The notes below the pieces were generated by a model. That model made no database searches, was not told the origin of the DNA, and saw only the letters and a program-made list of their open reading frames with translations. A stretch of DNA of 64,000 bases. Origin: Tridacna crocea (lineage: Eukaryota > Mollusca > Bivalvia > Cardiida > Cardiidae). The stretch spans positions 55,602,962-55,666,961 of the forward strand of contig OX031062.1 in NCBI GenBank assembly GCA_943736015.1, read 5' to 3'. Below, in pieces: positions 1 through 64,000 of the stretch (position 1 is its first letter; each line of letters opens with the position of its first letter). The position numbers and the translations under genes were made by a program.

Positions 1-182
1 TCCTCTTGTTCAATAATGGAATCTGTCTATTATACGAGATTAGATTTGACGTGACATAGTTTGACTTATTTGAAGTGGTTCCCACATATAATAATCGACA
101 TACGTAATAGATGATGTGCTTACCTCACAAGCCATTGTGAAATTCTGGTTCGGATATCTAAAAATAAGCCACATGTCACTGT

Positions 183-389
183 AACTCTTTACTGCACAAT
201 TCCAAGTTTTAAATGAGACTTTTGAAAACATTGTGGAAAAAGTAGAAAATGTTGGTTACCAGCATTTTCTCAACTTCCCATAATGTTTTCTACCCTGTCA
301 AAGGACTTGATATGTTCTTTATCACCTGTATCATTCTGAGATGTTTTCAAGTTGAAGAGTCAAAAAGTCATTGTTCAGAAAAGAGTTCA
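183..389 (-). mobile_element. PBM copy, degraded
   Basis: Begins TAACTCTTTACTGCACAATTCC, carries an imperfect core at about 228-293 and fades towards AGAGTTCA. The TTAA borders are mutated on both sides. Confidence 0.7.
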
Positions 390-785
390 GGAAATACCAC
401 TTAAATTCTGCTATTTTATACACTTTCCTATCATACTAAATTTCATTGATGGCTTATGAACTATTGGTATGTTCAGTGTTGCAATTGCCTATTTTCAAAG
501 TTTTGTATGATTATATTAAAATCTTATTGCGGAACACTCTACAGTACATTGCAGAGGAATAAATTTTAAAAAGGTATGAATTATTGGTCTGGTATTGGGA
601 GTTAAATGGTACAAGATGGGAATGAATAATGATTCAACTTTTGACTAGGTGACAATTTTAGTGGTGTTGAAATTGAAGGCAATTGCAGGTTATAAGTAGA
701 AAGTATTTGAGCTCCTTTTCTTACAATGCTTCCAAAAATTGCTAAGCCTGGTTTGGCTGTTGGAAGTGTACAAGACTCGAAACCC

Positions 786-985
786 TAGCTTGTCAAATTT
801 CTTCACGAGGATTGAAGATGGTCATTGCCACAGGAATAATTCTGCTCTCTTCTCTAGTAATTGTTTCAATTATTGTGTATGTGAGAAAGCAACGAGTGGC
901 ATGTGAAAAATTGTGAAAAGGACTGCAGGAAATCATAAATAGTTGGACTGGCAGCAAAATATAAGTGAAATAATGTTAAGGGAGG
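786..985 (+). mobile_element. old tRNA-type SINE body, head missing
   Basis: Aligns by eye with the body of the fuller SINE at 59748-60072: ATTTCTT..GAGGATTGA, GTGAGAAAGCAACGAGTGGC, and a tail ending AAATAATGTTAA. The tRNA-like head is not recognisable, so this is an old or truncated insertion. Confidence 0.55.
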
Positions 986-1199
986 CTTTTAACCCTTTCC
1001 CTAAAGATCATGTGTTATCACGACCCTAAAGTTTTTTAAAACATTGTTCAGGTATGTAAATGTGCTGTTAACTACTTACTAGTATTTTCTCCTTTTACAA
1101 CGATGTTTTGCATTCTTTCAAAGACAAATCCAACTATATGAGTCACATTCATTTTATCGCTTCTTTCCATTTGAACAAATAAAAAATTGTGTAGCTAGG

Positions 1200-1702
1200 T
1201 TAACCCTTTACAGCAAAATTCCAACTTTTAAACAACCTTGACATTGGCCTGCCCCGGTGGCTCAATGGTGAGCGCATTGGACTTATGACCTGGTGGTTGT
1301 GAGTTCGATACCCGGTTGAGGCAAACTTTCTTTCCAGCATATTTTCGCCTCTCACATCTGCTGAAGCATGTGAGAAAAGTAGTTGGTGGCTTTGGAAAGA
1401 AAGTAGTGTTAGTACTGGTATGAGAAAGCCAGGAAACACGTGCGTCACGGACGGCCATGATATGACCTTAGCTGTTAAAGTGGCGTTAAACTCCCAACAC
1501 AACCAACCGACCAACTCTGACAATAAGGTATACTGAATACATTGTGGGGAAAAAGAGGAAATGCTGGTAACCAGCATTTTCTCTTTTTCCCGCAATGTCT
1601 TCTACCCTAAAAAGGATAAATTGCATCATTTGAGCCACATATAAATTGCATATGCTTTCATTTTGGACAAGTCTACATTTTTCTGCAGGAGTAAAGAGTT
1701 AA
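1200..1702 (-). mobile_element. PBM copy split by a SINE
   Basis: TTAA borders at 1200-1203 and 1699-1702. The R-arm end (1204-1246) is separated from the core (about 1536-1602) and L-arm end by a SINE. A rough repeat (TTGACATTGG versus CTGACAATAAGG) flanks the inserted SINE. Confidence 0.8.
1247..1512 (+). mobile_element. tRNA-derived SINE inside a PBM
   Basis: The tRNA-like head has an A-box-like GTGGCTCAATGG and a B-box-like GAGTTCGATACCC. The body has GAGAAAGCCAGGAAACACG and ends near GGCGTTAAACTCCCAACAC. There is no acceptor-stem pairing that would suggest a working tRNA gene. Confidence 0.75.
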
Positions 1703-2164
1703 CCCATACCCAACAATCCCTACTTTTGACGATCCTGAGAAAGAAGCCCATAGAAAACATTGTAGGAAAAAGAGAAAATGCTGGTTACCAGCATTTTCTT
1801 CTTTCCTACAATGTTTTCTACCCTTCGGGTCCTATGTGGCTCAGTGGTAAAGTGTAGGACTTGTGACCTGGAGGTCCCAGGTTCGAGCCTCACTCGTTCC
1901 ACAGGGTTTTTTCATAGGAGTGTCCTTGGGCAAGACACTTCAGAGCCTAGCCTAGTACTGGTGAAACCCAGGAAACATGAATATGTGAACTGTCGCTGTG
2001 ATATGACTGAAATACTGTTGAAAGCGGCGTAAAACACTATTCAAATAAAAAATTTCTACCCTTCACAAAACAAATTTCAAACTTTCAGTCACTTTTATTT
2101 TGTCATCTGCAAATGCTTTCAATTTGGACAAACCTAAAATTTTGTCGTTTGGTAGTGAGTTTAA
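1699..2164 (-). mobile_element. PBM copy split by a SINE, sharing a TTAA
   Basis: Starts in the TTAA that closes the preceding copy and ends at TTAA 2161-2164. Both stem arms carry the variant GTAGG/CCTAC, so pairing is kept. A SINE splits the right arm just after the core. Confidence 0.85.
1827..2052 (+). mobile_element. tRNA-derived SINE with 12-bp target duplication
   Basis: Flanked by the direct repeat TTTCTACCCTTC at 1815-1826 and 2053-2064, which is PBM sequence. The head has GTGGCTCAGTGGTAAAG and CCCAGGTTCGAGCC. The tail is GCGGCGTAAAACACT followed by an A-rich stretch. This is a clean retroposition signature. Confidence 0.9.
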
Positions 2165-2709
2165 GAGAGCTGTTGTTCCTAAAACAATGGGTTATTTGGT
2201 AAAGGGCTAAAATGGCCAGCATTGATGTAGTCATTCAGAGATAGCAGATATCTGTGTGATGAAAATAACTTATTTTGAAATCCCCAAAGGGTTTATATTA
2301 TTTCACATCTCAGTTACTGGTATTAATCATTCTCTGGTATACTCATTATCTCCGGAAAATAAAATTGGCAGCACTATGCTTTGAAACCTTCCTTGTAAGC
2401 TTTGATTGATCAATATGAATTATGGTTTTTTTTCCAGATGAAAATTATCAAAATATTATGGCAAGAGGAGAAGGTGCCTGCTACAAACAGTATATGAAGT
2501 AGCAATGATTCTGAAAGTGATCTGCAGCAAGGCAAACAAAAGGCTTATGCATAGTGTGCAGCCATTCATTATTGTATGTGCCATATATGGTTTACTCTCC
2601 TATGAGTGCTCAAAAAAGCTAAGTAACAATGAAATGAACAATACTGTTGGGATTTCAAAGAGAGGTATAGTTAAAATATTGATAATGTCCTCTCTTTACT
2701 GAACAAGTA
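2165..2709. other. no gene or repeat recognised
   Basis: AT-rich sequence with no long open frame that looks coding, and no repeat of the families seen elsewhere in the window. Confidence 0.5.
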
Positions 2710-2882
2710 TTTTTTGGATTTGTCCTGATTGAAAGCATTTGCAAGGGAGAATTTAAATGTGGGTCAAATTATATCTGTTGTCGTAGAATGGGATAACAAG
2801 AAAACGGTCAGGTAAAAAGATATGATGCTGGTTCCCAGCACTTTGTCCTAATTCAAATGATGCTTTCAAAAGCCTTCTTCTT
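2710..2882 (+). mobile_element. PBM remnant
   Basis: Recognisable L-arm words (TTTGTCCTGATTGAAAGCAT), a decayed GCTGGTTCCCAGC core and a CTTTCAAAAGCCTTCTTC right arm. Borders are lost. Confidence 0.55.
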
Positions 2883-2892
2883 CAAAGTTAGA

Positions 2893-4125
2893 AATGGGAT
2901 CTCTTATAAAAAATACAGACGGGATCTCTGATAAAGAATACTGATGCAATCTCTTGATAAATATTACTGATTGGTTCTCAATATTACTGATGGGTTCTCT
3001 GATTTACAATACTGATGGACTCTAGGAAAGAAATTACTGATGGGTTCTCTGATAAATTGTACTGATGAGATCTCTGGTTATAACAATATTGATGGGATCT
3101 TTGGTAAACAATACTGATGGATTTATTCTCTGACATATTATACTGACGTTATCTCTTGTAAACAAGACCAATGGAATCTCTGGTAAATATTACTAATGGG
3201 ATTTTGGATAGATATTACTGATGGGGTCTGATAAATAATACTGATGGGATCTCTGAAAAATAATACTGATGGGATTTCTGATAAACTATACTGATGGGAT
3301 CTCTGATAAATAATACTGATGGGATTTCTGATAAACAATATTGATGGGATCTCTGATAAATAATACTGATGGGAGCTCTAATAAAAACCGCTGATGGGAT
3401 CTCTGATAATTTTTACTGATGAATCTCTGAATAATTTCACTGATTGGATTTCTGATAAATTATACTGATGTGATATCAGATAAACAATACTGATGGGGTC
3501 TCTGATAAACAATACTAGTTGGATTTCTGATAAATTATCCTGATATCTGATAAACAATACTGATGGGGTCTCTGCTAAACAATACTGATGGGGGTCTCTG
3601 ATAAACAATACTAATGGGAACTCTGAAAAATGAATACTGATTGGATCTCTTATAAAAACTGCTGATGGGATCTTTGATAAATTATACTAATGAATCTTTG
3701 AATAACTTTGCTGATTGGATTTCTGATAAATAATACTGATATGATATCTGATAAACAATACTGATGGGATCTCTGATTAAAAGTACTGACATAATCTCTG
3801 ATAGAAAAAATACTGATGGGGTCTCTTACAAACAGTACTGATGAGATATTTGATAAAAAGTGCAGATATACTGATTGATCCCGGAATAACTTTACTGATT
3901 GGATTTCTTATAAATTATGCAGAAGTGCCTCTGATAAATATTACAGATGGGATTTCTTATAGATAATGCTGATGGGATTTCTCAAGATGAATACTGATTG
4001 GATCTCTGATAAACAATTCTAATGGGTTCTCTGATAAGCAATACTGATCAGATTTCTGATATATACTAGGGACAGGATCTGATAAATAATACTGTTGGGA
4101 TCTCTGGTAAATACTACTGATGGAT
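2893..4125. repeat. 25-bp minisatellite, about 1.2 kb
   Basis: Roughly fifty degenerate units of the form CTGATGGGATCTCTGATAAA plus about five variable bases, with period 25 where regular (for example 3290-3390). Units at the edges are the most diverged. Because 25 is not a multiple of three, the repeat reads through all frames in turn. This produces repetitive-looking open frames on the reverse strand that are not evidence of a gene. Confidence 0.95.
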
Positions 4126-4177
4126 CTGTAGCAGGGTACAGGTATTTGGTGATATATCCTGCGGCCATATCGACATG

Positions 4178-4382
4178 TGGTTTGGTAGCTCAGTTGGTTA
4201 GATACTCATTTCTACGCACTGCTTGTAGGAGCCTTTGGAAAACATTGTGGCAAAAGGTGGACAAGCAATTTCACCTTTTGCCACAATGTTTTCTATGCTA
4301 TCAAAAGGTGATATTTACATCATCCTTGCTGTTATTTAGGGTCATTTATAGAATCATGGAAATGCCTTATGGGGTAAAGGGG
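4178..4382 (+). mobile_element. PBM subtype B copy with a SINE-like head
   Basis: From TAGATACTCATTTCTACGC onward this is a B copy (compare 9326-9554) with the TTTGCCACAATGTTTTCTA stem. Its first bases are replaced by GTTTGGTAGCTCAGTTGG, a tRNA-like SINE start. The join falls on the shared word TAGA. Confidence 0.6.
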
Positions 4383-4522
4383 TGTAGACTGTTCCAAATT
4401 GAAGGCCTTTGCAGATGACATAATAACTGTGACTGAAAAATTGAAATTTGTTTTGGGAAGAGAGAAAACACTGTGGGAAAAGGAAAAAATGGGATTGTGT
4501 GATGAAGAGCTAAGGAGATACG
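4383..4522 (+). mobile_element. PBM copy without its hairpin
   Basis: A clear L arm runs to GTGGGAAAAGGAAAAA, then jumps straight to ATGGGATTGTGTG of the R-arm end. The core palindrome and most of the R arm are deleted. Confidence 0.7.
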
Positions 4523-4624
4523 TTTAGCCCCCTTTTGTCAGAGCATGGCTCAAATATTTACCTGATCCGGTGTTGACTTGATTTTGAAAATGAAGGAAAG
4601 AAGCCTTTTACCAAAGAACCTGTG

Positions 4625-4875
4625 TCTTAGTAAGGTACACCACCATTTTCTCCTTTTTCCACAATGTTTTCTACCCTGCCTGACCTGGTCAGGACGACTT
4701 TCGAAAAACATAATTGGAAAAGAAGAAATTGCCTAAAACCAGCATTTTTGGCTTGCCCACAGTATTTTTTTTTTTTATCATTTTGTAAACAAATTATACT
4801 ATTCTTTTGCTTTTATCTTCAAATACTGTCAGTTTTGACAAGTCCATAATGTTATATTTTGGTATCAGTTAAGTT
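4625..4875 (-). mobile_element. two PBM fragments, decayed
   Basis: A half core (ATTTTCTCCTTTTTCC..ATGTTTTCTACCCT) is followed by a second, weaker copy with AACCAGCATTTT and TTTTGACAAGTCC. No TTAA borders can be set. Confidence 0.5.
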
Positions 4876-5135
4876 TTATGTACACACAATATGTTAAGGA
4901 TGTTTCCCTTGAGGCAAATTGATGTGGTATGAATAACAGCTTCATTCATCAGATGGTTCCCTATAGACATATTACTTTCCCTGTAGCTAAAATCAACAGT
5001 TTGAAGTCATAGCTCAGAAGTGAACTAATTCGCATTTGTTTCATTGACCAATTACCATTAAGAAAGTGACTTTTTATATTCCTACACTGGTCAGATGTAG
5101 AAAAAAAAGTTTTGAAGAAAGGGGCATAATTAGGC

Positions 5136-5364
5136 TTAACTCTATACCAAACAACAGAATTTTAGGTTTGTCCAAATTGAAAGCATTTGCAGATGACAAA
5201 ATAAAAGTGATTGAAAATTTGAAATATGTCTTATGAAGGGTAGAAAACTTTGTGGGAAAAGGAGAAAATGCTGTTTACCAGCATTTTCTCCATTTCCCAC
5301 AATGTTTGCTAAAGGCTTCTTTCCCAGGGGAGTCAAAAGTAGGGATTGTATGGTAATGGGTTAA
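5136..5364 (+). mobile_element. PBM copy, complete
   Basis: TTAA at both ends. The core centre has drifted to GCTGTTTACCAGC, and one stem base differs (CTCCATTTCCC). Confidence 0.9.
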
Positions 5365-6071
5365 AGATACCCACCTACAGCCGATGAGCAAAAACACTGT
5401 TAAATATCAAACAATTTAGAATGGTACAGAAATCAATCCTTTGTGTAATCGTGGATAAATTACGGACATATTTGGCATAATTGAAAAAAAGAAACATGGA
5501 GATTTGTATTAGAAACTGAACATTGGTCAGAAGAAAACTGGCTGAAGATCGAAACTGTAAACAATAGTGGTGCGTCAAGGAAATTTATCGTTGGTTTCCG
5601 ACGAGAGTCAGATATGAAGTAATTTGCATAATTATAGGCCGAGATTTCTGTCTGAAATCGAGGCTGCAACAGAGAAGCATCCATTTTCTTTCATTTACTG
5701 CATTAAACACAGGGCGAATGTCAAATATAGTCACATGACAATGCATGATCATCATATGAATCTACCCGTGTGTATAATGGTTATCGAAAATGTTTGCTTC
5801 AAAAACCAGAAACGACGAGTCTGTTTTCAATGAAGGCTGTTTACATAGAAGGCCACAACTCAGCGAAATGCATTTTCTATCGACCATAATCTAAGCAATC
5901 TTACAACCATCAGGCGCAATATTTGGCATGAAGATATAAGAATGACTATATTTTGATAAAATAAAGACAAAATGAGTTAAAACTGGCTGAAAATGAGTAT
6001 TAGGGCCTCTTTAAAACTTTGGGTCGCTCTCTTTTCAAGATTTTTTGCATGCGACTGTAAACCCTTTGGAG
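5365..6071. other. no gene or repeat recognised
   Basis: About 700 bp free of the window's repeats. Short open frames on both strands overlap one another and show no familiar domain. Confidence 0.5.
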
Positions 6072-6263
6072 CAGAGCTCCAGATAGAGGGAGTGATTTTG
6101 ATTTCAAAATTCAATTTATTACTCATTCTCCTCTAAACCCTATATTGTGGGTACTCATTAGAATCGTTTCATCAAGACGATTCTAATGATTACCCATAAC
6201 ATAGGGTTTCAAGGAGAAATAATGGATTTAGATTACCATCACTCCCTCTTATCTGGAGCTCTG
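6072..6263. mobile_element. palindromic MITE, family PAL-2, copy 1
   Basis: Ends are CAGAGCTCCAGATA and its inverse. The inner 70 bp is almost a perfect palindrome built on CTCATTAGAATCGT and ACGATTCTAATGA, flanked by AAACCCTAT/ATAGGGTTT. No coding potential and no clear target duplication. Confidence 0.85.
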
Positions 6264-6365
6264 CCTGTGAGTGCCATATGACCCAAAAGGTATCTTCACT
6301 CTGGAAATGAGACCCTGGTAGTTACGATTTCAAGAACACTGTTATCCTGAATATCTCTGGAAAGG

Positions 6366-6420
6366 GAACAGTGTAGATCAAAGATCAGACTGCTTGTGTT
6401 GTGTAGTCTGATATTGACCA
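6366..6420. repeat. short palindromic repeat PAL-3
   Basis: ACAGTGTAGATC..AGATCAGACTGC..GTAGTCTGAT, a diverged copy of the 69-bp palindrome best seen at 12422-12490. Confidence 0.6.
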
Positions 6421-6502
6421 ATAGTAGCTGCAAAGGCAACTAGTTGTGAACAGTGCTTCTAGAGTTAAGTGATTGCCTGTACCTGAAAAATGGATCTTTT
6501 GA

Positions 6503-8161
6503 TTAAGTAATTTTATCAAACAATCTCTGGTGTTTACGATCCTGAGATAGAAGCCTTTTGAAAACATTGTGGGAAAAGGAGAAAATTCTGGTAACCAACA
6601 TTTTCTCCTTTTCCCTCAATGTTATCTACCTTATCTTAAGCAGCACTTTAACATGTAAGCTATGTTTCAAATTTTGTCTGCCATTACTTTTTATTAGCTC
6701 ACCTGAGCACAACGTGCTCAAGGGGAGCTTTTAGGATCATCCGGTGTCCGTCGTGCGTCGGTGCGTCGTGCGTCGTCAACAATTCTTTAAACATCAACTC
6801 CTCCTAAACCGCTGGGCGGATTTGGACCAAACTTGGCTGGAATGTTCCTTGAGAGGTCCTCTTTAAAAATTGTTCACAGAATGTGATTCCATCAAAAACT
6901 CTGGTTGCCATGGCAACAAAATGGAATTTTTTAGGAAATTCTTTAAAAATCTTCTCCTCTGAAACCGCTCGTCAGATTTTAAAATAATTTCACAGAGATG
7001 TTCCTTGGGTGACCCTTTTCAAAAATTGTTCGTGAAATTTTGATCCGTCAAGAAACATGGCTCTGGTGAATGGGGGCTTCTTGCACTAAACAGAAATGAA
7101 GGAATTCTTAAAAATTCTTCTTCTCTGGAAACGCTGACCAGATTTTAAAATAATTTTACAGACATGTTCCTTGGGTGACCCTTTTCAAAAATTGTTTGTG
7201 AAAATTTGATAGGTCAAGAAACATGGCTCTGGTGAATGGGGGCTTTTTGCACTATACAGAAATGAAGAAATTCTTAAAAATTCTTCTTCTCCGAAACCGC
7301 TGGCCAGATTTTAAAATAATTTCACAGAGATATTCCTTGGGTGACCCTTTTCAAAAACTGTTCGCGAAATTTTGATCCTCCAGAAACATGGCTCTGGTGA
7401 ATGGGGGCTTCTTGCACTATACAGAAATGAAGAAATTCTTAAAAATTCTTCTTCTCTGGAACCGCTAGTCAGATTTTGAAATAATTTCACAGAGATGTTC
7501 CTTGGGTGACCCTTTTCAAAAATTGTTCGTGAAAATTTGATAGGTCAAAAAACATGGCTCTGGTGAATGGGGGCTTCTTGCACTATACAGAAATGAAGAA
7601 ATTCTTAAAAATTCTTCTTCTCCGAAACTGCTGGCCAGATTTTAAAATAATTTCACAGAGATGTTCCTTGGGTGACCCTTTTCAAAAATTGTTCGCGAAA
7701 TTTTGATCCGTCAAGAAACATGGCTCTGGTGAATGGTGGCTACTTGCACTATATGGAAATGAAGAATTTCTTGAAAATTCTTCTTCTCTGAAACGGCTGG
7801 TCAGATTTGAAATTTATTTCACAGAAATATTTCTTGAATGACCTGTTTCAAAATTTGTTCGCGAAAATTTGATAGGTCAAGAAACATGGCTCTGGTGAAT
7901 GGGGGCTACTTGCACTGTACGGAAATTAAGAAACTCCTAAAAATTCTTCTTTTCTGAAACCGCTGGTCAGATTTTGAAAGGACTTTTACAGGTGACCTTT
8001 TAAGAATTGCTTGGCAAAATAATGATTTTGTTTCCAGTGTTTCAATACCTTCAAAAAAAAGGCTATGGTCCTCTCAATAATTCAGGTGAGCGATCCAGGG
8101 CCACCTTGGCCCTCTTGTTTTGACAAGTCTTTTTTTTTTTGCATGTGTGGTAAAGGGTTAA
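6503..8161 (-). mobile_element. PBM copy interrupted by a helentron-like element
   Basis: The left part (6503-6693) carries the R arm, the core and TTTTGTCTGCCATTACTTTT of the L arm. The L-arm end TGACAAGTCT..GGTAAAGGGTTAA resumes at about 8122. The 1.4-kb insert lies between them, so it is younger than this PBM copy. Confidence 0.8.
6694..8121 (+). mobile_element. helentron-like non-autonomous element with 166-bp tandem core
   Basis: Opens TTAGCTCACCTGAGC and closes with TTCAGGTGAGCGATCCAGGG, a GGCC hairpin and CCCTCTTGTTTT. The inverted CTCACCTGA/TCAGGTGAG pair and the 3'-terminal hairpin are typical of helentron-derived elements. Inside are about six units whose anchor CTCTGGTGAA recurs at 7061, 7227, 7392, 7558, 7724 and 7890, almost exactly 166 bp apart. 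No protein is encoded. A second copy, same orientation, is at 61819-63278. Confidence 0.8.
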
Positions 8162-8398
8162 GTAATTTTACCAAACAATCTCTGGTGTTTACAATCCTGA
8201 GATAGAAGCCTTTTGAAAACATTGTGGGAAAAGGAGAAAATGCTGGTACTATTACCAGCATTTTTTCCTTTTCCCATAATGTTTTCTATCCTTCTAGAAA
8301 CAAATTTCAACTTTTGTGATATGTTTACTTTGTGGTCTGCAAGTGCTTTCAATTTGGAGTGGTGTAAAATTTTATTGTTTTGTAATTTCATACTTTAA
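8158..8398 (-). mobile_element. PBM copy, complete
   Basis: Its first 90 bases match the copy at 6503 closely, including the odd start TTAAGTAATTTTA. The core has six extra bases at its centre (GCTGGTACTATTACCAGC). Confidence 0.85.
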
Positions 8399-8667
8399 TG
8401 GCCTTATCCAGGGATAGAAAAACCTAGCCTGGCATTCCAGGCCTGCATTTAAGTCATTTTGATAAACAAGGTACACAACAACAGCAAAGTCACAGAAATA
8501 TGTGTTGTTATTTGCCCTTCCTCTGAAATACAGGCAAATCAGACATCAGAACATTGAGAACACAGAGTTTTCATTTTGCAGTTTTACTTGATGATTTTCT
8601 TTTAATGAAAAGGCTCTCTTTAACGGACTGACACAAGTATAAGAAAAACCATGCAAACTACTTTTTT
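8399..8667. other. no gene or repeat recognised
   Basis: Unique-looking DNA. It resembles, in opposite order, some words found near 40700-40850 (for example AATGACTTAAATG and TGTTCTCAATGTTCTGA), so it may be part of an uncharacterised dispersed repeat. Confidence 0.4.
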
Positions 8668-8860
8668 TTTAACTCTTCACCTGATGACAACATGTTAGCA
8701 TTGTACAAATTGAAAGCATAATGCACTTGACAAATGACCATCAAATAATGGTGTTTGTCTATGATACGGTAGAACAGCATTTTCTCTTTTTCCCCAACAT
8801 TTTCAATTTTTTTTTTTACATTTTGGCTGTTAAAAGTTGGATTGTGTGGTAAATTTTTGG
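8668..8860 (+). mobile_element. PBM remnant
   Basis: Left TTAACTCTTCACC, L-arm words and a right end TTGGATTGTGTGGTAAA. Half of the core is lost. Confidence 0.6.
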
Positions 8861-8872
8861 ACTGGACCAAAT

Positions 8873-9100
8873 TTAACCCTTTCCCAAAGGACAAATTGTA
8901 GACTCTTCCAAACTCGAACAGTTTGCAGACGACAATTTCAAATTGGATAAAAAAGGCAGAAAGTTCTCCAAATGGGTAGAAAACACTGTGGGAAAAGAAG
9001 AAATTGCTCGTGACGAGCAATTTCTCCTTTTCCCACAGTGTTTTCAAACGACTTGTACTGCAGACACGTAAAAACAAGGGCTTGTCTGGGAAAAGGTTAA
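8873..9100 (+). mobile_element. PBM subtype C copy, complete
   Basis: TTAA borders. The core is AAATTGCTCGTGACGAGCAATTT inside otherwise A-like outer stem bases (CACTGTGGGAAAAG). Compare the - copy at 56922-57149. Confidence 0.85.
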
Positions 9101-9282
9101 AGCATGTGGAGACAACAAATTGAATTTTTGCTAATATGATGATTTCTGACTGATAGGGTCGAAATTATTGTGGGAAAAGGAGAAAATGCTTGTGGCCAGC
9201 ATTTATTCCTTTTATCATTATGTCTTCTGTTGGCTTCTTTCACAGGGTCATTAAAAGTCTGGATTGTGTGGTAGAGGGTTAA
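9097..9282 (+). mobile_element. PBM remnant sharing a TTAA
   Basis: Follows the subtype C copy through a common TTAA. The left end is eroded and the core reads GCTTGTGGCCAGC. Confidence 0.65.
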
Positions 9283-9325
9283 AAAGAAACATTCATCCAG
9301 CCCCCATAGCCTCCCAATCTGTACC

Positions 9326-9554
9326 TTAACCCTTTACTCCATAGATACTCATTTCTACACATTGCTTGTTGGAGCCTTTGGAAAACATTGTGGCAAAAGG
9401 AGAAATTGCTCGTGACGAGCAATTTCACCTTTTGCCACAATGTTTTCTATGCTATCAAAAGGTGTCATATACACATAAGAAACAGCTTCATCCTTGCTTT
9501 TATTTAGGGTCAATTAGAGATACCATAGAAATGCCTTATAGGGTAAAGGGTTAA
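9326..9554 (+). mobile_element. PBM subtype B copy, complete
   Basis: TTAA borders. Arms begin CCCTTTACTCCATAGATACTC and end CCTTATAGGGTAAAGGG. The stem is CATTGTGGCAAAAGG with core GCTCGTGACGAGC. Confidence 0.9.
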
Positions 9555-9760
9555 ATTATAAAAAGGAAAGATAGGAGGAAAAGGGTTGTGGGTTGAAAAT
9601 CATGGATGCAGAAAATGTGTGAGAGTTGGTCTGTATGGGCTTAAGATATTCATCTTCAGACTTGGTTGGATGTATTGTATATATTTGAGTAAATATATTG
9701 GTCATACTGGATTTTCATTATGTGGGATCACCGTTACATGCTCGTCCTGGGGTGTAACCT

Positions 9761-9989
9761 TTAACCCTTTCCCAAACAATCCCTGGTTTTTACGGGTCAG
9801 GAATAGAAGCCTTTTGAAAACATTGTGGGAAAAGGAGAAAATGCTGGTAACCAGCATTTTCTCCTTTTCCCACAATGTTTTCTACCCTGTCATATAGAAA
9901 AATCACCTTTTTAGCAACTGTTAATTTGTCACCTGCAAAATGCTTTCAATTTGGTCTGGTCCAAAATTTGCTGTTTGGGAAAGGGTTAA
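9761..9989 (-). mobile_element. PBM subtype D copy, complete
   Basis: Begins CCCTTTCCCAAACAATCCCT and contains TACGGGTCAGGAATAGAAGCC. It is nearly identical over its first half to the copies at 44489 and 45509, which suggests recent spread. Confidence 0.9.
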
Positions 9990-10718
9990 CTTGTTACTGA
10001 AATAATGACAGATTTATGGAATAGTGCAATATGAAAGCATTTATTTTGTAGACCACAAATCAGAAGTGGATTAAAGGGGAAAAAAAAGGTACAGTTTAAT
10101 CTTGTTTGTTCACCTTTAACTCTTGTCCTGTGGAATAAATAATGATGGATCACACAAATATATTTTGCTTATGTACAGGTATAAGGGCTGGTCTTGCATG
10201 ATCCAAACCACTGATGAATAGTGGAGGGTGTTTTGCAAGATCAGACTTCACCTATGTGCAGGTATATTCCTAATTGACCATAAATAACAGCAAGGATGAA
10301 GCGGTTTCTTATGTGTATATGACACCTTTTGATAGCATAGAAAACATTGTGGCAAAAGGTCTCTGGCAAAGTCATGCATGGTTGCAGATGGCAGGAAAAG
10401 GGTTAATGTTTTTATGGCATATTTTTTTAATGCCTTTATTGTGTATGAATTTTTATACACCCATCAAAGACTGGACATATTAAGGGATACGGGCATACAG
10501 AAGGGCTGGTGGGCAGGCAGCATTCAGTCCTTTGTCTGGAGTATAACTTTGTCTTCAGTTAGTCCTGAAGTCCAATTGACTTGAAACTTGGCAATTGTGT
10601 TTGTTGCTATAATACCGAGTGCAGTGCTAAAGAATCATGACACTCCCTCATATTTTCTTCAAATTATTTCCCTTCACTATTGGCTGATATGTTGCGTTTC
10701 ATTTAGATTGCAGGAAAA
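9990..10718. other. mostly unannotated, with a reversed subtype B fragment
   Basis: At 10262-10405 there is a reversed subtype B piece (TTGACC..AACAGCAAGGATGAAGC..AGAAAACATTGTGGCAAAAGG) ending in AGGGTTAA and missing its hairpin. Nothing else is recognised. Confidence 0.5.
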
Positions 10719-10946
10719 GAGTTAGCTCTTTACCAAACAACAAAATTTTAGACTTGTCCAAAATGAAAGCATTTGCAGACGACAAAATAAAGGTGACTAA
10801 AAAATTGAAATTTGATCTAGGAGGGGTAGAAAACACTGGGACAAGGAGAAGATGCTGATAACCAGCATTTTCTCCTTTTCCTGCAATATTTTCAAAAGGC
10901 TTCTCTCCCAGGGTGTCAAAATTTGATATTGTGTGGTAAAGAGTTA
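10719..10946 (+). mobile_element. PBM copy
   Basis: Left border mutated to TTAG, right TTAA intact. Core GCTGATAACCAGC, one side of the stem shortened (CACTGGGACAAGG). Confidence 0.85.
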
Positions 10947-11042
10947 AATCCTGTAGGTCCAAAAGCAAAAATGGTTTGCTTGAAAATAATTAGTGGACAA
11001 TGCATGACTGTGAAATGACCATAATGACTTGTATAGTGAAAA

Positions 11043-11288
11043 CTTACTCTTTGCCCAATGAAAAAGATTTGTCTAGATCAAAAATGCTTGTAGACTAGAA
11101 AATATTACCAGCTCTGAAACAGAACCTATGGCTGCCAAAGGTGGGAATGAAAGTAACCATGGTTGATAAAAAGGAGAAATTCGTGGTTGCTAGTATTTTC
11201 TTATCCCCCCCCACCCCTGCATTGTTTTCTGAAGTCTTCATTTCAAAGTTCATCAAAACTACTCGCAGAGTGGTTTGGTAAAGGGTCA
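11043..11288 (+). mobile_element. PBM remnant
   Basis: A well-spaced but heavily mutated copy with GGTGGGAATGAAAGTAACC between L arm and core, and a right end GAGTGGTTTGGTAAAGGGT. Confidence 0.6.
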
Positions 11289-11552
11289 AGAGGGGTCAAA
11301 GAGCTTATCTGTACAACCCTGAAGTGATAGTAGAAAATCTGTCTGTGTTTGATTATTGTAGATGAATGGAAAAGATTAGTGATAATCTGGTATTGATTGT
11401 TATCGTTTGCAATTTTGTGGGATAGAGTACAGGGCAATATTTCATTCATATAGTTAAAACTTGCACAGCTTGTCTTGTCTATGTGTATTTAAATGATAGT
11501 ATTGTATGGTGGGATTAAGGTTGGGTGCAAATAGTAAGAAATTTAAATCATT

Positions 11553-11781
11553 TTAACTCTTTACCACATGAGAAAAATTTAGACTGGTCCAAACTGAAAG
11601 CATATGCAGATGACAAAATAAATGTGACTGAAAAATTGAAATTTCTTCTGGGAAGGGTAGAAAATAGTGTGGGAAAAGGAGAAAATGCTGGTTACCAGCA
11701 TTTTCTCCTTTTCCCACAGTGTTTTCAAAAGGCTTCTTTCTCAGGGGTGTCAAAAGTAGGGATTGTGTGGTAATGGGTTAA
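11553..11781 (+). mobile_element. PBM copy, complete
   Basis: TTAA borders, near-perfect core. Ends ATTGTGTGGTAATGGGTTAA. Belongs to the uniform group with ACTTTTGACGCCCCTGAG in its R arm. Confidence 0.9.
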
Positions 11782-11841
11782 TCATATAGCTGTAATATTT
11801 ATTTACTATTCGCTGGTCATGGAATTGTCTGAGTGGTTTAA

Positions 11842-11935
11842 CCTTTAACCACAGTGCGGGCTTTCAACAACACTGCAAAAGAATCCTTTCGAAAACATGG
11901 GAAAAGGAGAAATGTTGGTTGTGGTTGATGCTTTT
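11842..11935 (-). mobile_element. truncated PBM
   Basis: TTTAACCACAGTGCGGGC, then CTTTCGAAAACATGGGAAAAGGAGAAATG. Only the left side up to the hairpin survives. Confidence 0.55.
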
Positions 11936-12421
11936 AAATGCAACAGGTTTGGTTAATTCCTGTGTCACTGCTGACCATTATTTTGACAAGTGTATGTGGG
12001 AAAGCATCTAGTAGAAATAATGTTGTGTGAAAAACGTCTGAATTTTTTTTTACACACATAAACATTTAAGAATCATCCAAAACTTTGGCTTTTGTTAAAT
12101 TATCTGGATGCTAAAGGACCAATGCTTTATTGATATTTGGCGCGAAATCTAAAATACCCTTAAGAGGCTACATAGCCTTTTAAGGGAACACCACCCATAA
12201 AATTTATTTTCGTAATTTTATGAATCTTAATTATTGATTATTTGTATTATTTTTTCATATAAATTCTTGTAATATATATATTTTTTTATTTGGTGAGATT
12301 TAAAAATTCTAAATACCCACCTTTAAAAAGCTGAATTAATACAAGAGACATTTTTCAAAATGAAAAACATCTGAATTATTGCTGTACCAAGGTTGTTTTC
12401 GCCAGAATATGAAACAAAATG
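11936..12421. other. no gene or repeat recognised
   Basis: AT-rich stretch, including a run of TA steps near 12270. No coding signal. Confidence 0.5.
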
Positions 12422-12490
12422 GTGGACAGTGTAGATCCATGATCAGACTGCACATTCTGTGCAGTCTGATCTTGGATCTACACTGTCCAC
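12422..12490. repeat. PAL-3, best-preserved palindrome
   Basis: A 69-bp nearly perfect palindrome: GTGGACAGTGTAGATCC, GATCAGACTGCACA, a short centre, then the inverse. At least eight more diverged or half copies occur in the window. Confidence 0.85.
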
Positions 12491-12518
12491 AAAAACAAGT
12501 TAAGTTGGTTCCAGTGCT

Positions 12519-12748
12519 TTAACTCATTACCAAACGACAAAATTTTAGGTTTGTCCAAATCGAAAGCATTCGCAGACGACAAAATAAAAGTGACTGAAAA
12601 TTTGAAATTTGTTTTGTTAAGGGTAGAAAACATCGTGGGAAAAGGAGAAAATGCTGGTTACCAGCATTTTCTCCTTTTTCCCACAATGTTTTCTAAAGGC
12701 TTCTTTCTCAGGGGCGTCAAAAGTAGGTATTGTGTGGTAATGGGTTAA
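12519..12748 (+). mobile_element. PBM copy, complete
   Basis: TTAA borders. The outermost stem pair is mismatched (CATCGTGGG against CCCACAATG) and one extra T lies in the right stem. Confidence 0.9.
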
Positions 12749-12811
12749 GAGTTAAGCCCCCTGATGCCAGAACTTGGCCCAACTTGATAGCATTACTTTG
12801 TAGACGACACT

Positions 12812-13039
12812 TTAACCCTTTCCCAAACGACAAATTGTAGGCTGGTCCAAATTGAAAGCACTTGCAGACGGCAAAATAAATGTAACTCAAAAATTGAAAT
12901 TTGTTTCCAGCAGGGTAGAAAACATTGTAAGAAAATGAGAAAATGCTGGTTACCAGCATTTTCTCCTTTTCCCACAATGTTTTCAAAAGGCTTTCATCTC
13001 AGGGTCCTTAAAACCAAGGATTGTTTGGTCAAGTGTTAA
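12812..13039 (+). mobile_element. PBM copy, complete
   Basis: TTAA borders, the right one shared with the next copy. Left stem GTAAGAAAATG is diverged while the right stem is consensus. Confidence 0.9.
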
Positions 13040-13247
13040 CCCTTTACCAAACAACGAAATTTTAGACTGTTCCAAATTCAAAATATTAGCAGACTCAAAA
13101 ATTGAAACTTGACTTTGGAAAAGTGGAAAACATTGTGGCCAAAGGAGAAAATGATGGTTAACAGCATTTTCCCCTTCTCCCACAATGTTTTCAGAGGGCT
13201 TCTTCCTCTGGGTCGTTAAAACTAGGGATTGTTTGGTAAAGAGTTAA
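13036..13247 (+). mobile_element. PBM copy sharing a TTAA
   Basis: Slightly short L arm. Core is GATGGTTAACAGC, so the centre now contains its own TTAA. Confidence 0.85.
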
Positions 13248-13380
13248 ATGTGACTTCAGTAGTCAAGTAATGGAATTTGTATATGAAACAGTAAAAAAGA
13301 TACATCGAGATAAGGAGAAAATGCTGGTCACTGCAATGTTCAAAAATTCTTCTCTGGATATTGGGATTGTGTGGTAAATG

Positions 13381-13435
13381 TTGTAGGAAACTCCAGGAAA
13401 GCATGGATAGGTGCACAGGCCTCTATGATATATAT
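13381..13435 (+). mobile_element. SINE 3' fragment
   Basis: GAAACTCCAGGAAAGCATGG followed by ATAGGTGCACAGGC, as in the body of the SINEs at 59748 and 60290. Confidence 0.5.
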
Positions 13436-13582
13436 CTTTTACAGTGTTCAACACTCGGCCATTCCAGCCAATCACTCCTCATAGATTTATGGAGATTTTT
13501 ATTGATTGTTGAAGACTTGTGCAGAACATATGTTAGGTATTATGCAGTAATAAGCATGCAGCATGTGAACGATATAATACTC

Positions 13583-13690
13583 TAACTCTTTACCACACGA
13601 TCCCAACTTTTAATGACCTTGAGAAAGAAAGGCTTTGAAAACATTGTGGGAAAAGGAGAAAATGCTGGTTACCAGCATTTTCTCCTTATC
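13583..13690 (-). mobile_element. PBM copy, right part lost
   Basis: R arm and core are intact. Sequence breaks off in the right stem (CTCCTTATCACAGG), where another fragment begins. Confidence 0.75.
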
Positions 13691-13872
13691 ACAGGACAGA
13701 ATCATGGACTTGTCCAAACAGAAATCATTAACAGACTGACAAATTGAATATTACTCGGATGATAGAAGGTAGAAAGCGTTGTAAGCAAACCAGCTTTTGC
13801 TCCTTTTCCGACAACAGCCTTCTTTCCATCTTTCCTGGGGTTGTTGAAACTGGGGATAGTTTGGATTTCACA
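13691..13872 (+). mobile_element. PBM remnant
   Basis: L-arm words (ATGGACTTGTCCAAAC), a decayed core around GCTTTTGCTCC, and TGGGGATAGTTTGG at the right. Confidence 0.5.
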
Positions 13873-13998
13873 TAGAGATAAAGAAGCAAACTTTTAAAGA
13901 TCTTCTTGTCCCAAACTGCAAGGACTAGAGCTTTCATATTGGGCATGTAGCATCATCTAATGGCCCTCTACTAAAACACTTCAAAGTTTGGTAAAGGG

Positions 13999-14194
13999 TT
14001 AACCCATTACGAAACAATCCAGCATTGTGAAAGACTCTGAGACAGTGAGGCTTTGAAAACATCATTGGAAAAAGAGATAATTCTAGTAACATTTGCAACC
14101 CTATCAAAGACGACTTCTATTGTATGAGCCAAGTCTGGGTTATATGCTTTCAGTTTGGAGCATCTCCAGTCTTGTTATTTGATAAAAAGAGTTA
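13999..14194 (-). mobile_element. PBM copy with a half core
   Basis: Left TTAACCCATTACGAAACAATCC, core reduced to ATTCTAGTAACATTTGC, right end AAGAGTTAG. Confidence 0.65.
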
Positions 14195-14197
14195 GAT

Positions 14198-14845
14198 AAA
14201 CATATGGTGCAGCATACCTTGTGGCACATGTCCTTGCATTGAGGACTTCAAGCCAGACTTTGTCATACATTCACCTATTACTTGTCTTGGTGCATGTGAA
14301 AAAAAATGTTTGTATTATGCTGTTGTTCCTTTTTCCAGGCATTTGTTTTGATAGGCCTAAGATAATTGAACTACACTCTTGCAAAAGGGGGCTTTATAAA
14401 TATATGGTGCATACCTTGTGGCATGTGTCCTTGCATTGAGGACTTCACGCCAGACTTTGTATGTATGGCTGTCTGTCATACATTCACCTGTTATTTGTCT
14501 TGGTGCACGTGAAAAAAAATTTTTTTATATTATCCCTTTTCCAAACAATCCCTACTTTTGATGACCCTGAAAAAGAAGCTTTTAGAAAACATTGTGGGAA
14601 AAGGAGAAATTGCTGGTAACCAGCATTTTCTCCTTTTCCCACAAAGTTTCCTACCCTTTACAAAATAAATTTTAAATTTTCAGTCACTTATTTTGTTGTC
14701 TGCAAATGCTTTCGATTTGGACAAACCTTAAATTTTGTTGTTTTGTAGTGATTTAAGCTGTTGTTCCTTTTCCCAAGGATTTGTTGTGATATACACCTAA
14801 GATAATTGACTCGAACTCTTGCAGAAAGGGGACATCATGCATCTC
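14198..14845. repeat. 200-bp tandem duplication, second copy split by a PBM
   Basis: Copy 1 (14198-14397) contains ATATGGTGCA, TGTCCTTGCATTGAGGAC, GTGAAAAAAAATG, TGTTGTTCC and AAGATAATTGAACT. The same words recur in order at 14398-14529 and 14757-14845, with the PBM copy 14530-14756 between them. Copy 1 therefore shows the site before insertion. Confidence 0.8.
14530..14756 (-). mobile_element. PBM copy, complete, with an empty-site relative
   Basis: Borders TTAT (left) and TTAA (right). The matching uninserted sequence in the neighbouring duplicate reads TATTATGCTGTTG. Confidence 0.9.
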
Positions 14846-14894
14846 TGTGATACCAAGCAGGTCATCACACTGTGATACCAAGCAGGTCATCACA
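14845..14894. repeat. 25-bp direct duplication
   Basis: CTGTGATACCAAGCAGGTCA with five further bases occurs twice in a row without change. Confidence 0.9.
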
Positions 14895-14935
14895 TAATTA
14901 TGGATCCATAATAGCCACTGTTTTAGACAAACAAC

Positions 14936-15164
14936 TTAACCCATTACCACACAATCCCTACTTTTGACGCCCCTGAAAAGGAAGCCTTTTGAAAACACTG
15001 TAGGAAAAGGAGAAAATGCTGGTAACCAGCATTTTCTCCTTTTCCCACAGTGTTTTCTACCCTTCCCAGAACCAATTTCAATTTTTCAGTCACCTTTATA
15101 TTGTCGTCTGCAAATGCTTTCATTTTGAACCAGTCTAAAATTTTGTCGTGTGGTAAAGAGTTAA
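14936..15164 (-). mobile_element. PBM copy, complete, uniform subgroup
   Basis: TTAA borders, ACTTTTGACGCCCCTGA, stem CACTGTAGG on the left against CCCACAGTG on the right. Confidence 0.9.
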
Positions 15165-15318
15165 TTATATGATAGACTGGTCCTTGAACATATAGAAAAT
15201 TTACCAATAACAAAGTTTCGGCCCAGGGCACTGTGTTTGGACGGTGCAGGTGAGCTGACTTGGGTCAGTACTTTTCATAGATGCATTGAGCTCTCTTTTC
15301 ACAGACTGACTTATTTAT

Positions 15319-15548
15319 TTAACTCTTTACCACACGAGAAAATTTTAGACCGGTCCAAATTGAAAGCATTTGCAGACGACAAAATAAAGGTGACTGAAAA
15401 ATTGAAATTTGTTCTGGGAAGGGTTAGAAAACACTGTGGGAAAAGGAGAAAATGCTGGTTACCAGCATTTTCTCCTTTTCCCACAGTGTTTTCAAAAGGC
15501 TTATTTCTCAGGGGCGTCAAAAGTAGGGATTGTGTGGTAATGGGTTAA
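15319..15548 (+). mobile_element. PBM copy, complete (reference copy)
   Basis: The best example of the layout. TTAA at 15319-15322 and 15545-15548 flanks inverted ends CTCTTTACCACACGA and ATTGTGTGGTAATGGG. L arm 15337-15426, a perfect 67-bp palindrome at 15427-15493 centred on 15460, and R arm 15494-15530. TTAA duplication with CCC/GGG-type ends points to piggyBac mobilisation. There is no open frame, so it needs an outside transposase. Confidence 0.9.
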
Positions 15549-15555
15549 GCATGAC

Positions 15556-15769
15556 TTAAACCTTTACCAGACGACAAAATTTTAGCCATGTCCAAATTGA
15601 AAGCATTTGCAGACGACAATTTCAGTGTGGTTCAAATGGTGTAATGTTTCTTTCATAGATAACAAAAAATTGTGGGAAAAGAAGCATTTTCTTCTTTTTC
15701 TTCATTGTTTTCAGAACTTGCTTCTTTTCCAGGAGCGTTAAAAGTCGGCATTGTGCGAGAAAGGGTTAA
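15556..15769 (+). mobile_element. PBM copy with a damaged hairpin
   Basis: TTAA borders. Most of the left stem is gone (GTGGGAAAAGAAGCATTTTC). The right end abuts the hAT-like element. Confidence 0.8.
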
Positions 15770-15771
15770 AC

Positions 15772-16498
15772 CAGGGTTTTCCATGACGCACAAATCCTGC
15801 GTCATTGACGCAATTTTAATTCAAATGACCCCCAAAATAAAATGACAGTGCGTCATCGGTGACGCAACTTTCCAAAATTTGAATAATGTACGAAGTTGAG
15901 TGAAGCGTCATAATTCCAAGTCTGTTCTTGCTTCAATGTCAGACGAACACTGTTCTTTTTTTTAACTACAGGGCTTATTTTAGATAAAAGTGGTTTTCCG
16001 GTAATTTATTTATAGAATAAGACTGGTTTACGCATTATTGGCGAAATGTATATTGGACACGTGTTGTAAATATGGGCCCAGTCAAAGTCGTGGTTAGGTT
16101 CTCTGCATTTCATAGTATATTTTACACGACTTTTGGTATATAAAAGTACACATTACCAGTCTGTGCTGTTAGCGGAAAAATAATGTTAGACGTAGAAAAC
16201 TGTAGCATTCTTCTATCGTCTGCTTCCTACAACTGCCGATCAAGCCACGTCAAGCAGCGATTCGTGCGAAAATGTTTGGTTTGTCAAAAAGTGACATCGG
16301 CCTTTCCGTCAGAAATGATCGACCGACTTTTCAATCTTGGAAGTTGGCGTTTAAAAGGTAAAATGCATTATAAATCGTGTTTGAAGTTGATGACAGGAAA
16401 TCCACATTTTTGACCCCCAAAATTAATGAAATGACCCGCAACTAATGAGGAAGGGGGTCACAATGACCCCTAATTTTCAAAGCCGAGGGAAAACCCTG
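15772..16498. mobile_element. hAT-like non-autonomous element
   Basis: Inverted ends CAGGGTTTTCC and GGAAAACCCTG, flanked by the 7-bp direct repeat GTTAAAC (15765-15771, 16499-16505). hAT elements usually make 8-bp duplications, so the class is tentative. Near the ends are repeated TGACGCA/TGCGTCA and TGACCCC words, which look like transposase-binding sites. Inside, an ATG at 16272 opens a 29-codon frame ending at a donor-like AAAAG/GTAAAA, and a longer frame (16183-16413) overlaps it. Neither shows a domain I recognise. It could carry a captured exon or the first exon of a lost transposase. Confidence 0.65.
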
Positions 16499-16579
16499 GT
16501 TAAACATAATTATTTTCAGGACTATTTTTCCTACAGTAATACCAGAGGCTAACCATTGCATTATGCAAAGGCTTGTAAT

Positions 16580-16675
16580 TGAGGCTACCAGCATTCTCTC
16601 CTTTTCTCACTGTGTTTTCTAAAGCCTTCGCCTTCAGGGTCGATAGAACTATGGATTTTGCAGTAAAGAGTTCCT
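16580..16675 (+). mobile_element. PBM right-half fragment
   Basis: Starts inside the core (CTACCAGCATTCTCTCC) and runs through an R arm with CCTTCAGGGTCGATAG to AGTAAAGAGTT. Confidence 0.7.
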
Positions 16676-16908
16676 TAGTCACAGAATCCCGAGTTTTAAC
16701 GACCCCGAGAAGTAGGCCTTCTGAAAACAATGTGGGAAAAGGAGAAAAATGCTGGGTACCAGCATTTTCTCCTTTTCCCACAATGTTTTTAGACTATCTG
16801 ACACAATTCTCGTCATTTTTGCCATGTAAATTTTGTCATCTGTTAGTGCTTTTGAAATTAATTGGACCAGAAATAGAGGGTTTTTTTTTTTTAGGAAAGT
16901 TAAAAACA
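16672..16908 (-). mobile_element. PBM copy
   Basis: R arm first, core GCTGGGTACCAGC with an intact stem, weak L arm ending TTAGGAAAGTTAA. Confidence 0.8.
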
Positions 16909-17344
16909 TGTATGTAAGTAAGAAAAAAAAGGTGAATTCAAAGGTTGATGCAAGCACTCTAGCCGATGATGATCATTATACCTTACTGTTTCTGGTGTGA
17001 AGGAAAGGATGGTATTTTGGGGAAAAAAAGAATGGTTCTATGTTCCTTGTTTTGTTGTTAACTAAACAGCCCTCTCTCTAATTAAACACCTGCAATAATT
17101 AGCCTTCTAACTCTTTCTGTAGAGATCACAACATTTTGTAGATAGTGTTGATTAAATCGGACTGCACAGCACGCGCAGCTTAATCTGGAATCCTCACTGT
17201 TCACTACCTGATGCTTTGTTTGAACCCAGGTAAGTTTATAAATTATGTAATATAATGCAGTATAAGAAGGAATCAACTTTGTGGCATCTTTAAAGGTTGA
17301 ATTTGTTTAGTTGGCAGCAAACAAGGTAACTTCTTCACAACTGA
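16909..17344. other. little recognised, with a PAL-3-like trace
   Basis: 17145-17206 has GGACTGCACAGC..GCGCAGCTTAATCTGGA, a weak PAL-3 match. The rest shows nothing. Confidence 0.4.
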
Positions 17345-17574
17345 TTAACCCTTTACCACACAGCAAAATTTTAGCCTTATCCAAATTGAAAGTATTTGCA
17401 GACAACAATTTCATGCTGGCTCAAATGAGGCAAATTTTCTTTGATAGGGTAGAAAACCTTGAGGGAAAAGGAGAAACTGCTGGTTACCAGCATTTTCTCC
17501 TTTTCCCACAATATTTTCAAATGGCTTTTTTCTTCAGGATCATTAAAAGTTGAGATTGTGTGGTAAAGGGTTAA
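17345..17574 (+). mobile_element. PBM copy, complete
   Basis: TTAA borders. The L arm has a variant inner part (GGCTCAAATGAGGCAAATTT) shared with the copies at 26211 and 51530, marking a sub-lineage. Confidence 0.9.
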
Positions 17575-17642
17575 GTTAATATTTTCTAAATGGCTACAAA
17601 TCCAGTTCTAGAGACACTTCTTCATGACCCAAAATAAAGCAG

Positions 17643-17709
17643 TCGACAGTGTAGGTCAGAGATCAGACTGCACATTCTGTTCAGTCTGATCTTGATCTAC
17701 ACTGTCCAT
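17643..17709. repeat. PAL-3 copy, well preserved
   Basis: CGACAGTGTAGGTC, GATCAGACTGCACA, then the inverse ending GATCTACACTGTCC. Confidence 0.8.
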
Positions 17710-17744
17710 AAAAGCCTTTGGTGTTGTCTGTGGTATAGAAAGAG

Positions 17745-17976
17745 TTAATCCTTCTACGAAATTTCTCGGCATGGCCAAATTTGAAGAAGAATAATTTTGA
17801 AGACAAGAAATTTCAGTATCGGGCTCGAATGATGCCATTTGTCTTTGAAAGGGTAGAAGAAAAATTGTAGCAAAAAGACAGAACGCTGGTTACCAGTATT
17901 TTCTCTGTATCTTACATTTTTAATGGCTGTCTTACAGAGGTTGGTTATATCTCAGGACTGTGTTGTAAAGGGTTAA
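17745..17976 (+). mobile_element. PBM copy, old
   Basis: TTAA borders kept. Arms and stem heavily mutated (AATTGTAGCAAAAAGACAG, core GCTGGTTACCAG). Confidence 0.75.
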
Positions 17977-18075
17977 AACACCTCACATAGTGATGTGCTC
18001 AGCTGCCAATCTGTTGCTTTGTAGTGTTGTAAGAGTTATATAAATAATTCCCCTCACCTCCTCTCTGTTGCAATG

Positions 18076-18267
18076 CAGAGCTCCAGATAAGATGGAGTAA
18101 TGATATTCTAAAGCCATCCTTTCTTTTCGAAACCCTATGTTGTAGTTACTCATTAGAATCATCTCGATGAGACGATTCTAATGAGTACCCACAACATAGG
18201 GTTTAGTGCAGAATAATTTATATATTCAATTTTGAAATCAAAATAACCTCCTCTGTCTTGAGCTCTG
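18076..18267. mobile_element. PAL-2 copy 2
   Basis: CAGAGCTCCAGATAAG to GAGCTCTG. The inner palindrome (AACCCTATGTTGT..CATTAGAATCATCTC) is nearly intact. Confidence 0.85.
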
Positions 18268-18315
18268 GCAATGATGTCAAGGTTACTTCTCTTATATGTG
18301 TGTTTCAGCTAAGCA

Positions 18316-18373
18316 GACCTTGTGTCAAAGATCAGACTGCATTGTATGTACAATCTGATCTTGATCTACACCG
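18316..18373. repeat. PAL-3 copy, diverged
   Basis: AAAGATCAGACTGCATTGTA..ACAATCTGATCTTGATCTAC. Confidence 0.65.
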
Positions 18374-18393
18374 GCCTTAAAGGCAACTGTAGA

Positions 18394-19200
18394 TTTTAGC
18401 TCCACTCAGGCCAAAGGCCAGCGGGCTTATGTCATGGCTCAGTGTCTATCGTGCATCCGTCAATCCGTCCGTTCATGCATGCATTAACTTTTATTTCAAA
18501 CATCTCTGAAATGTATCCATCCAAATTTGATGAAACTTCACAGAAATGATCTTACTGTGGTCCTTTTCAGATTTTCTTGAAAGAATTTGATTCCTTCATG
18601 ATGGCAACAAAACTCAGAAAATATTAATATTTTTAAGAATCCTCTTCTCTGAAACCACAAGGCATAGGGCTACTGAATTTGGCATTTGTCCATTTATCTT
18701 ATTGACCTTTAACAAGTTTCTTCATACTATAGGTCTGTGGTCAAAATTGGCTCCATTCCAGGGATCACAAGTTTAACCTGAGCTTCAAAATATAGTCGCT
18801 TCAATTTTAACATTAATCAAGGGAAATAACTCTTTATAAAGGATAACATTTGTTACTATTTACCTCCCTTGATGATCAAACTGCAGTAATACATGATTGG
18901 CACTAGATATTAAGTTTTTTGATAGAAAATATTCTGTATTCAGGGAGAATGATTCATTTGGATGCTAATAATTATGCTCTGAGTGGAATATTAAATTCCG
19001 AGTAGGGTTTCTATCATTCAGGGTTTTTTTCCCCCCCAAGAATTTTACCTTTCATGCCAATGAATTAACCTGCTTGTATTGCCTGACAGTGTTCATTGTT
19101 TTCAAAGGCCCTCTTTTTCAGGGTCATGAACGTTTCAATTGGTCTGTTGAATGGTTAAAAAGCCAGTAGAGGAATACAGGGCCATCATGGCCCTCTTGTT
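18394..19200 (+). mobile_element. helentron-like element, second type
   Basis: Opens TTTTAGCTCCACTCAGGCC, carries GTCAATCCGTCCGTT near its start, and closes with the GGGCCATCATGGCCC hairpin followed by TCTTGTT. It has no long tandem core. The shared 3' end links it to the 166-bp-core elements. Confidence 0.65.
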
Positions 19201-19467
19201 ACAGGTGCTAGAAGGGTTGAACATAATCTACTCTCATTACTAAATTGTCTGTAAATCAACAGACAAGACTGCACAGCAAGATTCCGTCTTTGATAGAAGT
19301 TTAACTGCTGTGACTCAAGGTTTCATAATTTGCAATACATGCTGCACTTATGTAAAATGTCTTCTAGCAGGAGGTAACAGGTTTAAACAGTAACAGACAA
19401 TGAAAACCGTGTGAGTGGATAATTTTAGATCAAAGTTAATTAATAATAAAATCTGGTGTTTAGCTGT

Positions 19468-19678
19468 TTAACACAAGACAAAATTATAACCAGGTCCAAA
19501 TTGAAAGCATTTGCAGACGACAAAATGTGACTAAAAATTTCTTTTAGGGAGGGTAAAAACATTGTGGGAAAAGGAGAAAATGCTGGTTACCAGCATTTTC
19601 TCCTTTTCCCACAATGTTTTCAAATGGCTTTCTTCTCAGTGTTGTCAAAAGTCGGGGTCATGTGTGCTAAAGAGTTAT
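19468..19678 (+). mobile_element. PBM copy, short L arm
   Basis: Left TTAA, right TTAT. About 15 bp are missing from the L arm. The core is perfect. Confidence 0.85.
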
Positions 19679-19705
19679 CTCTATGTATTAGCACTGTCAT
19701 GAGTT

Positions 19706-19934
19706 TTAACTCTTTACCCAACGACAATATTTTAGGCTTGTCCAAATCAATAGGATATGCAGACAACAAAAAGAAACTGACTGAAAATTTGAAATTTGTC
19801 TTGTGAAGAATAGAAAACATTGTGAGAAAAGGAGAAAATGCTGGTAACCAGCATTTTCTCCTTTTCCCACAATGTTTTCAAAAGGCTTCTTTCTCAGGGT
19901 GGTTGAAAGTTGTGATTGTGTGGTAAAGGGTTAA
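19706..19934 (+). mobile_element. PBM copy, complete
   Basis: TTAA borders. The left stem has GTGAG against CCCAC on the right. Confidence 0.9.
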
Positions 19935-20325
19935 TGACCCTGAGGAAGATGGTTTTTGAAAAAAAAAAATGTGAAAAAAGAAGAAAATGCTGGAAACCAG
20001 CATTGTTTTTCTTTTCCCACAGTTATTTCTATCTTTTTTGAGGAAAAAAAAAAATCATTTTATCTGAGCCAGTGTGTGGTGCGCAATTGCCATAATTTTG
20101 TTAAAATTTTCTTTCACCCTACAGAATTTTTTACTTGTCTATTTGAACATTTTCGGGTGACAAAAATTTTAATTTGATTTTGGTCAAATAATGGGATTAC
20201 CTTTGGAAGGGACAAAAACTCTATGGAAAAGGGGAAAATGCAGGTTATGAGTTTTTTCTCCTTCCACAGTAATTTTAAAATCCTTCCACGGAGATGTAAA
20301 CACACAGGATTATATGGTCAAGAGT
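19935..20325. mobile_element. two decayed PBM remnants
   Basis: 19935-20080 keeps GAAGAAAATGCTGG..CCAGCATT. 20130-20325 keeps GGAAAAGGGGAAAATGC and a right end TTATATGGTCAAGAG. Polymer A and T runs have grown inside both. Confidence 0.55.
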
Positions 20326-20335
20326 GCAATATTTT

Positions 20336-20607
20336 GAATTTTGACTCTTTACCAAACGACAAAATTTTGGACTAGTCCAAATTGAAAGCATTTGCAGATG
20401 GCAAAATAAATGTGAATCAATAATTGAATTTTGATTTGGAAAGGGTAGAGAATATTGTGGGAAAAGAACAAAATGCTGCTTACGTAGAAAACATTGTGGG
20501 AAAAGGAGAAAATGCTGGTAACCAGCATTTTCTCCTTTTCCCACAATGTTTTCAAAAGCTTTCTTTCTCAGAGTTGTTAAAAGTTGGGATTGTGTGGGAA
20601 AGGGTTG
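20336..20607 (+). mobile_element. PBM copy with a doubled left stem
   Basis: The segment GTAGA(G/A)AATATTGTGGGAAAAG appears twice (about 20444 and 20486) before an otherwise perfect core. Border bases are mutated (TTGA, TTGT). Confidence 0.8.
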
Positions 20608-20762
20608 TAAGCTAGAAGTGAAATCATCTGAATAGTTCTTTCTGGGATACAGTTCGAACAACTTTTACAGCAGTTTTATGTCGGTAGTTGCAAATCGGAA
20701 GCAAACTATGTACATAATGTGGTTTTCTTATAGATTCGACTTCTCTAGTATATACCTGAGTC

Positions 20763-20865
20763 CGTTACCACACAATTTCATGTTTTAATGGCGCTGATGA
20801 AAGATCCTTTTAAATCATTACCAAACGACAATATTTTTAGAATGGTCCAAATCAAAAGCATAGAC
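20763..20865. mobile_element. two joined PBM ends
   Basis: An R-arm start (GTTACCACACAATTTCATG) is followed at 20813 by an L-arm start (CATTACCAAACGACAATA). Both stop before a hairpin. Confidence 0.55.
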
Positions 20866-20969
20866 TTGCGTAAAGAAAAATTGTTGTTTACGCTACTGAT
20901 GCACAGTAGTGAGAGAGTAGCATAAGTTTCGCTTGACATTCATGGATGTATTTTTTAGGGATTGTGAAT

Positions 20970-21190
20970 TTAACTCATTACCAAACGACAATATTTTAGA
21001 CTTGTCCAAATCTAAAAAGACAACAAAATAAAAGTAACTGAAAATGAGAAATTCGTTTTGTGAACAGCAGAAAACTTCATGGGAAAAGGAGAAAATGCTG
21101 GTTACCAGCATTTTCTCCTTTTCCCACAATGTTTTCTACAGCCTCTTTCTCAGTGTCATCTAAAGTAGGGATTGTGTGGTAATGGGTTAA
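20970..21190 (+). mobile_element. PBM copy, complete
   Basis: TTAA borders, L arm shortened by about 10 bp (CCAAATCTAAAAAGACAAC), core perfect. Confidence 0.9.
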
Positions 21191-21300
21191 TCAGCCTGCA
21201 CCAATGCAAATGCTGATCTTGGTCTACCTTGCTTCTGTTATGAAAGTTTTAGTTAGAAAATTTACACTAATGCCGATATGCTGGATGAAATATTTGTTGG

Positions 21301-21354
21301 GACAGTGTAGATTCAAGATCATGCTACTTCCTGTGTGCCTTCTGATCTTGATCA
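21301..21354. repeat. PAL-3 copy, diverged
   Basis: GACAGTGTAGATTCAAGATC on the left and TCTGATCTTGATC on the right. The centre is unpaired. Confidence 0.5.
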
Positions 21355-21502
21355 GCAATTGGTGTCTCCTAAGGCAACTGAGAAGACCGTCAGAACAGAG
21401 CATGCAAGGCAACAAGATTGCAGTAAGCCAACACTGTATACATGTTGTAACAGCTGGCTGATCTGTCAGGTGAATAAACCCTTTACAAGACAGCTTGGTG
21501 TT

Positions 21503-21723
21503 TTAACTCTTTACCACCCAATCAGGGTTTTTGAGTACCTTAAAGAAGAGGCCTTTTCCAAACATTGTGAGGAAAGGAGAAAATGCTGGTAACCAGCATT
21601 TTCTCCTTTTCCCACAATGTTTTCTACCCTATCATCATTATGAGCTACATTTATTTTTTTTTCTGCAAAGGCTTCCCAGAATTGGACAAATTGAACATTT
21701 CTTTGCTTTGAGTAAAGTGTTAA
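21503..21723 (-). mobile_element. PBM copy
   Basis: TTAA borders. R arm unusual (CACCCAATCAGGG), L arm weak, core near-consensus. Confidence 0.8.
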
Positions 21724-21779
21724 TAATGCATAGGAAAAGGGCTTTTTTTGATGAGTATTGTTCCACCATTATTCATTTC

Positions 21780-22075
21780 TTTACCACACAATGCCGACTT
21801 TTAACCCATTACCACACAATCCCTACTTTTGACGCCCCTGAGAAAGAAGCCTTTAGAAAACATTGTGGGAAAAGGAGAAAATGCTGGTAACCAGCATTCT
21901 CTCCTTTTTTCACAATGTTTTCTACCCTTCATAAAACAAATTCAAATTTTCAGTGACTTTTATTATGTCGTCTGCAAATGCTTTCAATTTGGACCAGTCT
22001 AAAATATTGTCGTTTGGTAATGAGAAAGAAGCCTTCTGAAAACAATGTGGGAAAAGAGGAAAGTGCTACGGGTAA
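21780..22075 (-). mobile_element. older PBM interrupted by a younger PBM
   Basis: The outer copy shows TTACCACACAATGCCGACTTTTAA, is broken at its own internal TTAA, and resumes at about 22022 with GAGAAAGAAGCCTTCTGAAAAC. The outer right half is eroded. Confidence 0.75.
21801..22024 (-). mobile_element. PBM copy nested in another PBM
   Basis: Starts at TTAACCCATTACCACACAAT and ends GTCGTTTGGTAATGAG. The right TTAA is lost in the join to the outer copy. Confidence 0.8.
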
Positions 22076-22342
22076 CTTAAATTTTGTTGTCTAGAAAAGG
22101 GCAAAATGATAATTAGCCAGTATTAATTGAGGTAATTGCTTTTGAAAAGGTGAAAGAGGTCATTGCGAGCAGTGGGGTTGGAGGTAGCAGAAATCTTAAA
22201 ATAAGTTTTGGTAGCTTAATGAAACTTCTTCTGGGGAAAAAGGATTATTTATAGTTCAGGCAAAGGTCAAGGCCAAAACTATAATTACTGAGCTATAAAT
22301 AGAAAAAATTATAATCTGCAATAAGTCAAAGAATACATCAGG
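22076..22342. other. no gene or repeat recognised
   Basis: Short unique-looking stretch with no coding signal. Confidence 0.4.
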
Positions 22343-22576
22343 TTAACACTTTACCGCACAATCCTGACTTTTAACGACCCTGAGAAAGAGGCCTTTTGAA
22401 AACTGTGATTTTGTGTAAAAAAGAAAACGTTTGTAACCAGCATATCCTCCTTTTCCCAGATTGTTTTTTGGTTCTTTCCAGCGCAAGTTTCCTTTTTCCA
22501 GTCAAAGGTATTTTGTCATCTTCAAAAGCTTTCAATTTAGACCAGGCTCAAAATTTGCTGGCGGGTAAAAGAGATA
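22343..22576 (-). mobile_element. PBM copy, old
   Basis: Left TTAACACTTTACCGCACAAT is clear. The stem no longer pairs (AACTGTGATTTTGTG against CCCAGATTG). Confidence 0.7.
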
Positions 22577-22689
22577 ATCAATGTGAAACTTATGTCAGAG
22601 GGACTGAAACTCTAGGTCAAGGTGACGTTATAGAAAATACCTGTAGAGAAAAATAACAACCTTAAGTAACTCCAAATATTGAACTGTTC

Positions 22690-22907
22690 AGTAGATGACA
22701 AATCCAGATTTGTCCATATTGGAAGCACTTACAGACAAATTGACCTTTCTGTAAATGCGAGTTTGTTAGCCAGCATTTTCTCCTTTTCCCACAATGTTTT
22801 CTGCTCAATCAAGGAAAAATTTCACCATTTGAGCCACACTGAAATTGTCGTCTGCAACTGCTTTGAATTTGGACAAGGCTAAAATTTTGTCGTTTGGCAA
22901 AGGGTGA
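22690..22907 (-). mobile_element. PBM copy with foreign bases at the hairpin
   Basis: The left stem is replaced by TTGACCTTTCTGTAAATGCG and AGTTTG, which match the core of PAL-5 (58268-58830) rather than PBM. The right stem and right arm are normal. Confidence 0.65.
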
Positions 22908-22921
22908 AACGGTAAGTGTAG

Positions 22922-23104
22922 TTAACCCTTTACCCTATAAGGCATTTCTATGGTATCTCTAATTGATCCTAAACATCAGCAAGGATGAAGCCGTTTCTTA
23001 TGTGTTTATGACATCTTTTGATAGCATAGAAAACATTGTGGTAAAAGGTGAAATTGCTCATCATGCAAGCAATGCGTAGAAATGAGTATGGAGTAAAGGG
23101 TTAA
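22922..23104 (-). mobile_element. PBM subtype B copy, hairpin shortened
   Basis: TTAA borders. The left stem is complete, but the core jumps from GCTCATCA to GCAAGCAATGCG, losing the right stem. Confidence 0.85.
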
Positions 23105-23264
23105 AGAGAGAGGGTAGCAGAGAGATAAAGGTAGCACAGAAATCCTTTGATATGATATGAATGATAATAAGTTATGGCACAAATGTTTTCTCATCTGACA
23201 ATGTACATGTGGTGGGGAGAAAATGAGAAAGGTCTGGAAATGAGGAAGTTCATTACTTACCTAT

Positions 23265-23400
23265 TATCCCTTCTACCATACAATCAAAAGTTTTGATGAA
23301 TAAAAGGAAAAAGGCTTTTGAAAACATTGTTGATAAAGGAGAAAATGCTGGTTACCAGCATTTTTCTCCTTTTTCCCCACAATGTTTTCTACCTTTCAAG
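23265..23400 (-). mobile_element. PBM left half
   Basis: R arm and complete core. Sequence leaves the family right after CTACCTTTCAAG. Confidence 0.75.
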
Positions 23401-23577
23401 TATTTTATGTTTGTTAAATTGTTATTTTGTACTAGCCATTTCGTTTAATCTGATCCTGATGCTATTTCATGTAATCTGAGCCTAACCTTTGTGCAGAATA
23501 CCTAAGCAGGCAATTATAAATAGAACTCTGACTCTTATTTGGGGAAGTTATATTTAGATGGAAAGGTTAGTTTAAAC

Positions 23578-23808
23578 ATAACCCATTACCACACAATTCC
23601 TACTTTTGATGCCCCTGAGAAAGAAGCCTTTTGAAAAACACTGTGGGAAAAGGAGAAAATGCTGGTAACCAGCATTTTCTCCTTTTCCCACAGTGTTTTT
23701 TACCCCTTTCAGACCAAATTTAAATTTTAAATTTCACTTTTATTTTGTTGCCTGCAAATGCTTTCAATTTGAACCAATCTAAAATTTTCTCATGTGGTAA
23801 AGAATTAA
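23578..23808 (-). mobile_element. PBM copy, uniform subgroup
   Basis: Left border ATAA, right TTAA. Long perfect stem CACTGTGGGAAAAGGAG. L-arm end has TTCTCATGTGG. Confidence 0.9.
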
Positions 23809-24519
23809 TTGTAATAATTAATTGCAAAAGGATTAGGACGAAAGGTAATGAAAGTTTATAAAGTCCCTCTCCGAAATACAAATGGTCCATGCAATAAATC
23901 CATATGTGCAATAAAAAGCACACACCCGCACAGTTATATTTAGATGGAAAGGTTCAGGTGAGCAATATGTTCATCACACCAAATATTTCTGTGGCTATTC
24001 ACGATATATGCCAAAGGCAGCCCCTATGCTGAGGGTAAAAACAGAACTTTAACCTTTGCAAATGATGTTGAGCTTGGTCAGGTTAAAATTTAATGAGGTA
24101 GGTAATATTCATGAGGTAATAGAACATAATCTAAGAGTCCTACCATAATCTAAATATTCATAAACGTATTTAATTGAACAAACATTTATTCCTGAACACA
24201 AGACTCAAATCTGTCTGTGCATTTATCATAACTGATCACCAAAAACTTCTTTTTTGCAAACAAATGATATTAAAAATGCAGAACAAACAAATTTCAGTAA
24301 ACAAGTTTTTAGGGACAGTTCCTTATTTGCCATGATTTATCAGAAATTATTTTTAGTTGAACCTATAAAATAAAAAAAAATATTCTTGGACATTGGTCTT
24401 TTGGCCATGCAATCATAATTATCATGGAGCAAATTTTCCTTACTTCTGCTCGTAAATAAAACCGTCCAAACAATGAGGGAAGACATGGTCAAAATCAAGA
24501 CTGTATTGAGTAACTAACT
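23809..24519. other. no gene or repeat recognised
   Basis: The words TTATATTTAGATGGAAAGGT occur both at 23549 and 23934, bracketing the nearby PBM copy, so a small local duplication is likely. Nothing else is seen. Confidence 0.45.
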
Positions 24520-24729
24520 GTCTTATCCTTCCCACACACTCCAGAAGAAGACGTATGAAAACATTTTCGGAAAAGGAGAAAAAGCTGATACACAGCATTT
24601 TCAGCTTTTCTATCCTTGTTTTTCTTCCTTTTGGTGAAAAGAATTGAGTTTTTGAGTCACATTTTCTTTGTAGCTTGCAAATGCTCTCAATGTGGAGAAG
24701 TCCATGATTTTGTCATTCTGGTAAAGAAC
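24520..24729 (-). mobile_element. PBM remnant
   Basis: GAAAACATTTTCGGAAAAGGAG, GCTGATACACAGC, then CTTGCAAATGCTCTCAAT and TCTGGTAAAGAA. Confidence 0.65.
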
Positions 24730-25422
24730 ATATTCCAACCTTGGATCTTCACTGCCTGGTGGTTTGTCATTATGTTCTTACTAAATAGATAAATATCAGT
24801 TTTTCAAGAATGTCCTGCTGGATTGATTTGTCCATTTCGGCAGACAAATGGTACGCCAGCTGCCAAATGGACTGAATTTATGAATCAATCAAATTGGAAC
24901 CCTGTAGTCATGTGATATCTTGGGCCAATCAGAGTGCCAGTTATTCTTCATTCTGTCCATCACCTGTCCTTTGAAAGTAGCCAACTTTGGCCAATCAGGA
25001 AGCTTCTGATGAGACAACTGCAGCCATTGAAAGTCATTGAACTAAAATTAACCAATCAGAAAGGTGGTCTTTTAACATGAGCAAATTTTAACCATTCTAG
25101 AAGTTGTCCCTCTTCAATCTGCAAGCATCTCGGAATCAGATCATTTTGATTGGAGCTTTATATTTCTTTCTACACAAATATTCATCTTCTTTACACAACA
25201 CAATCATACTATGTCTATTAGTTACAGTGGTGTAACAATGCTCTGCAGGGATATGATTAGGTTGCAAGGTTGAGTCTAAGCCTGGATTTCAGAATAGGAT
25301 GCACTTCATGTTTCCCTGACTCATGTAAAGGTGAAGTGGTAAGAAACCCAGAAATAGGGCTAGGTGTATTGATGCTTTACACCTAGCACATACAGGAATA
25401 TAATGGGTCTTTTTCTAAACAT
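24730..25422. other. unannotated stretch with CCAATCAG words
   Basis: CCAATCAG occurs at 24925, 24991 and 25052, with an inverted CCAATCA near 25146. These match the NF-Y box used in promoters, but such words also occur in mobile elements. No TATA box or exon is apparent. Confidence 0.35.
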
Positions 25423-25651
25423 TTAACTCTTTACCACACGAGAAAATTTTAGACTGGTCCAAACTGAAAGCATTTGCAGATGACAAAATAAAGGTGACTA
25501 GAAAATAGACATTTGTTCTGGGAAGAGTAGAAAACACTGTGGGAAAAGGAGAAAATGCTGGTTACCAGCATTTTCTCCTTTTCCCATAGTGTTTTCAAAA
25601 GGCTTCTTTCTTACAGGCGTCAAAAGTAGGGATTGTGTGGTAATGGGTTAA
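25423..25651 (+). mobile_element. PBM copy, complete
   Basis: TTAA borders, core perfect, one stem mismatch (CCCATAGTG). Confidence 0.9.
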
Positions 25652-26210
25652 GGGTCTTGCAGCTACAGTGCTAGATTGTATATAAAGTTGAACCACCAGG
25701 TGACAAAAAATATGCCAGAGCCAACTGTCTTTGCAAGTAATGAATATAACTTGTATCAGTCCTACTTTTCCCTTGTGGTTAATGGCGAAATTTCTCAAAT
25801 TGAGCCATTTGACAATTCATTACGTCCACAACCTTGTTGCCATTGTCTTCATCACGAGTGGCCAATAGTTAAACAGCAAAGTAGCTATAGTAATATTTTT
25901 TTTGTTCTACAAAAAAATAAAACATGATACTATTTTTACAGGTACCTTGAGAAAGTGATATACTATTTTTACAGGTACCTTGAGAAAGTGATATATTAAT
26001 AGGAAGATAATTGGTCAGTGAAGATTATTGTGGAAACCCTTGAAGCCTAATAGTTGTCCCAGCAACCAGTGAAGATCATAAATCAAAATGCAAAAAACTT
26101 GCAGTCTGTGTCTTGATCTATATACTACCTACCTAGCTGAAACTGTCTATAATAAAGCAGAGTTTAAATCACAATTATTTGTGTCATATTTCCAGACTAG
26201 AAATACCTGT
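25652..26210. other. unannotated, with a 36-bp direct duplication
   Basis: ATACTATTTTTACAGGTACC plus TTGAGAAAGTGATAT is repeated twice in tandem at about 25928-25997. The duplicated CAG/GTACC looks splice-like, but no frame follows it. Confidence 0.5.
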
Positions 26211-26442
26211 TTCACCCTTTACTGCACCACAGAATTTAGACCTATCCAGACTGAAAGCATTTGAAGATGATAATTTCTTTGTGGCTCACATGATAAAACT
26301 TTTCTTTGATAGAGTAGAAAACTTTTTGGGGAAAAAAAAGAAAATGCTGGTTACCAGCATTTTCTTTTTTTCCTACAAAGTTTTCAGAAGGCCTGGCTTC
26401 CTCAGGGTTTTCAAAAGTCGCCATTGTGTAGTAACAGGTTAA
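26211..26442 (+). mobile_element. PBM copy, GGCTCA sub-lineage
   Basis: Left border eroded (TTCACCC), right TTAA. Stem centre perfect, outer stem AACTTTTTGGGG/CCTACAAAGTT. Confidence 0.8.
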
Positions 26443-26466
26443 CTTGTAATTGCACAATCCCAAGGT

Positions 26467-26695
26467 TTAACCCATTACCACTCAATCCCTACTTTTGACG
26501 CCCCTGAGAAAGAAGCCTTTTGAAAACACTGTGGGAAAAGGAGAAAATGCTGGTAACCAGCATTTTCTCCTTTTCCCACAGTGTTTTCTACCCTTTCCAG
26601 AACAAATTTCAATTTTTCAGTCACTTTTATTTTGTCGTCTGCAAATGCTTTCAATTTGGACCGGTCTAAAATTTTCTCGTGTGGTAATGAGTTAA
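26467..26695 (-). mobile_element. PBM copy, complete, uniform subgroup
   Basis: TTAA borders. Nearly identical to the copies at 36965 and 41505 along its whole length. Confidence 0.95.
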
Positions 26696-26888
26696 CTACC
26701 CTTTCAAAGACGCTTTTGAAGGCATTGTGGAAAAAAGAGAAAATGCTGGTAAACAGCATTTTCTCCTTCTACAATATTTCATCTTTTCTTCCTTACCAAA
26801 GATAGAAATAATATCACATGAGCTAACATTTTGTCTTCTGTAGATGCTTTCAATTTGGACAGGTCTAAAATTTTGTTCCATGGCAAGT
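26692..26888 (-). mobile_element. PBM copy lacking its left arm
   Basis: Follows through the shared TTAA with CTACCCTTTCAAAGACGCTT, then a weaker core (GCTGGTAAACAGC), L arm, and TTCCATGGCAAGTTA in place of the end. Confidence 0.65.
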
Positions 26889-27028
26889 TACTCAGCACTC
26901 TATGGGGCAAATTTTAAGTTTTAAATCTATATCAAATTAACAAAATTGTAGACTTGTCCAAATTGAAAGCATTTGCAGACGACAATAATTGTGGCTCAAA
27001 AATTGAAATTTGTTTTGGGTAAAGAGAT
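26889..27028. repeat. segment duplicated at 27038-27360; empty site for a PBM
   Basis: CTCAGCACTCTATGGGGCAA, then ATTTTAAGTTTTAAATCTAT and an L-arm remnant. The same text lies either side of the PBM copy 27069-27297. Confidence 0.8.
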
Positions 27029-27068
27029 GCAATAAGTCCCTCAGCACTCTATGGGACAAATTTTAAGT

Positions 27069-27297
27069 TTAACCCATTACCACACAATCCCTACTTTTGA
27101 TGCCCCTGAGAAAGAAGCCTTTTGATAACACTGTAGGAAAAGGAGAACATGCTGGTAACCAGCATTTTCTCCTTTTCCCACAGTGTATTCTACCCTTCCC
27201 AGAACAAATTTCAATTTTTCAGTCGCCTTTATTTTGTCGTCTGCAAATGCTTTCAATTTGAACCAGTCTAAAATTTTGTCATGTAGTAATGGGTTAA
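27069..27297 (-). mobile_element. PBM copy with a local empty-site partner
   Basis: TTAA 27069-27072 and 27294-27297. The unfilled partner reads AAGTTTTAAATCTATATC at about 26917-26934, showing exact TTAA duplication. Confidence 0.95.
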
Positions 27298-27500
27298 CTC
27301 TATATCAAATTAACAAGATTGTAGACTTGTCCAAATTGAAAGCATTTGCAGACAGACGGCAAAATAATTGTGACTCAAAAACTGAAATTGTTTTGGCAAG
27401 AGTAGAAATATTATGCATTTTCTCCTTTTACTACAATATTTTCATAAGTCTTATTTCTCAGGGTCGTAACAAAAGTCAGAATTGTGTGGTAAAGAGTTTA
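27294..27500 (+). mobile_element. old PBM remnant
   Basis: L arm with GACTTGTCCAAATTGAAAGC, half core (TTATGCATTTTCTCC), right end ATTGTGTGGTAAAGAGTTTAA. Confidence 0.7.
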
Positions 27501-27789
27501 AATGAGCATGATTTTATGGCCCATGTGGTCTTCAGAAAGTGCACATATACTTACATGTAGATGTTTTAATGCAAATTTAAACGTTATAAATCTTTCTCAT
27601 TTTTTAAACGCCTTCAGGGTTTAATGACTGTTACTGTGAGAAGAAATACAATACTTGCCTTAAGAGATTTTAATGAACTTGACAGCCTTAATCACTCATT
27701 TGTCGGTTTTGGAAACCTATTTATTACCTGTTGGCAGTCAGCTGATGTGAAGTATGTATGCTGACAAGTTGTGTAAGTGACGTAAAGTT
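27501..27789. other. no gene or repeat recognised
   Basis: Short gap between PBM copies without coding or repeat signal. Confidence 0.4.
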
Positions 27790-28013
27790 TTAACCCTTTA
27801 CCAAACAATCCCTGGTTTTCACGACTCTGTTAAAAGAAACCTTTTGAAAACATTGTAGGAAAAGGAGAAATTGCTGATAAGTAACATTTTCTCCTTTCCT
27901 ACAATGTTTTCTACCCTTCCTAAAACAACTTCAATTTTTTGAGTCACTTTAATTTTGTTGTCTGCTACTGCTTTCAATTTGAACAGAAATTTTGTCTTGT
28001 GGGAAAGAGTTAA
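27790..28013 (-). mobile_element. PBM copy, compensated stem
   Basis: TTAA borders. Both stem arms carry GTAGG/CCTAC, while the centre (GCTGATAAGTAAC) is broken. Confidence 0.85.
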
Positions 28014-28245
28014 CTCTTAACCAGACGACAAAACTTTAGTCTTGTCCAAATTAAAGCATTTGCAGACGATAATTTGAATGTTTCTTGGATGGTGCATTTT
28101 TGTATTTATTTTTTTATAAAATAGAAAAAATTATGGGAAAAGGAGAAAATGCTGGTTACCAGCATTTTCTCCTTTTCCCATAATGTTTTCAAAAGCCTTC
28201 TTTTTACAGTCATTGAAGGTCTACATAGGGAGGTAAAGGGTGGAG
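28010..28245 (+). mobile_element. PBM copy sharing a TTAA
   Basis: Both stem arms carry ATTATGGG/CCCATAAT. The right end is eroded to GGTAAAGGGTGG. Confidence 0.8.
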
Positions 28246-29051
28246 TTAAGTCTGCCCTGATAGATAGGAAGAAAGTTGTCATTTATTGTTGAAATTCTCA
28301 TGCAGTCGTCAAACTTTATTGTTGTGTTTCATCTTACCTTCTGTAGATTATGTTTTTCTTGTTGTTAAGTGGACAACTGTTGGAAACATTGCAGTAACTA
28401 TGAAAGTTGCTTTGTATTCCGCATTCTCCATTTGCCACAATACTTTCATCTATATTCATTAGTCAAACCTTTATTCATTATTCTGTGTTTTTCAAGTATA
28501 ATGAGTGAGCTTGTAAATAAACAACAAAATTTGGGGCTCCCAAATTGAAAGCATTATGCAGATACCATTTTCATTTTAGCTTATTTAGAGGAAGTTTTCT
28601 TAAAACAAGTAGAAAATGCTCTGGGAAAATGAGAAATTGCTGATTACTAGCATTTGCTCCATTTCCTGCAATGTTTTCAAAAGCCTTCTATTTAAAGGTG
28701 GCTTCAACACTGAATTTTGTGGAAGACAGTTGAAAAAAAATTTTCACTGTTTCTTGTGTGATAAAAACGGGAAAAAAATCTGGAGTACTGAAAGTTTTTT
28801 TGTGTTTTTCCTCTAAAGTGTTGTTTTTTCCCAAATGCAGTGATCTAGGATTCCTTTGATGGTGAAATAAACTTAACTTAAATAGCAGGAAAGACTTAGT
28901 CTTAGGGTTTTTTGTGCGAAGTGAGTATCACCTTTAATGAACAGTTGGGTGGTTTTGAGTGCTAAACAACAGAGGATATATCTGCCTAAATTGGTATGTT
29001 TACTTTCTCAGAACCTTGATCTATAACCATCCTGTCATTCTCTCCTTTACT
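28246..29051. mobile_element. PBM remnant in unannotated DNA
   Basis: 28515-28731 is a decayed + copy (AAACAACAAAATTTGG..GCTGATTACTAGC..TTCAAAAGCCTTCT). A fainter trace (CATTCTCCATTTGCCAC) is near 28420. The remainder is unrecognised. Confidence 0.5.
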
Positions 29052-29280
29052 TTATCTCTTTACAACACAATCCCGACTTTTAACGACCCTGAAAAAGAAA
29101 GCCTTTGAAAACATTGTGGGAAAAGGAGAAAATGCTGGTAACCAGCATTTTTCCCTTTTCCCATAATGTTTTCTATCCTTTCCAAATAAAATTTCAATTT
29201 TTGATCCTCTTTTTTTTTGTCGTATGCAAATGCTTTCAATTTGGACAAGTCCAAAGTTTTGTCGTTTGGTAAAGAATTAA
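29052..29280 (-). mobile_element. PBM copy
   Basis: Left border TTAT, right TTAA. Good core with one loss (CATTTTTCCC). Confidence 0.85.
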
Positions 29281-29491
29281 CCCTGTACCACAGGACAATA
29301 TTAATTTGAGACCCATCCAAATTCAATGCATAATTGCAGACAAGTTCAGTTTGGATCCAGTGGTGTGATTTTTTTTAGTGATTTGTAGAAAAATTTGTGA
29401 GAAAAGGGGAAAAATGCCAGCTGCCAGTGTTTTGAAAAAGGCTTCATCCACAGGGCCATAATAAAAGTCAGCATTGTGTTGTAAGGGTTAA
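29277..29491 (+). mobile_element. PBM copy, hairpin half lost
   Basis: Middle of a chain of three copies joined through single TTAAs. The core reads GCCAGCTGCCAG and then goes to TTTTGAAAAAGGC. Confidence 0.75.
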
Positions 29492-29716
29492 CCCTTTGCC
29501 ACACAATCCTGACTTAGAATGACTCTGAGACAGAAGCCTTTAGAAAACATTGTGGGAAAAGGAGAAAATGCTGGTAACCAGCATTTTCTCCTTTTCCCAC
29601 AATGTTTTCTACACTACTGGAAACAAATTTCTTTTTTTGAGTTACGTTGAATTTGTCGTGTGCAAGTGCTTTCAATTTGGACCAGTCTCAAATTTTGTTG
29701 TTTGGTAAAGGGTTAA
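29488..29716 (-). mobile_element. PBM copy, complete
   Basis: Third in the chain. TTAA borders, perfect core. Confidence 0.9.
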
Positions 29717-29766
29717 AACACCATGATAGACTGATTGAAGAAAGTTTATCACATTTCTGTATATTT

Positions 29767-30190
29767 TGGACTCTTTACCAATTGCCACAATTTTTGACTT
29801 GTCCGAATCCAAAGAAATGGGAGAGTGTATACAAATTAGAAGTTGTCTGAGATTATGGGATATCAGTTAGAAAAACATTTTCATGGTTGTTACCAGAGAA
29901 AAGGCTTTCTACCAACACTTGCTTCCTTCCGATAATGTCTTTTTAAAGCTGTCATCCTCAACATTTTGAAAACTGGTTTGTATGCCAGCGGTGGACAGTG
30001 ATGGAAAAGGTCATTGCACTCTTTTGTGTGGACCTCTTGCCTGACAATTTTCTGTTTTTAAGGCCTTGAGAATGACAGTTTTTGAAAGCATTAGAAGAAA
30101 AGGAGAAAATGCTGGGAACTAGCATTTATTCCTTCAACATAGCTGTACTCTGTCAAGACAGAGTTTAATGCATCTTTTGTATAGCACTTA
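29767..30190. mobile_element. two PBM remnants
   Basis: 29767-29960 (ACTCTTTACCAATTGCC..TTTGACTTGTCC) and 30045-30130 (AAAGCATTAGAAGAAAAGGAG, GCTGGGAACTAGC). Confidence 0.5.
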
Positions 30191-30233
30191 GGATCAAACG
30201 AACATTAATTTTGTGTAATCTGGTAGAGTATTC

Positions 30234-30462
30234 ATTAATCCTTTACTAGACAATGAAATGTTACACTTGTCCATTTTGAAAGCATCTGTAAACAACAACA
30301 TTAAATGTGTTACAAAGTTCCAATTTGTATATGAAAAGTGGGAAAACATTTTGGGTAAAGGATTAAATGCTGGATACCAGCACATTCTCCTTTTCTCACC
30401 ATGTTTTTAAAGCTTTCTTCTCCAGGGTCGTTAAAATTGGATTTGTATGGTAAATAAGTGAA
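30234..30462 (+). mobile_element. PBM copy, old but complete in extent
   Basis: Left ATTAATCCTTTACTAGACAA, core GCTGGATACCAGC, right ATTTGTATGGTAAATAAG. Confidence 0.75.
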
Positions 30463-30604
30463 CAAAATCAACAGGTGATTGAGTCACACAAATTGAGGGA
30501 TCACTTAGTTATGGTTATTTTATTGCTGCTTTTTGGAATGACATTGACAACAGACTATGAAAAAATAACTCTAATTAATCTGTGCTAAATTTGTCTTATT
30601 TGGT

Positions 30605-30646
30605 TTAAGCCAGTTGAGAGGAACAGGGCTGCCACAGCCCTCTTGT
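30605..30646 (+). mobile_element. helentron-like 3' end
   Basis: GAACAGGGCTGCCACAGCCCTCTTGTT: the hairpin and terminal CTTGTT of the element class seen at 18394-19200, without a body. Confidence 0.5.
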
Positions 30647-30822
30647 TGAAAAGACAAAATTAATGCAATATTACCATTGAAAAAATATTTTTGTGGAGTT
30701 AAGTGTGTGGCTGCTAGAGTCATTTTGAAATAAAGTAGATGAGAAGGGCTGTGTTCAGATGAAGGGTTGCATGCTTGTTTTTGTTATATGATTATCAGTA
30801 GATGCAATTTTATGATTAACAC

Positions 30823-31010
30823 CAGAGCTCCAGATAGAGGGAGTGATTTTGATTCCAAATTGAAAATATTATTAATTCCCAACTAAACCCCATGTTATGG
30901 GCTACTCATTAGAATCGTCTCATTGAGACGATTCTAATGAGTAGCCACAACATATGATTTCAAAGGGAAATAATGACTTTAGAATACCATCTCTTTTATT
31001 ATCTGGAGCA
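30823..31010. mobile_element. PAL-2 copy 3
   Basis: CAGAGCTCCAGATAGAGGG to ATCTGGAGC. The stem carries a paired variant (GGGCTACTC with GAGTAGCC), so both arms changed together. Confidence 0.85.
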
Positions 31011-31539
31011 TGTAACATGTTCAAAATCATAGGACATTTGATAAAACACACCAGACGTTACCAGTGGAAGCCAAGTTTCCTGCTTGCTGGGAAATGCAGA
31101 GTTTTGTCTGACATCCAATTTACTGCTTACCCAGACTAATAAAGTGTCAGTATCGGAACCAGTCTATAACCTCTTAGTAGATTAATTAACTTAGAATTAA
31201 TTAACCTTTCGCTGCGTTGAAACACATGTTCGTGCACATACCACAGACATTATCAAAATATAGTGAATTGCTGAGAGTCAAGCAGGTTCTTCATTAGCGA
31301 TATTGTGGACTGTTTTATTTTTCCCACTGAATGGCGGTGTCTGCTTGATGTCTGAGCCAGATTCTACAAAAAAACTTAATGTCTCTTATTTTGCGCATAG
31401 CAGTAACATTTATTTTCCAATTTGGGGTTTTTCATTTCAGATAGTCATTTTAGTAACAGTTACAAACATAAGAAACATTCACAAAACTTGTGTTGACTAA
31501 ATATCTTAGACAGAACTTTGCAAAATGATGGGTTTAGGT
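31011..31539. other. no gene or repeat recognised
   Basis: Upstream flank of the first coding exon. No promoter motif or upstream 5' UTR exon could be assigned. Confidence 0.4.
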
Positions 31540-31768
31540 CTTTCAACTCGGTACCAAACAGCAAAATATTTGTCTAGTCCAAATTGAAAGCATTTGCAGA
31601 CAACAAAAAAGTGACTCAAAAATTAAAGTTTGAGTTTGGAAGGATAGAAAACATGGTGGGAAAAGGAGAAAATGCTGGTTACCAGCATTTTCTCCTTTCC
31701 CTCAATGTTTGCAAAAGCCCTTTTCTTTAGGGTTATTAAAAATTCTGGATAATATGGTACAGAGGTTA
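31540..31768 (+). mobile_element. PBM copy
   Basis: Left border eroded (CAACTCGGTACC), right TTAG. Core perfect in the centre. Confidence 0.8.
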
Positions 31769-31796
31769 GTGAGATAGTTTCATTTAGTTTGCAGAG

Positions 31797-31948
31797 TTAA
31801 GTCTGACACATGCTAACCAGTATTTTCTCCTTTTATACAATGTTTTCAAACTTTCAGAGTTTTAATGTTTTTGGCCATACTGCTATCTCATCTGAATAAG
31901 TTTTCAACTTGGACCAGTATTGAATTTTTTCATTTGGTAAGAAGTTAA
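31797..31948 (-). mobile_element. PBM copy lacking its left arm, ends 27 bases before exon 1
   Basis: Keeps half a core (GCTAACCAGTATTTTCTCC) and the L-arm end CATTTGGTAAGAAGTTAA. Its terminal TTAAT lies where the branch point of the following 3' splice site would be expected. Confidence 0.75.
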
Positions 31949-31974
31949 TAGTTCTGTTTTACCTTTTATTTCAG

Positions 31975-32037
31975 GTAACGAGAGTTCAGGGTATATGAGT
32001 GGGTGGAGTTAAAACCCAGTGAGGACAGATTGCAGTA
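31975..32037 (+). other. ATP2B: 5' UTR part of the first coding exon of PMCA
   Basis: Follows TTTTATTTCAG, a strong 3' splice site, so transcription starts in an upstream exon. An in-frame TGA at 32020-32022 comes before the ATG at 32038, which fixes that ATG as the start of the reading frame. Confidence 0.75.
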
Positions 32038-32203
32038 ATGGCACTGAATGACGAAACCGACCAGCCGATACAGTATGGCATCAAACTGGAGGAGCTTCGA
32101 GACCTCATGGAGGTCAGAGGCCACGAGGCACATGAAATCATCCAGACACGATATGGAGGGGTCACCGAAATGTGTCGGAAGTTATATACCTCTCCGAATG
32201 AAG
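32038..32203 (+). CDS. ATP2B: PMCA calcium pump, coding exon 1 (N-terminal tail)
   Basis: Encodes residues 1-55 and the first base of codon 56 of a plasma-membrane Ca2+-transporting P-type ATPase. This family pumps cytosolic calcium out of the cell at the cost of ATP. The stretch is cytosolic. The segment YGIKLEELRDLMEVRG, a following alpha-helical amphipathic region, and the exit CRKLYTSPNE match the conserved PMCA amino terminus, where a helix precedes a TSPNEGL-type motif. The exon ends GAAG before GTAGAA, a usable phase-1 donor. The start is the first ATG after an in-frame stop. Intron 1 (12.1 kb) follows and is filled with PBM copies. Expression control cannot be read from here. Confidence 0.93.
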
Positions 32204-32289
32204 GTAGAAATACAAATTTTTTTTTTTATTAAATGTTGGTATCCATATGCAAATTTTTTTCATTGACACAAATGGTACAAAATTAATAA

Positions 32290-32454
32290 ATAATCTTCTT
32301 TCTATTGTGGTATATCGTTCAATAAACCACAGTTGTGAGTTATGGGGCAGAATAAATAATCCACGAGGGCGATAGCCCGAGTGGGTTATTCATTGCACCT
32401 CATAACTCACAACGTGGTTTATTGAACGATATACCACGATAGAAAGAAGATTAT
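32290..32454. mobile_element. palindromic MITE PAL-4 next to exon 1
   Basis: Arms of about 70 bp (ATAATCTTCTTTCTATTGTG, GTTCAATAAACCAC, GTTGTGAGTTATG) pair almost perfectly with their inverse at 32385-32454. A GAGGGCGATAGCCC centre lies between them. It begins 86 bases after the exon 1 donor. Confidence 0.85.
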
Positions 32455-32555
32455 TTTGATTCTAATATGGCTAATTCTCAGTGAAAGGAAAACAAGTTCA
32501 AACTTAAGAGTAAAAACGCGGATGAAGATAATGCTCCATTGAATAACTCACTCAT

Positions 32556-32592
32556 TGAATGACGTCACTCGACATAGGATGACGTCACTCTA
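32556..32592. promoter_or_regulatory. two perfect CRE sites 20 bp apart
   Basis: TGACGTCA at 32560-32567 and 32580-32587, inside a direct repeat of about GATGACGTCACTC. This is the full palindromic CREB/ATF site. It lies in intron 1 about 360 bases after exon 1. It may be part of a mobile element rather than a host enhancer. Confidence 0.4.
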
Positions 32593-32694
32593 CATGGATT
32601 GTCGCACATTTTACCACGTTTTCCTTGCACTGTGTTTATAGAGCCAAAGTCGCGTGTCATGTTAGAATTAGAATATACAATAGTACTTCTTGTT

Positions 32695-32889
32695 TTAACT
32701 CTTCACCATGCAATTCTGACTTTTAACGACCCTAAGAAACATCGTAGAAAAAGGAGAAAATACTGGTAACCAGCATTTTCTGCTTTTACCACAAATTTTT
32801 CTACCCTACCCACATCAAATATAATTTTTTTAGGCACATTAATTTTGTTGTCTGCAAGTGCAAAATTATGTCGTTTGGTAAAGAGTTAA
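32695..32889 (-). mobile_element. PBM copy, shortened
   Basis: TTAA borders. Deletions in the R arm (CCTAAGAAACATCG) and L arm (GCAAGTGCAAAATTATG). Confidence 0.85.
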
Positions 32890-33126
32890 TTAGTTTCTTG
32901 GGTGTGAGCATACCTTTGAAATCATTGGAGCCCTGCTACAGCCCAGGGTGTAGGATATCATCGACCAAATTTCGTAAACTTGGTTATCAAAAAAATGTTT
33001 GCCAATAGCATATATACAACATAACAAGACTACTAAAATCAATAAGTCTGAGATTCCTGGAACTATTGACTATCGCCCTTCTATGAATTGATTGAGGATG
33101 TGCCAGAACTTATATAGATCCTTACC
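32890..33126. other. no gene or repeat recognised
   Basis: Intron 1 sequence without repeat signature. Confidence 0.4.
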
Positions 33127-33325
33127 TTAACCCATTACCAAAAGACAAAATTTTAGACTGGTCCAAATTGAAAACATTTGCAGACAACAAAAAAAAAGTG
33201 ACTGAAAATTTGAAATTTGTTTTGTGAAGGGTAGAAAACATTGTGAGGAAAGGAGAAAATGCTGGTTACCAGCATTTTCTCCTTTTCCCACAATGTTTTC
33301 TAAAGGCTTCATTCTGAGGGGTTAA
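33127..33325 (+). mobile_element. PBM copy, R-arm end deleted
   Basis: Runs normally to CTTCATTCTGAGGGG and then directly into TTAACCC of the next copy. About 30 bp of the right end are missing. Confidence 0.85.
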
Positions 33326-33552
33326 CCCTTTACCACACAATGTGGACTTTTAACAACAAAGATAAAGAAAGCTTTTGAAAAATATTGTTGGAAAAGGAGA
33401 AAATGCTGGTGATCAGCATTTTCTCCTTTTCCCACAATATTTTCTACCCTATCAAAGTCAGAAATAATCATATTCCCAAGATTTAATTTATTGTCTGCAG
33501 ATGCTTTGAATTTGGTCCAGATTTAAAAAAAAGTCGTTTGGTAAAGAATTAG
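33322..33552 (-). mobile_element. PBM copy
   Basis: Left TTAA shared, right TTAG. Core GCTGGTGATCAGC. Confidence 0.85.
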
Positions 33553-33739
33553 TGTGATAATAGTCAGATTGGGCACAAAGTTGGATGTTTCTGCAGAAGA
33601 TACAGCCAGACCATAAGGGAAAGTCTTGTCTTGATTCTGTTTGTACATGTTATCGTTAGATACGGGTCAAAACTGTCTAGAAAATATGGCATTTGAAGGC
33701 TCTTTTGTACTCATGCATTGAACCTTCTCTGTTGATCTT

Positions 33740-33905
33740 TGTTTCTGAGATGGTTGTGTGGAAAAGTAGCCAGTGGCTTATGAAGCATATTTTGCAGAAT
33801 ACTGGTGATAAAAAATCACGGAAAATCATGGATAGATGCACTGGCAGTTGTAAGATAACTGGAATATTGTTGAAAATGGTGTTTAACACCATAAATACAA
33901 ATAAA
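33740..33905 (+). mobile_element. SINE, 3' two thirds
   Basis: GTGGAAAAGTAGCCAGTGGC, ATCATGGATAGATGCACTGG, AATATTGTTGAAAATGGTG and the tail AACACCATAAATACAAATAA. Confidence 0.7.
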
Positions 33906-33965
33906 CAAAATTTTCATGGTTATTATACCGCTGTCTCTAGCTTGTTCATACTGGAATACAGAGGT

Positions 33966-34148
33966 ACAGATGAGAGGGAGGGGATGGTATCCTAAATCCA
34001 TTAGTTCTCTTCAAAACCCTATGTTGTGGGCACTCATTAGAATCGTCTCGAGACGATTCTAATGAGTACCCACAACATAGGGTTTAGTGGAGAATAATCA
34101 ATATTTTTAATTTTGAAATCAAAATCAATCCCTCTAGCTGAAGCTCTG
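33966..34148. mobile_element. PAL-2 copy 4
   Basis: Left end worn (CAGATGAGAGGGAG). Inner palindrome perfect but four bases shorter at its centre (GAATCGTCTCGAGACGATTC). Confidence 0.85.
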
Positions 34149-35053
34149 AGAATAACTTGTTTAAAAAAAAAAACGATTGCTTGGTGCTTAGAAGTTTAGT
34201 AGTATTTTCTGTTGGCCAGTTATCTTCATGCCAGATGACTGGTTTTTGTATCCAAACTATTTGCAAGAAAGGCATTACTAAATATGTCTTGAATAATATG
34301 TGTCCCTGTAGCAAGTTTTGTTGGAAAAGGGCAAAAGTCTTGGAAATTAGCATTTTCTCCTTTTTCTGAAATGCTTTCAAAATCTTTCTTCCCTAGGGTT
34401 TTGTAAAAAACCCCTAGATTGATTGTCTGGTTAAAGGAACTAAAGCCAGCTGTAAATAGATGGATATTTGCTGTATTGGAATAGCCATTTGGGAAAAGGT
34501 TATACTGCATTATTCATTCAGAAATGATGAAAGGTTTTCAACCCTTGTGGCACTGTATATGGATTAAGTAGCATATGGAGACAGTGTAGATCAAGACCAG
34601 ACTGCATGGAACATGCAGTCTGATCTTGTTTCTACTCTGTCTGCTTTCATATCATGTTTTCTAACCCCAAAGAAAGCTACGAGATGGCAGTAGATGCGTC
34701 TCAAGGACCAAAGGAGACTGTTCCATTTAACTAGTACTACAAAGGTTAAGTACACCCAGCTATAAATCATCGGTTCCTGTCAAAGAGAAGAAGAACTAGG
34801 TAGTTCTACAGGAATGACTGGGTGTGAAAAGGGATAAGGTTGCAGGCCATTAACACACCTCTTGTGTTACTTTGGGAACTGACTTGATGGATTATTAACA
34901 AACTTCTTTTCTAGTGTATTATTATGCATCTAGTCAGGTAGCTCCAACTTCCCATCATTGCAACAGGATTTGTCACTGCCTCTGTCTTAAAAATCAGCAT
35001 AATCTGTGATATCCGTGTATAAAAGAATTTTCAGAATGAAAATAATTTATCCT
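34149..35053. mobile_element. PBM remnant and a PAL-3 copy in unannotated DNA
   Basis: 34235-34440 is a decayed PBM (GTTGGAAAAGGGCAAAAGTC, AGCATTTTCTCCTTTTTCTG). 34578-34642 is a good PAL-3 copy (GAGACAGTGTAGATC, GACTGCATGG/CATGCAGTC). The rest shows nothing. Confidence 0.55.
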
Positions 35054-35297
35054 TTAACTCATTACCAAACGCCAAAATTTTAGGTTTGTTGAAATAGAAA
35101 GCATTTGCAAACGACAAAATAAATGTGACTGAAAATTTGAAATTTGTTTTGTGAAGGGTAGATAACATTGTGGGAAAAGGAGAAAATGCTGGGAAGAGAA
35201 AATGCTGGTTCCCAGCATTTTCTTCTTTTCCCACCATGTTTTCTTAAGGCTTCTATCTCAGGGTTGTCAAAAGTAGGGATTGTGCGGTAATTGGTTA
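35054..35297 (+). mobile_element. PBM copy with an extended centre
   Basis: TTAA borders. The core reads GAAAATGCTGGGAAGAGAAAATGCTGG before CCCAGCATTTTC, a small internal duplication of one stem piece. Confidence 0.85.
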
Positions 35298-35327
35298 AAA
35301 GAAGACCCAAATGATAGGAATTGTCTT

Positions 35328-35556
35328 TTAACCCATTACCACACGATCCCTACTTTTGACGCCCCTGAGAAAGAAGCCTTTAGAAAACATTGTAGGAAAA
35401 GAAGAAAATGCTGGTAATCAGCATTTTCTCCTTTTCCCACAATGTTTTCTACCCTTCACAAAACAAAGTTGAAATTTTCAGTCACATTTATTTTATCGTC
35501 TGCATTTGCTTTCAATTTGGACCAGTCTAAAATATTGTCATCTGGTAATTAGTTAA
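35328..35556 (-). mobile_element. PBM copy, complete
   Basis: TTAA borders. Stem GTAGGAAAAGAAG against CTCCTTTTCCCAC, so not compensated here. Confidence 0.9.
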
Positions 35557-35603
35557 ATGGTAGAACACATTTTTCTCAGGATCACTTATAATGGGCTTAA
35601 ACC

Positions 35604-35826
35604 TACAACTTTTTACCACACAATCCCAAGATTTAACAACCTTGGAAAAGAAGCCTTTTGCAAACATAGTGGACAAAGGAGAAGTTATTGATAATGAGCA
35701 TTTTCTCCTTTTCCCACAGTGTTTTCTACCCTATCAAAGATAAATTATCATAAGGGCCACAATTAATTTGACATCTGCAGATGCTTGGTTCAATCCAAAA
35801 TTTTGCTGTTTGGTAAAGCATTCAAG
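35604..35826 (-). mobile_element. PBM copy, old
   Basis: CTTTTTACCACACAATCCC start, core GTTATTGATAATGAGC decayed, end TGCTGTTTGGTAAAGCATTC. Confidence 0.75.
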
Positions 35827-36018
35827 CGCCTTTCACAAGCATAAGTAACTTTGCAGCAAAATTAATGTAGATAAAGATCAGATTGCACTACTGATGTGTG
35901 AAGATATCTTTGATGTACCCACTCTCTGCTTTTCGGGAGACTTTTATGTACAGAAAAAAATTGTTAAGTTGTGCTTCTTAGCACCTGCAAATGTTTTGAA
36001 ATTGGACCCATCTAAAAT

Positions 36019-36247
36019 TTAACCCTATCTCAAACAATCCCTGGTTTTTACGACCCCAGGATAGAAGCCTTTTGAAAACATTGTGGGAAAAGGAGAAAAT
36101 GCTGGTAACCAATATTTTCTCCTTTTCCCACAATGTTTTCTACCATACTGGAAACAGATTTCGGTTTTTGAGTAACATTTATTTTGTAGTCTGCAGGTGC
36201 TTTCAATTTAGACAAGCCTAAAAGTTTGTCGTGTGGTAAAGGGTTAA
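36019..36247 (-). mobile_element. PBM copy, complete
   Basis: TTAA borders. A half copy (ATGTTTTGAAATTGGACCC) precedes it at 35945-36018. Confidence 0.9.
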
Positions 36248-36395
36248 GTCTTTTGGTGAAAGGTATTTGATACATGAAGCTCTTAGCTTATTATCTATTG
36301 TCTAAGATGTCTCCATAAATATAATTTACACTGCTATTTTGAGATGAATACATGAACAAAATTAGCCTTCTTTATCACTTGTATTTGTGTCATGT

Positions 36396-36624
36396 TTAAC
36401 TCTTTACCAAGTAGCAAAATTTTGGACTGGTCCAAGTTGAAAGCATTTGCAGACAACAAAATTAAAGTGATTCAATAATTCAAATTTGTTTTGGGAAGGG
36501 TAGAAAACATTGTAGGAAAAGGAGAAAATGCTGGTAACCAGCATTTTCTCCTTTTCCTACAATGTTTTCAAAGGTTTTCTTTCTCAGGGTCGTTAAAAGT
36601 CAAGATTGTGTGGTAAAGAATTAA
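36396..36624 (+). mobile_element. PBM copy, complete, compensated stem
   Basis: TTAA borders. Both stem arms carry GTAGG/CCTAC and the palindrome is perfect. Confidence 0.9.
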
Positions 36625-36964
36625 TTTATGTAAATTTATGTTTTTCCTAGTTTTGATAAATGTATGTAGTTATATATATATATAGGTATAAATATGAATT
36701 GACATGCTTTTTAGGCATCATGCATCAAATGAAAAGGCAGGCCTTTATGGAAACATTTTTTTAAAAAATGTGACTGCACAAAACACTAAATATAATCATG
36801 AATAAATTTCAAAGTTCCATTTTTAGAAATTCTTTTTAATAAAATTAGCTGAGTGACGGTAACCAAATGGAAATGACCTGTGTGCAAAGATGTTTTAGGA
36901 TAGAATATTTGAACTGATAGAAGACCGAATAGATTTAGGATCAGGCCCCCCTGTCCTATGCAAT
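36625..36964. other. unannotated, short TA microsatellite
   Basis: A run of about seven TA units lies near 36671. A worn PAL-3-like piece (GATTTAGGATCAGGCC) is near 36930. Confidence 0.45.
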
Positions 36965-37193
36965 TTAACCCATTACCACACAATCCCTACTTTTGACGCC
37001 CCTGAGAAAGAAGCCTTTTGAAAACACTGTAGGAAAAGGAGAAAATGCTGGTAACCAGCATTTTCTCCTTTTCCCACAGTGTTTTCTACCCTTCCCAGAA
37101 CAAATTTCAATTTTTCAGTCACCTTTATTTTGTCGTCTGCAAATGCTTTCAATTTGGACCAGTCTCAATTTTTCTCGTGTGGTAATGGGTTAA
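36965..37193 (-). mobile_element. PBM copy, complete, uniform subgroup
   Basis: TTAA borders. Differs from the copy at 26467 at only a handful of positions by eye. Confidence 0.95.
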
Positions 37194-37264
37194 TCAGATT
37201 CTAGGCTGCCTGCAAAACATATCTTGAGCAAAGATGTTTAGGATAGAATATTTGAAATGAGAGT

Positions 37265-37326
37265 TGACAGTGTAGATAAGGATCAGGCTCTCTGTTAGGT
37301 GCTGTTTGATCTGAATCTATATTGCT
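37265..37326. repeat. PAL-3 copy, diverged
   Basis: TGACAGTGTAGATAAGGATC with a weaker right half ending AATCTATATTG. Confidence 0.5.
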
Positions 37327-37380
37327 GCAAAAGGCATTGGGATCTTGATCTACATAAACTTCTTGTTGCATAACATACTT

Positions 37381-37749
37381 CATTCTTTACTGAACACCAA
37401 AATTTTAATCTTGTCCAAAATGAAATCACGTGCATATAACAAAGATGCAAAATTTGCACAAAATTAATGATGGGACAATTATAAGGCAAGGACAGAAAAT
37501 ATAGCAAAAAATAACAAGAAAAAATGCTAGTTTCTTGCCTCCTGTCCTTTCTCCACCATGTTTTCAAAAGCTTTCTTTATTAGGCTTGGTACAAGTCAGG
37601 ATTGTTTAGTTAATGAGAGTTAATAATACCAAAGTTTTATGACTTTTAAGGAAAAATGCTGTTGAAAACATGGGAAATGCTTCTAAAAAATACCAGCATT
37701 TTCTTCCTTAGTCCACAGTGTTTTCAAAATGCTTCCATCTCAAAGCCCT
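37381..37749. mobile_element. two PBM remnants
   Basis: 37381-37623 keeps the L arm (CACCAAAATTTTAATCTTGTCC) but has a new palindrome-like centre (GGCAAGGACAG..CTGTCC). 37624-37749 keeps CAGCATTTTCTTCC and TTTTCAAAATGCTTCC. Confidence 0.6.
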
Positions 37750-37983
37750 TTAACTCATTACCAAACAACGATATTTTAGGCTTGTCCGAATCGACAGCAT
37801 TAATTTTGCAGATGACAAAATAAAAGTGACTAAAAATTTGAAATTTGTTCTGTGAAGGGTAGAAAACATTGTGGGAAAAGGAGAAAATGCTGGTTACTAG
37901 CATTTTCTCCTTTTCTCACAATGCTTTCAAACGCTTTCTTTCTCAGGGTCGTTAAAAGTCGGGATTGTGTGGTTAAAGGTTAA
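37750..37983 (+). mobile_element. PBM copy, complete
   Basis: TTAA borders, core GCTGGTTACTAGC. Confidence 0.9.
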
Positions 37984-38760
37984 AGCCTCAATGGAGTGTT
38001 TGTTAAAGGGATAAAGACTGGTTATTTGGCAAAAAGTTAAAGCTGTGTCTCAAAATAGCTTGGAACAATGGTTGTGCATAAATAACATGTACTGTAATCC
38101 TTTGTTTAGCACCTTCTTTAATGCAAGCATTGAACCTTTTATAATCAAAAACCTGGACTTGCTTTGTGTGAAGTTTTTTGCTGCTTTTAACAATATTCCA
38201 GTGCTAGCTCTGGCCCAAGTAAAATAATGGCCAACAACTTTTTCTTACAAAAAATAATAGACAAAATAAGCGTGTGAAGTTGGTTTTAAAAAAAAAATGC
38301 ACATGTAGCATTGAACAAACTTTACTGTTAACTCATAGTTTCAAACTTTCATTCACATAATTATGTCAATAATAATAAATCATCTATATATTTAATCTTA
38401 TATTGTAGAAATACTGGGGGAAAAGGAACATTTGCTCTATACCATTTCCTGGGATAGTGCTCATTTTCCAACAAGATTTGCATAAAAGCACAAAGACTGG
38501 TTTCTTGGTTTCCTTTGATGAATGGTTACTTTTTAAACATATAACACAATTTTGTTTCAATCTTACAATGCAGAAAATATTGAGGGGGAAAAAGGAAAAT
38601 TTGTTAAGTGCTACTTCCTGGGACATGGCTCCTTTTACCACAATATTACATAAAAGCATAAGGACTTTTGAGAGTACTTCAGTACCAAACAACATTTTTT
38701 TATTATCATAATAAATGATATGCACAAGTGAATGGAGAAAATTTTCTATTACATGATTAC
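37984..38760. repeat. two similar decayed hairpin-like units
   Basis: 38398-38505 and 38565-38670 share the order AGAAATA/AGAAAATA, GGGGGAAAAAGG, TTTCCTGGGA, TTGCATAAAAGCA, about 165 bp apart. They may be very old PBM-related copies. Confidence 0.45.
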
Positions 38761-39805
38761 CTCCCTTTATTATATTTTAACCCCAATTATTTTCAAATTA
38801 AGTCAGTGTGGCAGGCGATTCAGACTATGGAAACAAAAAGTTATTCACTCAATAGTACATAAACAGTGAGGTAGACTTAAATAAGTGAACAGTGATCCCA
38901 GTAGCTTTTTTTGTTTCAATGGTACACTTGCCCCTGGAGCTGTAAATCTAGGGGTAAGATGTTATAATATGTTATGGCAATAATTGTTCCCTGCTAGAGG
39001 TAAAGTAGTCAATATTGATGATTTGCTGCACAAAACTCTGTTAAAGTAAGATACCTGTGGAAATTTACTGCTTAAAGTCATTAAAAAGCAGAAAAGACGG
39101 TCTAAAGTGACACTGATCGGGCAATGTCACAAGGAACATTTTGTTGTGTCATGGGTTTCCGTGTTTTTTGCATCGAGCATTTTTCCACGTGTGTTGATTT
39201 GTGGATAAGTATTTCCGCGTGATTTGACTATAATTATCAATAAGGGTAGCAAGTAAGTTCAAATCTTGTCATTTTACACAAGTTAAGCGAATAATGTTTT
39301 TTTTTTTCGTTTTTTCTTACGTGAGGTCTCGCGTGTAACCAAAATTTGTTACGTGAATTTCAATTCTATAATGTCAACGTAGTAACATCTGATCATCTGA
39401 TTGGTTCCCTTCTATCACCGCGTCAGTTAACGTGGTCAATCAAACTTAAGAAGAAACAAACAATTATGGCCAATTAACGGCTTATAGTAATATGACAGGT
39501 GTTGTATAATATACCAGTCCATTGTGACCTGTTGATTGCCCACGTCTACGTCTGCCGAGGTGTGAAACAAGCAATTACCACACATTTCCGGCGCAAATTA
39601 ACCTGTGATCTAGGCATGTAAAGGAAATTTTACCCGACTTTTTTGGGAATAAATTAATCGACAATTTTTATCGACAGTTGGAAGAATTAATTGACATCTG
39701 AATTAAAAAATCGACAAATGTCGATAATGTCGATTGGCAGCGCGAGCACTGATATTCTAAGATATTGTCTCTGCATCAGTAAACAGCGCCATGGCTGTTT
39801 GGAGT
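38761..39805. other. unannotated, with a CG-richer part at 39100-39770
   Basis: Unlike its surroundings, 39100-39770 contains many CG dinucleotides and repeated ATCGACA/TGTCGAT words (39657-39736). No inverted ends or coding frame could be fixed. It could be an unrecognised element or a regulatory region of intron 1. Confidence 0.4.
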
Positions 39806-40030
39806 TTAACCCATGACCACACAATCCCTACTTTTGATGCCCCTGAGAAAAAAGCCTTTGAAAAAAACATCGTGGGAAAAGGAGAAAATGCTGGTAACCA
39901 GCATTTTCTCCTTTTCCCACAATGTTTTTACCCTTCACAAAACAAATTTCAAATTTTCAGTCACTTTTGTCGTCTGCAAATGCTTTCAATTTGGACCAGT
40001 CTAAAATTTTGTCGTTTGGTAATGGGTTAA
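39806..40030 (-). mobile_element. PBM copy, complete
   Basis: TTAA borders, long perfect stem, small deletion in the L arm (TCACTTTTGTCGTC). Confidence 0.9.
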
Positions 40031-40051
40031 ACATTTATTTAGCATCAGATG

Positions 40052-40138
40052 TTAATTCCGTTTTCAGCAATATTTCAGTTATATCACTATGGCCAGTACA
40101 CCTATCCATGCTTTCCTGAATTTCTTTTACTAGTACTT
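40052..40138 (-). mobile_element. SINE 3' fragment, reversed
   Basis: CAGCAATATTTCAGTTATAT and CCTATCCATGCTTTCCTG are the reverse complement of the SINE body's ATGGATAGG and GAAATAATGTTG words. Confidence 0.6.
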
Positions 40139-40482
40139 AAAGTAATATTCTTTCAAACCCACTGTTCTCAAGTTTTGCATGCTATACTGTCACTTGTGAA
40201 ACAGGTTCTTCGTATTAACCACTCTGGCTGATTGCATACTAGAAACTGACCAGTTCTCTTGCCTTGAAGTAGGTTGTTCCAAATAGCTGAAATGGCTTAT
40301 CATGAGATTTTTACAAAGAACCTTTTATTGTGAGGTTGTTGCCCTACCCCCACACTTCTGTCTCCTGAATGTTTCTGTTTAGTACTGTGATGTTCAACTC
40401 TCCAAGCCATTGGCTGCTTTCTGATGCAAGACAAGAGGCCAATGCTTAGACTGGTGTCAGTCTGTTGAATAGAGCTATTTCA
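40139..40482. other. no gene or repeat recognised
   Basis: Intron 1 sequence without repeat signature. Confidence 0.4.
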
Positions 40483-40656
40483 TTAACCCTTTGCTCCATA
40501 GCTACTCATTTCTATGACGAGCAATTTCACCTTTTGCCACAATGTTTTCTAAGCTATCAAAAGGTGTCATATACACATAAGAAACTGCTTCATCCTTCCT
40601 GTTATTTAGGGTCAGTTAGAGATACCATAGAAATGCCTTATGGGGTTAAGGGTTAA
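40483..40656 (+). mobile_element. PBM subtype B copy, left stem deleted
   Basis: TTAA borders. After GATACTCATTTCTA it jumps to TGACGAGCAATTTCACC, so only the right half of the palindrome remains. Confidence 0.85.
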
Positions 40657-40967
40657 AATAAAATCATCAAGTTAATCTGGAAAACGAAAACTCTTGTGTT
40701 CTCAATGTTCTGAATGTCTGATTTTCAGAAGAAGGGCAAGTAAGAACACATTTCTCTGTTGCTTTTCTGTAGTTGTGTACCTTGTTTATTAGAATGACTT
40801 AAATGGAGGGCCTGAATGCCAGGCTGCCCCTAAACTTTTGTCTTCCACATGTTTCCTGTTCACAATATTCTGTGCAAAGCACTGGCTGCTTTCTAACACA
40901 GGCCAAGGCTCTTTTGACACAAACGTCTAAATGCAGAAGTTATTGCTAAAGCTGTATGCAGGATCAT
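40657..40967. other. no gene recognised
   Basis: Contains words also present near 8430-8560 in the opposite sense (see that entry), so part may be an unnamed dispersed repeat. Confidence 0.35.
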
Positions 40968-41147
40968 TTAACCCATGACAAAACAACAAAAGTTTGGGCT
41001 TGTCCAAATCGAAAGCGTCTCTAGACGACAAAATAAAAGTGACTGAAAATTTGAAATATGTTTTGTGAAGGGTTGTTGGCCACAATATTTTCTAAAGGCT
41101 TCTTTCTCAGGGTTGTCAAAAGTAGGGATTGTGTAGTAATGCGTTAA
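40968..41147 (+). mobile_element. PBM copy, left stem and core deleted
   Basis: TTAA borders. L arm ends GTGAAGGGT, then TGTTGGCCACAATATTTTC of the right stem. Confidence 0.85.
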
Positions 41148-41504
41148 CACTGTTTTTCAACATACATGGAGGGCTTTGTTGCAATGTCTCCCAAATGTTT
41201 CAACTAATCATTGTCTACATCGACCACAGTGGAATAATAACCTATCTCTCAAGGTGGGAATAAATAAAACAGAACCTGTCTCTCAAGAGGAAATAGATTT
41301 ACAAGGAACCTTGGGGATGACCTTGAATTATGCAAATAAGTTAGAGCCATAATTTCCTCCTAAATTGGAGAGTATGTGGGAGAGAGTGTTGACTTACTAA
41401 TGATCTCAGTGGCCTAACCTTCTTCAGAGATTGTACGGAGAACTAAATTTGCAGATGGCAAAATAATTGTAGGTCATATGCTGAGATTTTTCCCGGAAAG
41501 GGGT
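41148..41504. other. no gene or repeat recognised
   Basis: A fragment of L arm (TTGCAGATGGCAAAATAATT) lies near 41450. Otherwise nothing. Confidence 0.4.
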
Positions 41505-41733
41505 TTAACCCATTACCACACAATCCCTACTTTTGACGCCCCTGAGAAAGAAGCCTTTTGAAAACACTGTGGGAAAAGGAGAAAATGCTGGTAACCAGCA
41601 TTTTCTCCTTTTCCCACAGTGTTTTCTACCCTTTCGAGAACAAATTTCTATTTTTCAGTCACCTTTATTTTGTATTCTGCAAATTCTTTCAATTTGAACC
41701 AGTCCAAAATTGTCTCGTGTGGTAATGAGTTAA
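41505..41733 (-). mobile_element. PBM copy, complete, uniform subgroup
   Basis: TTAA borders, perfect stem, L-arm end TCTCGTGTGGTAATGAG. Confidence 0.95.
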
Positions 41734-41957
41734 ACGTTTACCAAACAGCAAAATTTTAGACTGGTCCAAATTGAAAGCATTTGCAGACAACAAAATAAAT
41801 GTGGATTAAAAATTAAAATTTGATATGGGAAGGGTAGAAAACATTGTGGGAAAAAGAGAAAATGCTGGTTACCAGTATTTTTTCCTTTTCGGACAACGTT
41901 TTCAAAAGCTTTCTTTCTCAGGGTCGTTAAAAGTCGGGATAATGTGATAAGAGTTAA
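41730..41957 (+). mobile_element. PBM copy sharing a TTAA
   Basis: Tail-to-head with the previous copy. Right stem worn (TTTTCCTTTTCGGACAACG). Confidence 0.9.
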
Positions 41958-42616
41958 AACAATGTGGGAAAGTGATAAAATGCTGTTTTGCTGAGCTTCT
42001 ATTTTGAATGAAGGTCTCGGGACATTATGGATAATGAAAGATGTCTCGGTTGGCTCGACTTGTTTTGCAGAAAACTACAAGTAATAGTCAAAGCCCTGGA
42101 GTTACAGTCCTTTGCATGTTGATGATGCAAAGAACTTGACATTTTGTAATATTTCTGGTATCATTGAAGATTATTAGCTTCAAATTGTATTTATTCCATT
42201 GCAAACAATCCTGCATCTCGCCAACTCTTGAGACAAAAAGACTGATGAAGGCATTGTGGGGAAAAATAACTTTTATTGGTAACCAGCAAATCTTTTTCCC
42301 CAGCAATGTTTTCTATCCTATCTGAGATTATTTCATCATGTGTGCGGCATTTATATTGTTGTCTGCAAATACTTTGTCAACTCTCTACCAAACAACATTC
42401 CATAATGGTCCAAATTGACAGCAGTTGACAGGGATTTGTTCCAGGAAGGATGGAAGACTTTGGAGGAAAAGGAGAAAATTGCATTGTCTCCTTTTGCCAC
42501 AATGGTTTCAAAAGCTTTCTTCAAATATCCCAACTTTCTTGGTTGTATTGAAAGGGTAAATCTATACTATGTTGCCTTCAAGTCTAATTCTATTTGTCTG
42601 TGGTTTTCTATGTTTG
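41958..42616. mobile_element. two PBM remnants in unannotated DNA
   Basis: 42250-42375 keeps ATTGGTAACCAGCAAAT and CAATGTTTTCTATCC. 42376-42550 keeps CTCTACCAAACAAC and AGGAGAAAATTGCATTGTC, a deleted core. Confidence 0.55.
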
Positions 42617-42833
42617 AATTCTTTACCAAACAACAACACTTCAAATTTGAAGTTGAAAACACTTGCAGATGACAAAATAAATGTGGCTAAAAAAATCAAA
42701 ATTTGTTTTGGGAAGGGTAGAAAACATTCTGGGAAAAGGAGAAAATGCTGGTTACCAGCATTTCTCCTTTTCCCACAATGATTTCTAAAGGCTTCTTTCT
42801 TGGGGTCATTAAAAGTCGGGATTGTGTGTTAAA
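42617..42833 (+). mobile_element. PBM copy
   Basis: Borders worn (ATTC, TTAA). Right stem has a single-base loss (GCATTTCTCC). Confidence 0.8.
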
Positions 42834-43345
42834 CACATATAATGATATGTACACCAACTGGTTTCATATCAATACTGATAAACATGGATGCGGTTTTAAA
42901 CTGTCCCAAAAGCTTTTTGTCCACAGATGAAAAACAATTTGTTGGACAAGAAGCAGAAAATCTTGTCTATTATCGGAAAAACATTACAGAAATTTTTGTA
43001 CGGTAGCTGGCCCCATTCTTTGTTTGGTTAATGTTTTCTGTTGGGACAAATTTTCTCCTTCAGAAGCCTTCAGTGAAGTGATTAGTATGATTACTTCTGA
43101 GTTCCATTCCCAAAATTGGTGTCTTGATACCCATTTTTGAAATCTTTATGTATCTTAGACATGCTTCTGCTCTGATATTGGCAAATTGAAAACTTTACAT
43201 TTCGATTTGTTTTCTTTTTAGCATTCATGCTATTAGGCCTTTCTTGCTATACTTTTGTGTATCGTTTTGGTCACTTTGATATCTTATGGCATCAACATTT
43301 TTCTTGCGATCACACTGGATGCCCACATTTATCTTTGTTTGGTCA
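42834..43345. other. little recognised
   Basis: Possible very old PBM trace near 42940-43060 (GCAGAAAATCTTGTC). No coding signal. Confidence 0.35.
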
Positions 43346-43576
43346 TTAAACCAGTTCACCAAACAATCCCTGGATTTTACGACCCAGAGGAAGAAGCCCT
43401 CTAAAACATAGTGGAAAAGGGAGAAAATGCTGGTAACCAGCATTTTCTCCCTTTCCCACAATGTTTTCTACTCTTCTTCAGTCATGTTTCAATTTTTCAG
43501 TCACAGGTATTTTGTAGTCTGCGATTGCTTTGAATTTGGACAAGTCTAAAATTTTGTCGTTTGGTAAAGACATTAA
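43346..43576 (-). mobile_element. PBM copy, compensated stem
   Basis: TTAA borders. Both arms carry the shifted run AAGGGAG/CTCCCTT. Confidence 0.9.
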
Positions 43577-43611
43577 GCATAGTATCATTCGTGAAGTATA
43601 CAATATAGTAT

Positions 43612-43737
43612 ATGGTTTTTTACACCCCAAGGGTCGTATTATGTTAATGGTTTGTCTGTCTGTCCGTCTCTCTGTTAGCAATTGCTTGTGTGCACAACTC
43701 CTCCTACAGCTTCCATCGGAATAATTTGAAACTTACT
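43612..43737 (+). repeat. dispersed repeat fragment, CTGTCTGTC type
   Basis: TACACCCCAAGGGTCGTATT, TGTCTGTCTGTCCGTC, GCTTGTGTGCACAACTCCTC. Related pieces are at 56310 and 61375. It looks like the 5' part of another helentron-like family. Confidence 0.5.
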
Positions 43738-43968
43738 TTAACCCTTTAACCCACAATGACAACTTTTGACGACCTTGAGGTAGAAGCTTTTCGAAAACAT
43801 TGTGGGAAAAGGAGGAAATGCTGGTAACCAGCATTTTCTCCTTTTCCCACAATGTTTTCTACCCTTCCCAAATCAGTATTTCGATTCTTCAGTTACATTT
43901 GTTTTGTCGTCTGCAAATGCTTTCAATTTGGACCAGTCTATAAATTTGTCATTTGGTAAAGATATTAC
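43738..43968 (-). mobile_element. PBM copy, complete
   Basis: Left TTAA, right TTAC which opens the next copy. Perfect stem with GGAGGAAATG/CATTTTCTCC variation. Confidence 0.9.
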
Positions 43969-44181
43969 AAAAATATATTAGGCTTGTCCTCATAGAAAGC
44001 ATTTGCACACGACAAAATAAAAGTGACTGAAAGTCTGAAATTTGTTTTGTGAAGGTAAGAAAACATTGTGGGGAAAAGGAGAAAATGCTGGTTACCAGCA
44101 TTTTCTCCTTTTCCCACAATGTTTTCTAAAGGCTTCTTTCTCAAGGGCGTCAAAAGTAGGGATTGTGTGGTAATGGGTTAA
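43965..44181 (+). mobile_element. PBM copy, left end lost, 98 bases before exon 2
   Basis: Joins the previous copy at TATTAC. The end inverted repeat is missing on the left. Right TTAA at 44178-44181. Confidence 0.85.
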
Positions 44182-44278
44182 ACAAGATTAGGCTGTACAT
44201 ATGAAAACAAAGCCCAGGGGTCATTTCATAACATATTCTGTGAAAGATATTAAATCATTTATTCTATTTCTGTTTCAG

Positions 44279-44461
44279 GTTTACCAGGCCATGATGCAGA
44301 CCTAGAGAACAGACGTCAAGTGTATGGTGCAAATGTGATACCCCCTAAACCTCCAAAAACTTTTTTACAATTAGTATGGGAAGCCATTCAAGATGTTACG
44401 TTAATTATTCTTTTAGTAGCAGCTGTTATATCATTAGCATTAACATTTATACCCGCAACTG
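44279..44461 (+). CDS. ATP2B: PMCA calcium pump, coding exon 2 (N-tail and TM1)
   Basis: 183 bases, phase 1 in and out, between TGTTTCAG and GTGAGT. Encodes residues 56-116: [20 protein letters not shown], then [20 protein letters not shown], then a hydrophobic run to TFIPAT at about residues 95-114, which is TM1. The [24 protein letters not shown] signature is diagnostic of PMCA rather than SERCA. The acidic/basic stretch before it is cytosolic. A PBM subtype D copy begins only 27 bases after the donor and another PBM ends 98 bases before the acceptor. Exon sequence itself is clean. Confidence 0.95.
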
Positions 44462-44488
44462 GTGAGTGGCTGGCTTCTTCTATTATTA

Positions 44489-44716
44489 TAAACCCTTTCC
44501 CAAACAATCCCTGGTTTTTACGGGTCAGGAATAGAAGCCTTTTGAAAACATTGTGGGAAAAGGAGAAAATGCTGGTAACCAGCATTTTCTCCTTTTCCCA
44601 CATTGTTTTCTACCCTGTCATATAGAAAAATCATCTCTTTAGCAGCTGTTAATTTGTCACCTGCAAAATGCTTTTAATTTGGTCTGGTCCAAGTTTGCTG
44701 TTTGGGAAAGAGTTAA
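44489..44716 (-). mobile_element. PBM subtype D copy just after exon 2
   Basis: Left border ATAA, right TTAA. One stem base differs (CACATTG). Confidence 0.9.
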
Positions 44717-44734
44717 CTTATAAACTATGTTGTA

Positions 44735-44772
44735 TTCATATAAAACTTGGGTATTCATATAAAACTTGGGAA
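44735..44772. repeat. 19-bp direct duplication
   Basis: TATTCATATAAAACTTGGG occurs twice in tandem. Confidence 0.85.
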
Positions 44773-44995
44773 AAGTAGAAAACTTACAAGTTATTGTCAT
44801 AATCCTGTCCAAGTGCAAGTAAATGGTGTCTGGAAAGCAAAGTGGCACTTTCATACATTAATTTGTAATACAGGTTAGAATTTCATATGAAGAGTTTGAA
44901 TTATAAATATCTACATATAACTTGCATAATGTACTGCAAAAATTTCATTTTGGGATATAATTATATGGCAAATTTTTCTTGCAAAACGATCTTTT

Positions 44996-45065
44996 TAGCT
45001 CCACTGGCCCAAAGCCAGCGGGCTTATATCATGGCCTGGTGTCCGTCATGTGTTTGTCCCACACA
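44996..45065 (+). mobile_element. helentron-like 5' fragment
   Basis: TTTAGCTCCACTGGCCCAAA, GCCAGCGGGCTTATATCATG and GTGTCCGTCATG match the start of the element at 18394. Confidence 0.6.
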
Positions 45066-45182
45066 GTCCCACACATTCCCAACTTTAAATGACTCTTAAT
45101 AACAGCATTTTCTCCCTTTCCCACAATATTTTCAAAAGGCGTCTTACTAAGAGTTGTTTAAAGTTGGGATTGTGTGGGACGA
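45055..45182. mobile_element. short PBM-related element with GTCCCACAC ends
   Basis: GTCCCACACAGTCCCACACA on the left and GGGATTGTGTGGGAC on the right enclose a half core and R-arm words on both sides, as if two R arms faced each other. Confidence 0.55.
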
Positions 45183-45204
45183 ATGCACGATGGACACTAG
45201 GCCA

Positions 45205-45395
45205 TGATACTGAAATTTTGTTTGGGAAAGACAGAAAATGTTTCTGGAAAAGGAGAAATGCTTGTTATCGGCATTTTCTCCATTTTCCGCAATGTCCCCA
45301 AACAAAATTTCAGTTTTTCAGTCACATTAATTTTGCCCTCTGCAAATGCTTTCAATTTGGACCTGTCTATAATTTTATGTTTGGTAAAGAGATAA
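45205..45395 (-). mobile_element. PBM copy, left end lost
   Basis: Stem GAAAATGTTTCTGGAAAAGG, core CTTGTTATCGG, then a complete L arm to TTTGGTAAAGAGATAA. It is flanked by a short inverted GAAATTTTGTTTGGG/CCAAACAAAATTTC pair. Confidence 0.75.
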
Positions 45396-45508
45396 ATTGA
45401 TACAGATAAACATGTAATGGTATGAGTCTAGGCTTTCTCAAGGTGTCCTACCGTTTGCTATGACTAGTACAGTCGCATCAAAGTGCAAATGAGAAAACCA
45501 TGAAGCAC

Positions 45509-45736
45509 TTAACCCTTTCTCAAACAATCCCTGGTTTTTACGGGTCAGGAATAGAAACCTTTTGAAAACATTGTGGGAAAAGGAGAAAATGCTGGTAACC
45601 AGCATTTTCTCCTTTTCCCACAATGTTTTCTACCCTATCATATAGAAAAATCATCTTTTAAGCAACTCTTAATTTGTCATCTGCAAAATGCTTTTGATTT
45701 GGTTTGGTCCAAAATTTGCCGTTTGGGAAAGGGTTA
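45509..45736 (-). mobile_element. PBM subtype D copy, complete
   Basis: TTAA borders. Near-duplicate of the copy at 44489, only about 1 kb away. Confidence 0.9.
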
Positions 45737-45814
45737 ATGCAGGTAAACAGACTGAGAAAGCCATCATTTCAATAGTAACACTTCAGCCTAAACTGTTATC
45801 ATTGATTGAATTTG

Positions 45815-46105
45815 CGTTTATTTATTGTCGCCACCGGTTTCCCATATGGACGAAACCCCCTGAAGGCTTTTAGTATTCTTACAGGGGATAGTGCAGGTAT
45901 AGGTCGAAACCCATCCTAAGTTTCGCCTGGTTCTTTAACGTGCTCGGTGTATAGCACTGTCGCACTGGACCTCAGTTTAACGTCTCATCTGAAAGACTAT
46001 TAGTAATTTTAGATGGCCAGCCGTGGGGATCGAACCCACACCCTCATGATCACAAGTCCTACGCTCTACCGACTGAGAAGCTGTTACAACTACACAACTG
46101 AGCCT
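45815..46105 (-). mobile_element. tRNA-derived SINE, different family, reversed
   Basis: Read on the - strand it starts near CTCAGTCGGTAGAGCGTAGG, with B-box-like GTGTGGGTTCGATCCCC, then a conserved centre with TTCAGATGAGACGTTAAAC and CACCGAGCACGTTAAAGAAC, then a tail near CCGGTGGCG. The centre differs from the other SINEs of the window. Confidence 0.7.
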
Positions 46106-46263
46106 ATAAAACTACCTGTGCATTCCAATGCTGTTCCAAAGCCTTCGACATTTGTATAATTCAAGGGAGGTTATTAAGCTCCCCGTGATGCCTGTCAGAG
46201 CTAAATACCGTCATGTAAGCCACATAACATTTATGGTGTGTAAAATCTTTTGTTTTCTGTATT

Positions 46264-46552
46264 TCTCTACCAGATGAAAAAAACGTTGGACTTGTCCAAG
46301 TTGAAATTTTTCATAGACAACAAATTAACTTATTACCAAGTGACAATATTTTAGGCTTGTCCAAATTGAAAGCATTTGCAGACAACCATAAAAAGTGATG
46401 GAAAATTTGAAGTTTGTTTTGTGAAGGGTAGAAAACATTGTCGGAAAAGGAGGAAATGCTGGTTACCAGCATTTCCGCCTTTTCCCACAATGTTTTCTAA
46501 AGGCTTCTTTCTCAGGGTTATCAAAATTAGGGATTGTGTGGTAATGGGTTAA
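46264..46552 (+). mobile_element. PBM copy, complete, preceded by an L-arm scrap
   Basis: 46264-46325 is a short L-arm piece (GTTGGACTTGTCCAAGTTG). The full copy has TTAA at 46325-46328 and 46549-46552, with one unpaired stem base (CATTGTCGG). Confidence 0.85.
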
Positions 46553-46719
46553 ATATTGCTCAAGAAAGGGACTTTTTTCTCAAAGGTGCAGAAGAAAAAG
46601 TTGTGGGGGGGAAAGGAGAAAATGATGGTACCCATCTCATCTCTTTTTCTCAGAATGTTTTCAGAAGTCCGCTCCTTTGGGTAAGTAGTATAAATAGAAA
46701 TCGTTTGGAAAAAGGTTAA
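46553..46719 (+). mobile_element. PBM remnant ending 29 bases before exon 3
   Basis: Decayed core (GAAAATGATGGTACCCATC), R arm with TTTTCAGAAGTCC, right end ATCGTTTGGAAAAAGGTTAA at 46700-46719. Confidence 0.7.
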
Positions 46720-46747
46720 TTCACTTTTTCACTGTACGCTTTTCCAG

Positions 46748-46999
46748 AAGAAGAAGGAGCAAGTCACGGGGATGGCTCAGAGAAAGAGGCAGGCTGGATC
46801 GAGGGTGTAGCAATATTATTAGCCGTCGTGGTAGTGGTTTTAGTGACTGCTTTTAATGATTGGCAGAAAGAGAAACAATTTAGGGGACTGCAAGCTAAAA
46901 TAGAACATGAACATCAATTTAGTGTATTGCGTGGTGGAGAAGTTATTCAAATTCCTGTAGGGGACATTGTCGTGGGGGATATTTGCTTAGTTAAATATG
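46748..46999 (+). CDS. ATP2B: PMCA calcium pump, coding exon 3 (outer loop, TM2, A-domain start)
   Basis: 252 bases, phase 1 both sides, between CTTTTCCAG and GTAAGT. Residues 117-200. A Glu- and Gly-rich stretch [20 protein letters not shown] is the first extracellular loop. Then [19 protein letters not shown] (about 136-154) is TM2. [20 protein letters not shown] with [20 protein letters not shown] begins the actuator domain, and both segments are strongly conserved in PMCAs. The valine run in TM2 is a mild peculiarity. The acidic loop is the kind of segment that varies most between species. No frameshift or stop is present. Confidence 0.95.
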
Positions 47000-47055
47000 G
47001 TAAGTCTTTTCGTCTTTTTATATGATATCATTTTAGGAATCAGAAATATGGTGAT

Positions 47056-47229
47056 GGAGTGCAAGATAGAGGGTGTGACTTTGATTTTAGAATTGAAAAT
47101 AATGGTTATTCTCTACTAAACCCTATGTCATGGGTACTCATTAGAATCGTCTCACCGAGACGATTCTAATGAGCACCCACAGCATAGGGTTTCAAAGAGT
47201 AATAATCACTCCCTCTTATCTGGAGCTCT
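47056..47229. mobile_element. PAL-2 copy 5, 56 bases after exon 3
   Basis: Left end worn (GAGTGCAAGATAGAGGG), right end ATCTGGAGCTC intact. Inner palindrome nearly perfect. Confidence 0.85.
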
Positions 47230-47253
47230 ATGGTAAGTTTTAGTGTGTTATCA

Positions 47254-48010
47254 AGTCACCTGAGCATGAAGAGCTTAAGGTGAGCTTTTGTTATCATATG
47301 GTGTCCGTCATGTGTTACCTAGTGTGCATTCTAGAGGCCATATTTTCAGTCCCATACTTACGAAACTTGGTCAGCAGCAAAAATTCTTGAATCACATTGG
47401 GTCAAAAAGTAGGTCACTAGGCCAAATCATGCAAAAACCTTGTCTGCTCTCTAGAGGCCACATTTTCAGCCAGAAACTGATGAAAGGTTATCATAATGTT
47501 TGTCTTAATATCATGAACACATTTAAATTAGGTCATGTTGTGTCAAAAAGAAGGCCACCAGGCAGAATCTTAGAAAAACCTAACTTGCACTTCAGAGGCC
47601 ACATTTTTCGTTTAATACTCATGAAACTAGGTCAAGTTGTTTGTCTTGATGATAATTATTTCAGTCGAGTTTTAAATTGAGACATTTCGGACCACATCTT
47701 ATACAAACCTGTTGTGTACCATAAGGCCAAATTTCCAGCCTGATGTTCATTAAGATTTGTCAGAATGTTTGTTATGATGATATCTCGGATAAGTTTTAGA
47801 TTGAGTCATGTCGGGTCTAAGATCAAATCACAGGATCAAATCTAAGAAAGTCCTTGTGTGCACATAGGCGACCACATGTTTAATTGGTTACTTACTAAAC
47901 TGGTCATAACATTTATTTAGATGAGTATCTTGGACAAGCTTGAAATTGTGCTGTTCTGTCTTTATCAGAATCATAATTGGGTCATGTCTGGTCAAAAATA
48001 GTTCCTCTGA
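47254..48010 (+). mobile_element. helentron-like element with AGAGGCC tandem units
   Basis: Starts CACCTGAGCATGAAGAGC and GTGTCCGTCATGTGTT, then about five diverged units of roughly 120-145 bp. Units are anchored by AGAGGCCA or AAGGCC (47333, 47454, 47593, 47724, 47867) with CATGAAAC..GGTCA and GGTCATGT..GGTCAAAAA. No clean 3' hairpin end was found. Confidence 0.65.
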
Positions 48011-48433
48011 AAAAATTGAACCAGTCTAAAACTGAGAAAGTTAAAAAGCTATGGAAGGTACTCTATTCAGAGAAGCTATTGGACAGATTTCAATCAAACT
48101 TCGTTAAGATATTCCTATCATGCTTTACTACAAGGAGGAGTTGCATTGAGAGCTTTTGTTCACAGAGCAAGAAAAAAATGATAACATTACGAGTAATGAA
48201 GGAATATAAGAAACTACAGTACCAGGATACATATTTGGAATATTTCTCATTTTTGAACCTCTCTTTTTTTCCCCCATGAGTTAAAAATTTCATCATGGAA
48301 GATTATTAGAATTCAACATTATTATGGTGTATTTGATACCATAGTGATCATTTCAGATTTCATGATGACATCTTGAATCATCAAAAAACATGGTTGTCGT
48401 GTATGTATGTGGCTTATTTTCTGGATAAGGGCA
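48011..48433. other. no gene recognised
   Basis: May be the worn 3' part of the preceding element. Open frames here are short and unsupported. Confidence 0.4.
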
Positions 48434-48662
48434 TTAACTCTTCACCAAACAATAAAATTTGAGACTGGTCCAAATTGAAAGCTTTTGCAGATGACAAAAT
48501 GAAAGTTACTGAAAATTTGAAATTTTTGTTGGGAAGGGTAGATAACACTGTTGGAAAAGGAGAAAATGCTGGTTACCAGCATTTCCTCCCTTTTCAACAA
48601 TGTTTTTCAAAATTTTTCTTTCTAAGGGTCATTGAAGGTGGGATTGTGTGGTAAAGGGTTAA
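48434..48662 (+). mobile_element. PBM copy, complete
   Basis: TTAA borders. Stem CACTGTTGGAAAAGG against CCTCCCTTTTCAACAATG, partly re-paired (GTTGG with CAAC). Confidence 0.9.
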
Positions 48663-48736
48663 GACAATCTTTAAAAAAATCTTTTCTTTCCAAAAATATT
48701 GGCAGAATTTCAATTAAAGTTGATAGAAGTTGTTCA

Positions 48737-48963
48737 GACTCTTTGCCACACAACTCCAGACTTTTAATGACCCTGGTCAATTAGATTTCTGAAAACATCG
48801 TGGGAAAAGGAGAAAATGCTGATAATCAGCATTTTCTTTTCTCCCACAATATTTTCTGCCCTATCAAAGAGAGAAATCATCATTTTAGCATACTTGATAT
48901 GCCATCTGCAAATGCTTCCAATTTGGTCTGTTCGAAATTTTTTTTTATAGGCTAAAGAGTTAA
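48737..48963 (-). mobile_element. PBM copy
   Basis: Left ACTCTTTGCCACACAACTCC, right TTAA. Core GCTGATAATCAGC. Confidence 0.85.
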
Positions 48964-49189
48964 AGTGGATCATACACCTTCATTTCAACTTAATCTGAGG
49001 GAAAAAAAACTTTCCTTCTTTTAGATTCTGTTGTACAGTCAAGACACTGTAAAAAATCTTTGGTGTAAAAGTTCATTTCTTTCTATCTGATAGAAATGTC
49101 TCTGCTTAATTTCTTGCCTGTTTTATGAAGAACCATTGATGGCCAATTAAATGGCTGCCATGGGAGCGACCTTTTAGCCCCCCACCAGC

Positions 49190-49425
49190 CAGGCAGAGTA
49201 GCTCAGTAGTTAAGGTATGTGACTCCTGATCTGGTAGTTATATGTTCAACACTTGGTTGAGGCAAATTTACTCTCTGGCAGTTTTTTGCCTCTGATATAT
49301 CTGAGAAAAGTCCTTTAAAGTAGCTTGAAAAGAAAGTTGTGCAAGTACCGACACCAGAAAGCCAAGAAACACAGTCATGACAGAAGGTGTACTGTGATAA
49401 GACTGAAGCTATTGAAACTACATTT
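49190..49425 (+). mobile_element. tRNA-derived SINE
   Basis: Head GGCAGAGTAGCTCAGTAGTTAAGG and GTTATATGTTCAACACTTGG. Body like the SINE at 1247, with GAGGCAAATTT and AGAAAGCCAAGAAACACAG. Confidence 0.7.
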
Positions 49426-49484
49426 GATTCCAATAGAAACAAAAGTTCCCGACCATTTCCAGCTATGTTTGAAACCTGTTATTG

Positions 49485-49768
49485 AACAATCGGGAGTTTT
49501 AATGCTTGAATGGAAGAAATTCTTTGAAAACATGGGAAAAGGAAGGCCATCACTTTCTCCTCCGCAAATCCTATGATTTTACTATCTTGCCTTCTTGTTC
49601 CTGTCTTGTCAGCTTTTGCTTTCAGTTTGCTCAAGTCAAAGGAGTATATCTCTGGTAAAGAATAAGACGCACCTTAAAATAACGGGACTCTCATTTTTGA
49701 AATGTTGGAAAACAGTATGTGAAAAAGACAAATAGAGGAAAGATAAAGAGAGTTTCCTCCTTTTCCAG
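49485..49768 (-). mobile_element. PBM fragments
   Basis: 49485-49560 (CAATCGGGAGTTTTAATG, GAAAACATGGGAAAAGGA) and 49690-49768 (GGAAAACAGTATGTG..TTTCCTCCTTTTCC). The second is cut by the next SINE. Confidence 0.5.
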
Positions 49769-49945
49769 GGTCCTGTATGGCTTATTGGTCAAATTGTAGA
49801 ATTTGTAGCCTGGAGGCCCTGGATTGGATCTACAATCAAAGAGTTGGGTTTTTGCATGAGAGTGTCCATGGGCAAGGCACTTTAGAGACTTGGAACCACA
49901 CTATTGAGTAAGCTGTTGCCTTAATATGACTGAATTAATCTTGGA
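49769..49945 (+). mobile_element. tRNA-derived SINE, old
   Basis: GGTCCTGTATGGCTTATTGG head, GGCAAGGCACTTTAGAGAC body as in the SINE at 1827. Confidence 0.65.
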
Positions 49946-49949
49946 TACA

Positions 49950-50161
49950 TTAACTCTTTACCACACAATCCCGACTTTTAACAACCCTGAGAAAGAAAGC
50001 TTTTGAAAACATTGTAGGAAAAGGAGAAAATGCTAGTAACCAGCATTTTCTCCTTTTCCCACAATATTTTCTACCCATCCCAAATCAGATTTCAATTTTT
50101 GAATGACATTTATTTTTGTTGTCTGCAAAATTTAATGCTTTCTTGTTTGGTAAAAAGTTAA
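49950..50161 (-). mobile_element. PBM copy
   Basis: TTAA borders. About 15 bp missing between GTCTGCAAA and GTTTGGTAA. Confidence 0.9.
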
Positions 50162-50515
50162 AGATCATTTAGTGAATCTGTTCATCTTTTCCTCACCATG
50201 TTTCGAGCTTCATGTAGTTTGTCATCTGCAAAAGCCTTAGATATGGGCAAGTCTAAATCTAGATACAAATTGGGTCAACAGGGATTGAAAAAAAGAACTG
50301 CTTCTAAAACAATCTTACCTAACAACTTTGGAGAAAAGAGCTCCCTAAAACACCACGGGAAAAGGAGAAGATGCTAGTAATTTCTCCTTTTCTTACAATT
50401 TTTTTCTACTCTTTCTAACACAAAGTTTAATTTTTGAGTCACATTTATTTTGTTGTCTGCAAATTGCTTTTTAACTTGGACCTATCTTTAACTTTGTCGT
50501 TTGGGAAATAATTTT
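50162..50515 (-). mobile_element. two PBM remnants
   Basis: 50185-50270 is an L-arm half (TTTGTCATCTGCAAAAGCC). 50300-50515 is a fuller copy whose core is cut to GATGCTAGTAATTTCTCC. Confidence 0.6.
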
Positions 50516-50556
50516 AAAATTTTTGTTGGGTAACATGATAATATTTATCGTATTGC

Positions 50557-50887
50557 AACGCTTTGCCCGACGCCAAAATTTTAGACTTGTCCAAATTGAA
50601 CCAGGCGACAAATCAGAAATTATTGTGAATTTCAAAATGGTAGAAAACATTGTTGAAAAGAGAAAAGAAACTGCTAGTTAACAGTATTTTTTCCTTTATC
50701 ATATTGTTTCAAAAGCTACTATGTTTAAAAGAAGCTTTCTACCCTAGTGTTGTATAAACCATGGAATATTTGTTGAAAGGTTTATTTTGAAACTTGTGAA
50801 GAAATTATGCAAAAAGGGCATTATGCTTCAAGGGTCCATATTCCCCAACCATTTTTAAAAATGTTTTTTTTTTTGTCGTATTCTTCA
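50557..50887 (+). mobile_element. PBM remnant and unassigned DNA
   Basis: L arm with GCCAAAATTTTAGACTTGTCC, core GCTAGTTAACAG. Fades after CAAAAGCTAC near 50720. Confidence 0.6.
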
Positions 50888-50990
50888 GATTTTCAATACT
50901 TTAAAGTAACACATCATCTGATTCGCTAAACCAAATGGTTTAGCAAATCAGATGTAGTGTTCCTATCAAATTTAGAAAATTCTGGAGATT
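50888..50990. repeat. palindrome PAL-6
   Basis: ATCTGATTCGCTAAACCA and TGGTTTAGCAAATCAGAT flank the centre at about 50931. Weaker pairing extends to the outer TTTTC/GAAAA words. Single copy in the window. Confidence 0.7.
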
Positions 50991-51064
50991 AAGACTGAGA
51001 AAGTTTAGAAGAATGGTTGGCAACTACGGATCCTGGATACGAGTTGGTAACTAATTTTATAGCT

Positions 51065-51256
51065 GCTGCAGATGACAGAATTTTTGACTTGCTGAAATTA
51101 AAGATGTTTGCGAACAATGTGGTTCAAATGATAAAATTTTCCTTTCATGAGAAGGAGAAAATGCTGTTTTCAGTATTTCCTTCTTTTACCACAATGTTTT
51201 CAAAAGCCATTTTCTTCAGGGTTGTCCATGCAGAGGATCATGCAGTAAAAAGTTAC
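51065..51256 (+). mobile_element. PBM remnant
   Basis: GACAGAATTTTTGACTTGC, GAGAAGGAGAAAATGCTG, TTCAGTATTTCC: the core centre is deleted. Confidence 0.6.
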
Positions 51257-51529
51257 TTGGCTTCATTGTAATCACATTAAGTATGTGTAATTGCGTAATA
51301 CAGTAATACGACAAGGATTAAATGTGTATTCACCATAAAAAGTTATTTAGCCAGTCCCCCGCCTACGCAGAAATCCAGTGATATTGTTTGCCCCGATTTG
51401 CATCCTTTTCTCTAACTTCGATTGTTTTTGTTATATGCAGTGATGAGGCAGAGTAGTTGTCATAGAATTAAAAAAAGGACAGTATTTTTTTTACCCCTTC
51501 GAAGACAAATTTCAACATTTGAACCAAAA
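51257..51529. other. no gene or repeat recognised
   Basis: Intron 3 sequence without repeat signature. Confidence 0.4.
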
Positions 51530-51757
51530 TCAATCTGTTACCACATGGCAAAAATTTAGACCTATCCAAATTGAATGCGTTTGCAGACGACAATTTCATA
51601 ATGGCTCAAGTGATGAAATGTGTCTTTGATGTGTTAGAAAACATTGTGGGAAAAGGAGAAAATGCTGGTAACCAGCATTTTCTCCTTTTCCTACAATGCT
51701 TTCAAAAGGCCTCTTCCTCAGGGTCGTCAAAAGTCATCATTGTGTGGTAAAGTGTTA
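51530..51757 (+). mobile_element. PBM copy, GGCTCA sub-lineage
   Basis: Left border lost, right TTAA. A 65-bp L-arm scrap of another copy (51758-51823) follows. Confidence 0.85.
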
Positions 51758-51819
51758 ACTTGCTGTTTGCAAATGCTTCCATTTTTGACCAGTCTGAATA
51801 TTTGTTAAATGGGTAAGGA

Positions 51820-52049
51820 TTAACTCTTTACCAAACAACATGATATTAGACTAGTCAAAATTGGAAGCATTTGCAGACGACAAAATTGATGTAACTCCAA
51901 ATTTGAATTTTTTTTTTGGAAAGGGTAGAAAACATTGTGGGAAAAGGAGAAAATGCTGGATACCAGCATTTTCTCCTTTTCCCTCAATGTTTTCAGAAGG
52001 CTTCTTTCTCAGGGTCATTAAAAGTCGAGATTGTGTGGTAATGGGTTAA
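51820..52049 (+). mobile_element. PBM copy, complete
   Basis: TTAA borders. Core GCTGGATACCAGC. Confidence 0.9.
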
Positions 52050-52070
52050 CTGGCAGATGTATTACATACA

Positions 52071-52297
52071 TTAACTCTTTTCCAAACAACCCTGGGTTTT
52101 CACGAATCTCAGAAAGAAGCCTAGAGAAAAAAATGTTGGAAAAGGACGATGCTGGTAACCAGCATTTTCTCCTTTTCCCACAATCCTTTTCACCTTTCCC
52201 TGAACAAATTTCAGTTTTTTAGTCACTTTAATTTTTGTTGTCTGCAAAGGCTTACAGTCAGGAACCGTCAACAATTTTCTTGTTTTATAAAGATTTA
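52071..52297 (-). mobile_element. PBM copy
   Basis: TTAA borders. Stem damaged on the left (AAATGTTGGAAAAGGACG). Confidence 0.85.
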
Positions 52298-52447
52298 AAA
52301 AGTGAAGTCGGTACAAAAGGATCTCATGTTTTCGTGATGCTGATGATACAAGATCCTGAACACTTAGGCAATATGTATTGTCTCCTTTTACTGTAATAAG
52401 TTTCACTGTTATATAGAAAGTTCCAAGTCTTTTTCCACCACATTATT

Positions 52448-52619
52448 TTAACTCATTTATATTACCAAATGACAAAATTTTAGGTTTGTGTAAATCGAAA
52501 GCATTTGCAGTAGAAAAAAGTGAAAATTTGAAATTTGTTTTGTGAATGGTAGAAAACATTGTGGGAAAAGGCTCCAATCTCGGGGTTGTCAAAAGTAGGG
52601 ATGTGTGGTAACGGGTTAA
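52448..52619 (+). mobile_element. PBM copy without core
   Basis: TTAA borders. Passes from GTGGGAAAAGG directly to CTCCAATCTCGGGG, losing the palindrome centre and right stem. Confidence 0.9.
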
Positions 52620-52779
52620 TGTCATGTACAATTGCTTTTGATATAAGTGGGTGTAAATTTTTGTTGTTTGGTAAAAAGTTCAGAGGAAAATGCATTGTTT
52701 ACAAGCTCTTCTTAGTATACTTTCAAAAATACTTTAAAGATATATTAGCAAAGACCCTTTTTTTGGTGGTGAAAAATAC

Positions 52780-52984
52780 TTAGCTCTTTACCACATAATC
52801 CTGACTTAATGACCCTGAGAAAGAAGCTTTTTGTAAACATTGTGGGAAAAGGAGAAAATGCTGGTATCCACAATGTTTTCTACCCTTCACAAAACAAATT
52901 TTAGATTTTCAGTCACTTTTTTGTTGTCTGCAAATGCTTTTGATTTGGACAAGCCTAAAACATTGTCATTTGATAATGAGTTAA
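52780..52984 (-). mobile_element. PBM copy, right stem deleted
   Basis: Left TTAG, right TTAA. GAAAATGCTGGT is followed directly by ATCCACAATGTTTTC. Confidence 0.9.
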
Positions 52985-53213
52985 CCCTTTATCTCATAAG
53001 GCATTTCTGTGGTATCTCTAACTGACCCTAAAGAACAGCATGGATGAAGCCATTTCTTATGTGTTTATGACGCCTTTTGATAGCATAGAAAACATTGTGG
53101 CAAAAGGTGAAATTGCTCGTCACGAGCAATTTCACCTTTTGCCACAATGTTTTCCAAAGGCTCCTTCCTACAAGCAATGCGTAGAAATGAGTATCTATGG
53201 AGTAAAGGGTTAA
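52981..53213 (-). mobile_element. PBM subtype B copy, complete
   Basis: TTAA borders, the left one shared. Perfect 55-bp palindrome with core GCTCGTCACGAGC. Confidence 0.95.
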
Positions 53214-53269
53214 CACAATGTCACTTAAGGGTATGAAGGAGGACTTGATTTTAATTGTAACTGTATTCT

Positions 53270-53620
53270 AGATAACAAAACTTTTAGACTTGTTCATTTT
53301 GAAAAACAACAACAGCTATTCTGGACTGGAAAAAGCTTTAGTAAAAGGAATTGTCTTTGAATGGGTTAAAACATTTTGGGAAAAGGAGAATGTGCTGGTT
53401 GCCAAAATTTTTTCCATTGCCTGCAATGTTTTTAAAAGTATATTAACTCTTGTTAACATATGAGTTATTTTAGTAAAGGATTTAAACCTATCCCAAACGA
53501 CAAAATGTGGGAAAAGGAGAAAATGCTGGTTACCAGTGTTTTCACCTTTTCCCACAATTTTTTCAAAAGGCTTCTATATAAGGGTCGTAAAAAACAGGGA
53601 TTGTATGGTCAAGGGTGAAC
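53270..53620 (+). mobile_element. two PBM copies with deletions
   Basis: 53270-53440 is decayed (GGAAAAGGAGAATGTGCTGG). 53480-53620 lacks nearly all of the L arm (ACGACAAAATGTGGGAAAAG) but keeps core and R arm. Confidence 0.7.
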
Positions 53621-53841
53621 TCATTACTAAACAACAATATTTTAGGCTTATCCAATTCGAAAGCATTTGCAGACAACAAAATGAAAGTGACTAAAAATTC
53701 GAAATTTGCTTGGTGAAAGAGTAGAAAACATTGTGGGAAAAGGAGAAAATACTGGTTAAAAGCATTTTCTTCTTTTCCCACAATGTTTTCAAAATATTTC
53801 TTTTCCAGCGTCAAAAGTTGGGATTGTGTATTTAAAGGGTG
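53616..53841 (+). mobile_element. PBM copy
   Basis: Borders mutated to TGAA. Core ACTGGTTAAAAGC. R arm short. Confidence 0.85.
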
Positions 53842-54005
53842 AAAGGTTAGCATGCTTTGATTAGGGTATAGATTGTATAATGGCACAAAGTAAATATCTG
53901 CTAATTTATCACAGCGGAAAAACTCTCTAATGACCAGGCTTCTGGGATGCTGCTAGACAATCAATACAAAACACTGCTTCAACTCTCATAGTTACATGTA
54001 TGTGT
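53842..54005. other. no gene or repeat recognised
   Basis: Short spacer between PBM copies. Confidence 0.4.
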
Positions 54006-54227
54006 TTAAATCTTTACCGCACAATCACGACTTCCCTGTATCAGAAGCCTTTTGAAAACATTGTGGGAAAAGGCGAAAATGCTGGTAACCAGCATTTTCT
54101 CCTTTTTCCCACAATGTTTTCTTCCCCATCCAAAACAAAAATCATTATTTCAGTTCTATTTATTTTGTTGTCTGCAAATCCTTCAAATTTGGTCAAGTCT
54201 AAGTTTTTGTCGTTTGGTAAAGAGTTA
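54006..54227 (-). mobile_element. PBM copy, complete
   Basis: TTAA borders. R arm shortened (GACTTCCCTGTATCAGAAG). Confidence 0.9.
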
Positions 54228-54470
54228 ACTCTTTACAAATGACAAACATTTTAGACTTGTCCATATTCAAAGCGTTTGCAGACGACAAAATAAATGTGAC
54301 TAAAAAATTGAACTTTGGTTTGGAAATGGTGGAAAACATTGTGGAAAAAGGGGAAAATTTTCCCTCAATGTGTTGTACCCGTCCCAAAACAAATTTCCAG
54401 TATTTTGAGTCATATGTTTCTTGTCGTCAACAAATGCTTTGAAATTGGACGAGTCAAGAATTTAGTTTTA
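54224..54470 (+). mobile_element. PBM copy with two L arms facing each other
   Basis: Left half is a normal L arm and stem to GGGGAAAATTTTCCCTC. The right half reads CAAAACAAATTTCC, AATGCTTTGAAATTGG, an inverted L arm instead of an R arm. Confidence 0.7.
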
Positions 54471-54472
54471 GT

Positions 54473-54705
54473 TTTAACTTTTTACCAGACAACAAAATTT
54501 TCAGCTTGTCCAGTTTGAAAGCAGTTGCAGATTAGAAAATAAATCTGACTCAAAAAATGAAGCAATACTTTAAAAGAGAAGAAAACGTTGTAGGAAAAGG
54601 AGAAAATGCTGGTTACCAGCATTTTCTTCTGTTCCCACAATGTATTCAAACTTAGGCTTCTTCCTCTGGGTCATGAAATCAAAGGATTGTTTGGTAAAGG
54701 GTTAA
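54473..54705 (+). mobile_element. PBM copy, complete
   Basis: TTAA borders. Stem GTAGGAAAAGG against TTCTGTTCCCAC. Confidence 0.9.
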
Positions 54706-55233
54706 ATACAGGGTGGTCTCAATTCTGCAGGTCAAGAATGTTATCATTGGATGCTTACCATTATTCCAAACGACAAAGTTTTAAACTTGTCAAGATCCAT
54801 AGCACTTACAGCTAGTATACGTGAAAATGGGTCAGAATGTTTGTCTTTAGGGTAGCTCAGACTAGTGTGAAAATTGGTCATTGAAGTCCAGTATCTCCCC
54901 CTAGATGGCATTCTACAAATACGCATCTATCTAATGTGGGCATTCTGGGTACATAAGCGGACTAATTTTTCAAAACGATAGCCTTTACTTTGAATTTCGA
55001 AATAAACGTTTACTCGGTAAAATGCTACTTGTTGCGATTGATTCAGTTATGGTCAGCTAACAGGTAACCTATGAATCAACCATTTATTAAAACAGTCCCT
55101 GCAGGCTTGGGTTTAGCTTCAGTATAAGCCCTACTTTTTCCAAGTATCGGGAATGGGTGATGCATCATATAAGAACCTTCGAAGAATATGATGTGCAGAC
55201 AACACATCGAAGGCGAAGAGGCCCCATTTCAGT
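54706..55233. other. no gene recognised; one PBM scrap
   Basis: A short L-arm piece (CCAAACGACAAAGTTTTAAAC) is at 54764-54810. Nothing else. Confidence 0.45.
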
Positions 55234-55430
55234 TTAACCCTTTACCACATAATGACGACTTTAAAGGCCCTTCAGGAAGAAGCCTTTTGAAACATTGTGG
55301 GAAAAGGAGAAAATGCTGGTAACCTATCAAAGCAAAATTGAACCATTTGAGCGACTTTGAAATTGTCGTCAGAGAGTGCAAAGGCTTCCAATTTTTATAG
55401 GTCAAAAATTTTGCTTTGTTGTAACTGGTA
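55234..55430 (-). mobile_element. PBM copy, right stem deleted
   Basis: Left TTAA. GCTGGTAACC runs straight into TATCAAAGCAAAATTG. Right border lost. Confidence 0.8.
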
Positions 55431-55871
55431 AATGCTGTCTAAGGTCTAAATCTTTGTCTTCATGATATCTATGAGATGTTAGAAAGTGGGTCATGTCATC
55501 TGAAAAAGGCCTTTTGTTCTGATACACATAATTATTATCTTTTTCTTTTGTTCACCTTCGAGTAATTATGCCTGAAAATAGCCCATGTGGTAATGGGTTG
55601 GAAATATGTGTGAATGATAACTAATTTCAATGCTAGTTGTTAATTCATTGAGAGGGCATGCACTTCTAATGTGTCTCTTTTGTTCCTCAATTTTTCTATT
55701 TTGTCTGTCCTTATGTCCATCAGTCTTTCTATCTGTCTGTCTGTCTTCTAAGGCCAAGACCATGTACATAATGTCAGACAGATTAAGTGGCTTCTGAGTT
55801 TCAAAATAATAGAGATGAATCAAATGTCATAGGCCATGATTTTATTTTCAATGCCATGTTTTGTCAGAATA
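55431..55871. other. no gene recognised; CTGTCTGTC-type scrap
   Basis: TGTCTGTCCTTATGTCC and CTATCTGTCTGTCTGTC at 55700-55750 echo the dispersed repeat at 43612. Confidence 0.4.
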
Positions 55872-56050
55872 CAGAGGGAGTGATGGTATTCTCAATCCAT
55901 TATTTCTCTTTCAAACCCTATGTTGTGGGTACTCATTAGAATCGTCTCAATGAGACGATTCTAATGAGTACCCACAACATAGGATTTTGTGAAGAATAAT
56001 TCATATTTTCAAATTTGAAGTCGAAATCACTCCCTCTGACTGGAGCTCTG
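55872..56050. mobile_element. PAL-2 copy 6
   Basis: CAGAGGGAGTGATGG to GGAGCTCTG. Perfect inner palindrome through TGGGTACTCATTAG and its inverse. Confidence 0.9.
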
Positions 56051-56070
56051 AGAATATCTTGCAAAGCACC

Positions 56071-56112
56071 GGACAGAGTGGATCTAAGATCAGACTGCGT
56101 ATTCCATACATT
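56071..56112. repeat. PAL-3 left half
   Basis: GGACAGAGTGGATCTAAGAT and CAGACTGCG, with no right half. Confidence 0.5.
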
Positions 56113-56309
56113 TTAGTATTTCTATACTGTAGGTATGGTCTTGTCCCACACTGTTGGTATAACCAAGAAAATAAGTGTTCAGTGTTTTCATCATGATGAA
56201 GTCTTGTAACTTGTTACATTTTCTGGAGCCTTTTACCCAGTTCCAAACAGGATCCTGGGGAACCAGGCTTTGTAAAATATGTAGTCGAAGGCAGCAATTG
56301 TTCCTTTTT

Positions 56310-56460
56310 ATATGCCTGAAGGGTTATATTATGTTATGGCCCCGGTCATCTGTCTGTCTGTCGGTCTGTCCATCAGGCTGTTGGCAATTTCTTGTGCGCG
56401 CAACTCTGCCTACAGTTCTCCTTGAAATAAGTTCAAACTTACCACAATGAATCTCTACGA
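56310..56460 (+). repeat. dispersed repeat fragment, CTGTCTGTC type
   Basis: TATGCCTGAAGGGTTATATT, CTGTCTGTCTGTCGGTCTG, TTCTTGTGCGCGCAACTC, and TACAGTTCTCC. Confidence 0.55.
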
Positions 56461-56579
56461 TGTTTAGTTGTGCATGTGACTTTCAAAATTCGGATATCAG
56501 CAGGTGTACTAGGTTTTCACTCATTTCACTAACAAGCCCCTTTTGGTGTGTATGGGCTGCTTTGCGAAGCTCTTGGTCC

Positions 56580-56690
56580 AAAAGTTTTCTATCACAGACA
56601 GATACTGTCATTTGAGCTATTATCAAATTTTCATTTGTATAGCTTTCAAATTCAACAACTCTAAAATTTTGTCATTTGCTAATGTGTTAA
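56580..56690 (-). mobile_element. PBM right half
   Basis: Ends TCTAAAATTTTGTCATTTGC and GTGTTAA. No core. Confidence 0.55.
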
Positions 56691-56789
56691 CACTTATCCT
56701 GTTGAATAAGTTGAATTTTCAAGCCGCCATAGTAAAAACTGAAACAGTGCCATTACAAAACTTTTTTCGGGAGAAAAATACTAGTAGTT

Positions 56790-57243
56790 GCTTATCCCAT
56801 TACAACACAATCCCTACTTTTGACGATCCTGAGAAAGAAGGCTATAGAAAACATTGCAGGAAAAGGAGAAAATGCTGGTAACCAGCATTTTCTCCTTTTC
56901 CTACAATGTTTTCTACCCTTCTTAACCCTTTCCCAAACAAGCCCTTGTTTTTACGTGTCTGCAGTACAGGTCTTTTGAAATCATTGTGGGAAAAGGAGAA
57001 ATTGCTCACAACGAGCAATTTCTCCTTTTCCCACAGTGTTTTCTACCCATTTGGAGAACTTTCTGCTATTTTCATTAAATTTGAAATTGTCGTCTGCAAA
57101 CTCTTTGAGTTTAGAAGAGTCTAAAATTTGTTGTTTTGGAAAGGGTTAAAACAAATTTCAATTCTTTAATCATATTTATTTTGTCGACTGCCAATGCTTT
57201 CAATTTGGACCGGTCTAAAATTTTGTCTTTTGGTAAAGAGTTA
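56790..57243 (-). mobile_element. PBM copy interrupted by a subtype C copy
   Basis: R arm and perfect core at 56790-56921. The L arm resumes at 57150 with AACAAATTTCAATTC and ends TTTTGGTAAAGAGTTA. The break is at CCCTTC/TTAA, so the target was a TTAA that had arisen in this copy. Confidence 0.85.
56922..57149 (-). mobile_element. PBM subtype C copy nested in a PBM
   Basis: TTAA at 56922-56925 and 57146-57149. Contains TTTACGTGTCTGCAGTAC, core GCTCACAACGAGC. Confidence 0.9.
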
Positions 57244-57248
57244 CGACA

Positions 57249-57305
57249 GACAGTGTAGATCCAAGATCAGACTATACATTTTGTGCAGTCTGATCTTGAT
57301 AGGCA
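57249..57305. repeat. PAL-3 copy
   Basis: GACAGTGTAGATCCAAGATC and TGTGCAGTCTGATCTTGAT. Confidence 0.65.
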
Positions 57306-57582
57306 TTGTATGCAAAATTTGGGTCTCGCCTAGCAGCCAGAGGGTTATTTTAAAGACTTTGGTCACAACAGTTGGTACAAGAGCCTTCCAGAGGAATCAC
57401 TATCTGCGAAAGCATTCTATTTTTGTTTTCATGCTTTGACAAAGTGTTTCATTACATATTGATTTTTCCTGCCCTGAAAACAATTTGATTTCAATAATAA
57501 TTTTCCATCTGGAAATAATGGCTGTGTTCTCATGATTTCTTTAACCCTTTGCAACACAACAAAATTCGTACCTTGTTCAAAT
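57306..57582. other. unannotated; short PBM scrap at the end
   Basis: 57541-57582 is the start of a + copy (TTAACCCTTTGCAACACAAC) cut off by the next PBM. Confidence 0.45.
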
Positions 57583-57810
57583 TTAATCAGTTACCAAACA
57601 ATTCCTGGTTTTTACGGCCCAGGGATGTAAGGCTTTTGAAAACTTTGTGGGAAATGAGAAAATGCTGGTAACCAGCATTTTCTCCTTTTCCCACAATGTT
57701 TACTACCTTATCAGAGACAGAAATGATACTTTTAGTCACATTTGAATTGTTGACTGCAAATCTTTAGAAATTGATCCAGGACAGTGTTTATCTGATTGGT
57801 AAAAGATTAA
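57583..57810 (-). mobile_element. PBM copy, complete
   Basis: TTAA borders. Left stem AACTTTGTGGGAAATGAG slightly worn. Confidence 0.9.
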
Positions 57811-57900
57811 AGGCATTAATTTTAGTGGTGACAAATTTTTAACAAACCAAAAATTTACAGAGTCACAGGTCCATGTTGAAAGCCTTAGGAAACATCGTAG

Positions 57901-58129
57901 TTAACCCATTACCACACAAGAAATATTTAGACTGGTCCAAATTCAAAGCATTTGCAGACGACAAAATAAATGTGACTGAAAAATTGAAATTTGTTTTGGG
58001 AAGGGTAGAAAACACTGTGGGAAAAGGAGAAAATGCTGGTTACCAGCATTTTCTCCTTTTCCCACAGGGTTTTCAAAAGGCTTCTTTCTCAGGGGCGTCA
58101 AAAGTAGGGATTGAGTGGTAATGGGTTAA
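57901..58129 (+). mobile_element. PBM copy, complete, uniform subgroup
   Basis: TTAA borders. Stem perfect except CCCACAGGG at the right outer end. Confidence 0.95.
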
Positions 58130-58154
58130 TGTTGCCAAAATGATGCAATTTATG

Positions 58155-58272
58155 TTTGGTAGAATTTGCTTTGAAACAGATTTCAGTTTTGAGTTACATT
58201 TATATTGTTGCTTGCAAATCAACGCTTTCAATTCAGACCAGTCTAAAATTTTGTTGTTTGGTAAAGAGTTAA
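58155..58272 (-). mobile_element. PBM right half
   Basis: From TTTGCTTTGAAACAGATTTC to TTGTTTGGTAAAGAGTTAA. The left half and core are missing. Confidence 0.7.
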
Positions 58273-58830
58273 GATCAAAATTGACTTTTCTGCCGATTTT
58301 GATTGACAAGTCTTTCAAAGTCTTATCGGCCGATGAAAAAGCATCATTAGGCGTCATGTTAACAAAAAAGTCTGACACAATTTGTTATAGACATGCGGTA
58401 ATTTGAGTGTGTCTTTGATTATCAAAACAGCTATTGTGTTATCAATCAGTTAGAATTTAAAAAAAAAAAAAGTTTTATTAACCTAGAGTGAAATATCAGC
58501 TAGAATAAAACTGAAATAAAAGCTCTTTCTGTTTGTATTGGACGCCAATTTTTGGTTAGCTTGTCTGGCTTGACAACGAATACACCACGTTATTAAGGGG
58601 TGTGTGTCAAACTCGCGTTTACAGAAAGGTCAATTGACCTTTCTGTAAACGCGAGTTTGGCACGCCCCCTCCCCCTTACTAACGCGGTATTTCGGTTGTC
58701 AGGCCTGTCAAACTAACCAGAAATGTGTCAGACTTTTTTGTTTACATGACACCCAATGCTGCGTTTTCATTGGCTGATAAGACATTGGAACACCTATCAA
58801 TCAAAATCTGCAGAAAGGTCAATTGTTTGG
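58273..58830. mobile_element. long inverted-repeat element PAL-5
   Basis: Arms of over 100 bp match as inverses: TTTCTGCCGATTTTGATTGA, CTTATCGGCCGATGAAAA and GTCATG..AACAAAAAAGTC on the left, against their inverses at 58724-58825. A perfect 52-bp inner palindrome at 58612-58663 (CAAACTCGCGTTTACAG, AAAGGTCAATTGACCTTT) sits at the centre. No protein is encoded. It looks like a large foldback or MITE-type element. Confidence 0.85.
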
Positions 58831-58881
58831 TGGCAAGGGGTATTTGGGTTTATTGACTTGTTACAAAAATCACAACATAAT

Positions 58882-59109
58882 TTAACCCATTACCACACAA
58901 TCCCTACTTTCGACGCCCCTGAGAAAGAAGCCTTTTGAAAACACTGGGAAAAGGAGAAAATGCTGGTAACCAGCATTTTCTCCTTTTCCCCACAGTGTTT
59001 TCTACCCTTCTCAGAACAAATTTCTATTTTTCAGCCACCTTTATTTTGTTGTCTGCAAATGCTTTGAATTTGGACCAGTCTAAAATTTTCTCGTGTGGTA
59101 AAGAGTTAA
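58882..59109 (-). mobile_element. PBM copy, complete, uniform subgroup
   Basis: TTAA borders. Two bases lost in the left stem (CACTGGGAAAAGG). Confidence 0.95.
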
Positions 59110-59124
59110 AGATGCTCACTCTGA

Positions 59125-59602
59125 GACGTAGTGGATATTTGGTTTTTTTTGGTGAACGATCAAAATTTATTTCATCGAGTGAACACCAATCGGTAATATT
59201 TTCATGAGTGGCGCAGCCAAGGGTGAAAAAATTACCTATGGTGTTCAGGAGATGAAATAAATTTCGATCTTTCATAGAAAAAAACAAATATCATATTTAT
59301 TTCATGCTTTTAACCCTTTCTGGGAGGAGCTTTATCAAAATCTAGTTCTTTTCCGTTATTCCCCATGGCATGCCCTTCCCGCATAGCAACGCTTTACAAT
59401 ATTACGTCAAGCGCGAGAAATGTAAGGTATATGATGTCATATTTCCAATCTGGTTGTTAGGCACGAGCAATTTACCTAGGTAAGGAGAATGTGAAAATCG
59501 GTATTTTCACTGGTTGTACCAGTGTAAGATCGAAAAATATTTTCACTACTATTTCTCGATATCCTACCGGAAAGCATGAAATAATCACGATTATTTGTTT
59601 TT
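59125..59602. mobile_element. inverted-repeat element PAL-7 running into the exon 4 acceptor
   Basis: An inner foldback at 59129-59303 pairs GATCAAAATTTATTTCATC with its inverse. The segment ACAAATATCATATTTATTTC (from 59284) returns as an inverse at 59571-59602 (AAGCATGAAATAATCACGAT, TATTTGTTTTT). Other foldback words are TTTTCACTGGTTGTACCAGTG near 59503. The last copy stops where the exon 4 AG begins. Confidence 0.65.
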
Positions 59603-59605
59603 CAG

Positions 59606-59731
59606 GTGATTTATTGCCTGCTGATGGAATTATAATACAGAGTAATGATCTAAAGGTAGATGAAAGTTCACTCACTGGAGAATCTGACCATGTTAAAAAG
59701 GGGGAACTCACTGATCCAATGCTCTTGTCAG
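59606..59731 (+). CDS. ATP2B: PMCA calcium pump, coding exon 4 (A-domain, LTGES loop)
   Basis: 126 bases, phase 1 both sides, between TGTTTTTCAG and GTAAGT. Residues 201-242: [20 protein letters not shown] then [12 protein letters not shown] and [15 protein letters not shown] (residues 223-227) is the actuator-domain loop whose Glu positions water for dephosphorylation in all P-type ATPases. GDLLPADG and [10 protein letters not shown] are near-invariant in PMCAs. The exon is intact although hemmed in by an inverted-repeat element at its acceptor and a SINE 16 bases after its donor. Confidence 0.96.
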
Positions 59732-59747
59732 GTAAGTCAAAACTACT

Positions 59748-60072
59748 CGAGCTGAGCCCCGGTAGCTCAGTCAGTAGCGTGCAGGACTTTAGAACACGGG
59801 GTCCAGGCTTTGATCCGTGGCTACGACCCTGGCACGGCCAATTTCTTTCGGGGGATTGATGATAGTTACTGCGACAGGATTCATTCCTCTCCCACCACTG
59901 ACTATTGTTTTGAGGATGATCATGTGGGAAAGCAGCCAGTGGCTTGGAAAAAAGTATGTGCAAAGTACTGGTAAAAGAAACTCGGAGATGCATGGATAGG
60001 TGTATTGGCTGCTGCAATATAACTGAAATAATGTTGAAAACAGCATTAAGCACCATAAAATCAATCAATCAG
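59748..60072 (+). mobile_element. tRNA-derived SINE, full length, beside the exon 4 donor
   Basis: Head CCCCGGTAGCTCAGTCAGTAG with A-box character and GGTCCAGGCTTTGATCC in B-box position. Body includes GTGGGAAAGCAGCCAGTGGC. Tail TCAATCAATCAG. Flanked by AACTACT at 59741-59747 and 60073-60079. The left duplication begins nine bases after the donor GT. Confidence 0.85.
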
Positions 60073-60089
60073 AACTACTTAAGGCCATC

Positions 60090-60285
60090 TCTGATAGGGT
60101 ACGAAATATGTGAGAAAATGCTGGTTACCAGCATTTCCTTCTTTGGCAACAACATTCTCAGATGCTTGTTTCATAACGGTTGTTTAATCCTGTCGGAAAT
60201 ATTCCCAGGATTTTAGGACACAGAGAAAGAAGCCTTCTGAAAACATTCTGGGAAAAGGAGAAAATGCTCGTAACCATGACGGCGA
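60090..60285. mobile_element. two PBM fragments
   Basis: 60095-60180 (GAGAAAATGCTGGTTACCAGC with worn sides) and 60195-60285 (R arm to GAAAATGCTCGTAACCATGAC). The second is cut at its core by the next SINE. Confidence 0.65.
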
Positions 60286-60572
60286 GCTGCAATAGCTCAG
60301 TTGGTAGTGTACATTGCTTGCATCCCCTGCTCAGCCAATTTCTATCTGAGGATTGATGATTGTCATTTCAACAGGTTTCATTTCTCTCTCACCACTGACA
60401 GTTGTTTGGACGATAGTTGTATGGTTATGTGGGAAAGCAGCCAGGAGCTTGGAAAGAAAATTGTGGGGAGTACTCAAGAAAGAAACTCCAGGAAAGCAGG
60501 GATAAGTGTAACTGAAGTAATGTTAAAAACTGGGTAAAACGCCATTTAATCAATCCAACAATCAATCAGTTT
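60286..60572 (+). mobile_element. tRNA-derived SINE
   Basis: Head GAGCTGCAATAGCTCAGTTGG, body GTGGGAAAGCAGCCAGGAGC, tail CAATCCAACAATCAATCAG. The B-box part of the head is deleted. Confidence 0.8.
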
Positions 60573-60627
60573 GTGACAGAAACTTCAGCAAAATAGCTCC
60601 TAAGCAGTTTATCCCTTCATTAGACAG

Positions 60628-60652
60628 GTGGGGGGGGGGGGAGGGGGGGAAG
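60628..60652. repeat. G-rich run
   Basis: GGTGGGGGGGGGG then GAGGGGGGG: a short low-complexity tract that could form a G-quadruplex on the + strand. Confidence 0.7.
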
Positions 60653-60654
60653 GA

Positions 60655-60854
60655 GTAGAAAAACATTGTGGGGCGAGTAGAAAACATTATTTTGGGAAGA
60701 GTAGAAAACATTGTGGGAAAAGGGGAACATGCTGGTCACCAGCATTTTCTCTTTTTCCCACAACGTTTTCAAAAGGCTTCCGTCACAGGGTCATTAAAAG
60801 TCGTGATTGTGTGGTTAAAAGTTAAAAATATGGGATTGTGTCATAGAGGGCTAA
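60655..60854 (+). mobile_element. PBM copy with tripled left stem start, plus an extra right end
   Basis: GAGTAGAAAACATT occurs three times (about 60656, 60679, 60702) before the core GCTGGTCACCAGC. After its own end (60813-60825) an extra R-arm end follows, GGGATTGTGTCATAGAGGGC and TAAG, 32 bases before exon 5. Confidence 0.75.
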
Positions 60855-60885
60855 GAAAATGATCAGATTATTTCAAAACCTTCAG

Positions 60886-61047
60886 GTACCCATGTCATGG
60901 AGGGTAGTGGGAAGATGTTGGCCACAGCTGTGGGTGTTAATTCTCAGACTGGTATTATCTTTGCCCTTCTTGGGGCTTCTCATGAGGACGATGCCAAGAA
61001 CAAAGGCCAAGACAAAAATAACAAAAATGCTCAGGGTGCAAATGCAG
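60886..61047 (+). CDS. ATP2B: PMCA calcium pump, coding exon 5 (A-domain end and linker)
   Basis: 162 bases, phase 1 both sides, between ACCTTCAG and GTATGA. Residues 243-296: [20 protein letters not shown] then [12 protein letters not shown], which closes the actuator domain and is highly conserved in PMCAs. A polar tail of Asp, Lys, Asn and Gln ([20 protein letters not shown]) follows. In vertebrate PMCAs this is about where alternative splice site A and the lipid-sensitive linker before TM3 begin, so the low-complexity tail is expected to vary. The rest of the gene lies beyond the window. Confidence 0.95.
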
Positions 61048-61374
61048 GTATGAAATCTTTGCCAGGTTTAATTATTAATTTATTGGAAGATTATCATCTT
61101 CTTTTTTTTAAATCTTATTGGCAAATGATATTTACCCGACTGTTGTGTACACACTGAAGAAAATTCATGCTGAGAGGCTGACTGTTGTGTACTCAATGAT
61201 GTACTCAATGATGGAAAAATTGTTTGGTGCCCGACGGTCTTGCCCGGACTGATGAAATATCGTCTTGGAGGCACGACTGGCAGAATGAAGACGGTCTCGG
61301 TGGATTACATGGCAATAGTCATTTATAGAGGGTGTCATGGAAGAAATGCACAGGCATAGCTGGCATTTGTTTTA
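61048..61374. other. start of PMCA intron 5, no repeat recognised
   Basis: A small doublet TGTACTCAATGATG occurs near 61188-61215. Nothing else is seen. Confidence 0.4.
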
Positions 61375-61500
61375 TACGCACGAAGGGTCATATCATGTTA
61401 CACACCTGGTTGTCTGTCAGTTCGTTAGCAATTTCTTGTGTGCGCAAGTCCTGCTAAAGTTTTCTGAATTGGATCTATTTGAAACTAAATGGGTCCTCTC
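61375..61500 (+). repeat. dispersed repeat fragment, CTGTCTGTC type
   Basis: TACGCACGAAGGGTCATATC, GTTGTCTGTCAGTTC, TTAGCAATTTCTTGTGTGCG. Confidence 0.5.
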
Positions 61501-61684
61501 CGCAACGCTTGTTTACGAATGTGCCACTTTAATCAGTGCGTACATGACAGTCAGGTAAATAGCCACTTTGAATCTTATTTTAGATTTGTTTGTTTTAGCA
61601 TACTAAGAAAAACAGTGTGACAGATAAATATATTGTGCATAGTGCAAGTTGAAAAACTTAGCTATACATTTATTTACAACTTTT

Positions 61685-61735
61685 TTCATAGTGGCTGAAG
61701 TGAGGTGGAGAGGGCAGTTGCGGCCCTCTCATTTA
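61685..61735 (+). mobile_element. possible 3' end of the CTGTCTGTC repeat
   Basis: GGTGGAGAGGGCAGTTGCGG and CCCTCTCATTT form a GGCC-type hairpin near a CT-rich end, like the helentron-like 3' ends. Confidence 0.4.
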
Positions 61736-61818
61736 GTTTTGGTTTCTTTGTATCTTTATTCTCTTTGATTTGCTTTGTTTTCCTTGTAGGTTTTCTTCTT
61801 GTCTTGTATGTTGTATTT

Positions 61819-63278
61819 TTAGCTCACCTGAGCACAACGTGCTCAAGGGGAGCTTTTAGGATCACCCGGTGTCCGTCGTCCGTCGTGCGTCGTCCGTCGT
61901 GCGTCAGTGCGTCGTGCGTGGTGCGTCGTCAACAATTCTTTAAACATCAACTCCTCCTAAACCGCCGGGCGGATTTGGACCAAACTTGGCTGGAATGTTC
62001 CTTGGGAGGTCCTCTTTAAAAATTGTTCGCAGAATTTGATTCCATCAAAAACTCTGGTTGCCATGGCAACGAAATGGAATTTTTTAGCAAATTCTTTAAA
62101 AATCTTCTTCTCTGAAACCGCTGGCCAGATTTTAAAATAATTTCACACAGATGTTCCTTAGGTGACCCTTTTCAAAAATTGTTGGTGAAATTTTGATCCG
62201 TCAAGAAACATGGCTCTGGTGAATGGGGGCTTCTTGCACTGTACAGAAATGAAGAAATTCTTAAAAATTCTTCTTCTCTGTAACCGCTGGTCAGATTTTA
62301 AAATAATTTCACAGAGATGTTCCTTGGATGACCCTTTTCAAAAATTGTTCGCGAAATTTTGATCTGTCGAGAAACATGGCTCTGGTGAATGGGGGCTTCT
62401 TGCACTATACAGAAATGAAGAAATTCCTAAAAATTCTTCTTCTCAGAAACCGCTGGTTAGATTTTGAAATAATTTCACAGACTTGTTCCTTGGGTTACCC
62501 TTTTCAAAAATTGTTCGCGAAATTTTGATTGGTCAAGAAACATGGCTCTGGTGAATGGGGGCTACTTGCACTGTATAGAAATGAAGAAATTCTTGAAAAT
62601 TCTTCTTCTCTGAAATGGCTGGACAGATTTTGAAATAATTTCACAGAGATGTTCCTTGGGTGACCCTTTTCTAAAATTGTTCGCAAAATTTTGATTGGCC
62701 AAGAAACATGGCTCTAGTGAATGGGGGCTACTTGCACTATATGGAAATGAAGAAATTCTTGAAAATTCTTCTTCTCTGAAACCTGTGGTCAGATTTTAAA
62801 ATAATCTGACAGAGATGTTCCTTGGGGGACCCTTTCCAAAAGCTGTACATATAATTTTGATCCATCAAGAAACATGGCTCTTGTGAATGGGGGCTACTTG
62901 CACTATATGGACATGATGAAATTCTTTAAAATTCTTTTTTCTCTGAAACCCCTGGTCAGATTTTCAAATTATTTCAGAGAGATGTTCCTTGGGTGACCCT
63001 TTTCAAAACTTGTTCGTAAATTTTGATCCATCAAGAAATATGGCTCTCATGGATGGGGGCTACTTGCTCTTATACAGAAATGAAGAATTCTTAAAAATTC
63101 TTCTTTTTGAAACTGATGGTCAGATTTCGAAATGACTTTTACAGGTGACCTTTTGAAAATTGCTTGGCAAAATTATAAATTTGGTTCCAATGTTTCAATA
63201 CCTGAAAAAAAAAAAAAGACTATGGTCATCTCAAAAATTCAGGTGAGCGATCCAGGGCCATCTTGGCCCTCTTGTTTT
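61819..63278 (+). mobile_element. helentron-like element with 166-bp tandem core, copy 2
   Basis: Same ends as 6694-8121. Anchors CTCTGGTGAA or variants at 62214, 62380, 62546, 62712, 62878 and 63044, exactly 166 bp apart each time. Its first 200 bases (GTGTCCGTCGTCCGTCGTGC and CTCCTCCTAAACCGCCGGGC) carry a few more CGTC repeats than copy 1. It lies in PMCA intron 5. Confidence 0.85.
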
Positions 63279-63748
63279 AATGCAGCTATATTTAGATTTT
63301 TTTGATTTGTTATCTAGACTACCCCCTCTTCAAAATCACCCGCTACAATTTTCTGCAAACTTCTATAAATGTTCTGTTCTGAAACCTTTTTGAGAATTAT
63401 AGATAGAATTTCAATCCTTTGAATACAAACAGTAGCCTGTTAATATGCTGTAAATGGATCAAAGGGAAACAACCCAATTTTTTTATTGGCACCTTTTGAA
63501 ACTTTTTATCTGTCTTGATCATTTGACATAATTACTTGACCTATGCTCTGTAAAAAAGGGGGCCAAAATGTATCTGGTGAAAGTATTGACCAAGGTCAGC
63601 CTGTAGAGTCTGCGCAGGGTCACCCACGCCAAATTTTTTTTGCTATTGGTCAATTTTGTCTGTCATAGGACCAATCTACTTCAAGGTTCAATTGGTTGTT
63701 TGACAAACTGAGTTTTATTGATCCATGCTTATGCGATGGCTTGTTTGT
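63279..63748. other. no gene or repeat recognised
   Basis: Intron 5 sequence without a family signature. Confidence 0.4.
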
Positions 63749-63982
63749 TATAACTCTTTCCCATACAATGATGACTTTTAATGATTCTGGGAAAGAAGCC
63801 TTCTGAAAACATTGTGGGAAAAAGGAGAAAATGCTGGTAACCAGCATTTTCTCCTATTCCCACAATGTTTTCTACCCTATCAAAGAAACATGGCACTATT
63901 TGAACCGCATTGAAATTGCCGTCTGCAAATGCTTTCAATTTGGACAAGGCTAAGATTTTTTTTTGTCTGGTAAAAGGATAAT
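63749..63982 (-). mobile_element. PBM copy
   Basis: Borders mutated (ATAA, ATAA). R arm, perfect core and complete L arm with CATTGAAATTGCCGTCTGC. Confidence 0.85.
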
Positions 63983-64000
63983 GCATCATTGAGATGCATT

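Follow-up and report, generated by a model that had tools for sequence, protein, structure and literature searches.

Ends of a TTAA-flanked MITE at branch-point distance before exons of a calcium-pump gene in Tridacna crocea

Copies of PBM, a palindromic MITE of 229 bp bounded by TTAA, end 27, 29 and 32 bases before exons 1, 3 and 5 of a plasma-membrane calcium ATPase (PMCA) gene of Tridacna crocea, with the words and at the distances given in the original prediction. This was observed in a single window, i.e., the whole analyzed stretch of 64,000 nucleotides (contig OX031062.1, positions 55,602,962 to 55,666,961 of the forward strand). We put at about 0.55 the probability that insertion at TTAA only, near-saturation with the element and tolerance of insertions up to the branch point together explain these near-exon ends; the elements probably occupy the place of the branch point rather than supply it.

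The gene in the window encodes a plasma-membrane calcium ATPase (calcium pump), of which five exons are present. In a phmmer search, the joined exons 2 to 5 matched PMCA2 and PMCA1 chains at E values of 3e-100 and 6e-100, respectively (9gsd_A, 3e-100), and the coding sequence of exon 1 matched the N terminus of a human-type PMCA1 chain (6a69_A; E = 4.5e-6). The acceptors of exons 2 to 5 were positioned by the protein reading frame, and that of exon 1, which lies within the 5' UTR, was predicted from a CAG and a pyrimidine tract alone. The exons are as follows.

31975 to 32203, plus strand: PMCA exon 1, 5' UTR and coding sequence from the ATG at 32038; acceptor predicted only
44279 to 44461, plus strand: PMCA exon 2, from phmmer of joined exons 2 to 5
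46748 to 46999, plus strand: PMCA exon 3, from the same search
59606 to 59731, plus strand: PMCA exon 4, from the same search
60886 to 61047, plus strand: PMCA exon 5, from the same search

All four introns between these exons (32204 to 60885) are phase 1, the codon being split after its first base, and the lengths of exons 2 to 5 (183, 252, 126 and 162 bases) are each a multiple of three. No other coding gene was found in the window when 10 of the 297 open reading frames listed were scanned with Pfam (no match above the curated cut-offs), and no transposase was among these 10. An open frame at 47279 to 47680 carries a repeated SRGHIF...KLGQ unit and has no Pfam match.

We guess that the name PBM in the original prediction stands for a piggyBac-type MITE. 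The consensus of the element, built from 63 aligned copies out of 71 core matches, has TTAACTCTTTACCA as its left end and TTAACCCTTTACCA (written as the reverse complement) as its right end, with a long palindromic core in between. A profile search of the window with nhmmer returned 146 non-overlapping pieces, of which 73 were near full length (76 pieces on the plus and 70 on the minus strand), and PBM covers 25,602 bases, or 40% of the window, one hand-added tail included. TTAA stood at 62 of the 101 ends facing right and at 61 of the 100 facing left, and two nested insertions carry TTAA at both junctions, the old copies that they split rejoining and aligning to the consensus. PBM thus has TTAA at both ends, duplicated on insertion, followed by CYCTTT ends that resemble the CCYTTT-like terminal inverted repeats of piggyBac-type MITEs, and it is short, noncoding and present in many copies. 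Judged by its sequence, PBM is a piggyBac-type MITE, since it combines TTAA targets with CYCTTT ends. Neighboring copies share or abut at a single TTAA at 12812 to 13246, 27791 to 28242, 41506 to 41951 and 54007 to 54358.

The closest described likeness is CMITE, the piggyBac-related MITEs of Acropora corals, which are about 100 bp long with terminal inverted repeats beginning CCCTTT; the two share TTAA target duplication, a CCCTTT-type repeat start, copies lying close together and stronger conservation of the interior than of the ends (PMC2872659). The likeness is one of plan, and PBM differs in its length (229 versus about 100 bp) and in its long, perfectly palindromic core (PMC2872659). An exact 25-base core pattern of PBM had no match in prokaryote contigs and none in viral contigs, which says little, because the collections searched hold prokaryote and viral sequence. 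Among six PBM core and end strings, one was matched in the part of the literature accessible to the search, in one gastric cancer paper only. The window also holds two arrays of near-identical 166-bp units (6935 to 7979 and 62089 to 63127; 6.3 copies each, about 54 kb apart) and a 25-bp minisatellite of about 49 copies (2894 to 4127).

The element pieces that stand before exons 1, 3 and 5 are the following.

31813 to 31948, minus strand: old PBM piece (model 1-146; nhmmer), left-end TTAA at -27 of exon 1
46262 to 46328, plus strand: left part (model 4-69; nhmmer, rejoined alignment) of the old PBM before exon 3
46325 to 46552, plus strand: younger PBM nested in the old exon 3 copy, TTAA junctions at 46325-46328 and 46549-46552
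46551 to 46719, plus strand: right part (model 68-229) of the old PBM before exon 3, TTAA 46716-46719 at -29
60051 to 60187, plus strand: left part (model 57 onward; nhmmer) of the old PBM before exon 5
60184 to 60825, no strand assigned: nested insertion splitting the old exon 5 PBM, made up of an inverted PBM (60188-60276), another repeat and a PBM (60657-60824)
60826 to 60854, plus strand: tail of the old PBM before exon 5, ending GGGCTAA at -32

The last A of the terminal word lies at -27 for exon 1 (TTAA at 31945-31948, exon start at 31975), at -29 for exon 3 (TTAA at 46716-46719, exon start at 46748) and at -32 for exon 5 (CTAA at 60851-60854, exon start at 60886). That all three ends belong to PBM copies was confirmed by identity to the consensus, which amounted to 101 of 136 aligned bases for the exon 1 piece, 164 of 220 for the exon 3 copy and a fraction of 0.706 for the old exon 5 copy after its parts were rejoined. 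Their description as right ends needs correction at exon 1, where an inverted copy (minus strand, model 1-146) presents its left end to the exon. At exon 5, the end at -32 holds as the tail of an old copy, although the copy found there by the profile search itself stops at 60825 (position -61). We placed the -32 end on the map manually and assigned it to the tail of the older copy, the other portion of which occupies 60051-60187. The last 23 bases of this tail match the consensus end at 19 positions, a score equaled in none of 200 shuffled 5-kb stretches (best, 18), and the nested insertion that separates the two parts has TTAA at both junctions (60184-60187 and 60822-60825). Two similar stretches, at 59732-59980 and 60282-60570, resemble by eye a tRNA-derived SINE, and the first begins near the exon 4 donor. 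By divergence, the old exon 5 copy ranks 1st of 123 pieces (the oldest-looking), and the pieces at exons 1 and 3 rank 20th and 23rd; all three thus fall within the 23 most diverged of 123 (P = 0.006 in a post hoc test). Such high divergence of the exon-side copies is not predicted by our main explanation and counts against it.

Exons 2 and 4 have no such end, the nearest right-facing PBM ends lying at -98 and -497, respectively, and none of the five acceptors has a right-facing end nearer than -27. The surroundings of exon 2 are as follows.

43967 to 44181, plus strand: PBM ending at -98 of exon 2 (nhmmer)
44250 to 44253, plus strand: empty TTAA (TATTAAAT) at -29 to -26 of exon 2, no element end there
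44489 to 44716, minus strand: PBM starting 28 bases past the end of exon 2 (nhmmer)

On the donor side, an end at +20 to +40 was found in one of five exons (exon 2, at +28) and at 1 of 44 control sites. Four of the five exons have an element no more than 100 bases from one or both of their edges, as might be expected if PBMs had created these introns in the manner of introners, which are likewise MITE-like and whose target duplication can supply splicing signals; introners, however, create an intron with splice sites at their edges, whereas PBMs lie within preformed introns (PMC9860276). PBM ends stand at least 27 bases inside the introns (the nearest being 27 bases from an acceptor and 28 from a donor), neither the element nor its TTAA holds a splice site, and several unrelated copies fill each intron. 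An introner-like origin is therefore very improbable, and we rejected it for the PMCA introns because no splice site stands at an element edge.

A second alternative is coincidence in element-packed DNA, in which an end occurs every few hundred bases and three near-exon ends were picked afterwards. With 40% of the window made up of PBM and 102 right-facing ends in it, such proximity comes cheaply, but ends at -20 to -40 were found at three of five exons compared to 9 of 193 acceptor-like control sites (P = 0.0009), and random placement of the exons gave at least three such ends in 0.00055 of 20,000 trials. Controls were sites outside elements with at least 8 pyrimidines among 12 bases, a count that the real exon 5 site, with 7, falls short of; with the threshold lowered to 7, 15 of 340 controls had an end at this distance (P = 0.0008). 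The P value rose to 0.012 without exon 1, to 0.020 without the exon 5 tail and to 0.17 without both, that is, once the predicted acceptor and the hand-added tail, the two weak elements of our case, are set aside. All P values quoted are too small, because window, side and distance range were picked by the finding itself. A circular-shift control was uninformative, since 193 of 64,000 shifts were allowed, in four runs that amount to two alternative placements only; 16 shifts had three hits, every one of them in the two runs adjoining zero, and the 158 shifts outside these two runs had at most two. The enrichment of element ends at -20 to -40, drawn from five exons, is suggestive, and we regard pure coincidence as rather unlikely.

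The excess could be divided further. Outside elements, 270 empty TTAA words were counted in the window, and 128 pieces have a recognized end, so that occupancy is 128 of 398 sites (about 32%). At four of five acceptors (the exon 2 site being empty), the first TTAA or PBM end fell at -20 to -40, compared to 27 of 193 controls (P = 0.0017); given these four sites, which include one decayed CTAA (exon 5), occupancy of three of four is unremarkable at about 32% occupancy (P = 0.10). The excess, if any, thus lies mainly in the placement of TTAA, which is consistent with a host word in the branch region, with an exon preference of the element as the lesser part.

Branch points of animals are expected to carry the word yUnAy at -18 to -44, to pair with U2 and to have no usable AG between them and the acceptor. 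TTAAT fits yUnAy at -27 of exon 1 and at -29 of exon 3, although 42% of 31-base stretches contain such a word by chance alone, a figure that again favors coincidence. At exon 1, an AG lies three bases past TTAAT, too close for use, and TTAAT is a likely branch point. At exon 3, host TTCAC words at -25 and -17 have an equally good pairing score, and TTAAT is a candidate beside them. At exon 5, CTAAG at -32 has the best U2 pairing among the candidates listed, as the claim that the T-to-C change brings the word nearer the consensus would have it, but it does not fit; a G follows the A, a CAG ends at -20 (12 nt downstream of CTAAG) and the host word ATGAT at -24 competes with it. Since a CAG between candidate and acceptor as a rule speaks against so distant a branch point, the use of CTAAG is doubtful. 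The empty TTAAA at -26 of exon 2 has the best U2 pairing of seven candidates listed and, with an A following, is not yUnAy.

It had also been proposed that the elements now provide the branch point. The words at exons 1, 3 and 5 lend this some color, as does the retention of TTAAY at two of three exon-side ends versus 7 of 32 among all old-piece ends (those two included). Yet TTAA is the target word, the base that follows it at exons 1, 3 and 5 (T, T and G) is host sequence, the element adds only G or A residues upstream, and exon 2 has its TTAA at -26 with no element end there. This proposal is not upheld, and co-option of PBM ends as working branch points appears improbable; because these elements target TTAA for insertion, the host most likely carried the branch-like word before they arrived.

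We therefore return to TTAA-only insertion, near-saturation and tolerance as the preferred explanation. A very abundant piggyBac-type MITE would integrate at TTAA only, and TTAA followed by a pyrimidine also satisfies yUnAy; four of the five PMCA acceptors have TTAA or its decayed form CTAA 26 to 32 bases upstream, where it would have preexisted. Insertion duplicates TTAA but does not disturb the right-hand TTAA, the pyrimidine tract or the AG, and an element could therefore abut the branch region without breaking the acceptor. Insertion further downstream would part the branch point from the AG and would have been purged by selection. Elements occupy about a third of the window's TTAA sites, and three of the four near-acceptor ones were hit. 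The earlier suggestion that insertions were tolerated only up to a limit survives in part: no end lies nearer than -27, and TTAA and the downstream host sequence are intact, but tolerance does not by itself put ends at the limit, and TTAA-only targeting and occupancy of about 32% are also needed. Against this explanation stand the small number of acceptors, only five and chosen after the pattern was seen, and the words at exons 2 (TTAAA, not yUnAy) and 5 (CTAAG).

In mammals, all classes of transposable elements are depleted within 50 to 100 bp of exons (PMC3088655). The underrepresentation zones are alike in that selection removes insertions near splice sites, so that a limit near the acceptor is expected, whereas ends at -27 to -32 would be unusual there (PMC3088655). 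In the portions of the literature available, no report joining piggyBac, TTAA and branch points was found; PMC5505980 mentions piggyBac/TTAA and branch points, but separately.

A broader version, which we put forward tentatively and consider unlikely as it stands, is that of a "branch-point-safe" transposon whose piggyBac-type TTAA target coincides with TTAAY, which inserts right at the branch points in animal introns, restores them by target duplication and piles up 25 to 35 bases before exons genome-wide. If there is no genome-wide excess, the PMCA gene would be a reminder that near-exon ends come easily in DNA that is 40% one repeat. If the excess is genome-wide, the target word of a transposon would overlap a splicing signal, which would give a simple reason why some insertions very near exons are tolerated, and branch points might then be read from insertion ends.
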